From positions 7,636,001 to 7,700,000 of the forward strand of contig NC_090723.1 in NCBI RefSeq assembly GCF_040954835.1: 64,000 nt of DNA, given 5' to 3'. The DNA comes from Lepisosteus oculatus (Eukaryota > Chordata > Actinopteri > Semionotiformes > Lepisosteidae). Each line of letters opens with the position of its first letter. Positions within the stretch are counted from its first letter, which is position 1. Below, piece by piece: positions 1 through 64,000 of the stretch. The notes beneath the pieces were generated by a model that was not told the origin of the DNA, did not search any database, and worked only from the letters and a program-made list of their open reading frames with translations. A program made the position numbers and the translations under genes.

Positions 1-910
1 TATAAAGTGCAGAAAGAGTCTTTATGCTGTAAACATGTAGGGAGAAAAAAAAGCAGGCATTTAAAAATAAACCTACTAAATGGAAAAAATGCATAGGTGC
101 TGTTTGACAGAGGTATAATTTTGATGAAAAAATAAATTGCACATCACAAAAAACTGTAGAATGGGCAATTAATGTTGGCACTTGGCACCTCTGTGGGAAA
201 CCCATCAACTCACTTAATGCCATCTACAAACCGGGATGAGGTCCCAGACGGATAGATGATGTAAGATGGGAAAGAGCTTTTCTGGTCCTCATTCTTGATG
301 ATCCCAATGGAAAGAAAGAGCCCAAACTGCCTGGATTTCTTTACCGTAAAAAAAAAGACCTCCACCCCCCCCACCCTCCGCTCATGATGCGTTTTTGGGG
401 AAAAGGGATCAGGTAAATTAATGACGAACAACTTGACCTTCTCTCTTCCAGCTCATGGCTTCCTATGAGCTTTTCCAGGGAGAAAACATTCTTCGGATCT
501 ACAGGTAACAGCCGCCAAATTCCACCTGTTAGTGTTAACAATTCGGAGGGGTTTCACAAAAACCTCTCTCCTCCACACACTCAATCTGAAGCTTCAGAAA
601 CAACCTGCAGCAGCGAGAATAGGCCGTGCACTTTAGCGACGCGTGATTTACAAGGCCACGGAGATCCGAAGAGTTCATTAATGCATTTGTGTCTCTCGCT
701 GCTTTTTCACTCGATTCCCCGAATCAATGCTTTTCAAAGCCACCTTGTTTGGCACCTGTGGAGGTTCTTCAAAACATCACCTTCACCTGACCCCCCCTTG
801 CGCTCTTCTGGAACATAAAGGTTAATCTTACACCACTGCATGTGCTTCATGTGCACTGTCGCAGTCCCAAGCTGCTCCTCCAAAGGCCTCTCCCATAGGA
901 GTGAAGCCTT
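1..910 (-). other. plekhm1 3' UTR / downstream flank
   Basis: This stretch lies immediately after the plekhm1 stop codon, which is at 911-913 on the minus strand. No minus-strand AATAAA was found in it, so the transcript may end beyond the left edge of the window. The open frames here on either strand have no recognisable protein features. No repeat was recognised. Confidence 0.5.
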
Positions 911-11184
<10,274 letters not shown>

Positions 11185-11849
11185 CGCTCCTCCCCAAGTT
11201 CTCTTCACTCACATGTCACTATAAAAGAAAGCCCAGACTTATGGGTTATCTAAAACTCAGTCCCACCTCAAGCCTTGATTAAAATCATAACTTCCATTTA
11301 AAAGCCCATTTCCAGTTGCAAGTCCAATACTAGCTAACAGGTTTCTATTGAAAGAAACTCTTATTAAACACCCACCATTAAACACTGGGTTTACACTTTG
11401 TGACTGGCAAGCAGACTGAAGCATTAAATTAAAATGAACTTTAAATCAGCACGATTCCTTCCAGGATTTCCCTCCAGCAAGTACAAAACAGAAGATTCCC
11501 CTACGCCACAAACCACCGAGCAGAAATAAAGATCATACAGCTGTCAAAGAAGCTTTCAGTGGTGTTATCAGTGCATCAGCTCGTTTAGTCGGGTGAGAAT
11601 TCTGCAGTCTTGTGCACTTCCTCATTCTGTACAGTTCACTTTCGGCTCGTGTATAAAAACGAAAATGAAGAGGGTCAAGATGTGCTGCACGAGCATGATT
11701 AAGGCACCATTTCCAAAGCTTCCGACTCCTGCAGGCTGTTGAGATGGAGGGTGGAAGACCAGACTTTGAGCAGCTGGCTGTCATCGGCTGCAAGCTGCCC
11801 GGAGTGCATCTCCAATGACGCGAAGCTTTATTATTTTGTTTAATTATTA

Positions 11850-11975
11850 AATACATCCATTCGTTCTCTTTATCCAATACAGGGTCGCAGAGGAGCTGCA
11901 TCCTATCCCAGTAAGCCATAGGTGCGAATCCATCGCAGGGCGCACACAGGTACCAAAGCCAATTAACTTACCTGT
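11850..11975 (+). repeat. Interspersed repeat R3, partial
   Basis: It contains the recognisable blocks CATCCATTC..., CAATACAGGGTCGCAGAGGA, TCCATCGCAGGGCGCACACA and CCAATTAACTTACCTGTATC. This repeat type is common in fish genomes. It is next to an inverted copy at 11985-12265. Classification is unresolved. Confidence 0.6.
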
Positions 11976-11984
11976 ATCTGGGCC

Positions 11985-12265
11985 GTGGTGCACCGGTCAG
12001 TATTACCGTCTCGCAGTGCTGGGACCCCGGGTTCAATTCCAGACTGCATGGAGTTGAACGGTCTCTCTGTGCTCGCGTGGGTTTTCTCCCACATGCCATG
12101 CTTCAGTCTACCAGATACAGTAGCAAGTTCATCGGCCTCAGTCAGTCTGTCCTGCGACAGACTGGCCTCTCATCCAGGGTGTATCCTGCTTTGCGCCCAC
12201 TGCTTGCTATGATAGGCTCCCGCCCCTCTGCACCCCTTTAGCAGTTAGGACTTAGAACATGGACG
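11985..12265 (-). repeat. Interspersed repeat R3, inverted copy
   Basis: Read on the minus strand it shows the same blocks as the other R3 copies (a block ending in AACCCGGGGTCCCAGCACTG, then the start block at the far end). With 11850-11975 it forms an imperfect inverted pair. Confidence 0.55.
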
Positions 12266-14009
12266 GATGTATATGGATAGCATTCAATTTGTTCTTATGC
12301 TGGAGCAAGGCATAAACAGCTGCACTTTCAGCAGCAGCCTGGAGCTTATCTGGACGTGGAGCAGAAGAATTCAAGTGCATTTGCATATTTTCAGTATGCT
12401 CCCCCTCTGCAAACAAATTAAGGTTTAAAATATTGCCCTCACCAAAGCAGAAGTGCCCAGTGCTCACTCTTGTTAATGAAGTTTACTTCAACTTGTTGCT
12501 CACATTGTATCACACTGTATATAACCAGCGTCTGCCCTGTACTACAGAAATAATCGTATTCAAAGCAATGTATTTGTTCCACAAAACTCATACAGATTAA
12601 AGATCTGAAGAATCATGCTTCCTTTTCTCAGTCTTTGCCACAGTGAATTTATCTGCTTCTGCCATCTTTACCACTTGCTTGCAGGCACATCTGAAGGGAG
12701 GGGGGGGGGTGTGTGTGTGTGAAAATTTACATGCAATGTCCTCAGAACTTGTCAGCAAACAAGTGAAGTGAGCTCAGACAACAACAAAAAACAGTTAACT
12801 GCAGAAGAGAGCTTGAGTGGCAAAGGATGTTTGCTCTCCAACCTTACCTATGCAATGCTCTTTCACAATGTTTCATTCCAGGCAAAAGCATGTGGAGCAC
12901 ACTGTTGAATTCTAAAATTTGCTGTGAAGGGATCCAAAAGTGCACAGCACATTATACTGTACATACTGTACGTAGAGCCAAATAAGAGTTCTCCCTGCAG
13001 AACATGGCCTGTGACCTACCAGGGTCCCTACAGGCTAGTGGTGTCGCCAGCGTATGAAGCACCTCCCACCCCAGGGCTGCGTAGCCGGAAATGTACGAAG
13101 ACTCAAGACCCAAAGGTGGGTGGCAGGCTGAGTGGGGATTCCATCAGTATTTCCTCATTTGGAGTGTGTTTGGAAGATTACAGCTGAGATGACTCCAAAT
13201 TGCTAAAGGGGTGGGCTAAAAATAAAAATGATTGTCAAACATTAAAAAGATCCACACACTGCAAAATCCTAACCTCTTATGCCACAGAACATTTTCACCG
13301 ACACGCGCTGTACCACTTGTTAGCTGTAGGAAAGCCCTCCTTCTTGAACAACACACATCAGTTTGCAGTCATGACCTTTAGCCTTGAATAATTACAAAGC
13401 ATTTGCTGTCCTACCATCATGGGTTTTATTTATCTGAACCAAAGTTTACTGGAGCTGGCTGTAGAAGTAAACACCATGCAGTGTGCAAATCACATGCATG
13501 GAAATGCAACCTGTTTCCTACAGCTAGGATGCTAAAGGTTAGTTCTGAAGCTTGCTTTTCTTCAGGCAAACATGCTGACTTATGAAGCCACATTGGTCAA
13601 ATTAAATACAGCTTCAAGGTAAAAGGGAAGCTTATTTAAAGTGTCTGCCTTCACACCGTGTCAGCAAAACAAAACCTCAAATTTGAGAATGAACCTTGAA
13701 GAATCTGGTTGAGGAGGGGTGAAGATAACACATTTTTACATATTTACGGTACTGTGTTGAGGAAGTTAGCCTCTGACTTCATGGAAAGGTTCCATTCCAC
13801 CTGTCCTCCCTGCACGACTTTTTAAAACTATTGTTCTTCAGAAACAAAGCCTCCCCCAAAATGTGACTTTTGAGCCCAAAAAAGCTCTGATTCTAAGAAC
13901 ACAGAAGAGTTCTTATTCACCTTTGTTTGACCTTGTAAGTCGCATGTCACAGCAGCAGAGTAACTTAGAACTCCATGATATATAGAAGCACTGCTTCTGC
14001 GCCCAATCT

Positions 14010-14350
14010 TATAGACCCACCCATCTTCTAACCTCTTTATCTGAGAGAGGGCTGTGGGGGAACTGGAGCCTACTCCGGCAAGCAATGGGCACAAGTTGGA
14101 GCACACCCTGGAAGAGTTGTCAGTCGAATCGCAAGGCAGGCACACAAACACAGACGCAAAACTCAGACCAGGCCCAATTTTCCCCAGAAGTCGACGGACC
14201 TGCCTGTACATCTTCAGCCCGTGGGAAAGAAACAGGAACTCCTGAAGGAAAACCCATGCAAACACAAGGAGAACATACAAACTCCGTGCAGATAGCACCC
14301 CAGGTCTGGAATTGAACCAGGGCAGCAATGCTAATCACTGTGCCACCAAG
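14010..14350 (+). repeat. Interspersed repeat R3, near full-length copy
   Basis: Starts near CCCACCCATCTTCTAACC, contains GAGCCTACTCCGGCAAGCAA and AACACAAGGAGAACATACAA, and ends near GGCAGCAATGCTAATCACTG. It aligns by eye with copies at 29835, 46610 and 52190. Confidence 0.65.
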
Positions 14351-14499
14351 CCAATCTTATGGATCTTAGCATCAACTGCCTGTCAAGAGTTGACAATTAA
14401 GCCTTCAGGAACTGTTTTACTGCTTTGTGCATTCCCAGCTGGCCTACGTTTCTTCAAGGTCTCTTGAGTGGAGGAGTAACTCATGTATCCTAGGAACAA

Positions 14500-14580
14500 G
14501 TAACAGGTTTATTTCATGCTGAAAAGAGAAGAAAGAAAACAACGTTTCGGCTGTGGAGCCTTGTTTGGGTTTAAGCCTTG
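14500..14580 (-). repeat. Interspersed repeat R4 (CCGAAACGTTGT family)
   Basis: The reverse complement carries GGCTCCACAGCCGAAACGTT followed by a CATG-AATAAACC tail and TTACTTGTTCC. Related copies occur at 30205-30280, 42690-42775 and 56935-57015. Confidence 0.6.
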
Positions 14581-15973
14581 CCACTGACACAGCTTGATTT
14601 ACCAGTCATGTGGTTTACTGAGAAAAGAGTCTAACGACTATTATTAGAACCATTACTGTACGTGCTGGATGCTTCAAAGTGTTTGAACTGCAGCTCACTG
14701 GTCTGTATTCCATCTGTAGGCAAGGGCCCAGTTCAGCCTACAGCTCCCATTCCAAGAGCGTTATGAAGGGAGAGTGGGAGATTCCCAGGGAAGAATGTGA
14801 AACCCAGAAAATTCACAAACATAACACACGATGAAAGACATGCCTGACCCAGCAGCACGAGTGAGGACAATGCCCTCTTTCACTGACTGAAAGCAAGCAT
14901 TTCCTGCTAACGCTTTCTAAAACTCCAAAAGTACAGTGGATAACTGTTTAATTGAAAAAAATAAATAAACCAATATATGGACAACATTTCCCCAGATACC
15001 GCAGTTACATACAATTCAGATGGAATAATAGAGCCTGAAACAGGGACTGATCGTGCCTTTAGTACTTCTTGTTTGTTAGAAAGGTTAACAAATTCTTCAG
15101 TGTGTCCACAGTTTCAGTTAAAATGCTTAAAGTTTTCAGTTCTTAGCATTGCAGTAAGAAGTCAGACCACACAATACTCTGAACTAATGCCTTTTAAAGT
15201 CTGTTTACTATTGCAGCCTGTGTTTCTGTCTGAAATACAGTCTTGTGTCATAAAGGAAGCTAAGGGCACAAGTGTTTTGCTGTTTGATAAGACTGTTGCT
15301 GAAAGAGATGAGGAAACTGATATCATCTAACAACTCCCGTCTTAAACTCTACTCTTTTCAAAGTTTTTCAAGCTAAAAAGGTTCTTTGGGATAAAAAGCC
15401 ACAACCAAATCTATCCAACAACTGAAATAGCACACTTGCACGTAGTTTTACGGATAAGGAAGAGGCTGAAAGTACTTTAGCCATGATTGTATCCGAGTAT
15501 AATACGAATTTGAGGAGAAAACCGCCGTCAATAATTAAATACACAAGACGAATTCGCAACCTTAGCACGGAACGGTACCGGGGGATGGACCCGTTTAATC
15601 GAACCGAAAGTACGAGCTACTTAAACGAGTCCCTACACTGCATTCACACCTCAATACCTGCAGAAAGCAACCGGAACAGACCAGGGAGTCGCGTTTTTCG
15701 TGCATTTCTGGGAATCACTCGACATCGACAGTAATCGCTAAGTGAGCGGAAAGCTGCCCACAGCAAGATTTCACTGTTGTCAAAGGGCACGAAAAAACGG
15801 AGATGTAGTTTTTTCGCCTCAGACCGCACACGCTTACAACACAAATGTAGCCAAGCAAACCGGGAGGACCGAACTTAAGTTTGGATAAGAAACACAGTTT
15901 GTGTCCTGTAGCACAGAGGCAGCGCGGCGCACACATCGGCCTGTGTCGCAGAAATAACCACCCGGTTTCTTAC

Positions 15974-16340
15974 CGTGATCACAACCCGTTTTAAGCCTTA
16001 AAATCCAACAGGTAGCGGCTCCCTCGCAGAGGCCGAAGATCATCCCCCGGGGTCGCCCGAATCTGCAGGCGGACAGGCTTTTCCGAAAGCGGGCAGGCGC
16101 CTGCCGTCTTTCCCGGAGGGCGGCCAAGGTGGTCGGCGAGAGTATCGGCGCTTTCCGAAGCCGTTTCCAAACGAAAAGGCTGGAGTGTCGAAGTCAACGA
16201 GCACACGCTGACTTATGAAACACGCCGATTGTCACACAGCCTCTCTTTCCTAATCCTCCGTGTGTTCTTGCAGCCGACCGCTTCCGTCAACTTCTGCACA
16301 AACTCATCAGGCTGCTTAGCGTGGTGCATCACGGGACGAT
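15974..16340 (-). promoter_or_regulatory. Probable plekhm1 CpG-rich promoter and 5' untranslated exon
   Basis: The first coding exon has a strong acceptor (pyrimidine tract then TATAG, exon edge 11218) only 34 nt before the ATG, so an upstream non-coding exon is required. The best candidate ends at 15974, followed on the minus strand by a consensus GTAAGA donor. It lies in a GC- and CpG-rich block that contrasts with the AT-rich surroundings. The exact start site is not visible. Splicing between the two exons is inferred. Confidence 0.5.
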
Positions 16341-18408
16341 GACGGACTGGGAGGGGAAAAGCAGTTCCCTGTTTTTTTTTTCCCTTAAATTAACTCCTGA
16401 CGAACCCAACCATTGGCATTCGCCTCTCTAGTAAATTTAAAAAAAAAAGGTATAAAAAGATCTCTTGCATTGAATCTGATTCCGTAATAATGGCAGGGAT
16501 TGGAGACCCTTAGGAAAAACCAGATTGCTGCTGTAATCACAAACCAGAAGAAAACCCCAATAAATTTTGATCAGATGTAATGTCGTAATGTAATGTGAGT
16601 TGAAATCATCCCTGCATAACTTCTCTAAAGCCCGACATGTACTGTAGAACTAATAATGAAACATTCCTTAAATTAAAACATATTTTCTCCCACGGTGAGA
16701 CTGTCGGTATGTACATTATAGAAGAACATGTCTTTCACATTTGGATGCTTAGATGTGACTGTAACGCTAAAATTATATACAATAAACCTATGATCTCCCA
16801 GCCATATTCCCCGTGTTCCACAGACCCACGGAATATTGTTTTCCGCTGTTATGCCAGTTTAATGTATATCACGCTGGTTTTTTAATTGTTCTTAATCTGA
16901 TCACATTTTAATAGCCATACCCTGCCTTAATAGTTTTATCTGCTTAATGTCTACGCGAAAGGGACGCATCTCAATCGTTAATGTTCTTTTACATACCTTT
17001 TAAATGAACGAGTGTGAGCTTCGAGGGGGAGACGCGTCAGCCTGCGTTCACATGTAAATAGCTCATGATGTGTCTGTATTGTAAATGTCTGTAGATGTGT
17101 ATGTTAATCGTATTTGTTTTCCTTTGGCAACACTGATTGGACTCGTTGGCCATGCCACGACGGCATCTTGAATTGAACTGAATGTGTCGACTGCAAACGA
17201 GCAAATAAACATGAACTCCACACTGAAAAACAACAGCAACAAAGAGACGCAACATTCTTTGGCTGTTGACTTTTCTTCAGGTGTGAGGCTGGGGGAATCA
17301 GCAGGTATCGGAAGAAAAGGAGAACCATCCTTTGTGTGTGAGTGAGAACGGGCTCGGAGCAGGTGAGACGGAGCTGGTGAGGTCCACCGGCGACCTACGG
17401 AAGATGTATGAAACTCTAAAATCTGCACGAGAATGGAGAGATTCTAAAACAGAGAACGGGGGAGTGTCATCCAGGTTTAAGGATAATCTTTATTTCTCAC
17501 GCCTTTCTGACGACATCCCTGTAAAAGGGCGCAGACGGAAAGGCCACTGGAATCATAGCCGTTTCTCCATGGAGAGGTGAAATGAAGGAACTGTGGAACC
17601 GAGCTCGGATCCTCCGGGCTCGGACGTGTTCGCTGCGCCGATCCGACCGTCTCGTCTCGGCAGTTCTCGGGACACGACGGGACACTTTCAGGAAAACGTG
17701 CAGTAACTGCAGGATGAGTTGAGTTTCAGGGGCCGGAGACCCTTAGGAAAACCAGAGTGCTGCTGTAATCATAACCCAGGAAAAAAACAATACATTTAGA
17801 TGAAATGTAGGTTTCTAAACAGCCCCACAGCAGTCAGGAATTGCTCAATTTGAGTTTGGGGTTGAATCTAACCCCAGCTAACACAGTGACACTGTTGGTT
17901 GGTTCTAAAAACATGTTATTAAAACCTACTCTTTAGAGGTATAATTTATTACATTCTATCTCTCTTGACTCAAGTGTTGAAGAGCTTTTATGCCATTTTG
18001 GAGCCTGAGGTCCTGACCTATATTTACAGTATGTCTGTGATTAGAACTGTTTGACTAATCACATTGCCGAAGTCAGAACCTTATTTCTAATGATCGTGCT
18101 ACTGTTCGAGTATTTCCTTATTCAAGACTGTTTGAAGGCATAATTGGTCAATGAGTAACATGATGGATAAATTGGGTTCATGATTGATTGATTGGCTGAT
18201 AGACAATACCACACTCTGGACAGACTCCAGCATGCCAGATCTGCTCCAGTCTCTCTGAACTTATGCCACTAATTTGGTCGTTACATCAGTTGCCAGTGGA
18301 TTTTCAAGTAGACATCCAGATAGTAGATGTAATACTACAGTCCCCTGTAATACTATGGGTAGTATCTGGACGATTTACACCCCTGGCCTTTACAATTTAT
18401 GACCTTCT

Positions 18409-18449
<41 letters not shown>

Positions 18450-18600
18450 ACTTCACCTATATAGCGCCTTTCTGGACACTCCAATCAAAGCCCTGTACAG
18501 GTAATGGGGATCCCCTCCACCACCACTAGTGTGCAGCCCCACCTGGATAATGCGACGGCAGCCATAGTGCGCCAGTTTGGCATAAATTCTGCGCGGTTTG
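18409..18600 (+). repeat. CAA microsatellite followed by an R1 repeat fragment
   Basis: A run of about 13 CAA units (18411-18449) is joined directly to an R1 copy with TATAGCGCCTTTCTGGACAC and a CACCTGGATAATGCGACGGC block. Simple repeats at the start of R1 copies recur (27655, 56650). Confidence 0.75.
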
Positions 18601-19457
18601 TGACGTTCGGGGGAGCGGCTTGAAATATTCTGAATCTGAAATAAGAAAAACGCTCCGTTTTCGAAAAACACAAGAGCCCACGTTCCCGCCATGAGTTTTT
18701 TTTTCTTCAAAATACCGCTTTCTTAAGGCACGCTCCAAAGAAGCATGTTGCTTAACTGCTCATACCCCGGTCTCCGCCGATTGATGATTTAGATCAGCTA
18801 GCAACCAGATAACTGCGTATTGTCCGGTCGTATCCGTATTGTCCGGTCGTATCGATCACGGTATGCACTGCGTGATGGTTTTAGGTGGGGTTGTGTTTGA
18901 GATTATTTCAAAACAAAAGGAAATAATGAACATCTTATCTGTCAACCATAGTATCTAGATGAGCCGTATCGCCTTCTCTGGCGGGTAAAATGTATGTTAC
19001 CTACTTATCCTAATTAGTAATTCTGCGTAGGTAACTGTCGTATGATAAAGCTAAAACACGTCTAGACAGATCGACCGCAGCCATCGAGCCAATCTAACAG
19101 GAAATGTATGCATATATTCAATGAATTCAGAAATATATATTTTGAAAAGCCAGCCCAAGAAAAAAAAACACCAGTCTGTGCATTTTAATGGACTACAAAG
19201 TATGAACCCTACGTCTCCTTCTCAGTTTCTATAAAAATAGTGAACACAAAAAAACAGGTTTATTCCCCCAAGAAAAACTAAACATCTCCGAGCCTCCTAT
19301 TCCCTGGACATTGATAAGACCAGTAAATGACTTCATTAGCAGGAACAACAATGATTGTAAGAAAAGATTTACTTATTCAAACTTAATCAAGATAATGTAA
19401 TCAGGGGGCAGATAAACGCTTTTTTACAATAACAACCAGAGTCCACTTGTCCATATA

Positions 19458-19735
19458 GTAGCGGTGGCTCTGTGGCTAAGGACCTGCGCCTGTGGCTGGA
19501 AGGTTGCTGGTTCAAATCCTGTAGCCAGCAGAGGAATCCTACTCTGTTGGGCCCCTGAGCAAGGCCCTTAACCCCAAGTGCTCCAGGGGTGCTGTACAAT
19601 GGCTGACCCTGTGCTCTGACCCCAAGCTTCTCTCCCTGTCTATGTGTCTCATGGAGAGCAAGCTGGGGTATGTGAAAAGATTAATTCCTAATGCAGGAAA
19701 TTGTATAGGGCTAATAAAGTGATGGTATGATGTTA
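19458..19735 (+). repeat. tRNA-derived SINE R2, full-length-like copy
   Basis: The head has tRNA-like promoter boxes: an A-box-like GTGGCTAAGG and a B-box GGTTCAAATCC. The body carries GAGCAAGGCCCTTAACCCC and TGTCTCATGGAGAGCAAGCT, and the tail ends near AATAAAGTGATG. The same unit recurs at 42282-42515 and as a 3' fragment at 38685-38795. Pol III boxes make a SINE the best explanation; it is not a functional tRNA. Confidence 0.8.
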
Positions 19736-20169
19736 CAGCTTGGCCTGGCACAGAAAAACAAAACTCCAGCCAGTGTTGGGAAGTAAAGGTAATGGACAGA
19801 TGACTATCCCCCACCACTATTTCCAAATCCCAAGGGTGCTTCGTAATTGGAAACACAGGTTTGTTTGTTTGTTTTTTTTAATGGAAGCAATATAACATTA
19901 ACCAAATTAAAATACCAACTATTTTAATACAAAGACTCAGCAGTTTTTACATTATCGCAGATATCTGTCAGGTTGTGCGATCAGCATTCTTAGGAGACAG
20001 GGTGAGAAGCTCTTTTGTCTTAAATCACGTGCACACATACTACAGCCAATTCAGGCCTCAGACGTAGATCCACATCAGAGATGCCCAAAGGCCCGTCTTC
20101 GGGTATTTAAAAGTGTGTGGTTTTTGTTGCAGCCTCAGTTCTTCATGACTTACTTCCACTAATTATTTA

Positions 20170-20672
20170 ATAATAAAAATAATTCCTTACACTTACATAG
20201 CGCTTTTCTGGACACTCCACTCAAAGTGCTTTACAGGTCATGGGGATCCCCTCCACCACCACCAGTGTGCAGCCCCACCTGGATGATGCTCCAGTACACT
20301 CACCCCACACCAGCTCTCAGTGGGGAGGAGAGCAGAATGATGAGGCCAGTTCAGAGATGGGGATTATTAAGAGACCATGATTGGTAAAGGCTAATGGGAA
20401 ATTTGGCCAGGACACCGGGGTAATACCCCTACTCTTTTTGAGAAACACCCTGGGATTGTTAATCTATAGGATGGCGCCTTTTTCCAAAGTCTAGTGTCAC
20501 TGTCACTATACTGGGGCATTAGGACCCACACAGACTGCAGGGTGAGCGCCCCCTCCTGGTCTCACTAATAACTCTTCCAGCAGCAACCTTAGTTGGTACT
20601 GACCAGGCTCACACCTGCTGAGCTGCAGTGGGTTGCCAGTTATGAGTTGCAGGGTGAAACGGCTGCTGGCTT
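20170..20672 (+). repeat. Interspersed repeat R1, longest copy in the window
   Basis: About 500 bp. Blocks in order: TAGCGCTTTTCTGGACACTC, CACCTGGATGATGC, CTCAGTGGGGAGGAGAGCAG, AAATTTGGCCAGGACACCGG, TACTGGGGCATTAGGACCCA, GGGTGAGCGCCCCCTCCTGG and CAGGCTCACACCTGCTGAGC. It is the best template for the other, shorter copies. Confidence 0.8.
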
Positions 20673-21884
20673 TTTCTTAAACTTAATTGGTCATATAGGC
20701 CGTTTTAACTTATTTCCTTTAGCTGGAGATGTATAGTAGACACCTGCAAATACTTCAGGAGACGGGCCCCCAGCCCCAGACTCTCCTTCCCTATAGACGT
20801 CTGTCCCCCGCTGGTTTGAGCCACTGTCCGTGGCTGTCCGTACTTGGTGACAATATGATTTCAGTATCATATACCTTCAAAATCAGTGTTAGACATGCAA
20901 AATGGGTTTCCTGTTTTTAAATCAATACTCTTACCGTGTGGGTAAAGATGCTGAGGAATCACCTTTGGCGGTAAGGGGATTTAAGCTTTTTTGTACCCTC
21001 TCTGTGTTGCAGTGATATTGAAAGGTCGCCAGGGGGCAGGGTCACATTTAAGATGCATGCTACGTCACATTGGTAGGAACTGACGGCACCCGGAGTTCAT
21101 ATGTTTCATCGGCAGCTATAAATCCCTCGTGTATGCTAAGCGCTTTGTAATCACTTCTTGTTTTAACTCAAGGAATCATTATGACACCATACCATAGCTA
21201 CAACTGTTGTTAGACTGTACTAACAAAAATATGATCCACCTTATTAAAAAAATAATAATTTAAAACGTGGAAAAATCAATAAATAGTAAAAAACGTACAA
21301 ATCATAGACTCAAAAACTATCTTAAAAGCATATCTATCCATTATACTTTTGATATATTATGTCCTGTGCTGTGTCTTTGTCTTATAGAGCGGAACACCGC
21401 GTTTGAGCAGCTATAATTTGCAGCTGGAATTTGAGTTGCTGAACCTATTGTAGAAGTAGCTTCATCTCCATTCTAATCTTTTCCCAGGCGCAACGACTAT
21501 ATTTCAGAGAAGAAAATGAAGACGAGGATGGGAGACGCACGAGAGCATTGTGATTGTTTAAACAGACCATACAATCGTGTAAAACGCTGAATTAATAGTT
21601 TATCCTGTAGCTTCAAAAAAAATTTTTTTTCAAATGTAATATTAGCGGTCTTCGTTGTTACATTGTGGGCTTCACATGGAGTTTTTTTCCCCCCGAAACA
21701 AACATTTAGCTCGGTAGAAAAAGTTTCAATTGGTGATACTCGAGGAAAAGCCTGTTTACAATTTTTCCTGTGCTTTACGGAGCAGCCTGACTTCGTATAT
21801 TAATTGCTTTAAACCAGAATGCTGTTATTATTGAGATATTCTCATATATCACTGGAATATCGCTCATTCCGCCTCTTGTTGTTT

Positions 21885-22005
21885 CACAGTAAGTCCCGAA
21901 TGGAGAAGACCATGAAGGGACCCGATTCTTGTCTTCAAAATCCAGCGGATTTCATCAGAATGATCAGTGAGACGCGAACCAGAGAACACATGTTGGAACT
22001 ACTTG
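21885..22005 (+). other. Unassigned exon-like ORF
   Basis: A pyrimidine-rich acceptor (TTGTTGTTTCACAG, ending about 21890) is followed by an open frame with a Met at 21901. It reads MEKTMKGPDSCLQN, then PADFIRMISETRTREHMLEL, and runs into a consensus GTAAGT donor at about 22005. The peptide is hydrophilic and helix-like. I do not recognise it. Because a repeat tail follows from about 22015, it could be part of a transposable element rather than a host exon. Confidence 0.25.
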
Positions 22006-22014
22006 TAAGTACAT

Positions 22015-22195
22015 TTAAATCAGAGAGCAGGGCGCAGGCCTTTACCCAAAGGGTTGTAGGAGCATGGAACAAGCCACGATGTTGAAGCCGGGCTTCTCTC
22101 AGGAATCGGCTGGATGAGATCAATTAGCTACTAACTACCAGATTGGCTGCTGGTGCGAAAGGCCTCTTCCGTTTGTAGCCCTACCCATGTTCATA
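22015..22195 (+). repeat. Dispersed repeat tail (R6)
   Basis: It contains TAGGAGCATGGAACAAGCC, CGGCTGGATGAGATCAATTA and GGCCTCTTCCGTTTGTAG, a pattern recognised as a common repeat tail in fish genomes. The family was not assigned. Confidence 0.45.
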
Positions 22196-25100
22196 CGAGC
22201 TGTCTGGATGAGTTTCCGATCTCTTAACTCAATTTAAGAAACGGGAGAGATTGACTGTAGGCGGCGCATAGATTTGTTCCTTGTGTGGAAAGTGTAGTAG
22301 TTTATAAATAAAAAAAGATTGAAACGTCTGTAAAAGTACGAAAACTATCGTATCTCGTCTCTTAAATAGGTTTTCATGTTTTCCCCAATTCGCATTTTTA
22401 ACCTTCTGTAGATTTGTCGGGTTTTTTTTTAAAAAAAAGACTTTGGCATTTTCTTCACGTTCCGCTTGTAGTGAGAGACCAGGGAGTTGGAAAAATAACT
22501 GTACAGAACAATACAGATTTACAAATCAATCGTCTTCAGTTCACCTCTCATCAGAATATAGGCTAGGCGGTGGATCATTATGTTCCTATCTGATTGCATA
22601 GCTTATTATCGATAATGTTGTTACTATAATGCAATCGATTATAACAATAATAAAACGAAACGAAAATGTACAATGATTGTACACAAAACGCTGGGCTTGA
22701 TGTCTGCAAAGCCTGTACAAATTCTTATTTGGGTTATCTACACAGGTACTTTCCCACACACATTTGTGTGGATGTGTGTACAGTGTTATCTGTCCAGAAA
22801 GACCAAACTTTCAAGTTTTGCCTCTTCGCTTTCCTGACATAAACGAAGCAGAAAGTGAAAATATTCATTGTGTACACATCGATGACGACATTAGCTATTG
22901 TACTGGAACGAAATCGATTCTGAGCTCATTTGGCAGCCGTATTATTATTATTATTATTGACTGCTTATTATTATTTTAGATAAAGTGTAACCTTTGCTAT
23001 ATATTAAGGAACCATCGATTGATTTGACAGTTAAATTAAAAAGAAATCAGTGCTGAGGAAGACTATATCAAGTTTTATTTACCCATTTATAAATAAGAAA
23101 ATAATCTGATCTTTGAGTGCGTTTAAATGAACAATTTACTGTATTACTAGGATCTTCAGTTTTTATTTGTTTTAAAAATCGCCATAAAAGTTGTAAAATA
23201 CCTGTAATCCCTCAGCATGGAAAGCCTTAGCCTATAATAATAGCTGTATTTTAATTATATTAATACAATTTTAATTACTTTCAACAGATAATGTATTGTT
23301 AGTGCGATGACGTCTTAGAACCGTTCATGTTAATTAAGGTACATTTACAGATGGTTGGTTATGATTATGTTTAGAATTATCTAGCAGCTGCAATGAAAGT
23401 CACAGATGGGTTATGAACTGGAATTAAATTAAATAGGTGAATGTTTTTCCTTTACAGTATAAAAGCGTATATTATAATGTAAATGTCAGTAGACGTTCTT
23501 ACGCTTACCTCCTGTGCTTTTAATAACATGACACGTAGGATCTGATCGGCTGGACTTAAGATTCGAATATGAGGTGTATTTTTGTGTCACGTTCTGCTTG
23601 TACAAAGACAGCTGTCAAGAAAGGCTTCAGAACATTTGTGAAAATGTTTTCTGTTACAGATTCTGTAAAAGTATATATATTTTAATGCAGTTCTTAATCT
23701 TTAAATACTTCAATTTCTGTGCTTAGGGTTTTTTTTTTCATTTCATAAGAACTGAGCAAAATAATTAACCGCCTTTCCTTACTTTTGTATTCTATAGATT
23801 TTCGAATAAGTCTTAAGTAAATACGTTATTAATTAAATCATAGTAAAACATGACTCTTCCTTTTTTGCATTTTGCTTTATATTAGAAGATCTTTTCCATT
23901 GATATTCGTTTTTAACGATGCATTAATGAAGCCAAATAATGATTATTCTGATAAAAATAACGTTTCGCGAAGCTGACAGTAACACTTTCGATGTTGTGTT
24001 TTGAAGGATTTGTGACTCGATACGCTTAATGCCGAAAATTAGTGGTTAAATATCTTAAATATTTTCGCCCAGGAATGCAAAGACTGGGTGTTTATTTAAC
24101 ATGTACATTAAAACAACCAGCACCAGTGAGCAATTACTGAAAGCGAGTTTTGGAAAAACATACATGCGTGATTTGCTTTTCGGGAAAAACACAGTATTTT
24201 GTAACAGAGTAATGCACAAGTTAAGATGATACTTCCACCAGAGTTTAAGTAGGGTATAGGCAACAAGCTTGGGTTTCATAAATGCAAATGAATTTAAATT
24301 GGGGGTCCTTATTACTCGAAACTGAGTCCCACTAGCCAGTAACACTGAAAACACATTTGTTTATAATGTGTATGTAAAGCACCCTAAGGAGTATGTCAAC
24401 ACCCTATATATCGCATACAAAACCAGGTATATCATATATATATCGTATAGCAGGGGGAATGATAAGCGACTTTAAAAACTTGGGGCTGAATAATTGTTGA
24501 GTCATCGTGCCAATATGCTTAGAAATGTTTTCCCAGGGCGCCGAAGCATCTTTTCGTTTTTAAAAGCTGAAAGTATAGGGGAAAGCGGCAGTCAAGTACG
24601 CGCCTAGAATAACTTCCCCTTAGGGATTACGTACAGCAAGAGAAACTGCTTGGCTGAGACACTGCCATAAACACTGGAAATCCCTGAACAAATTAAATTA
24701 GCCACTGTGTACCAGCTAATGTTAGATACGGATTGTTGCCGACCGGCGACCCAGGATGGAGTCACTACAGAAGGTGACTGGAGAGAAAAGGTCAACAGAA
24801 TTCTGCTTAATTTCCTTCTAACACATGGTAGAGTTTTACAAATTCGCGGTAGACCCAACCCTACGCATCATCCTAAATCTGAAAACAGGGAAGATGATAT
24901 GAAATCGTGCGCGCCGCCATCTTGTCTAGTTCACTTGGATGAAGAATCCATATATGAGGGAGGGAAATAATGAAGTTTGTTGACCTATTTTACCTGATTT
25001 AGGTCAAACTGGAGGGGAAGAGGGGAGAGCGGGTACCCTCTAGAGCTGTTGCAGCAGAGTGGTCTGCCTTGGTCACTATACCCTGATCCATCGGGCATTG

Positions 25101-26320
25101 CTGTACCCTTGGCCTGTTTCAGATGGACAGTGGTGTGGCAGAGGTGGGACAGTTAGGAATTGTTGTGTATTCATTTCAAATTGTTGTACATTTGAAATGC
25201 TTTTCCAATGAAATACGCTCTACTGTTTTCTATAAGTGCGGGCGGTATGTTTTGATTAAGATACTGTGCCAAGACTGAGAAGAGTCTTACAAGCATCAGG
25301 TTGTCATATTTGGAGAGTCTATGATTCTTGTTTATTCGTTAGGCACAGTCATATAACTAACAAAATATATTTCACAAAATAATAATAATAATAATAATGG
25401 AAACTGTTCGTCCTTTTACAATTGCCCGTGCTTTATCCTGTATCCGTAAGACGAAAGGAGGTATACATGTTCAACCAAGATTGCACATATTGGCCACGCT
25501 AACATTAAGTCGGGAGCTTTTCAAGAATGAATGAAAAAGGCTGGTGCTTTTTTTTATCGGTGTTATTATATTATGCTTAAATTTGCATTAAGTAAAATCG
25601 AAAATTTTCTCGTTCTATGACTGCTTAATTCAACAGAAAAACATATACACAGGGGAATCCAGCACCGACCACAGACTCTCGGTGTTCTCAAGGCACGGGC
25701 AACACACAGCTGGAATTTATTGTAAGGTCGTAATTCGCTCAAATTTTATATTTTACCACGTACAGTATATCTGCACGGTCGCCTGAGGTTCCACACCTAC
25801 TAACCCAGTTCAGAGGAGTGTGACGTATCCAAACAGGGAAAAGGGGCTTGGGCGTCTTTACGTATTAAAAAGGATGTATGGGCTTCTGACACGCAGATGA
25901 AGCATGTTAAATAAAAGCATAAGGCGATTGTAGCTGCTCCGATCTGTCCTTTGGTTATGCGATAGTACTTCTTTACAAAAGAACGGAAAGGCCGAGGCTC
26001 AGATCTATAGTATTTAACCTACTTCACCCGATGCGAGATTCCAGAATGAACCACTTTTTTAAAATCATGATTCTGCTTTTCCGACTTAATTTTTTCGAAT
26101 AATTCCCGTTCCCGCCCGCTGTTATTTCCTTAGGTCATAAGCTGCCAGTTACGAGCCTGCATTGCGGTATTCGCCGGGAGGAAGTTCATATTTAATAAAC
26201 ACATTATTTACATACAAGCCTTTTTTACATTTCCCACACCGGCGCTCAGCATTGCAGAACTCCCAGCGGTGGAATTGTGAAACACAGGGACCAAAAACTT
26301 TAAGGGATTTTTCTGAGCCC

Positions 26321-26330
26321 TTTCAGTTTC
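26321..26330 (-). promoter_or_regulatory. ISRE/IRF element of IFN gene 1
   Basis: TTTCAGTTTC on the plus strand is GAAACTGAAA on the minus strand, an exact GAAANNGAAA IRF/ISRE core. It lies 178 bp upstream of the start codon of IFN gene 1. No convincing TATA box was found nearby. Confidence 0.6.
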
Positions 26331-26508
26331 CATACATGAACTTTCCAAATCCCGTCAATAAAAACACCTGCAAATGGATGATGTTTCTGACACAAAACAA
26401 GTCTCCCGGCCGACCAAGTGCAGTTCAGTCTTACTCCTGAATAACAGAGTTGAATAGAACAGACAGCAGATAGAAATTCAGCGGAGTGGTTCTAGTTTGA
26501 ACTCCACG

Positions 26509-29139
26509 ATGACATTGAATGGTCTATTTACCCGCGTGTGTATATTACTCTTGGCGGTTTCCACCTTGACGCTTGGATGCATTAACCACCGGATCCAGGT
26601 TAACTACATTGAAAAGAGCCTCTCTCTATTAGAGACCATGGTAAGTACTACATAAGAAAGAAAGGAATTGTATGTTTGCTGATGACTGATTAGACAGCTT
26701 GATCGAAAGGCGCGCTGACACGAGACAGCCGTGCGATAAAATCATTATCATGGATCTGTATACCGAGACTTTGAAAACCACATCATTGCAAAAGGAGACG
26801 CACGGTTTTCCCAATCACCCTGATTCAAAATAGTTAATATTTTCTCTTTGTACCCGAAATCCTACGGCTTTGACGAAGGACCGATTGAAAGATAACTAGA
26901 TATCCTCAAAGAAAATCCTCTATTGGAAAAAATGAGTCAAAAGGGTTTTTTGCTGTGCATCTTATTGTGAAAGGATAGTGTATCTAGAGAATGTGTATAA
27001 TTGTTTCTGGTTCTATGTTTGTGTCTTTTATAGGGAAGTAAAGTTCCGGAGCAGTGCTTAGAAGAATCGGCTGAGATGCACATGAACCCAAATCGTGTTA
27101 TCTCTAAAAGATGGAAGGTAAATGAGCTGTATTTTTTTACCGAAAGCCGTCGCGCCTGGCCCATGGCTCAGATCAAGTGTAGTTTCTGTATTTTCAGGTA
27201 CTAACAAATCAGATGTTGGGGTTATTAACATACTTCACGTCGCCTGTGCGGTGTGATGGACTGGAGTTCAGCCTTGCGCCACTTGCTTGTTGGGAAAAGG
27301 TCCAGCTCCTTAAAGATGACTTGATCTTTAACTTTATACAAATCAAATGAAAACCAAGCAATTCGAGACTCGGCACCACGGAGTTGAGATGATCGGTGAC
27401 CTTGATGGTGCTGTAACCCGTGTCTACAATCGGGGCCTTGTAATGGTTTAACGCGTGTTAAAACATTTACGATTATGTCTTTCAATCGATCCCACCAGAA
27501 AGGGGAGACTGCGCAGAACGTGAAAGACGTGTTCGAGCTGGCCAGCGAGCTGTTCAAGGTATCGCCGGGCTCGGTATCGTGGGACACAGGGAAACTGAAG
27601 GAATTCCAGGAGCTCTTGCACACCCAGGCAGCTGAGTTCGCTAAATGCGTAAGTTAATAAATAACAATAATAATTCCATACACTACATCTATATTTGTCT
27701 ATATCGCTTTCTGGACGCTCCACTCAAAGCGCTTTACAGGTAATGGGGATCCCCCCCGCCACCAGTGTGCACCACCTGGATGATGCACCAGTGCACTCCC
27801 CACACACCAGCTCTCAGTGGGGAGGAGAATAGAGTGATGAAGCCAGTTCAGAGATGGGGGTTATTAGGTGGCCATGATTGGTAAAGGCCAGTGAAAAACT
27901 TGGCCAGGACGCCGAGTTTGCGCCCCTACTCTTTTCGAGAAACACCCCGGGATTTCTAATGACCACAGAGAGTCAGGACCTTGTTCGCAGACACTATCAG
28001 AGAGACAGACACACAGAGCTACAGCCACAGACACTGTCAAGACAGATAGCCGGCGCCATGTTCTTAGAATTTACTTTCCAACAAACGTGTCGAGATGAAA
28101 AGCATTGCTCAAATGTAAGCTGACAAAGCGATTGATTTCCTTTCTATGCTAAACTATACAGGCTGTGAATATTTATGGCCAGACTAAGCCCATCATTAGC
28201 AGACTGTTATACTTGGAAATGTTTTCTGCAGGCGTGCGTGAAATTAGAATCAAATTAGAAATCGGGGCACCGCTATGATCGGCAATTCTGAGGAGCACTG
28301 TCTACTGTATGTTTGACTCCCCCTTTGATGTTTCACTGCGCGCCATCTGCGATGTTTCATCCGATTCTTTATTTTTAAAACATCTCGTTTTTTTTCAGGC
28401 CCCCAAACTCAAGATGAACAACGCAGCCTGGCGAACAAAAACCAGGGTGTACTTCGAGAAGCTGAAGAAGGCCGTGGGAAGTGAGGTGAGACAGTACATT
28501 TCCACCCCGGCCGTTTTTGTGTAAGGAGTAGGGGTGGCATTCCCTATTGTAACGCAACGGGGGCTCAGGCGGGCGCCCTTGCCGCATTAGGTCGGCCCCC
28601 CACCGTCGGGGGCTCGAACCCGGGACTCCCGCGTCGCTCTGCAGGGACCCAGCCCGGTGAGCCAAAAAGAGATCTGTCTACAGCCCAGTAGCTGTAGTCC
28701 TGCTATCACAGGGAAGGGCGGTGACGTCACCTGCTCTGGTACGCCGGCTCTTACACAGTGCCTGTCGGCTGTAAGCGTTACACTATGTTAATTATACATT
28801 TGGTTACATTGTCAGTGCCCCTCTTACTTTTTTTTGTGCTCTGGAATACACTGTCCGAAAAAGGGGAATTTTTTTTTTGCAATGCAAGCGAGAGGCGAAG
28901 TACAAAAAAAATCCAGAGATACTGTATTTTTTCGGGGGTATTTTGCAGCGCTTTCAGCGCATCGCGAGATCTCCTTATGTAAAACTGCTGTCCGGGTATG
29001 ACTGTGAGCGCGCTGCCGACGGTAACTCGGCGCTCTGCCCTGTGGTCGTTTTCAGAACAACCTGTGTGCGTGGGAGGCGGCGAGGAGTCAGATGAGAACG
29101 ATTCTCCTGCGGGTTTTTCATCTGAAGCTCCGCCGCTGA
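26509..29139 (+). CDS. Type I interferon, IFN gene 1 (four-cysteine / group II pattern), 178 aa
   Basis: Exons: 26509-26640, 27034-27117, 27499-27648, 28399-28485, 29056-29139. All introns are phase 0 with GT/AG ends, matching the five-exon structure of fish type I IFN genes. Codons are 44+28+50+29+27 plus stop. Residues 1-23 form a signal peptide (MTLNGLFTRVCILLLAVSTL...); cleavage before C24 is likely. Cysteines lie at the mature N-terminus (C24), in exon 2 (PEQC), at the end of exon 3 (AKC) and in NNLCAWEAAR of exon 5: the four-cysteine pattern that pairs C1-C3 and C2-C4. Exon 3 has the family SVSWD signature. The product should be a secreted antiviral cytokine acting through the CRFB receptor and JAK-STAT. 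It is the most divergent member of the cluster, especially in exon 2. Introns 3 and 4 carry repeats. A subgroup letter cannot be assigned by eye. Confidence 0.9.
27655..27990 (+). repeat. R1 repeat in intron 3 of IFN gene 1
   Basis: Begins in an ATA-rich run just after the exon 3 donor, then CACTCCACTCAAAGCGCTTT, CACCACCTGGATGATGCACC and TCAGTGGGGAGGAGAATAGA. It is in sense orientation and does not touch splice sites. Confidence 0.8.
28535..28795 (-). repeat. tRNA-derived SINE in intron 4 of IFN gene 1
   Basis: On the minus strand it has an A-box-like GGCTCACCGGGCTGG and an exact B-box GGTTCGAGCCC, with no complete tRNA fold. Its two ends carry the inverted heptamer GTAACGC/GCGTTAC. It differs from the R2 SINE and is probably a second tRNA-derived SINE family. 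Confidence 0.6.
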
Positions 29140-29259
29140 AGGCGAGACTGCACTTCCCGAATAAGCTATCGCCCCCGAGAAGCCGGTCAACTATAGCTAA
29201 TTAAGCTATTTATATACTGTATACCTCTATAAACACCGTTTGTACCGTTAGACGAAGAA

Positions 29260-29460
29260 GAAAGGTGTTATTTATTTCTTTATTTATTTTAAATCTATTT
29301 ATATATTTATGTTTACTGTTTAAGAAAAAAAATATATACAAACCTTTTTTTAAAAAAAAAACTTCCTAGATTTTTGGGATTTTACAAATACTGGAGGAAT
29401 GCATGTTTTGTAACCAGAAAGTATGGAAGACGATGCTCTGTGAAACTCAATAAATGATGT
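29260..29460 (+). terminator. AU-rich 3' UTR and poly(A) signal of IFN gene 1
   Basis: Several ATTTA pentamers at 29267-29315 are followed by AATAAA at 29449-29454. AU-rich elements of this type destabilise cytokine mRNAs. Confidence 0.65.
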
Positions 29461-29834
29461 TTGAAAACGAAAAAGAAATGTTTTTTTTTTCTGAGAGGCA
29501 CCCCTTCTGTGTTAACAGGGTTTTCTTTGCATAAGTACCAAATGGCACAACAGTAACTTCTTGCTACATATTCTTCATTTTTTTCGGTCCTACGTACCCT
29601 TCCCCCCCAACATGATCCAGACTGAACATTTACCACACATTAACAGATATAATTAAAAGGTCTACACGGGTGATGCATTTATATTGAGTCCGCCAGTAAT
29701 TTCTCCAGTACATCGCTCCAAATATGAACAGCCATTTCTCCCTTAACAGGATAATGAGAGCACTAAAGTACAATAATATTATTGTAGTCATAAGTGTCAC
29801 TGTTGTAAATATATACATCATCCACTTTCCAACC

Positions 29835-30145
29835 GACTTACCTGGGGTCACAGGGGATGCTGGTGCCTAACCCAGCAAGCACAGGGTATAACCCGGGACA
29901 GGACCCCAGTCCATGACAGAGCACACAGGGAAAACACACTCACACCAGGGCCAGTTTCCCCAGAAACCCATGAACCTATCAGTGTGTCTTCAGACTGTGG
30001 GATGACATTGGAGCACCTGGAGGAAGTCTGTGTGAACACAAGAAGAGCATACAAGCTCCACACAGACAGCAGCCGAGCACTTGAACCCAGGTTCCAGTGC
30101 TCTGCAGCAGTAATGCTAACCAGTAGGCCACTGTACCACCCGAAG
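29835..30145 (+). repeat. Interspersed repeat R3
   Basis: Blocks include TGCCTAACCCAGCAAGCACA, GTGTCTTCAGACTGTGGGAT and CATACAAGCTCCACACAGAC. It lies in the spacer between IFN genes 1 and 2, followed at once by an R4 element. Confidence 0.65.
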
Positions 30146-30204
30146 AAGAGACAGATCTCCCATAACAGGTCCACAGGTGCACTGAAGTACAATCATTTTA
30201 CTAC

Positions 30205-30285
30205 CCAAAGAAGGCTCCACAGCCGAAACGTTGTGTTTCTTTTCGTCTTTCAGCATGGAATATTAACTTTAACTTGTTCCATAAT
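30205..30285 (+). repeat. Interspersed repeat R4
   Basis: GAAGGCTCCACAGCCGAAAC, a T-rich stretch, then CAGCATGGAATATTAAC and CTTGTTCC, as in the copies at 42690 and 56935. Confidence 0.6.
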
Positions 30286-30903
30286 TTTAAGTGTAAGTGA
30301 AAGGGGTCTTATCAAATAAGAATATCCTTTATTTTTATTAAATTTAAACTAGTTTAGGTTAATTTAATAGGAAAACCCAGAAAAAATGAGAAATATCCCT
30401 ACACGTACACGTACAATAAAGCTAGACAACCGGCAGTGTGTTAGGTCTTCATTATATTCAAGCTAACGAATAACATATTAAAAAAAAAGATTTAAATTAG
30501 CCTCGTTCATATACGTGTGTATAAATGCTTACATATTAAGCTGAATGTGTACATATTGAGACGGGCATATTTTCCGTTTCCTGAACTGCTCCTCATACTA
30601 TCCGAGCGATACGGACTGACCCATTTAGAAATTTAATCACACCAACATACTGGTGAAAACCCGAAACTGGCTTCATTTAATGGCAAAACCCAGAATAAAC
30701 GAGATGCATGTAAGAGGTCAGAGTGGGGAGCTGGATGAGCTGTGTTCTGCAGGTTTAAATTCCGCGCTCTGGGCAGGAGAGGGGCGAGGTCGAGTCCGGG
30801 AAATATCCCTACATGTACAGTCCAGCAAGACAACGCCCGTATTATCCGTTTGCTGAACGGCTCCTCACAATATCCGAGCGATACGTAACTTACCTGTGGG
30901 CTT

Positions 30904-31005
30904 GAAAATGAAAGTATGACGGCGCTGTGAATCCCGCGACTTCAGGTGCTAAACTTCCGATCCTCGCTTTCACTTTCCAAGCGTCTACCTGGCTGAGGTA
31001 TAAAC
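30904..31005 (+). promoter_or_regulatory. Core promoter of IFN gene 2: two ISRE motifs and a TATA box
   Basis: GAAAATGAAA at 30904-30913 and GAAAGTGAAA (minus strand) at 30968-30977 are both exact GAAANNGAAA IRF elements. TATAAAC starts at 30999. Transcription would begin near 31025-31030, giving a leader of about 140 nt to the start codon at 31169. A second TATA-like CTATACCC near 31092 could give a shorter leader. Confidence 0.7.
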
Positions 31006-31168
31006 CTCCCACAGGAGAGAGCACCATGGCAGGTAAGAGCAACCGGAGGACTTCAAGAAGAGCGCATAAGACACGGATCTGTCCGAGCCCTGCTCTATAC
31101 CCTTGGCTTCAGGTCCGATTAACAGAACTATCGCCTCCACACACAGCAGCGAAGGAGACGCGGAAAGA

Positions 31169-32705
31169 ATGGAGCTCAGGAGCCTGTGGAAGTGCTGCTT
31201 CCTCCTTCTCTGCAGCCAGAATCTGTGCCGGGGCTGCAGGTGGATTCGGCACAGTTTCAGCGCCGTGAACACGGACGCGCTGTCGCTGCTCAGAGGGATG
31301 GTGAGTCTCTCCGGGGAGATGCCCTCCTGCAGCCTGCAAATCGTCACAATAATCTCAGGGCGAACAATTCAGCAGGAAAATGGTGTGGTGAACATCATTG
31401 AGGCGCTGCACTGAGTCCTGAACGAATTACACTTTTTCCTAAGAATGCTTTGGAATATTTGACACGGAACTATTTGAAACACTGATAAACGGCAAGCATG
31501 AGAGTAGATTTATTGAAAATGAGTTATGTGACTCTAAATTCCAATTCTATTGAATTTTGAGTCTCCTCCTTGTCCCGTAGTACTAAGTACGTGATCTTGT
31601 GAATAATGTCGTTAAGTCTAGGTTTACTTTAAAACCGTATTGACTCGTTCACATCAAGTGCATGTTGCCTGTTCCAGGGCGGGGAATTCGTGCACTCCAG
31701 TGTCATCGTGCCTTTCCCGAGCGAGTCTTACAGGCACGCCAAGGACTTTAAGGTAAGGAGAACATTGCTATATTCACATATAACAATATTCACATGCTTG
31801 AGAGAGAGTGGGTGGCATCTTTTCATCACCTACAAATCCTTCAGAACCATTAACGTTCTTAACTTCTGTTTATACATCAGTCTCTTGTCTATAAGCATGT
31901 TTAGTGTAAAAACGGTCAATTGCAATTCAAGTTAATGCTGAAAACGAAATTATTAAGAATGCACAACGGTTTTACCAGGCCGAGGAGAAGCTGGTGTTCA
32001 TCCTCGAAGCCATCAAGCACATCCGAGAGCTGTACAGCAGAAACGCGGGCTCCGGCAGCTGGGATGAGAAAATGCTGGAGTTCTTCCAGCTCGACCTGCA
32101 CCGCCAGACCTCCGAGCTGGAGAGATGCGTGAGTGTCTCGGTCTCACCGCCCCCCTCCGCCTTGGAGTCCAAACTCCCAGCAAGAGCAAATCAGCCAGGC
32201 TTGTGAGAGGTCCTGTTGGCATCCATCAATCCACACAATCATTGGTCTTGCTTGTCTTTAACAGACCCAGGAGATGAAACGCGCCTCCCGACACACTCAG
32301 GAGAGTAAGAAACTGAAGCGGTACTTCAAGGACGTGGAAAACCTCCTGAGAAGTAAGGTACGGCACCGCCTTCGCTCTGCAGCGAGAGCGCTCGGACTGG
32401 TTCCGACAGCTCACTGGCTGTGTGCAGCAGCCTTCGTCCAGACTGCCATACAGTCCGGGGCTGATGATCCCTCTAGTGCGGTTAGGAAAGACATTCGAGT
32501 TTGTTTAATAACCAAGACGGATTGAGACGCGTCCTGACCTGAGGGACACGCGTGTCCCGCCCTCAGCGCTCACACTGACGCCTGGAGCTTCTCCTTGCAG
32601 GACAGGACCGCGGCGTGGGAGGCGGTCAGAGCGCAAGTGTCCCGACACCTGCAGAGACTGGAGCTACTCGCCGGCTCCATCAGGGCAGTGAAGGAAGAGG
32701 AATAA
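31169..32705 (+). CDS. Type I interferon, IFN gene 2 (two-cysteine / group I), 184 aa
   Basis: Exons: 31169-31300, 31678-31752, 31979-32128, 32265-32357, 32601-32705; all phase-0 GT/AG introns; 44+25+50+31+34 codons plus stop. The signal peptide is residues 1-22 (MELRSLWKCCFLLLCSQNLC RG); the mature protein starts CRWIRHSF. Only two cysteines lie in the mature chain (mature N-terminus and ELERC at the end of exon 3), with AAWEAVRAQV in exon 5 instead of CAWE, which is the fish group I pattern. Family features include GSWDEKML in exon 3, RYFKDVENLL in exon 4, and the exon 2 PFPSESYRH block. It should be a secreted antiviral cytokine. The ATG at 31026 is out of frame with the IFN and opens an overlapping upstream ORF, so the start at 31169 is chosen for its signal peptide. 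The CDS is identical to IFN gene 3. Confidence 0.95.
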
Positions 32706-32979
32706 ACTCAACACAACGGACATTTTAAGACCCACATCGAAACTCCGGGAGAGAGAGGAACAGGAGAGATGAGAAACAACGGAAGGATGCGGATGTATTT
32801 CTAACCGAAGGACTAAGCGTGTTATTTTAGACAGACTTTTCTGATTTTTTACACCGAATCTGATTTTGGTCTTATCTGTTAAGAAATACTGAGTAATGAA
32901 ATAATGAATAGTGTCGGTACGTTATTGCAGATTGTGTAAGGAATGCACTTTCACCTCTTTTCAATGTTTTCACACCACT

Positions 32980-33290
32980 TATGTTTGAAATGTTTATGTA
33001 TTTATTTTTGGAAGGAAAAAATAATTTAGATATTTATTTTTTTAACATTTATTTATAAAATGTATTTCGAATTAAGTTATTTTACTATTGTCTTTGTATA
33101 ATCTGAATTAAAATGTTGGACTAGAATTTGTGTATTCTGTATAAGGACACGTTCCTAAAAATGTTACTTGATAAGTTCTCAGGAGCTTGCTTTAAAAATC
33201 AATGTGAAACATAAATTGTATTTTTTAAAATAATTAATGTTTTATTGTGTCCAAAGAGTTGTATTCAGTTTTTATAATAAAACTATTTAA
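32980..33290 (+). terminator. AU-rich 3' UTR and poly(A) signal of IFN gene 2
   Basis: ATTTATTTTT, ATATTTATTT and ACATTTATTTATAAAATG repeats lie between about 32995 and 33065, with AATAAA at 33276-33281. The same arrangement is seen in the duplicate copy. Confidence 0.65.
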
Positions 33291-33644
33291 CTTTTACACA
33301 AAGACAGAGTCTGCTTTGGTCTTTCATAACATCTTGAAGCAGAATTAATACTAATCAGAATGGTCAGAGGACATTACAGTCCAGAGTTTCCAACAAACGC
33401 AACACAACGTGCAGTGACTTTTCTCTTTGCAAACTGAATAAAATCTTTCAGATGAAGAGTACAATGGGACCTGATATATGTATTCAAACCCTTCTCACTG
33501 ACAAAGTCAACACAGCAGGTTTCTTCAGAATCAACAGTGAAACAGGACCAGAGAGCACAAGTGGACACCAGTCCATCACAGGACACACACACGACTGTGA
33601 CATAGGTCACAGTCGAGTTGAAACGATGGCCAACAGTTAATACT

Positions 33645-34511
33645 CCATCCCTCAGCTCCACACTTCAATCTGACACTTCTAATGAGTCATTGGCTCAGGG
33701 ACTGATCGTGCTCTGATGAACTAATGTGATCTACAGACTACAATGATTGAAATGTCTACGATGTGGACATGTAGCCTTTGCTCTTTTGAAACATGGATGT
33801 CAGTGCTGGTGGCTCTTTACTGGCTCAGCAGCCATATGATTGGAGACCGCAGTACAGTACTTAAAATATGAACATACTTAAAACAGATAAAATATTAATC
33901 ATTAATTATTGTTATATTAATTATTAATTCGTTACCTGCACTGATGTTGAGGGTGTTAGAATGTTGGTACTGTTTTGTCAAAGGCATGTTGAGGTTACAC
34001 TCTCACGCTGAGAGTGAGTGGACAGCAGCATGTCCATATGCCAGGTGCCTTGGATTCTGGTCTCCTATGGTAGTGGATATCAAAGAATATTTATTACTGC
34101 AGGGCTTCATCTTGTGAAAAGCAAAACAGGTCACTTAACTGAAAAGTGAAAGATAATGAAGCAATTACTTTTCACCTCAATGAGCACATTAGATTCCACT
34201 CAGGATAGAACATCATCACTAATGACATCTGGGAACAGATGGGAGGCTGATGCAGAACTTCCCAGTCCTGGACCTGGTGACCCACTGTCTGCCCACTTCC
34301 ACTCCAGCCCCACTTCCTGTTGTTCAGCTGAGACTCTTATTAATTAGACTTTAGTGACTGGCCCTGTACCTGAACGGGTTTTAATCTACTACGTTATTTT
34401 AAATACAAAACAGGCCTCTGGATAGATTTTTGATCTCAAGGTCTCAATACCCTGATGGAAATGTTAAAGCAATGAACCTGTATTCTAAGTTCTAGTCTTA
34501 TGTGAATCTTT
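33645..34511. other. Unique spacer between the two copies of the tandem duplication
   Basis: About 870 bp present only once. No gene, repeat family or promoter motif was recognised. Whatever caused the duplication should lie at its two edges, but no terminal inverted repeats or target duplications were noticed. Confidence 0.6.
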
Positions 34512-34797
34512 GACCCATTTAGAAATTTTATCACACCAACATACTGGTGAAAACCCGAAACTGGCTTCATTAAATGGCAAAACCCAGAATAAACGAGTTT
34601 CACGTAAGAGGTCAGAGTGGGGAGCTGGATGAGCTGTGTTCTACAGGTTTAAATTCCGTGCTCTGGGCAGGAGAGGGGCGAGGTCGAGTCCGGGAAATAT
34701 CCCTACATGTACAGTCCAGCAAGACAACGCCCGTATTATCCGTTTGCTGAACGGCTCCTCACAATATCCGAGCGATACGTAACTTACCTGTGGGCTT

Positions 34798-34899
34798 GAA
34801 AATGAAAGTATGACGGCGCTGTGAATCCCGCGACTTCAGGTGCTAAACTTCCGATCCTCGCTTTCACTTTCCAAGCGTCTACCTGGCTGAGGTATAAAC
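34798..34899 (+). promoter_or_regulatory. Core promoter of IFN gene 3: two ISRE motifs and a TATA box
   Basis: Same motifs as IFN gene 2 shifted by 3894 bp: GAAAATGAAA at 34798-34807, GAAAGTGAAA (minus) at 34862-34871, and TATAAAC from 34893. No base change falls in these motifs. Confidence 0.7.
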
Positions 34900-35062
34900 C
34901 TCCCACAGGAGAGAGCACCATGGCAGGGAAGAGCAACCGGAGGACTTCAAGAAGAGCGCATAAGACACGGATCTGTCCGAGCCCTGCTCTATACCCTTGG
35001 CTTCAGGTCCGATTAACAGAACTATCGCCTCCACACACAGCAGCGAAGGAGACGCGGAAAGA

Positions 35063-36652
35063 ATGGAGCTCAGGAGCCTGTGGAAGTGCTGCTTCCTCCT
35101 TCTCTGCAGCCAGAATCTGTGCCGGGGCTGCAGGTGGATTCGGCACAGTTTCAGCGCCGTGAACACGGACGCGCTGTCGCTGCTCAGAGGGATGGTGAGT
35201 GTCTCCGGGGAGATGCCCTCCTGCAGCCTGCAAATCGTCACAATAATCTCAGGGCGAACAATTCAGCAGGAAAATGGTGTGGTGAACATCATTGAGGCGC
35301 TGCACTGAGTCCTGAACGAATTACACTTTTTCCTAAGAATGCTTTGGAATATTTGACACGGAACTATTTGAAACACTGATAAACGGCAAGCATGAGAGTA
35401 GATTTATTGAAAATGAGTTATGTGACTCTAAATTCCAATTCTATTGAATTTTGAGTCTCCTCCTTGTCCCGCAGTACTAAGTACGTGATCTTGTGAATAA
35501 TGTCGTTAAGTCTAGGTTTACTTTAAAACCGTATTGACTCGTTCACATCAAGTGCATGTTGCCTGTTCCAGGGCGGGGAATTCGTGCACTCCAGTGTCAT
35601 CGTGCCTTTCCCGAGCGAGTCTTACAGGCACGCCAAGGACTTTAAGGTAAGGAGAACATTGTTCATTATTATTACCTTATGATTTATTTCTTTCATTGTA
35701 ATGAATAGAAGTCAATGCGCGATAAAATTCACATTCACATGCTTGAGAGAGAGAGTGGGTGGCACCTTTTCATCACCTACAAATCGTTCAGAACCATTAA
35801 CGTTCTTAACTTCTGTTTATACATCAGTCTCTTGTCTATAAGCATGTTTAGTGTAAAAACGGTCAATTGCAATTCAAGTTAATGCTGAAAACGAAATTAT
35901 TAAGAATGCACAACGGTTTTACCAGGCCGAGGAGAAGCTGGTGTTCATCCTCGAAGCCATCAAGCACATCCGAGAGCTGTACAGCAGAAACGCGGGCTCC
36001 GGCAGCTGGGATGAGAAAATGCTGGAGTTCTTCCAGCTCGACCTGCACCGCCAGACCTCCGAGCTGGAGAGATGCGTGAGTGTCTCGGTCTCACCGCCCC
36101 CCTCCGCCTTGGAGTCCAAACTCCCAGCAAGAGCAAATCAGCCAGGCTTGTGAGAGGTCCTGCTGGCATCCATCAATCCACACGATCATTGGTCTTGCTT
36201 GTCTTTAACAGACCCAGGAGATGAAACGCGCCTCCCGACACACTCAGGAGAGTAAGAAACTGAAGCGGTACTTCAAGGACGTGGAAAACCTCCTGAGAAG
36301 TAAGGTACGGCACCGCCTTCGCTCTGCAGCGAGAGCGCTCGGACTGGTTCCGACAGCTCACTGGCTGTGTGCAGCAGCCTTCGTCCAGACTGCCATCCAG
36401 TCCGGGGCTGATGATCCCTCTAGTGCGGTTAGGAAAGACATTCGAGTTTGTTTAATAACCAAGACGGATTGAGACGCGTCCTGACCTGAGGGACACGCGT
36501 GTCCCGCCCTCAGCGCTCACACTGACGCCTGGAGCTTCTCCTTGCAGGACAGGACCGCGGCGTGGGAGGCGGTCAGAGCGCAAGTGTCCCGACACCTGCA
36601 GAGACTGGAGCTACTCGCCGGCTCCATCAGGGCAGTGAAGGAAGAGGAATAA
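35063..36652 (+). CDS. Type I interferon, IFN gene 3 (two-cysteine / group I), 184 aa, identical CDS to gene 2
   Basis: Exons: 35063-35194, 35572-35646, 35926-36075, 36212-36304, 36548-36652; phase-0 GT/AG introns throughout. By base-by-base reading, the 555-nt coding sequence equals that of IFN gene 2, so the predicted proteins are identical: same signal peptide, CRWIRH mature start, two mature cysteines and AAWEAV motif. The flanking introns and UTRs carry a few differences, so the copies are not a simple collapsed duplicate. One difference is in the leader: the GGTAAG donor-like site after the ATG at 31026 in gene 2 is GGGAAG here. The duplication is either very recent or kept uniform by gene conversion; both would raise the dosage of one cytokine. 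Confidence 0.95.
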
Positions 36653-36989
36653 ACTCAACACAACGGACATTTTAAGAACCACATCGAAACTTGGGGAGAG
36701 AGAGGAAGAGGAGAGATGAGAAACAACGGAAGGATGCGGATGTATTTCTAACCGGAGGACTAAGCGTGTTATTTTAGACAGACTTTTCTGATTTTGTTTA
36801 CACCGAATCTGATTTTGGTCTTATCTGTTAAGAAATACTCCTCCGTAGAAATGGATGTTTACTGTTTCACGGGGTAGACAGCAGGAGACAATCTCTTCTG
36901 AAGGCTTAATGATGAATAGTGTCGGTACTTTATTGCAGATTGTGTAAGGAATGCACTTTCACCTCTTTTCAATGTTTTCACACCACTTA

Positions 36990-37295
36990 TGTTTGAAATG
37001 TTTATATATTTATTTTTGGAAGGAAAAAAATAATGTATATATTTATTTTTTTAACATTTATTTATAAAATGTATTTCGAATGAAGTTATTTTACTATTGT
37101 CTTTGTATAATCTAAATTAAAATGTTCGACTAGACTGTGTGTATTCTGTATAACGACACGTTCCTAAAAATGTTACTTGATAAGTTCTCAGGAGCTTGCT
37201 TTAAAAATCAATGTGAAACATAAATTGTATTTTTTAAAATAATTAACGTTTTATTGTGTCCAAAGAGTTGTATTCAGTTTTTATAATAAAACTAT
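36990..37295 (+). terminator. AU-rich 3' UTR and poly(A) signal of IFN gene 3
   Basis: ATTTA-rich stretches at about 37000-37070 and AATAAA at 37285-37290, matching IFN gene 2. Confidence 0.65.
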
Positions 37296-37648
37296 TTAAC
37301 TTTTACACAAAGACAGAGTCTGCTTTGGTCTTTCATAACATCTTGAAGCAGAATTCATACTAATCAGAATGGTCAGAGGACATTACAGTCCAGAGCTTCC
37401 AACAAACGCAACACAACACAACATGCAGTGACTTTTCTCTTTGCAAACTGAATAAAATCTTTCAGATGAAGAGCACAATGGGACCTGATATATGTATTCA
37501 AACCCTTCTCACGGACAAAGTCAACACAGCAGGTTTCCTCAGAATCAACAGTGAAACAGGACAGGAGAGCACAAGTGGACACCAGTCCATCACAGGACAC
37601 ACACAACAGGTCACAGTCGAGTTGAGACGATGGCCAACAGTTAATACT

Positions 37649-38225
37649 GTGGAAGTATAATGACAAACAATTGAATGTCTCCTGTGTCCCTCCTCCACCC
37701 CATCTGCGTCTTGGACCCTCCTCACTCTGCAGGGGGTCTCAGCCCCCTCGTGCTCTGCAAAAGGGGACGCCCCTCAACCGAGCCAGATCTGCAGTGACTA
37801 CTAAACTTTAAATCCGCCTAAATCAGTCGTGGGTGTTGTTATTCCTGATGAATTCCGTGTAGGAGAAAGACAGACCAGCCTAACTGGAAATTGCTAGCGT
37901 AGACTGGGCTATTGTCGGAAAGTGAGAGACTGAAATGAAGAAAGAACTGCTGTAGATAATGCAGACATTACATTCTTTCCTGGTTTAACGGCACAAAATT
38001 AAACACGAGGACTTCGATTTTCCCCAAACAGTGTTCTTTACGGCAATTTCTTTTTAAACCACTGCAGGGGCCACCAGGGGGAGATGAGACCGCTCACCCC
38101 GCCGCCCATACTTAGGAACGGGCACGAAGAAACTCGAGGACCACGGAAGGTCCCAGTGAGATCCAGGCCAGCTGGTGATAGCCGCCCTACGGTGATCCAC
38201 ACTTCTACAGAATTTCACAGAGAGA
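37649..38225. other. Spacer between IFN gene 3 and the next duplicated block
   Basis: No gene or repeat family recognised. The sequence is moderately GC-rich with no long conserved-looking ORF. Confidence 0.4.
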
Positions 38226-38430
38226 CCAAAGTGAAAGGTGACGCAACAGCGCCGCGTACACGTTCCATTCGTCCCAGGTCGCAGGCTGGCACTGAAAGCG
38301 AAACCCCTTGACGTCATGGATTCGAAAACCCTGCCAGAGAAAGCGAGCAGCTCCGGGCTTCCCAGCGGCGTTTTTCACTTTTCGTCTCTCTTTCCCTCGA
38401 GCGACCTCTATGGCTGCAGCGCATTAACTT
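38226..38430 (+). promoter_or_regulatory. Distal IRF-motif block upstream of IFN gene 4
   Basis: GC-rich segment with AAAGTGAAAGGTGACGCAAC near 38231, GAAAGCGAAAC near 38297, and GAAAAGTGAAAAAC on the minus strand near 38370. It aligns with 43003-43230 upstream of IFN gene 5, so it is part of the older duplicated block. It lies 770-970 bp before the gene 4 start codon. It could be an enhancer, or the promoter left from a lost IFN gene; the sequence alone does not decide. Confidence 0.45.
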
Positions 38431-38684
38431 CGGAAAGTGTCCTTCAAAGATGAAAGGAGAATTAAATTATCTTTATGGAACCCAATGGAACCCAAAACGG
38501 GGATAAGATCTTCTTTCTTCAGTTGCACAGCTACCAGAGAACGCCAGACGAAGACCTCCAGTGATGTCTGCGGGACAGTTGTGCAGACGCACTGCGAAAT
38601 CAAATAAGGCATTAGCGATATAATACAGATACGCAGATATTTTTTAATTGTGAAGATCCTCACAAAGCGTTAAGCGTGGGCAGC

Positions 38685-38795
38685 ACAACTAGCGCTCTCT
38701 CTCCGTCTGTGTGTCTCATGGAGAGCAAGCTGGGGTCTGCGAAAAGATCATTCCTAACGCAAGAAATTGTAAAGGGTTAATAAAGTAACGTTATA
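38685..38795 (+). repeat. R2 SINE, 3' fragment
   Basis: Contains CTCCGTCTGTGTGTCTCATG, GAGCAAGCTGGGGTCTGCGA and the AATTGTAAAGGGTTAATAAA tail of the R2 SINE. The tRNA-like head is missing. Confidence 0.75.
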
Positions 38796-38964
38796 ATTAT
38801 TAAAGAACAGACCTTTTCGGATGGTCGGGTCTTGATATCTGCCTCCCGCGAAACGCTCAAATAAAATGACAGTAAAACAAACACAATTAACAGACGTTTA
38901 AGTATTTAATCCGCAAGAGCGCGAGTCCGATACAGAGCACGCTTTCTGCGCGCTCCTTCCGACG

Positions 38965-39150
38965 GAAACTGAAAGAGAAAGCAGAGAGCCGCGGGTGAAA
39001 ACTTCCCGTTTTCACTTTTCACACCTAGCGCAGAATCGCCTTTATTAGCGGGGCCGACGGGCGAGCAAGATGGATCACAACAGCAAACCGAGCATCTCTC
39101 CGAGAACAAACAGACCCTCTCCTCGCTCCTGCTGCGCTCTCTTATTTAAA
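38965..39150 (+). promoter_or_regulatory. Promoter of IFN gene 4: triple IRF repeat, second IRF site, TATA-like box
   Basis: GAAACTGAAAGAGAAAG at 38965-38981 is three GAAANN units in a row, an ideal ISRE. TTTTCACTTTTC at 39009-39020 is a second IRF-type site. TATTTAAA at 39143-39150 is the TATA-like box, leaving a short leader before the ATG at 39195. Confidence 0.7.
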
Positions 39151-39194
39151 CCGCTTCGAGCTCAGTTCCTCCGCACGACCGTACAATCCCGACG

Positions 39195-40473
39195 ATGGAG
39201 ACGACAAGCCTGTGGAAATGCCTGTTACTCCTGCTCTGCAGCCAGACCTGCGCTCTGGGATGCAGGTGGATTGTGAACGGATATAATATCGTGAGCAGAG
39301 ACGCCTTATCGCTCATCAATAAGATGGTAAGTTACACTTCAGAGCGCATGTCGGGGCTTGTCAATATTCTCTCAAAACGACGAAAATAGTAATGCAAGAC
39401 GCTCAGAAGTTAAAGCATTTCCTATTGTGCGAATAAATTAAGAATTCGCAATATAATTTCGCGAACGCATGCAGAAAAAGTTATCACTTGTCTTACTTCT
39501 TGACTATAAAAACATTTCGTGTAAATAAATGTGAACCAGTACAAAACAGATTTTTAAATAAGCTTGTGAGGATCTATCCAAGGGTGTGTAAAACATCGGA
39601 TTAATAAAATGGAATGTAATCATGCTTACCGTGTATTAACAAAGAAGCCGATTCCTGCATCAGCGAGCGTTGCAAAAAAAACAAAACAAAACACGAATGT
39701 TATTTGACTTGTGAAGATGAACTTGAGCCAAGATGCTTTGTTCTTTGCATGCAGGGCGGAGAGACGGTCGTGGACACGGGAGATGTCCGCTTCCCCCAGC
39801 CACTGTACAATCGCGTCAGAAAGATGAGCGTAAGTTCTCCCACACAGGATTATCATTAAATTATATATTTATACTGCTAATAATGCAGTATAAATGCAAC
39901 TCACCGTTTTTTATTCGCCGTAACAGACGGAACATAAGATTGCGTTCATGGATGAGACCCTCCATCACCTTCTACGCCTCTACGCCGAGAATCTGGACTC
40001 TGTGACCTGGGACAGGAGTCTTCTGAACAAATTGATAGCCGTCATCCACCGCCAGGCAAGCGAGCTTCGGAGCTGTGTGAGTACCAGGGGGCGTGGAAGC
40101 CCGATGTAATCGTTTTCAGTCGACAGCCGGACGAATGAATAATGACTGATCTCGTCATTTACAGGAAGCGTCCCAGAAAAGAGACGAGAACCTGCAGCTG
40201 TACTTTAAGAAGCTGAACGAAAACACTTTGAAAAAGGCGGTAAGGACACCCCTTTGCTCCCCAATTTATTGGATATATCGCGTTCTCTCCCCCCCCAACA
40301 CGACCTTCGAGAAGAAAAATAGAGCGATCATCATTCATAACAAGGGCTTTGTTTTTGTTTTTCAGAAATACAGCGCCAGTGCTTGGGAAATCGTCAGAAC
40401 ACATACTTTTCAACATTTGCAAGAACTGGAGAGGCTCGCCGGTGGGATGAGGAAAGAAATGCAGACTTTTTGA
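39195..40473 (+). CDS. Type I interferon, IFN gene 4 (two-cysteine / group I), 179 aa
   Basis: Exons: 39195-39326, 39755-39829, 39927-40076, 40165-40239, 40366-40473; phase-0 GT/AG introns; 44+25+50+25+35 codons plus stop. The signal peptide is METTSLWKCLLLLLCSQTCA plus LG, and the mature chain starts CRWIVNGYNI. Mature cysteines are only C23 and the LRSC at the end of exon 3. Exon 5 reads KYSASAWEIV then RTHTFQHLQELERLAGGM, and exon 3 has DSVTWDRSLLNK, both close to zebrafish group I IFNs. It should be a secreted antiviral cytokine. It is compact (1.3 kb of coding span). Downstream, ATTTATTTA elements (about 40565) and AATAAA at 40838-40843 mark the 3' UTR. It is the tandem paralog of gene 5 and more distant from genes 2 and 3. 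Confidence 0.95.
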
Positions 40474-40850
40474 GACTTAACCTCTCAATTACGTTGGACA
40501 AGGTTTACTGCAGCTGGAACTGCAGTCGCTGTAAAAACCCAAGAGTGAAAGAGACCAAACAAAATATTTATTTATTTAAAAGATATTTAAAATTTTGAAC
40601 TATTTATTTTATTTGTCTTAAGTAATATTTATGGCTATGTATTTGATAAGTGTTTAGAGCAGAATTTAACTTATTTTATATATTTTTTATACCTCAGAAT
40701 GCATTTCAAACTATTTTTTTATACAGTTTTTGTACTATTTTTCTTGTGACGACATGAAAAAGCCGGTTTCCGATTGATGTGTATGTTATTTAATATTGAA
40801 TATTTATTAATTAATGTATTACTGTATTACTGTAAAAAATAAACCAAGCA
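40474..40850 (+). terminator. AU-rich 3' UTR and poly(A) signal of IFN gene 4
   Basis: AATATTTATTTATTTAAAAG and several further ATTTA motifs, then AATAAA at 40838-40843. Confidence 0.6.
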
Positions 40851-42281
40851 TCTCTTTTAACTTTCTATTGACAGTATTTTATTTCTGTATATAGTACTGT
40901 ACGTGTCAATTGTAATAAGAAACCAGAATCATTTTTAATCGAAACATTGGAATAATGGCCAATGCAGCTGACAAAGGATTAAAAACACTTGTATAAACTT
41001 ACAGATACAGACATATATCACTGTTGGTATATTGCGCACCCAAATCTAAAAGTAAATGTTCACCACCATAGTTTTCTTGAATTGTGTTAAAAGGTTAGTT
41101 TTTGAGAAAGGTTTTCAATATGTATTTTTTTTAGCCAAAGACATCGAGAAAACGAGGTAAATAAGGATTTTAGGTCCAGTTGTTCCACTATCACAAACTT
41201 CGGTGTCATGTCCATTTGAAACGTATTCTACTTTCCTGGATGTATTTTTATTTTTTGGGGGGGTTACTTGAATTTACAAGGAAAAAACATAATCCAGATC
41301 ACAATTAGTTACTTGCAATAGGTATAGCATGTTTGATGGCGGCATTTTAAAAATAAAATTCAGTCAAAATATTTGAAAAGCTCAGTATTATTGACGTTTT
41401 TTTCTGATCTTATTACTTTTAATCATATTAAAAATAATACTTCATGTATTTTAATGCATTTATTACGACTTGTGTATCTGACGGAGAGGATTAACACACA
41501 CGCTTACAAATACAAGTGTTTCACTGTAGGGGTTGTAAGCAGACATTTGAAAGTAACGTACAGTATACTACAAGGTTTCATTTGAAAAGCAACCAACTTC
41601 CCTGTGTGCATTTTTCACTGTTGCTCGTTTGCGTTTTACTTTATACGAATAAACCGTATTCCAGATTACAATTACTTGCACTGGGAACAACATTTTTTTT
41701 TTGATGGTGTCATTTCAAAAATAAAATTGGAAAAGCTCAGTATTATTGCGGTTTTGCTGAACCTATTAATCAGTCAACATTTCTCAATGTGCCCTTTTTT
41801 AAATGGTGTCTGTAGGAAAAACAGAAACAAATCTTGACTACTTACTTAATGCATCACCATTCCCCTTGTGATTGTAATTTTGCACAATAAATCTTTGAAT
41901 TTTACAAACCTTGTGCGGTATTTTAATTGTTGCCCTGCATGACGGGATATAATGCGCAGGAGCGAACGACCCCAGCTTGTCCTGTCACAGGGCCGGTCAT
42001 GACAGACTGATCTGTCCGTATCGGAGGATACAGAGCGCAATGCAAGTCAGACTCGAACCCGAGCTAAACCAGGGGGTGATGAGGCAGAGCAGCGCTCAGA
42101 GCCCGTTCTGGATTCAGCTACACGGTCTAAGACATCCTTGTTGAATAAAAACCCGTATCATTTTTCCCACACAATAGAAGCCACGAGGGAATATTGGAAT
42201 TGGTCAGAAACGTGCGATACAGATAAATTCTGTTGTTTAAATTCTGTACTCGATTATGATTGGTCTTTTTATTTTTTAACT

Positions 42282-42515
42282 GGGCGGCTCTGTGGCTCAG
42301 GATCTGCGCCTGTGGCTGAAAGGTTGCCGGTTCGTATCCCGAAGCCGGAAGAGGAAGCCCTCAGCTGCCCCAGGGGCGCCGAATAAATGGCTGACCCTGC
42401 GCTCTGACCCCCAACTTCTCTCCCTGTCTGTGTGTCTCATGGAGAGCAAGCTGGGGTCTGCGACAAGACAGATTCCTAAAGCAAGAAATTGTATATAACC
42501 AATAAAGTGATCTTA
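42282..42515 (+). repeat. tRNA-derived SINE R2
   Basis: A-box-like GTGGCTCAGGATCTG, B-box GGTTCGTATCC, TGTCTCATGGAGAGCAAGCT, and tail CAATAAAGTGATCTTA. Same family as 19458-19735. Confidence 0.8.
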
Positions 42516-42689
42516 TTAGGATGCCCCACAGCAGCAACAGAAAGAGCCGTAATAAGGAACATTTTCACCCCCATTTGAACGTGCCGATTAAAAGTGTGGT
42601 GTGTTGCACATTGAGGGACCCTCGGGGGGGGGAGTGAATTGGATACGACACGGGCTGGGGACAAGCTGACAGACTAAGGAAGTGTGACA

Positions 42690-42775
42690 CCTGAAGAAGG
42701 CTCCACGGCCGAAACGTTGTGTTCTCTTTCTTCTTTTTTTCAGCATGGAATAAACCTATTACTTGTTCCTTTACA
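42690..42775 (+). repeat. Interspersed repeat R4
   Basis: GAAGGCTCCACGGCCGAAAC, then CAGCATGGAATAAACC and TTACTTGTTCC. Same element as at 30205 and 56935. Confidence 0.65.
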
Positions 42776-43002
42776 CTAATAATTACAGCTTCCCACAGCG
42801 GGAGCAGATATCCTTGCATCTCTTCTCACTTCGGTCAGTTACCTCCCGGACGGAGCTCCAAAGCGGTTGGTTTTTTTTCCGACCTGGTGCTCCTGCCCGT
42901 TATAAGGCTACCTCCACCATTATCGCTTCCTTGGTCGTACAAATCCTTTAGGAACCTCGCCGGGCCTTATTAAGATCACCCTACACATTCCCTTTGCCAC
43001 GC

Positions 43003-43230
43003 AAAGTGAAAAGGTGACGCAACAGAGCCCGGCTGTGACGTTCACTTGGCACACAAGCGCCGCGACGTCATCGATTCGAAAGGGTCGAAGAGAAAGGGAC
43101 AGCACGGGCGATCCCAGGCTGCACCGCGGCGGCCAGGCGCCGGGACTCCCCGCTTTTCGCTTTCCTTCTGCTCGAGCCGAGTTTCACTCCGCTCCGCCGG
43201 AGAGTTTCAGCAAGACGGAGATCGATAAAG
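43003..43230 (+). promoter_or_regulatory. Distal IRF-motif block upstream of IFN gene 5
   Basis: Homolog of 38226-38430. It has AAAGTGAAAAGGTGACGCAA near 43006 and GAAAGCGAAAAG (minus strand) near 43153-43165. The two copies have drifted substantially in between, yet both retain IRF-type cores. Confidence 0.45.
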
Positions 43231-43974
43231 CAAAGAATATCATGCAAGTTTCTACATTTTGTTTGAATTATTCGTAGATTTCGTGAAGACGGGAAGTAGG
43301 ATTTTTAATTTTTAATTAGTATGCTTAAAGTCAAATTTTAGCCTGTTTTCTGAGAGGATTAAGACGACTATTTTTCTTAGACTCTTAAAGGGAATCAGTC
43401 GCTGTACTGCGTGACTTGTGAAGAAATAGACGTTTCTTCACTCGATCAAAACTTACGTGCATTAATACGAGCATTGCTTCACTATGACTATAAACGGAAA
43501 ATGCTTCTGCAAAGACGTGTTTCTTTCCAAAAATTACGGTTCGTATCTAAAAGCAGGCGATCTTTTTCGGGTTTTCAACCTGGTTGGTTATTCTGAAGAG
43601 AGAGAAGGAAAACATGTTATTTTCTACATTGCGTCTAGTTAAAGTCCAGCTTAGTTTATTAGAAGATCTCGAATAAATCTACAGTAAACCTAATTTACAA
43701 TAATATTAAAAGCGGTTAGTGTTGGACATATGGTTCTGATGTTTAAAGCGATTGTGTAATGGTGTTGAAATTAGACAAAGTGTCCACGCGTTTCAAGGTA
43801 TACCCTCAGTATAAATTCTCAGATAACACTACAAATTATGAATATTGTACACATTTTAAAATACGCCTATATATATTTGGAATCAAAGTCGCAAATGTAA
43901 ATTGAGATCACAAAATTGATCTTCGGACACAGACCGCGGAGAGAGCGTCTTCCATACAGGAGCTGTTGGATTTG

Positions 43975-44167
43975 GAAACCGAAAGTAAAGAGCTGAAAAG
44001 AAAATTCCGAGCGGCAGCTCTCCCGTTTTCACTTTTCACACCTAGCGCAGAATCGCCTTTATTAGCGGGGCCGACGGGCGAGCAAGATGGATCACAACAG
44101 CAAACCGAGCATCTCTCCGAGAACAAGCAGACCCTCTCCTCGCTCCTGCTGCGCTCTCTTATTTAAA
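43975..44167 (+). promoter_or_regulatory. Promoter of IFN gene 5: ISRE, IRF site, kB-like site, TATA-like box
   Basis: GAAACCGAAA at 43975-43984 is an ISRE core. GAAAATTCC near 44000 resembles an NF-kB half of a PRDII element. TTTTCACTTTTC at 44026-44037 and TATTTAAA at 44160-44167 are shared with gene 4. Confidence 0.65.
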
Positions 44168-44211
44168 CCGCTTCGAGCTCAGTTCCTCCGCACGACCGGA
44201 CAATCCCGACG

Positions 44212-45784
44212 ATGGAGACGACAAGCCTGTGGAAATGCCTGTTACTCCTGCTCTGCAGCCAGACCTGCGCTCTGGGATGCAGGTGGATCGCGAACGGATA
44301 TAATATCGTGAGCAGAGACGCCTTATCGCTCATCAATAAGATGGTAAGTTTGTCAATTAGAATGAAAACGTCAGATGCTGAGTGTCTACTTCCTTTCTCG
44401 CTTGTCTTACTTCTTAAATGTAGAAACAGTTTGGTTTAGTAAAAAAAAATAATAACTCAAGTTGGTTTTTTTTCAAACACGTTATGTGTGGCTGGCTCTA
44501 CTTAGGATGACAGACGTATACAACATGCGTGTTAATTTCGATCACGACTGATCACAATTTCGCCATATATATATCTAGCTTAGCTATTCGTTGCCGGAGA
44601 CATCCTTTATCCTTTGCAAATCTGTGTCCAGCTAGTCTGCAATAACGATAAGTCAAACGCGTGAAGAACGAACTTTTAACGGCCTTCCCTTGCAGGGCGG
44701 AGAGATTGTGGTGGACACCGGAGATGTTCGCTTTCCACAGCCGCTGTACAATCGAGCCAGGAAGATGAGCGTAAGTTCTCCCACACGTCTTCCAACAGGA
44801 TTATCGTCATTTATGTATTTTGAATATGTATACTGCTAATAACCGAGGTACTAACTGCTGCTTATTTGCTATTACAGATGGAACATAAAATTGCGTTCGT
44901 GAATGAGAACTTCCGTCACCTTCTGCACCTCTACGCCGGGAATCTGGACTCGGTGACCTGGGACAGGAGTCTTCTGAACGAGTTCACAGAAGTCCTCCAC
45001 CGTCAGGCTCGCGAGATGCGGAGCTGTGCTGGAACCAAGGTAAACCGCGTGTTGACAAAATGACTGTATTATGATCAAAATAATTGGCGGGGCACGCATA
45101 ATTAGTCGTTTAAATGTAAGTGTCTATATATAGGATTATGTTTTTCTTTTAAAAAAATGGGAAATCCGAGGACATCTGGTGATAGTTCTGCAAAATTACA
45201 GATCAAACGTGTGGTTTTTCCCAATATCAAACCAGATCTCGCTTGTAGACGCCGTCTCCTTAAAATGTGGAGCCCACTAAATACCACGACAGCGCTTAAC
45301 AGATAATACGGTGAAAACTGGTATAATCGGCTACAGGTTATTAATATTTACTCTTATTTTTACAGCAAGCGCCGAAGAAACAACATAAGAAACTACAGGC
45401 GTACTTTAAGAAGCTGGAAAAAAGCATTTTGAAAAAGACGGTAAGGAGTCCTCAGTCAGGCGTATTTCTCGCCAGTATATCGGTGCGCACAAACAAGCAG
45501 TTGAATAAGACAACGATAAAGAGCGAGGTGGCCTTTTCCTTCTGTTCAAGTCTGTAGGTTAGGGTTGGGAGGTATTTTAATACGTTACTAGTTGCTCTAA
45601 AATAGAGGCAGTTGCCGTCATTACTGGTGTCGTTACAGTTAATAGTAAAGGTTCTGTTTTTTTTATTGTTTTACAGAAATACAGCGCTGATGCTTGGGAG
45701 ATTGTCAGGCATCACGTCATCAGACATTTGCAAGAACTGAACCGACTCGCCAACCTGATGAGGAAAGAAATGCAGAAACTGTAA
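44212..45784 (+). CDS. Type I interferon, IFN gene 5 (two-cysteine / group I), 183 aa
   Basis: Exons: 44212-44343, 44696-44770, 44878-45039, 45366-45440, 45677-45784; phase-0 GT/AG introns; 44+25+54+25+35 codons plus stop. The signal peptide matches gene 4 exactly; the mature chain starts CRWIANGYNI. Two mature cysteines (C23 and RSC in exon 3) and KYSADAWEIV in exon 5 place it in group I. Odd point: where gene 4 splices directly after the RSC codon (TGT|GTGAGT), gene 5 reads TGTGCTGG and uses a GTAAAC donor 12 nt later, adding AGTK to exon 3. The 3' UTR has repeated ATTTATTTA (about 45855-45915) and AATAAA at 46099-46104. It should be a secreted antiviral cytokine, diverging in function from gene 4 mainly through exons 2-5. 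Confidence 0.95.
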
Positions 45785-46110
45785 ACGTTTCCACGGCTTC
45801 ACATCTCCATCATATGCAGAAGCGTTTTATTACGGCTGCCGTTGTAGCCAGCCTTATATTTATTTAACAGTGAAAGACCAAACATGTCAGATTTATTTAT
45901 TTAATATTTATTTTTTCTGTATAATATTTATAATGTATTTTCTGTCTTTATATTGATGTGTTTAAGAATATAATTATTGTGTAAAAGAAATTACTTCAAA
46001 AAGTATCATTTTTATAGTGTTTTTTACAGTTCAGCATTGATAGTGCATAATATGAACAAACATCGATTTCAGATCGTATTTAATGATCTGTATTTGAAAA
46101 TAAACTGAAA
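45785..46110 (+). terminator. AU-rich 3' UTR and poly(A) signal of IFN gene 5
   Basis: ATATTTATTTAAC and GATTTATTTATTTAATATTT lie at about 45855-45910, with AATAAA at 46099-46104. Confidence 0.6.
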
Positions 46111-48300
46111 AACATTTTATACATGACTTATTTGTCTTTGAGGTTTTTCTAGCATCGTATCGTACAAAACCTAATCGTATTGGGTACAAAATCCACGTTT
46201 TTTTCTATCGTTATTATATGCAACTATGTGCTTAAGGGGATGGGGGTGTTATAAAACAGATATGTATACTTACAGATAGTAATTATTTCACTTCGGGTGT
46301 GTTGCATACTCACAGGGTGGTTTAACATCAAATGCGAAAATGTTCTCTACCGTAGTTTTTATTGAATTGTGTCAAAAGGAAATGCGAGAAAAAAAGGTTT
46401 AAGACGTTTGTGTAACCAACAATAATGAGAAAGGTATAGAAAAGTATTTAAGGTCCAGTTTCCACACAATAGGGTTCAGCACAATATCCAATTGGAAAGT
46501 ATTCCCCTTACCCCTTCTCACTTCAAAAGCTAATCGATACAGATTGTAATCAGTGGCTTGCACCCGATCTGACATTTTCCGATGCCATTTTTTTGTCGCC
46601 CCAAAAAATCCCTTCCATCTATTTTCTAATCATTTTATCCAACAAAGGGTTTTGGGAGGAGCTAGAGCCTGTCCTGACAAGCAATGAGGGCAAGGCAGGA
46701 CACACCCTGGATGGGACGCCAGTCCATCCCAGGACAGAAACCAATTCGCACCACGGCCAGGAACCAAAGAGGTCTTTGGACCGTGGAAGTAACTGGAGAA
46801 TGAAAATGGGGAGAACTCCACACAACACCCCAGGACTTGAACCCTGGGCCCTAGCGCTATGAGGCAGTGATGGTCACCACTGTACTACCTGCTATGAATA
46901 TCCATCACCACACCACCACCAGCAGAAATCTATCAGAGATGCATTTCTAACCGATTATCCTGTAAACGTATGGTGTCCGATTTAGAGCTTGTTTTCCTTG
47001 TGATAGTAATGTATTACAACAGAGAAGGTCCTTCTATTTTTATATAAAAGCCGTTTTCCTGTATGACAGGATATAATGCACAAGAGTGATTCAAACGACC
47101 AGAGCTTGTCCATAACAGGGACAACCACTGCAGGCTGTGACCCCAGCAGTGACCTGTCCACACCAGCACTGGGAAACAAAAATACAGACTGAAACCTGGG
47201 CTGTCTTTCAGGCACTTGAGCCAGGGCAATGCTCAATTCAGTTCAAATCCACATCCACAGAAAAATGATACTTCATTCCAAATATGAAAGAAAGCACAGC
47301 TTATCATCTCAAATCTACAGTTTTAATAAAACATGACTCCTGCAGGATATGCACTGTTTCCTGCTATGGAGAAACATCAGTAAAAGAAATGATCAAAATT
47401 CATTAAAACCTTACGCAATATTTTAAACATAGTTAAAAATGCAAGTAGGCTTGTCAAACGAGGATAACCGTGAATAACTGTCATCGTTTCCCTCAAGGAT
47501 AAGGTCTTTAAAAAACGTGGACTCGTGGATATTTAAGAGAGACGATGGCACTAATACAGACAAGATACGCTGCGATACAGAGCCATAATGTACACAACTG
47601 GAGACCACATTCTTCTCCAGCTCTTCAGAAGTGAACATCCAGTGCGAGTATTCCATCTCAATTTTAGGTGGCACAACTGACCGCCCATCACGTACAATTT
47701 AGTTTATTTACTAGCCGTGCCAACACTTTCTGCTCAACCGTTTTAAAAGACGTTTTGAAGAAAGAGTCCTCGGCTAAGTGAAGCACGCCACCTAGTGGAC
47801 AAGTATGGAAGAATGCCAGCTGTACGTTTCTTGCAGAGCTCGGGCGCCTTTTAAAAAAAACGGGAACATGGCGGGTTAAAGGGAAGGGTTATTGGAGAAA
47901 TAGTCAATAACGACTGTCGAACAAGGGCATGCGTTTCAACACGAACGGCAGTTATGTCGTAGCATAAAAACGCAGTTAAAATACATTAAGTACCCAAGTA
48001 ATTCATCTTCTTATCGGTATTTGTTGCAACTGTAAATTAGATTTTCATAAAAAAAACGGCCAAAGATTAAACAAATGAAATCCATCTTCATTCCCACCCG
48101 GGAAAAAATAAGTTTGCCAGCTCTAGGGGAACTTGTATCAGAGCTACACTGACACTCCACATGGTTTGGCCGCTGTATTGATTAATAGGGGGGTTTATTT
48201 ATAGCGGGGTGGGATGGAAGCGCAGACGTAATCTTCCTCGCATAATAACACTGGAGACCTACTATGAATGATTCACACCACCGCCTGGTGTGAACACCGT
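46111..48300. other. Spacer downstream of IFN gene 5
   Basis: Contains sequence homologous to the flank of gene 4 up to about 47260, interrupted by an R3 repeat at 46610-46895. An 83-codon minus-strand open frame at 47423-47674 resembles no family I know. No gene can be supported. Confidence 0.4.
46610..46895 (+). repeat. Interspersed repeat R3
   Basis: CTTCCATCTATTTTCTAATC, GAGGAGCTAGAGCCTGTCCT, GACGCCAGTCCATCCCAGGA, and an end block with ACTTGAACCCTGGGCCC. It is absent from the matching flank of gene 4, so it inserted after that duplication. Confidence 0.7.
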
Positions 48301-48318
48301 AGCTCTGAAATCCAAACT

Positions 48319-49546
48319 ATGACCGTTTTACAAACTACGGAAAACCTCCGGCGAAACCTGCCCTTTCCGTTCAAGACGGACTCGTACGTAGCCTTCCGCG
48401 TTCTCGTGGACCCCTAAGGTTATGTGAGGGATCTTCACGCACGAAGCCTGCAAAATCTACAATATTTACAGGAGATGCAGTCTGTTGTTCGCTCGCCAGG
48501 GCTAGACAGAGTTGCTGGGCGGTATTTCTTCCATGGCATAAAATAAGGAGAAGGGGTCGCTCAGGTAAGTGTCCTTAACAGGATTCAAGAAATCGTCGCT
48601 GAAATACCCAAAATACTCGAAAACACTTCGTTAAGAAAAGGCTTCATAGATCGGCGCAGTTAAATGGGGGTATGCATGAGTGGCTATAAATGTAAGAAGG
48701 GTTTCTCTGTTGTAATTGTATTTAACATAACGCAGTATGATTTCGAACTTTTTTTCTTCAGTAGTGTTCTCATTGATCAGATTCTGCCAGGGGGAGTTCT
48801 TAATTGTTTTTTTTACCAACATAGCCGCGACCTGGTACTCCGAATCCTCCAGCTCTGTATTCTATCGTAGCAGCAGACTGGTACCGAGCCCGTTGACGAT
48901 TTTTAGCCCTTCCAGCGCATAGTTATGCCAGGGTCAGATTTATAGTAATTGCTTACACCAATAGCGCTTTTCTAGACACTCCACACAAAGCGCTGTACAC
49001 GTAATGAGGACTCCCCTCCACCAACACCAGTGTGCAGCCCCCACCTGGATGATGCACCAGTACGCTCCCCACACACCAGCTCTCAGTGGGGAGGAGAACA
49101 GAGTGATGAAGCCAATTTAAACATCACTACTGGGACGCGAAACAGACCAAACACGTTCGGTTCAGTTTCACCCAAGGAGTCTGCGCTGACGAGACAGATG
49201 TTATTTTTCAAGCTGTCGCATATTCTCTCATTCTCTTTCTTCGTGGGCAAAGAGCTGACACTTTTCTGTGGGTGTAACTATTGACGCATTCAAAACTTAG
49301 ACCCTTCCTGCGGCAACTGCAAACTGCTGAAATGGTTTCTTTACAATGTATTCGGCCAATACGAAGAAAGTCTAATTTCTCCAAGTGTTAGACAAATACA
49401 TTTCTCGTGGTAAAAAAAAATGGAGCTAAATGTGGAATCTGGAATCTCTACTGGAATTCTAGACAGGAAAACAGCTGCGCTACCTTTCAGCCTGGTTATC
49501 TTTACATCCATCTTCTGGAATCGATTAGCGGCTGGAATTTAAGACG
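48319..49546 (+). pseudogene. Possible decayed type I interferon gene
   Basis: Four fragments in the right order and strand resemble IFN exons, but none is intact. An exon 2-like piece (48319-48411) encodes NLRRNLPFPFKTDSYVAFRV, like the PFP..SYRH block of genes 2 and 3. An exon 3-like piece follows a strong acceptor (TTTTTTTCTTCAG, exon from 48762) and has AATWYSE then VFYRSSRL, compared with PATWEIS then LLYRQIRQL in gene 6. An R1 repeat sits where intron 3 would be. An exon 4-like piece after an acceptor at 49165 reads PKESALTRQMLFFKLSHIL, compared with PKKQHKKLQAYFKKLEKSIL in gene 5. An exon 5-like piece from 49467 reads ENSCATF then IHLLESISG, compared with CAWE then HLQELERLAG. Frames are inconsistent within exon 3, the exon 5 Trp is missing, no exon 1 with a signal peptide was found, and there is no clear ISRE. 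Each match alone is weak; the collinear set is the argument. Confidence 0.4.
48945..49122 (+). repeat. R1 repeat, partial
   Basis: TAGCGCTTTTCTAGACACTC, CACCTGGATGATGCACCAGT, and TCAGTGGGGAGGAGAACAGA, then an abrupt end. It lies within the possible IFN pseudogene, at the place of intron 3. Confidence 0.75.
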
Positions 49547-49599
49547 CTTTGGTTTGAAAGCGGCAACCAAAGAACTTTTCTTGATCACAGTTTAATTCA

Positions 49600-51170
49600 C
49601 TGAAACGATGATCAGTACGAAAACGTGCTTATAGTAATAATTTTGACTACCACAGTGTTACAAAAAAAAATCTACGTACAAAAAGGAAATGTCAAGTCTG
49701 TACATCTTTCACTTCGGTGATCGAGAGGCTTTGCAACAGAATCCACGTATCCCGCGCTTGTTGTTAACATGGCTTTAACAAGGCCCACGCCACAGGCACA
49801 GCCCCGCCACGCGAAAACACGTTACAAAACACGAAAATCAAAACCGAGCCGGCGAACATCTGAAGTAATAGACACTAGGTGGCGCTTATGTAGCACGTAC
49901 GTGAAGGAGTTAAAGCGAAAGTGTCCGCAGGTCTTACCTGCAGCTTTGAATAACGAGTTCCGCTACTATCGAGGTACTGATGTTTTTGTCATGATGAATA
50001 TTCCGTGGGAACGTGGGGCAAAATAAAGGGAAAGATATGAAGATGCAACCGAAATAAGCACGGAACTTAATCTCCGCAATAGCTCTTATTTCCTTAAGTA
50101 ACTCGATTAACTTCAATAGTCTTATCTTGCTAATTGCGCACCGCTGAGCGCCCGTATTGTGAATGTACCTTCCACCCTGCAGGAACACACAGAGGGAGTT
50201 ATTCACATACTCCACGGTACAGGCATAAATCCCTCCTCTCCTCACCGGTCCCCAATGATACATTTAAATCAGGAACCCAGCCTTCAATTAATTCACCAGT
50301 TTATTAATCAACCAATCAATGAAACAGTGAAGAGGTGGGTGCCCTCGTGTAGTAGTATCACGACGTCAGCAAGGTTCACGTGATACCCACAGTCACTAGC
50401 GACTGCACACGGCCTGTGGAAAAATAAACCTTCTGTACAAAAACAAAATCTAAAATAAATAAAGAAAAGAGAAAGAGATTTTTTTTCTCTTCACAGAACT
50501 GAATGCATCGCCAAACATCAGGAAGGAATGTTTTGAAAACAGAACGAAATCCAAAAGCTTTTTTCAGTTCAATGCCTGTGTTGCGCAGGAGACAAATCAG
50601 GGGACGAAGGTGTGAAATATCCGCTAAACTAAACTGACCATCGCTAAAACTCATTTACTAGTTTTCGAAGTGTGGGTCTGACCTTGTGTTCTGGGTGTGA
50701 TGGAGGCATCGTCAGCGTGCAGGGTGGTTGTGCATTTTGTACAAGTGTGGTGTGATATTACGTTATCCCATGAAATCACGCACCCCTACAACTCGGTTAA
50801 TTCCGCAGGGCCAGAAGTCTTTTTCGAGGATCAGCCAATCAGTAAATCAAGTCTGATGTCTTCACCGGTTGCTGCCTCTCTGCTAATTCTTCCCTTCAAA
50901 AAGTTCCTTTTTAAGTTTTAATTGGGTCGATTTATCCGTTTACGTATTGCCCGAATTGCACTAATACTTAGATGATGTAGGAAGGGGTCTCTGGTACCTT
51001 GAAAATGCTTTTCTTTCGTCTACAGTCTCCGAAAATGATGACTTTTCTGTCTGTTCGATGTGGTTTTGTTGGATTGTAGGGAAACGAAACGCAGGGATAA
51101 TTGACGTCGACGTTATTTCAGACCTCAATTAACTACCCAATTCGTTTGAAGGTGACATCGCTGCAGCCTT
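49600..51170. other. Intergenic stretch without recognised features
   Basis: Several open frames of 60-85 codons (for example at 49769-50026 and 50697-50921) have no signal peptide, cysteine pattern or conserved-looking motif. No repeat family recognised. Confidence 0.35.
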
Positions 51171-51184
51171 GGCGCTGCCACATA

Positions 51185-51345
51185 TCGAAAGCCGCTGTGG
51201 TTCAGAGCGAAAGCGCTCCGGCCTTTCTGTGCTTCTCCACACCGCAAAACGTCATTAAAAGACACCTGTAGCGGATACCGGGGGAATTCGATCTAACGCG
51301 TCAAGCACCCCAACCGGTGTCTCCCTCTTAGGAATCTCGGATTCT
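51185..51345 (+). repeat. Possible tRNA-derived SINE
   Basis: A-box-like GTGGTTCAGAGCG near 51198 and a B-box-like GAATTCGATCT near 51285 are spaced further apart than in a tRNA, and no cloverleaf closes. This resembles a SINE head but is a single copy here. Confidence 0.3.
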
Positions 51346-51374
51346 CGATTATAGGTGCTAGAAAAGGAGAGCAC

Positions 51375-52150
51375 TATTTTAGTCAATTTAACGTTTTCAA
51401 CAGCTGCCACATTGCATCAGATTTTAATAGATCGATCAACTTTGATGATACAATACTTAATTCAGGGCTCTGTCAATATCAGCAGGCTCTTCAGGTCCTT
51501 GGGCACCAAAACAGCCCCCAATCACCAAGCTGGACGGTCAGGACGATGGTCTTCCTCTTGGTTTTCAAAACAATGAAACATTTCTCCTTGTGGCTAAAAA
51601 GGCCAACTGTTGCCCCGATCTGTCCAGAGAACATCCTTCCAGCCTTTTGGATGCTCCTAAGCAAACCTCAGTTGGATGGCAGAATTCTTTTAAGAGGGAA
51701 AGAATATCCTCCCATCATTACCCTTAATATCCAGTCTTTTCCTGGGGATGAGGCAGGAGCACAGACTAGCCCAAGAGAGAGAGGTCTGCAGATTTTTTAA
51801 TGAGATTCTGGGGTTCTCTGTGACTCCAAAGGTACAGTCACTGTGATCCTGAATTTTTTTCCCATTTGTAGATTATTTGCCTGATAGTATGGTGGCTTGT
51901 GGGAGCCCTGTATGTTTGGAAATAGTTTTGTTACCCTCTTCAGTCTGATGAATGTCAACTACTCTTTTTCTTAGATCATCTGAAATCTTTTTTGTAATTA
52001 TTTCACCATGTTTCTACTTACCTGTGTGGTGAAGACCAAAGTCACAATGTTTCTGACAATTTAAAAACTCAGTTCTAAACTACTTGATTCTAGTTACTCC
52101 CTTAATTGTACTAAGTAAACTTAAGGGTTTATTTATCATTTAACCTACAA
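51375..52150 (-). mobile_element. Tc1/mariner-like DNA transposon remnant
   Basis: Read on the minus strand, the 51480-51670 part resembles Tc1 transposase: a frame with DVLWTDRGNSWPF matches the VLWTDE...LF block around the second catalytic Asp, followed by a GGGGCTGTTTTGGTGCC block typical of the GGGGCTGTTTT segment in fish Tc1 elements. The 51830-52020 part (GTCACTGTGATCCTGAATTT, TAGATTATTTGCCTGATAGT) looks like the N-terminal region of the same element. Stops and frame changes interrupt it, and no terminal inverted repeats were located, so it is an old inactive copy. Confidence 0.6.
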
Positions 52151-52189
52151 GGATTCTTGATAATTCACAGTTTCCTACTTTATATACCA

Positions 52190-52490
52190 TCCATACATTT
52201 TCTAACTACTTCTTCCAATTCAGGGTTGGTGAGGAGCCAGAGTCTAAAGGACATAAGGGAGGTTACACCCTGGATGGGACACCAGTCCACTGCAAGGCAG
52301 ACCCAGACACAAACATGCACACGAGAGCCAATTAACCCACCTGTATGCTTTTGATTGTGGTAGGAAACCAGAGCACCAGGAAGAAACCCACACAAACAAC
52401 ATGCAGACTCCACACAGACAGGTCTGGAATTGATCCCAGGCCCCCAGAGCTGCAGGGCAGTAATACTAACCACTGCATCACTGTGCTTTA
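52190..52490 (+). repeat. Interspersed repeat R3
   Basis: CATCCATACATTTTCTAACT, GATGGGACACCAGTCCACTG, GAGCCAATTAACCCACCTGT and CATGCAGACTCCACACAGAC. It directly follows the Tc1-like remnant. Confidence 0.75.
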
Positions 52491-53890
52491 TACTGTCCCC
52501 CTTTGTACATCATCGTGTATCAAATATCATTACACTTGTAAATATAAACCCTTTCGGTTATTTAAGAAAAGACTGCTTTCTATTAATCAAGGGTATTACT
52601 GAATTTGTAAATCCCATGATTATATTGGGGGTTCACAAACATTTTCTCTGCACCACGGGCATATGAGCTAAAAATAGAAAGTAATTTCTGCAAAAAAACC
52701 AAGTAAATGCAGCGACTAGTGTAGGTTTTTTTAAACCTCTGTAGTTATATATTATAAAGATGAATGCACTCTGTTCAACACTAACCTGAGGGCGATCTAC
52801 TGAAAACAGCTAAGATGCAGACCAAAATGTTCTTCTCGTTTGAACAGTCTTCACTAAATCAACATTTTCCTTATTGAAGAATTTCTCTATTTACAAGTAA
52901 ATTATAAATTATGGGCATAATGATTCAGCAAAGGATTTTTTAAATCCACCTTGTGTTTAGCTTCGACACGCGATATTTGATCCGGGACTGCAAGCGGTTC
53001 AGATTTAAATTTGGAATACTTAATAGAGCATTCGTGTTCTGAAATAAATGATACGCTATTCTGGTCATCGGAAGTATTGCTACCTGATTCAACGCCGATT
53101 TTGTAATGCATATTCTTAATTTTTCTTTCTCCGGGGCTGGCCTTTTTCCAAAGAATTGTTTAAAGTATAAGACAGGTGGATATTTGTCAATTGTTATCCA
53201 AAGGTTAACACAGTATAAGAGCATTCAATTAAGAATGACCTATTCTTGTCAAATTGGTTCAACAAGCGATTCAATTATCAATGATTTATTGGCTAGCCCT
53301 AACAAATTTGCATGATTTCTATAAGATAAAGAAAACATTCTTCCCAGTTTGCATTTCCCGCAACAGTAGATATTGAAACAGACACTTGATACTAGACAAA
53401 TAAAAAGATGCAATTTCTAAAAACCTGCCAGGTGTCCAAAACACGTCAATCTTCAATAACGACATTTTTCCTGGGTCCTAATTACCTTGGAATTACTTCA
53501 TTTTTCGAATTAATTAGTTGGAAAATAGTCTAATCGACTCAACAGCTGTAGAATAAATAATGCAACGTTTCCATAACGTTACCATATCCCATATTTATTT
53601 TTAAACTTTTGTGTTAATGAAACGTATTACCGTGTATTATTTCCATGAATCCGTTCGGGACTGTGCAATCTGCCTGTTTTGCACAGTACAGGAACTGAAA
53701 GCAGATACATGATTTACAATTAGAAAAAGGAACCACATTGCAGATCTCCTCTCTGTATTTTCTAACTTTCCAACCACACGTAGAGGTTTAATTTGTTTAA
53801 TTAAAAATCGTGTTTTTGTTAAGATATGAATGGATTTATTTTGAATTTATTCTAGACTGTGAATACATTTTCGATTTTAAAAGTCAGAGG
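52491..53890. other. AT-rich spacer upstream of IFN gene 6
   Basis: No gene or repeat family recognised. Small open frames here lack features of real genes. Confidence 0.4.
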
Positions 53891-53907
53891 GCAGTTCGAA
53901 ACTGCAT

Positions 53908-54005
53908 AAGTGAAAATGCAGAAAAACTGAAACACAAATTGGACATTTCCCAACCACATTCAAAAATAGTTTTGAAACGTATGGAAAGGTGTATGGCTTT
54001 ATAAA
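53908..54005 (+). promoter_or_regulatory. Promoter of IFN gene 6: IRF sites and TATA box
   Basis: AAGTGAAA at 53908-53915 and AACTGAAA at 53925-53932 are two AANNGAAA IRF cores on the same strand. GGGAAATGTCC (minus strand, about 53941-53951) resembles an NF-kB/PRDII site with one extra base. TATAAA is at 54000-54005, about 150 bp before the ATG. Confidence 0.6.
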
Positions 54006-54156
54006 CCTGGCTGGTGCACTCTAGAAAATCATAAATCGGAGTTTTACTACTTGGGCTACAGATTAATATTAATTCATCAAATCTGTATTTCAGATCAGAG
54101 TAGATTATATCCTTCTATATATTTATTTGCTTTGATTAATATCCGACTCTTGCTAA

Positions 54157-55476
54157 ATGGCTCTGCAGAACTTAGTGACGCTCAGCCTGGTTCTGTTTCT
54201 CTCTGTGGAAACGCAGTCTCTGAAATGCACTTGGTTGGGGCATCAACTGGGAAACATAAACGAGAAAAGTATCCAGGCTTTGAAGGAAATGGTAATACAT
54301 CTTAACTAAGAAGCTCCACTCCGAATATAATTTTTAGATTCTGTAGTTTATTTTTCCGTTGTACTTAATTTGTTGTTTTTATCCCCTTTAGGGTGGAGGT
54401 TTCCCGGTGGAGTGCGTTTCACAAATTATCACCACATTCCCAGTGGATGCTTTCAAGACAGTTGAAAATGTCAAGGTTAACATTTTTTTAACTTCAGTTC
54501 GATTAAATCAGTTTCGGCTTCAAGTGCTGGTGGATTATAAATACTCTACAAGCACATACGTATATTCCAGCGTGCATCAGTAATAATTGTTGTTGTTTTT
54601 TTTCTTCCAGAACGAAGATATTGTACTCACTGGACTAGAGACCATGAGGTGCGTGCACAGCATCTTCAACAAGACTGGGCACCCTGCGACCTGGGAAATC
54701 TCTGAACTGGAACGTTTCCAAGGCCTCCTCTACCGCCAGATTAGACAGCTGACACTTTGCGTATCTCTTACAGCGTTCGCTCCTCTGTCATTTTAAATGT
54801 TATGTGTATACATTATCACACTGAACTATCGCACGATAGAACATGTTCAGAATTTTGTGGGTTTAGTTAACTCCAGAATGAAATCTGCTCCGCATTTTTT
54901 TAAACTGTAATGGAAGGCTTCACTAAAAGCGAGAAACCGGTAGATGGAGAGAATGCAGTGTTGTTATGTGACCTGTGATTCTTGAACCTTAGCTGTCCAG
55001 ACACTGAACAGACTGTGACACGGAGATGTGAGACTTTTGCTCCTTGTCCTTTGCAGGCAGGGAGCGAAATGAAATTCTCAGGAGAACCGAATCGCCTCGG
55101 CGTCAGCGTGGTTCTGAAGACAAGCTTCGCCAAGCTGGAGAAGGTCCTGAGAGATAAGGTACCCAATCTGCGAATCATCCGGAACAGGTTTTATTCTTAT
55201 GATGTGACTTGGTGTCGAGGTGTAGTTGCTTTGTAGTGCAACAAGCATTTCTCATCAATGTCAGTGACAGTGCGAGATACAGCTTCTCTCTTTCTGCCGG
55301 GCTCCAGCACTGCAGCACAGCTGAGCTGGAAACGGCCGTGATCACCCACGTGACTTTTTAAGACTCGTGTTCTCACCCCCCAGGACTACAGCTACTGCGC
55401 GTGGGAGAGCGTGAGGAGGGACCTCCGTCGCGCACTGGAGCAATTTCAGGAATTCCTAGAGAGCAACAAGAAGTAA
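54157..55476 (+). CDS. Type I interferon, IFN gene 6 (four-cysteine / group II), 187 aa
   Basis: Exons: 54157-54291, 54392-54475, 54611-54760, 55057-55158, 55384-55476; phase-0 introns with GT/AG ends; 45+28+50+34+30 codons plus stop. The signal peptide is about residues 1-21 (MALQNLVTLSLVLFLSVETQ...), and the mature chain begins near LKCTWLGHQ. Cysteines: C24, exon 2 PVEC, end of exon 3 LTLC, and DYSYCAWESV in exon 5, the four-cysteine pattern shared with fish group II and mammalian IFN-alpha. An additional Cys lies in exon 3 (MRCVHS). N-glycosylation sequon NKT in exon 3. The exon 3 donor is a weak GTATCT. It should be a secreted antiviral cytokine. The 3' UTR has dense ATTTATTTTATTT and AATAAA at 55661-55666. 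Confidence 0.95.
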
Positions 55477-55668
55477 AGATGAAACTCCATGAAGAAGAAA
55501 GAATTCCTAACCCACGGCCCATGTCAAAGGAGCCTATGATTATTTATTTTATTTAAAAAAATATTTATTTTATTTATATATTATTTTTTATATTTATTTT
55601 CGATGTTTCTCGATGTATATTTGTGATGACTTTTTTTAAACAATTGCAATCTGAATTTTAAATAAAAA
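55477..55668 (+). terminator. AU-rich 3' UTR and poly(A) signal of IFN gene 6
   Basis: Overlapping ATTTA motifs at 55538-55605 and AATAAA at 55661-55666. The 3' UTR is short, under 200 nt. Confidence 0.65.
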
Positions 55669-56644
55669 AATGTTACATGCACTTTCTATGACATGGTATG
55701 TTCATTTTGTCAGTGCTCCATATAGCCTCGTAGTCCATGACGTGCTTTCGGGGCAGGTCGCTGCGTGCTTTGAATGTCTTTGTCAAAACTGTGTAACAGT
55801 TTCAATACAAACAGTATCTTAAAGCCTATTCTTTGAATTATGGGGGTAAAGACTAAAACTCTCCAGCTGTCATGAGTTTGCCCGGCTCCTGGCCTACAAC
55901 CTTCAGAAGGGCTGAGCGCTACCGCTGCGTGACGCGCCGGTCGTACCGGAGGTTGTTTGGGGCGTCTTTCCGTCGCACCTTCATGACGTACAACAGTCCG
56001 ATTCTCCTTTGCTCTGCACAATCTGAAGATGAAAATGAAAACTGCAACAATAACCACCCAACGAATCTGCATAAACCATGCTTCTTCCCTGTCTGTATTA
56101 TATTAACTGAAAATTAGTTTGGACAACTCTTGATATACACTGCCTTCACTAACAAAGTTAAAGAGATAACATTTAAAGTGGTTTTTAGGTTTTAGCCCAC
56201 TAAACCACCACTTTCTAGATTTACACAGGAACAAAATGATTCCTGTGTATTGTATACGGGTGGAACAGAAACATTTATTTACCTGCATGTATATAAAGTT
56301 GTTCTGGATAGGCTTGCAAAACTTTAAGCAAATGTGAGATTTAAGGAGTCTGATGTTTGGTTATACTTTGCAAATGATATAATTACAGTAATATGGCACA
56401 TGTTATAGTAAAAAACTGTATGTATAGTAAAATGCTAATATAGTAATGTGGAATAAGTTAGTAATCATATGATAATATGGAGAAAAAACATTTATAATGA
56501 ATTTGTTATACATAATGGGCAAATATCACAGGCACAAAACAGAATTGTCTAATGCTACTGCCTCCTTTAATGCTTATGAGGTGGAAATGGAGTACAACTC
56601 AAACTGCACTAAAAATTTGAAAATTAAACAAAAAACAACTGATG

Positions 56645-56803
56645 TACAGTAATAATAATAGTAATAATAATAATAATTACAACACTTATATAGCACTTTT
56701 CCGGACACTCCACTCAAAGCTCTTTACAGGTAATGGGACTCCCCTCCACCACCACCAATGTGCAGCATCCACCTGGATGATGTGACGGCAGCCATAGTGC
56801 ACG
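56645..56803 (+). repeat. AAT microsatellite joined to an R1 fragment
   Basis: AAT/AAG-type simple repeat followed by CACTTATATAGCACTTTTCC, CACTCCACTCAAAGCTCTTT and CACCTGGATGATGTGACGGC. Confidence 0.75.
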
Positions 56804-56934
56804 ATAAATACCTTATTATACAAACCTCCTCTCTCTATTGCCTTCATTAGTAGTTCGGGTGGGGAGCTGCGTCAGCAGGCGTAGACTGCAAGGGAACAAG
56901 TAAAGGTTTATTCCAGGCGGAAAAGAAATTCACT

Positions 56935-57018
56935 TGAAGACAGACTCCACAGCCGAAACATTGTGTTTCTTTTCTGCTCTGGTCAGCGTGGAATAAACCG
57001 TTACTTGTTCCTTGATTA
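56935..57018 (+). repeat. Interspersed repeat R4
   Basis: CTCCACAGCCGAAACATTGT, CAGCGTGGAATAAACCGTTA and CTTGTTCC. Confidence 0.65.
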
Positions 57019-57059
57019 AGATCTAACCGAGAGAAGCGAGTTCAGTCTGAAACTGAGAC

Positions 57060-57420
57060 CTGTGTCACGCCCTCTGCAGCCAGAGGGCGCTCCTTCTCTG
57101 ACCTGTCCCTAGTTTCCGGTCTGCTGTCCTTCCTGTCCCTCTCTTTCCCTTGGGCTATATATTTCCGGGTCTTGCACTCTGTCCTGGCTCAGCATTGATG
57201 TTTGGATGTCCTGAGACCCGCCTAGCACCAGGGCGCCCCACGTCCGCTCCCTGAGGGCATAGGTTTCTATACGGCATTCCTGAACTCTTTGCACTAATGA
57301 GCCCGGGCCTTTTTCCCGTCTCGCCGCTACGCATATGGGTCTTTTTCTGCTCTCCTGCTCCCCACGGTTAGTCCCTTTGGACGTCCGTGACAACCTGCTA
57401 CTGAGGGAGTAGATTATTCA
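57060..57420 (+). repeat. Unclassified interspersed-repeat-like block
   Basis: Begins GTGTCACGCCCTCTGCAG and ends near GGACGTCCGTGACAACC, with a C/T-rich body. The start TGTCACG and end CGTGACA are inverted heptamers. It resembles common fish repeats but no second copy is in the window. Confidence 0.35.
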
Positions 57421-57964
57421 ATATCTATTGCACTATTATGTAACCTTATTTTGTAACTTTAATTTTGGTATCCTCCCCGTGAGCTGGTAGAAAATACGTT
57501 TCATTGCCAACAACTACTGCTGCACGCTGTATTGTTGTGCGTTTGATCAATTGATTAGATAAGAGTGCAGGAGAAGAAGCAATAAACAGCAAGTCTGCAT
57601 CCGTGGCCCTGATGTACTTGATATCTTTTCATATGTTTTACTTTAAAACCAAATTAGTTTTACTGCGCTATACAATAACCCCAAATCACTTATCCTAATA
57701 TTATGGAGTCTTAGGATATTAAAATAAGGCTGCAATCTACAATAGCAAGAGTGAGCACAGTGCTTAAGGAGCAAACTAAAAAGCAATTGAAATTAATCTT
57801 ATCGGTCAAACGTTTTATTGTCAATTACTCGCTGACACTTATCCAGAGTGACTTACATTTGTACTAATTTTTACACATTTAGCAAACCGAACAGAGCAGA
57901 TTCAAGCTGCTAGCTCAGGGTTAGAATGGTAGTGTCCCAGAGTGATTCTGAACATGCAACCCTC

Positions 57965-58470
57965 CAGTTATGCGTTCAGAGCCTCTAACGGTACTTTATA
58001 ATGCAACTTATTTGCAACCTGGTGAAAATGCACATCTGTCGGTTTTGGCTTAAGCCGAGACACGGTTATGCAAGGAATCCGCAATGAAGAGATAGGTGGA
58101 CCCTGTGCAGACGCACAGTAGGTAGGTGGGTGTGTCCAGGCAGGCAAACTCCGGAACGTCAGGTGAGATCGTGGTCGAGCATGAGAAAGGCGGTTCAAAA
58201 TCCAGGAAGTACTAATAGAGGCGAACAGTCCGACTCGAAAGGCGAGGTCCAAAATAAGCGCTAGGTAGAGCTCTCTATGAGTAGACTCAATACCGAGCAG
58301 CAGGAAGCGGGTTTGAATGGCTTAAATACCGCTGCCCGCCGCACTGAAGGGCTTGTGGTGTTGAGTTAACGCGTGCGGCGGCGCTTGTGATTATCGCCTC
58401 GCTGCTCGCACTGGTGAGCTCTCCTGTGGGCTGGTCTGGGCAGGCTGGCGGTCGTGACAGGTCAAACCCT
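57965..58470. repeat. Unclassified interspersed-repeat-like block
   Basis: GC-richer than its surroundings, ending in GGCGGTCGTGACAG. Text such as CAAAATCCAGGAAGTACT and GGCTTAAATACCGCTGCC is typical of a repeat in fish genomes. There is no long coding frame. Confidence 0.3.
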
Positions 58471-59523
58471 TTATTGGTTTAATACATAAAAAGATTCATA
58501 GTAAGTTTCGTTCGAACTGATTCCACCTCTTAAACATGGAGCTTAAACCACTGCGTTTTGTAAGTGAAATCGAATCCCAAACTTGTGACTAGACAGAAAA
58601 TGCAAATATCTCAATGGAGCAACAGAGATCAACTGAGGTTTAAATGTATCTGATGAGCTGCAGGTGTGGGGGGTCACCGCCACTGGAAACCACTGCGCTA
58701 GAGGCACCGAACGTCACGGCTGACTGTGATACTCCATCCGGCTGAGTTAGGGGTTTACAGAGACCATACTTCAACCAAACCTGTTACCAAGCCCTTCCAT
58801 TTCAGACAGCTTACCGATGATGCAATGCACCAACCAAGTATATCCTAAAAACCCCTTTGTAAATCAGAAAACTGACTCATTCCTGAAAAGAAAGCGTTGT
58901 AACGTTACCCAATTCACTAGCAGCACCGACGCAGAGTTAGGAGCGGCGGAGGTGGGGATTCCGAGATGTCAGTTTAGAGGTTAGACTGCGGAAATAGAAA
59001 GCTAAAACCAATGTCTTAGACATTACACCTTTTAATCGGGGCTGTGGAGAAATGATAACATCACACAAAAGAAACGGAACCCATCTGTATTGCCCGTGTG
59101 TTTCTGGAGCACCGACAGATTTTAAACACAGTTTAACACAGTCTGTTATGCTTCGCTTCAAATTCTTTATAATTTAGCGTATATTATCAGAGTGGGCATA
59201 CAGTTCTGTGACACGTTGATGGTTTTGCTTTGCAGGCCACGTTCCGATCGATCTGTTTTTCAAAGGTCGTAACTGGATTGTCCACGCTGATCAACCAAGA
59301 TGGAAACGTTTGCTCTTCTGCGTGGACGGAATGAAATAATTAGTCCGCTGTCACGAATTGCGTGACCCGCTGAAAATCGGTCTTCACGGGCTCTATGTTC
59401 TGTGTTCACAACCCGATTCCGACATTTAACATCGCCGATGTTTGCTTTAAAATTAAATAACGCATATAGACTCACTTCGGTTTTGACTAATTTCCCTGCC
59501 CAGTTAGCAGACGGCGGAGACGA

Positions 59524-59625
59524 AAGTGATTCACTTTCACCGAAGGGAAAAGTGCACGTTGAGCGGCCAGGTGAGAAACGGGAACCGAGAGAAAGTGTTG
59601 AAAGTCAGCGCGGTTCTCTCAAATT
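59524..59625 (+). promoter_or_regulatory. Orphan IRF-motif cluster
   Basis: GAAAGTGATTCACTTTC (59522-59538) is a perfect 8+1+8 palindrome of two IRF half sites, followed by GAGAAACGGGAACCGAGAGA and GTTGAAAGTC up to about 59608. An ATG at 59632 opens 48 codons starting MKLIFVSQAWQPG, faintly like the IFN gene 7 signal peptide (FCLSQAW). No later IFN exons follow. Confidence 0.35.
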
Positions 59626-59984
59626 CAGAAAATGAAGCTGATCTTCGTGAGTCAGGCCTGGCAGCCAGGAGCTCCCGGCCATTTCTGCAGGAGGGAAAAA
59701 AGTAAAATGTGGACAAAAAAAATCATAAGACACAAGGCAGAGGTGCACTATGTAGTTCACGCAAAAGAGTGTGGATAACGGTTGAAATGTGAGACCCTGA
59801 AAATAAACACTTTTTGTCATTTATTTTGCAAAGCAGGCCTACTATTGCTGTCGCAAAAATATCTCTATATATCTATATTATATTGTCAAGATTTATAACA
59901 CCTAGCACGCCTGAGAGAAATTACATTTGTTGAACAAATCTGATCAATTGATATGAGGTTTGCCACACATAGCAGTACTCTTAA

Positions 59985-60180
59985 CAACAACAACAACAAC
60001 AACAATAATAATAATAATAATAAAATAAGAATAATAATAATAATAATAATAATAATATCATTATTATTATTATTATTAAGAATAGATGGTAGTACATTAG
60101 AATAGTAGTTATTGTATAAATTATAATAGTAGTTATTATTATTAATTAGTAGTGGATTAGAATAATAATATCGTTATTAG
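59985..60180 (+). repeat. Compound trinucleotide microsatellite
   Basis: AAC units pass into AAT/ATA units, then ATT units, then degenerate TAGTAGTTATTATT. About 120 bp are tightly repetitive. Confidence 0.9.
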
Positions 60181-61900
60181 TAGTAAGGGCTATGCTCGTT
60201 TTTCTAAGTGGTCAAGATTATTTGAGAGTATTTTTTCCTGTACCTAATGTTGACATGTGTCTCTATATTGTAGCTGATATAAATCTAGATTGATCGTGTC
60301 CGTGGCTTCTTGAAAGTAAGTACTTTATAGACATCACACAGCTGCCGTAGAACCGAAGCACGCCTTGGACAAAGGCAGAAACGTTTTGAAACCACTTTTA
60401 ATACCCAATTAGAAGAAAATCGATGTGCAAGACGCCACCTGAAAAATCCAAACCATGTATTTAGACATTTGCTTATTTGTCTATTTGAAATTTCCACTGC
60501 AACTCAACACCAACCACAACCGCAGCGCGTAGATCACTCCAGCAGCGAGATGATGTGATACGAAACTATTATGCCCGATCCTTAACTCTCTTCCCACTGT
60601 AGTCATCAAAATGTCGGCTTCAGAAACAGTTATTATGAGTAGATTAAGCGCGGTTTAATAATTAGTTCTGATTCATCTAAACGGGTTTAGCTTTATCGAC
60701 AGGAAAACCCACTTTTTTTGTAAAATTCGAAAATTCGCGAAAACGGTTGGTCTTCTTATTTGCGTAGCATTTAATACGACAAGTCGGAAAACGCGGGTGA
60801 TTCACGTTACGGTTTTGGACTAAATCAAGACCAAAACGCATCTAGAAAACAACTTGTCCCGGGACACTAAAACACAGATTGTCCGTCTTCTACATGACCG
60901 AGAGAGTGGTAAAAATAATGAAGAATTGGTCTGAGAGGAACCTACAGTACAAGATGTTTGCCAAAGTTCACAGTTACACAATTCAGTGGTGTCATTTTAA
61001 AATTATATATATATATTAATCAAGTAATATAAATATATTCAAAATTATTTTCATCACCTCACCCTTGTCGCTAAATAAAATACAATAGAGTGGTAAATGC
61101 TTTGAAACTGTTTCATTCATAATATTCATTCGTTTAAAACAAATGCATTAAAACGACCAAATTATTAAAAAAGGATGCAAGCTATAATACGCTAATCAAT
61201 TAAATCAATGTAGCATTATATCAAAATAAACTGAGGAGTTGATAAATCTATCCGAAGCCCTTCGAAGAGCAATTCAATCAATATAGCAAAACATTACATT
61301 ATTGATAAAAATCTCGTGGGCTGTACTTTTGCTATGGCTCATAAAGTACCTCAGAGTCTGATTGTTATCATTCAATTAAAATGTGACTACATATAAGATT
61401 CACTTCGATCGGATAGCTGGAGTGTTTTAGTTTCTTGCCCGCAGTGAATTGATATTTACTGTACAATGAAGGCCGATGAATCTCTTGAGATCGGGAAAGA
61501 TAATAAGATAAAATGAGATTTGAGTGTCCCCTGAGATATTTTTTTTGGACACCCAGCACTCCTGTACATTTCAACAGAATGCAAAGAAAAACATTGCACA
61601 TTATTCTTTTACCAAAAAAAAAAAGAAAAACATTGCAATGTAACTTCAGCATGCAAGTCTTCACTGCAGGCCGCGACCTTTGCCATTTTAACAGCGCAAG
61701 ACACAATTCCTGTTAAGTGTAAACGTTTTACGTTTCGAGTGTTGGTTGTGAACTTTTTGTGGTTATGTATTAAGCATGAATGGAGGTAAAGTGTATGCGA
61801 CAAATATCGGCATATCAATCATTTCCTACCGGACAGTGGAAAATCTCCAGGTCTCCGTAGGATGAGGTCACGGTACTTCTCAAGCTGGCAATGGAATGAG
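60181..61900. other. AT-rich spacer upstream of IFN gene 7
   Basis: No gene or repeat family recognised. A 112-codon minus-strand frame at 61368-61706 has no recognisable features. Confidence 0.4.
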
Positions 61901-61925
61901 TGACTTCGCTATAGACTATTTAATA
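61838..61925 (+). promoter_or_regulatory. Candidate promoter of IFN gene 7
   Basis: GGAAAATCTCC near 61840 resembles an NF-kB site, and CTATTTAATAG near 61915 is the best TATA-like box. No exact GAAANNGAAA element was found in the nearest 200 bp, unlike genes 1-6, so the assignment is weak. Confidence 0.35.
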
Positions 61926-61986
61926 GAACCGAACCATTATGCAGCACATTAATTTGCAGATTCTTAATCCATACGGTTGTCACACA

Positions 61987-64000
61987 ATGGCACTGAAAGG
62001 CTTTCTCTGGCTGTGTGTTGTCTTCTGCCTCTCGCAGGCTTGGGCGATGCCTACGAGGTGCGCATTCAGGGAGCATCTGATTGAAGTCAGCCTGAATCTT
62101 CTCAAGGACATGGTGAGTCCGAAATCGACTGTTTCTAACCTGGAGATGAATATGCTACTTCTTAAAATTCGATCGGTTGAACGCTTCTGTATTGTTCTCT
62201 TGTACATTAAAGGGAGGACATTTCCCGAGAGAGTGCATCAAAGACAACGTGTTGATTACTTTCCCAGCGGAGGTGCTTACCGATGGCTCGCAGGTAAAGG
62301 CTGATTCTCTTACCCAAAATACCCGCCGAGCACAGGGACGGCCGTTCACACGTGTGGAGCATCAGAGGCGATTGGCAGATGTCAGTCAGCTCACACGCTG
62401 GCAGCGCTTGGAACACGGGTCTGCATTTTTTTTCCGGCTAACGTTTTGTTTTCTTCGTTCGCCCAAACTCAGAATGAAAACATCCAGCCGGTGGTTTACG
62501 AAACACTGAGGAGCGTTAACACCCTTTTTCAAAGCGAAGGCAGGCCGTCAACATGGGACCAAAGAAAGCTGGAGGATTTCCAGAGTGTTGTTTTTCGTCA
62601 GGTTTCCGACTTCAAGAAATGTGTAAGTTGCACTGAGGCGTGCTTCGAGTTACATTAGCCCCTTTCCTACACACGTTCTGAGATGACTCGACAAGTATGC
62701 TTTAGAGCGGTGGGTACTGACAAACAAGGTAAACTTAGTCATAACGTTTTTTAAAAATACAGAAAACAGGCTTTGCAGGATTTTTTAAAGCGAACGCTAC
62801 TTTCAGCAGTAACTTGGAGAATTGTGTGTGGAAGTTGGATTCACAACAGCAGGACACGAGTGTGTACGGCTAAATGCACATGGTGACCGTGCACCGGATA
62901 TACAGGAAGCCATATTTTATTAATTACGTGCGTTTTACGCTCTGCTTACTTTGAAAGCAAATGTCCATTTGAGGAATCCTGAGGTAAGGTGCAAACCACT
63001 AACCAGTCTGCTTATGATATGCACTATCTTCCATAGTTTTTCTAATCTTTGACAGCGAACGGATAACGTCGAAGCATTCCCTTAAGTTCCAGAACATATG
63101 CTAGGGGCTTTAAAAAGACCATTTTTTTGAAACTGGGCCTTGTTCGGCAAAGTAATTTGTGCAAGGTGCGGCGCGCTTCCAGTTCATAAAGGTCTCAAAA
63201 ACGTCTTTTCAGGCTCTGAGGAATCGGACACGGAGAGAAACATCTTCTGCCAATAACTCGACGGTGCAGCTGAAGACCTACTTTAAGAAAATGGGACGTT
63301 TTCTGGAAGAAAAGGTACCGGCTTGCGTGAAATATCATCTTTTTTTATATAAAGCCAGTTAGCTTTTTTTAAAAGCGTGATTGCTTTTTACTAAATTCCC
63401 TTTGCGGACTTTTTTCGGCAGTCACGCGTGATTCGGGATGAGAGATCCGATCTGCTTCGTGTGTTAAATTGACAGGTCATCGCGTGTTTTCAATACATTT
63501 GGAGTTCAAATCTACCAAAGCAAACGACTGATGTTTGTAATCAGGCCATTGAATAGACGGGTCCTCTCATTTTAAAGGTTTATATCAGTCTGATTGCATT
63601 TAACCTGGTTAGAATTAGGAGCTCTAATGTTTTTGTAGGGTTGAGACTAATGTGGTCATTTCTGGTACGAATACAAACCCAACGGAGGATTTGTCTTTAA
63701 AACTTGAAAATATTACAAGGCGGGAAGTCCTTAATCTTGGTTGCTCTGATGTCACAGCTTACTGATTCGCGGGTACTTTGTTCAAGAGAACGCAGTAATC
63801 TTCATTAGTCTAAGGCTTTAGCATATACTCACTGACTACACCAAACTGGTGTAGATGAACATTATTCACTTCGAAAACACGCATCGAGCACCTTTGTTTT
63901 AGCCACGCAGTATTTACTGCGTTCTAAATTGAGATTTCTTTGTTCCAGAATTACAGTTCCTGCGCCTGGGAAATCACAAGACAAAAACTCATACAGGTCA
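61987..64000 (+). CDS. Type I interferon, IFN gene 7 (four-cysteine / group II), 3'-truncated by the window edge
   Basis: Exons: 61987-62112, 62213-62293, 62473-62622, 63213-63314, 63949 to beyond 64000; phase-0 GT/AG introns; 42+27+50+34 codons before the incomplete exon 5. Signal peptide MALKGFLWLCVVFCLSQAWA, mature start near MPTRC. Cysteines: C25, exon 2 PREC, exon 3 KKC, and exon 5 NYSSCAWEITRQKLIQ, the four-cysteine pattern with a motif very close to mammalian IFN-alpha CAWEVVRAEI. Exon 4 contains two N-glycosylation sequons (NRT and NST). An in-frame ATG at 61939 would add 16 residues ahead of the signal peptide; the ATG at 61987 is preferred. The gene is open as far as it can be read and looks intact. 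It is the closest relative of gene 6 here. Confidence 0.93.

Follow-up and report, generated by a model that had tools for sequence, protein, structure and literature searches.

The closest described counterpart of the locus analysed here is the type I interferon locus of gar, in which, according to the relevant passages of Secombes and Zou (2017; PMC5332411), four-cysteine (4C) and two-cysteine (2C) genes share a single locus without the teleost duplication, and the 2C genes keep cysteines C1 and C3. The same passages conclude from this that at least one gene of each class was present in the ancestor of teleosts, and place the interferon loci of bony fish and shark near growth hormone and CD79. 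In zebrafish, as described in sections of Boudinot et al. (2016; PMC5127012), the ifnphi1-3 locus lies between scn4a and arhgap27 and holds five-exon genes of both classes, ordered 2C-4C-4C on one chromosome, with a second 2C locus. Gene conversion has also been proposed, in parts of PMC6640115, as a force in interferon evolution.

The present locus is like that of gar in its mixture of classes, its duplication status and the cysteine pair of its 2C genes, and it has the flanks of the zebrafish locus; in contrast to zebrafish, it gathers four 2C and seven 4C genes at one place. It is very probably a type I interferon locus at an old chromosomal position in a non-teleost ray-finned fish, with 11 genes, the 2C members of which represent the teleost group I lineage. 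In the assembly the array runs as one 4C gene, four 2C genes and six further 4C genes. The window, which is the whole 64 000-nt stretch of DNA that was analysed, truncates it, with genes 1–7 inside (gene 7 in part) and genes 8–11 beyond the window end. The seven five-exon genes on one strand reported by a first-pass annotation of the window were all rebuilt, each with five phase-0 exons on the plus strand, but the array to which they belong numbers 11, and its gene 7 extends past the edge of the window.

A PLEKHM1-like gene forms the left flank (3719–9731, minus strand, the span being that of the recognized PH and RUN domain exons). Pfam matches to this gene comprise a PH domain (PF00169) in 3719–4702 with 51.6 bits, a RUN domain (PF02759) in 8186–8890 with 83.4 bits, and a second, weak RUN match under the cut-off in 9309–9731; the assembly contains one full match and a 37% relative on contig C12. 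On the right are a CD79B-like gene with a V-set domain and SCN4A, the latter being the best match among 39 sodium-channel sequences. ARHGAP27-like SH3 exons also adjoin the locus, so that the order is ARHGAP27-like, PLEKHM1-like, interferons, CD79B-like and SCN4A. The names PLEKHM1, CD79B and ARHGAP27 are probable assignments based on domain type and position. Three whole-genome searches for interferons gave matches only in the array (8 of 8, 13 of 13 and 19 of 19) and revealed no second interferon locus in this assembly at the sensitivity used; both cysteine classes are housed in one locus, as annotated, and no different locus holding the split between the groups was seen. HoxA13_N (PF12284) has four matches on four contigs, all four candidates having been scored. 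Compared with the counts of Hox group 13 loci in teleosts, four loci, not more, point to a genome that did not undergo the teleost duplication and hence to a non-teleost ray-finned fish, in agreement with the earlier assignment; this fish is most likely a holostean. A receptor gene cluster, 11.5 kb of which was read, is located on contig C15.

Five exons and four phase-0 introns with GT donors and AG acceptors were modelled for all 11 genes. The first is a 4C gene (gene 1, 26509–29139; exons 26509–26640, 27034–27117, 27499–27648, 28399–28485 and 29056–29139), which is followed on the same plus strand by the 2C genes 2 (31169–32705; exons 31169–31300, 31678–31752, 31979–32128, 32265–32357 and 32601–32705), 3 (35063–36652; exons 35063–35194, 35572–35646, 35926–36075, 36212–36304 and 36548–36652), 4 (39195–40473; exons 39195–39326, 39755–39829, 39927–40076, 40165–40239 and 40366–40473) and 5 (44212–45784; exons 44212–44343, 44696–44770, 44878–45039, 45366–45440 and 45677–45784). 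Two 4C genes complete the window: gene 6, with a long helix A (54157–55476; exons 54157–54291, 54392–54475, 54611–54760, 55057–55158 and 55384–55476), and gene 7, with a short one (61987–64000; exons 61987–62112, 62213–62293, 62473–62622, 63213–63314 and from 63949), whose stop codon ends 59 bases past the window at window-equivalent 64059. Gene 8, a near-copy of gene 6, lies outside the window at window-equivalent 66924–68233, and gene 11 may have an additional non-coding exon upstream. All six distinct window proteins pass Pfam PF00143 (55.9 to 109 bits against a cut-off of 26.8, gene 7 being scored as cut by the window), and genes 8–11 all exceed the curated cut-off as well. In raw counts without chance expectation, the 350 bases upstream of six of the seven window genes contain a match to an IRF-type consensus (gene 7 is the exception), and all seven genes have a TATA-like match. 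The 11 genes would encode secreted class II helical cytokines, presumably induced by viruses, and would be expressed and antiviral in function.

Per-exon profiles made from these same genes, that for exon 5 also including seven solved chains, recovered each of the five exons seven times, and no more, within the window among the best 14 matches listed per exon, where the next match outside the genes reached at most 8.0 bits except for exon 5. Additional working interferon genes between those modelled were considered and rejected, as these profiles find none. An exon-5-like relic of a 4C interferon, encoding 19 amino acids with a CAWE motif, is present at 21448–21504 on the minus strand, inverted with respect to the array (22.6 bits, E 1.1e-5, against a best score of 9.0 bits in the reversed-sequence control). 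It is without an AG acceptor directly before it and stops after 19 amino acids, and the per-exon search detected no other interferon exons on the minus strand; a working gene around it was rejected for lack of companion exons and of that acceptor. The one-strand layout of the annotation therefore applies to the seven genes but not to every interferon-like piece, because this relic is on the minus strand.

Cysteines C1, C2, C3 and C4 are all present in genes 1 and 6–11, and gene 6 has one more, its fifth, in exon 3, whereas genes 2–5 carry only C1 and C3, counted after the signal peptide. For genes 1–7 this is the division that had been annotated, including the CAWE motif of genes 1, 6 and 7; at the same position SAWE is correct for gene 4 and AAWE for genes 2 and 3, but gene 5 has DAWE. 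The 4C genes fall in two forms, one with helix A shortened by three to four residues and one with a long helix A. The segment that runs from C1 to the exon 1 boundary has 17 residues in genes 7, 9 and 11 and 18 in gene 10, compared with 20–21 in genes 1, 6 and 8, which combine four cysteines with a helix A as long as that of mammalian and 2C interferons. Helix-A shortening is a marker independent of the cysteines that divides the four-cysteine genes. The AB loop, from the end of helix A to the FP motif, also differs: on the tree alignment it has 8–11 residues in most 2C rows, interferon d with 16 being the exception, against 13–14 in genes 6 and 7, whose loop exceeds that of the 2C genes of the array by three to four residues. 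By analogy with the published zebrafish pattern, loss of the C2–C4 disulphide together with a shorter AB loop would go with CRFB1/CRFB5-type rather than CRFB2/CRFB5 receptor use.

The fish rows outside the array in our trees were six solved proteins, of which, partly by record names, we take 3piv and 3piw to be from zebrafish (3piw presumably being IFN2), 7wkh from grass carp, and 8irq, 9xnl and 7wz5 from teleosts. Among solved relatives, gene 4 scores best with 8irq (interferon d, 88 bits), 7wkh (84.6) and 3piv (77.8), and gene 2 with 3piv (85) and 7wkh (78.2). Gene 7 has its best match in 3piw (109.4 bits), as has gene 11 (118.3, followed by 7wz5, interferon C, at 59.1). Genes 1 and 6 are not clearly group II, because gene 6 scores 56.6 bits with 3piw and then 47.8 and 45.7 with group I proteins, and gene 1 is nearly equal between 3piw (37.9) and interferon 4 (35). 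Genes 2–5 and the teleost group I proteins form one clade in all four best trees (support 95/92, 96/95, 80/87 and 90/77), none placing these genes outside group I; the clade is starred in two trees, its support having fallen below the starred level once interferon C was added. Genes 2–5 group with the teleost group I lineage and, judged by their sequences, would belong to it. A single clade of all array genes was rejected in four of four tests (p-AU 0.00087, 0.0012, 9.7e-6 and 0.0016), and one clade of the seven 4C array genes alone gave p values of 0.022 and 0.18. The short-form genes 7, 9, 10 and 11, which resemble teleost group II, form a clade with 3piw and 7wz5 rows in one tree (69/97); this clade is absent from the other best tree, yet is unrejected there (p 0.37).

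Several genes of the array are mosaics. A homogenized tract in gene 4 (39004–39333, plus strand), covering the proximal promoter, 5′ UTR, exon 1 and splice donor, is 98.8% identical over 330 nt to a partner tract in gene 5 (44021–44350, plus strand), and the ungapped identity profile drops to background on both sides. The sharp exon-1 limit of this pair rests on that non-coding profile and on per-exon identities, because the best shared coding segment spans exon 1 into exon 3. The exon-1 tract of gene 7 (61987–62123, plus strand) is common to gene 11 (window-equivalent 86529–86665; 94.9% over 137 nt; 0 of 20 000 shuffles), whereas the remaining exons are 68–75% identical and neither the 1500 bases upstream nor intron 1 gave a match at E 1e-3. 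In genes 6 and 8 the shared segment is the 3′ part, although the first 100 bases upstream are also 93% identical. Segments shared by genes 2 and 5 and by genes 2 and 4 (67 and 33 of 20 000 shuffles) fail correction for 45 pairs, and in the synonymous-site run the eight lowest p values of 45 pairs ranged from 0.0005 to 0.0235.

The three mosaic pairs (promoter and exon 1 of 4/5, exon 1 of 7/11 and the 3′ part of 6/8) are best read as products of gene conversion. Such tracts, whose edges coincide with exon ends, could instead have been preserved by purifying selection acting strongly on the promoter and exon 1; in genes 4 and 5 a 53-nt piece of intron 1 aligns at 77%, so that an old shared flank exists, and for genes 7 and 11 the synonymous-site test alone (p 0.0068) loses significance after correction for 55 pairs. 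We nevertheless consider selection unlikely, since even the synonymous sites of exon 1 are nearly unchanged between genes 4 and 5 (differences of 0.035 versus 0.371 in exons 2–5, p 2.6e-4) and introns 3–4 of genes 6 and 8 are 97.6–99.1% identical beside introns 1–2 at 84–88%. Nor is exon 1 generally conserved, because its identity minus that of the other exons has a median of −1.8 points over 55 pairs, and that of genes 9 and 10 is only 73–74% identical to that of gene 11. The synonymous-site test is itself not specific, which counts against conversion: pairs 1/6, 1/8, 1/2 and 1/3 give p ≤2.7e-4 in the opposite direction, exon 1 being more diverged than the rest, and saturation makes these pairs uninformative. 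It is very improbable that the near-identical pairs (2/3, 6/8 and the 5′ end of 4/5) arose because two haplotypes were assembled as duplicates. Genes 2 and 3 do have identical protein products, and their differences are in places no greater than alleles might show (555 of 555 coding bases identical, introns 96.5–99.6%), but the spacer after the gene 2 unit has no other copy in the window and their flanks therefore differ, for which reason the artefact was set aside for this pair. Gene 7 stands between genes 6 and 8, whose flanks have diverged, and genes 4 and 5 are strongly different outside their one tract.

An origin of the 2C genes within the array, with C2 and C4 lost separately from teleost group I, is likewise very improbable. 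It would suit the position of 4C genes on either side of the 2C genes, and two of the four best trees place gene 1, though weakly, with the 2C rows (37/45, and 72/64 with exons 2–5), a grouping unrejected in the other two (p-AU 0.39 and 0.44). Against it, every best tree unites the 2C genes of the two lineages in a single clade, one clade of the array genes is rejected in every test, the same C1/C3 pair is kept in both lineages, and, interferon d excepted, most 2C rows share the short AB loop; independent origin was accordingly set aside. The annotation had taken the flanking 4C genes to be consistent with loss inside an ancestral four-cysteine array. Its family, its two classes in one locus and its non-teleost setting stand, but loss inside the array does not follow, as the trees give no firm backbone among the 4C lineages and gene 1, on a very long branch, can go with either class; the order of genes within a tandem array says little on this point. 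The direction from four to two cysteines rests instead on four-cysteine outgroups and on passages of PMC5332411, PMC5127012 and PMC6640115.

We infer that tandem duplication enlarges the array and that gene conversion would be confined to segments still alike. A tentative extension, which we regard as possible though less likely than not, is that the genes exchange parts, conversion recopying 5′ modules or 3′ halves while the locus retains, beside groups I and II, one or two further old 4C lineages. A 5′ module would consist of the signal-peptide exon with or without the promoter, the rest of the gene diverging; induction and secretion would be re-shared and the receptor-contact parts would drift apart. 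Genes 1 and 6/8 would be the further old four-cysteine lineages, as candidates for the proposed group 3, to which salmonid IFN-f is assigned. The mosaic pairs are also a caution that fish interferon trees built on whole genes can blend histories, as the nearest relative of exon 1 may differ from that of the other exons.

The mixture of 4C and 2C genes in the gar locus and the ancestral state drawn from it are already published in PMC5332411, so that the annotation's view of the locus as a record of that state agrees with the literature but is not novel. New here are the two helix-A forms of the 4C genes, the inverted exon-5 relic at 21.5 kb and the three mosaic pairs; the mosaic pairs and the helix-A split are absent from the passages on this locus in PMC5332411, and titles and abstract openings on fish interferon gene conversion or holostean interferon genes report no such tracts, which is not proof of absence. 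A complete single-locus array without the teleost duplication is a direct comparison point for the origin of the two receptor-specific teleost interferon classes. Genes 2–5 have the C1/C3 pair, best matches and tree position in common with teleost group I, at 30–36% identity to 3piv, 7wkh and 8irq (interferon d) and 28–33% to 9xnl (interferon 4). The teleost group II proteins 3piw and 7wz5 agree with genes 7, 9 and 11 in their four cysteines and in the 17-residue length of the segment from C1 to the exon 1 boundary, whereas genes 1 and 6/8 share the four cysteines but have the long form of 20–21 residues.

Seven type I interferon genes, each with five exons and phase-0 introns, occupy the plus strand from 26509 to the end of the window, as the first-pass annotation had described, and their six distinct proteins all match Pfam PF00143 (55.9-109 bits, cut-off 26.8). 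Per-exon profiles derived from these genes were run against the window, and each recovered seven copies and nothing else near that level, one minus-strand exon 5 excepted. This piece, of four-cysteine type (21504-21448; 22.6 bits, E 1.1e-5; the best match of the exon-5 profile on reversed sequence was 9.0 bits), lies between a PLEKHM1-like gene and gene 1, in the orientation opposite to that of the array. No AG acceptor immediately precedes it and a stop follows after 19 residues, so we read it as what is left of an additional four-cysteine gene in inverted orientation. An 84-nt repeat (92% identical), perhaps a dispersed element, is present in intron 3 of gene 1 (27772-27855) and between genes 5 and 6 (49041-49124).

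All four cysteine positions, C1-C4, are present in genes 1, 6 and 7, and after the signal peptide genes 2-5 carry C1 and C3 alone, which agrees with the annotated classes. The motif at the C4 site, annotated as SAWE or AAWE throughout genes 2-5, stands for genes 2 and 3 (AAWE, alanine at the C4 position) and gene 4 (SAWE, serine), but gene 5 reads DAWE, with aspartate. Exon 3 of gene 5 (44878-45039) lacks the usual donor right after C3 and is apparently four codons longer, extending to a GTAAAC donor.

The assembly (1,200,105,466 bases, 813 contigs), in which the window corresponds to C31:7636001-7700000, was searched, and the array region was read over C31:7606001-7776000. Four further plus-strand genes, all with four cysteines, follow at window-equivalent positions 66924-68233 (gene 8), 75026-77024 (gene 9), 80896-83100 (gene 10) and 86529-87993 (gene 11), so that the order is one four-cysteine gene, four two-cysteine genes and six four-cysteine genes. 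Directly before the gene 11 start codon is a pyrimidine-rich stretch ending in TTTCAG (window-equivalent 86450-86529), as if there were an upstream non-coding exon. The left flank carries an SH3 exon of ARHGAP27 type (PF00018, 25.6 bits) and the PLEKHM1-like gene, which encodes RUN and PH domains; the right flank carries a CD79B-like V-set exon (33.2 bits) and SCN4A, the top scorer among 39 channel sequences of solved structure (685.7 bits versus 624.1 for the next). The names PLEKHM1, ARHGAP27 and CD79B are presumptive, given from domain and position.

That both classes share a single locus is borne out by assembly-wide searches with PF00143 (8 matches; 23 first-look candidates scored), a two-cysteine protein (13; 15 scored) and a four-cysteine protein (19; 20 scored), which matched only this array and found no interferon locus outside it. 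HoxA13_N has four matches on four contigs, C31 among them, and a PLEKHM1-like exon has one full match and one 37% match on C12, which also carries a Hox match. These counts match a genome that lacks the teleost duplication, and together with two-cysteine genes of ray-finned type and the 1.2-Gb assembly they point to a holostean. Hox13 loci are more numerous in teleosts, sturgeons carry additional duplications, and bichir genomes are much larger.

Trees were built from the array proteins (gene 3, identical to gene 2, was omitted) and from parts of proteins whose structures have been solved, as sets of 14 rows (window genes only), 18 rows, and 20 rows with or without exon 1. In all four best trees the array two-cysteine genes fall on one side of a branch with the teleost two-cysteine (group I) proteins of solved structure, rather than outside them (support 95/92, 96/95, 80/87 and 90/77, respectively). 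A single clade of all array genes was rejected in all four tests (p-AU 0.00087 for the window genes only, then 0.0012, 9.7e-6 and 0.0016). On these two grounds the classes were already distinct when this fish diverged from teleosts. The window two-cysteine genes were not recovered as one clade against those of teleosts, yet such a clade was not rejected (p-AU 0.30 with 14 rows, 0.40 with 18). Branches between four-cysteine lineages are poorly settled. Gene 1, a very long branch, can join either class: it groups with the two-cysteine genes in two best trees (37/45 with 14 rows; 72/64 with 20 rows, exons 2-5), and the other two do not reject this placement (p-AU 0.39 and 0.44). Judged by its best single matches, gene 6 lies between the groups (56.6 bits with the group II protein 3piw; 47.8 and 45.7 bits with group I proteins).

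Three gene pairs are mosaics. Genes 4 and 5 share a 330-nt tract (39004-39333 and 44021-44350; 98.8% identity) made up of exon 1, its splice donor and the 191 bases that precede the start codon, in which there are consensus matches of IRF type and TATA-like ones. Past both ends the ungapped profile drops to background; intron 1 aligns in only one 53-nt piece (77%), and exons 2, 3, 4 and 5 are 85, 85, 75 and 71% identical. In genes 7 and 11 the common tract is exon 1 with 11 donor-side bases (137 nt, 94.9%); neither intron 1 nor the 1500 bases preceding the start codon gave a match at E 1e-3, and the other exons are 68-75% identical. When 45 pairs were shuffled 2000 times and the four lowest repeated at 20000, no shuffle reached the observed segment for genes 4/5 or for genes 7/11; genes 2/5 and 2/4, with segments also in exon 1, gave 67 and 33, and neither survives correction. 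Genes 6 and 8 are 96-100% identical in exons, 97.6 and 99.1% in introns 3 and 4, and 84 and 88% in introns 1 and 2; their first 100 upstream bases are 93% identical and other flank pieces 44-80% (random pairs, 39-58%). Genes 6-7 and 8-9 are similarly spaced (about 7.8 and 8.1 kb), and 53685-64000 has a few dispersed colinear matches to window-equivalent 66449-77024, which suggests an old block duplication.

Gene conversion restricted to blocks that still pair explains all three pairs. Selection on exon 1 alone could be proposed instead, and the synonymous-site test for genes 7/11 is weak on its own for conversion (p 0.0068 before correction). Such selection leaves unaccounted for both the synonymous differences of genes 4/5 (exon 1, 0.035; exons 2-5, 0.371; Fisher p 2.6e-4 in a test of 55 pairs) and the intron identities of genes 6/8.

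The central claim of the first-pass annotation, a mixed locus with the four-cysteine form ancestral, is already known, because it is stated in PMC5332411 (Secombes & Zou 2017), where gar four- and two-cysteine genes are placed together at one locus, two-cysteine genes of holosteans and teleosts are described as retaining C1 and C3 and four cysteines are thought ancestral, and was proposed by Boudinot et al. (2016; PMC5127012), who derive two-cysteine genes from a tandem duplicate of a four-cysteine gene before the teleost duplication. This window adds a fully read gene order, the relic, the mosaic pairs and a split between long and short helix A. The interval from C1 to the exon 1 end measures 17 residues in genes 7, 9 and 11 and 18 in gene 10. 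It is longer in gene 1 (20) and in genes 2-5, 6 and 8 (21). Counted on printed alignments, the interval is 20 in interferon omega, 20-21 in four solved two-cysteine proteins, and 17 in the group II proteins 3piw and interferon C, which thus have a short helix A in common with genes 7, 9, 10 and 11. Genes 7 and 11 may share theirs through conversion. Since a long, outgroup-like helix A is common to genes 2-5 and to genes 1, 6 and 8, the two-cysteine genes need not derive from a group II-like gene, which refines the annotated picture. Redmond et al. (2019; PMC6640115) report rejection of a single group 2 clade, owing to IFN-f.

Type I interferons are released upon detection of a virus and signal through receptors of two chains. 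In zebrafish these are CRFB1/CRFB5 for group I and CRFB2/CRFB5 for group II; grass carp IFNa also binds CRFB2, and human interferons contact IFNAR2 mainly through the AB loop (all as described in PMC8980424). Exons of class II cytokine receptors (PF09294 matches) are clustered at C15:1498461-1640011, and two of the three pieces read there contain similar GPP...-type exons. Loss of the C2-C4 staple and shortening of the AB loop would go with the receptor split. Around C2 the AB loop of genes 2-5 is indeed the shorter one: on the 18-row tree alignment, 10 residues separate the end of helix A (MGG) from the FP motif, compared with 13 for gene 6 and 14 for gene 7; among solved proteins the number is 8 in 3piv, 9 in 7wkh and about 11 in interferon 4. 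Teleost interferon d, with 16 residues, is unlike these short loops and those of genes 2-5.
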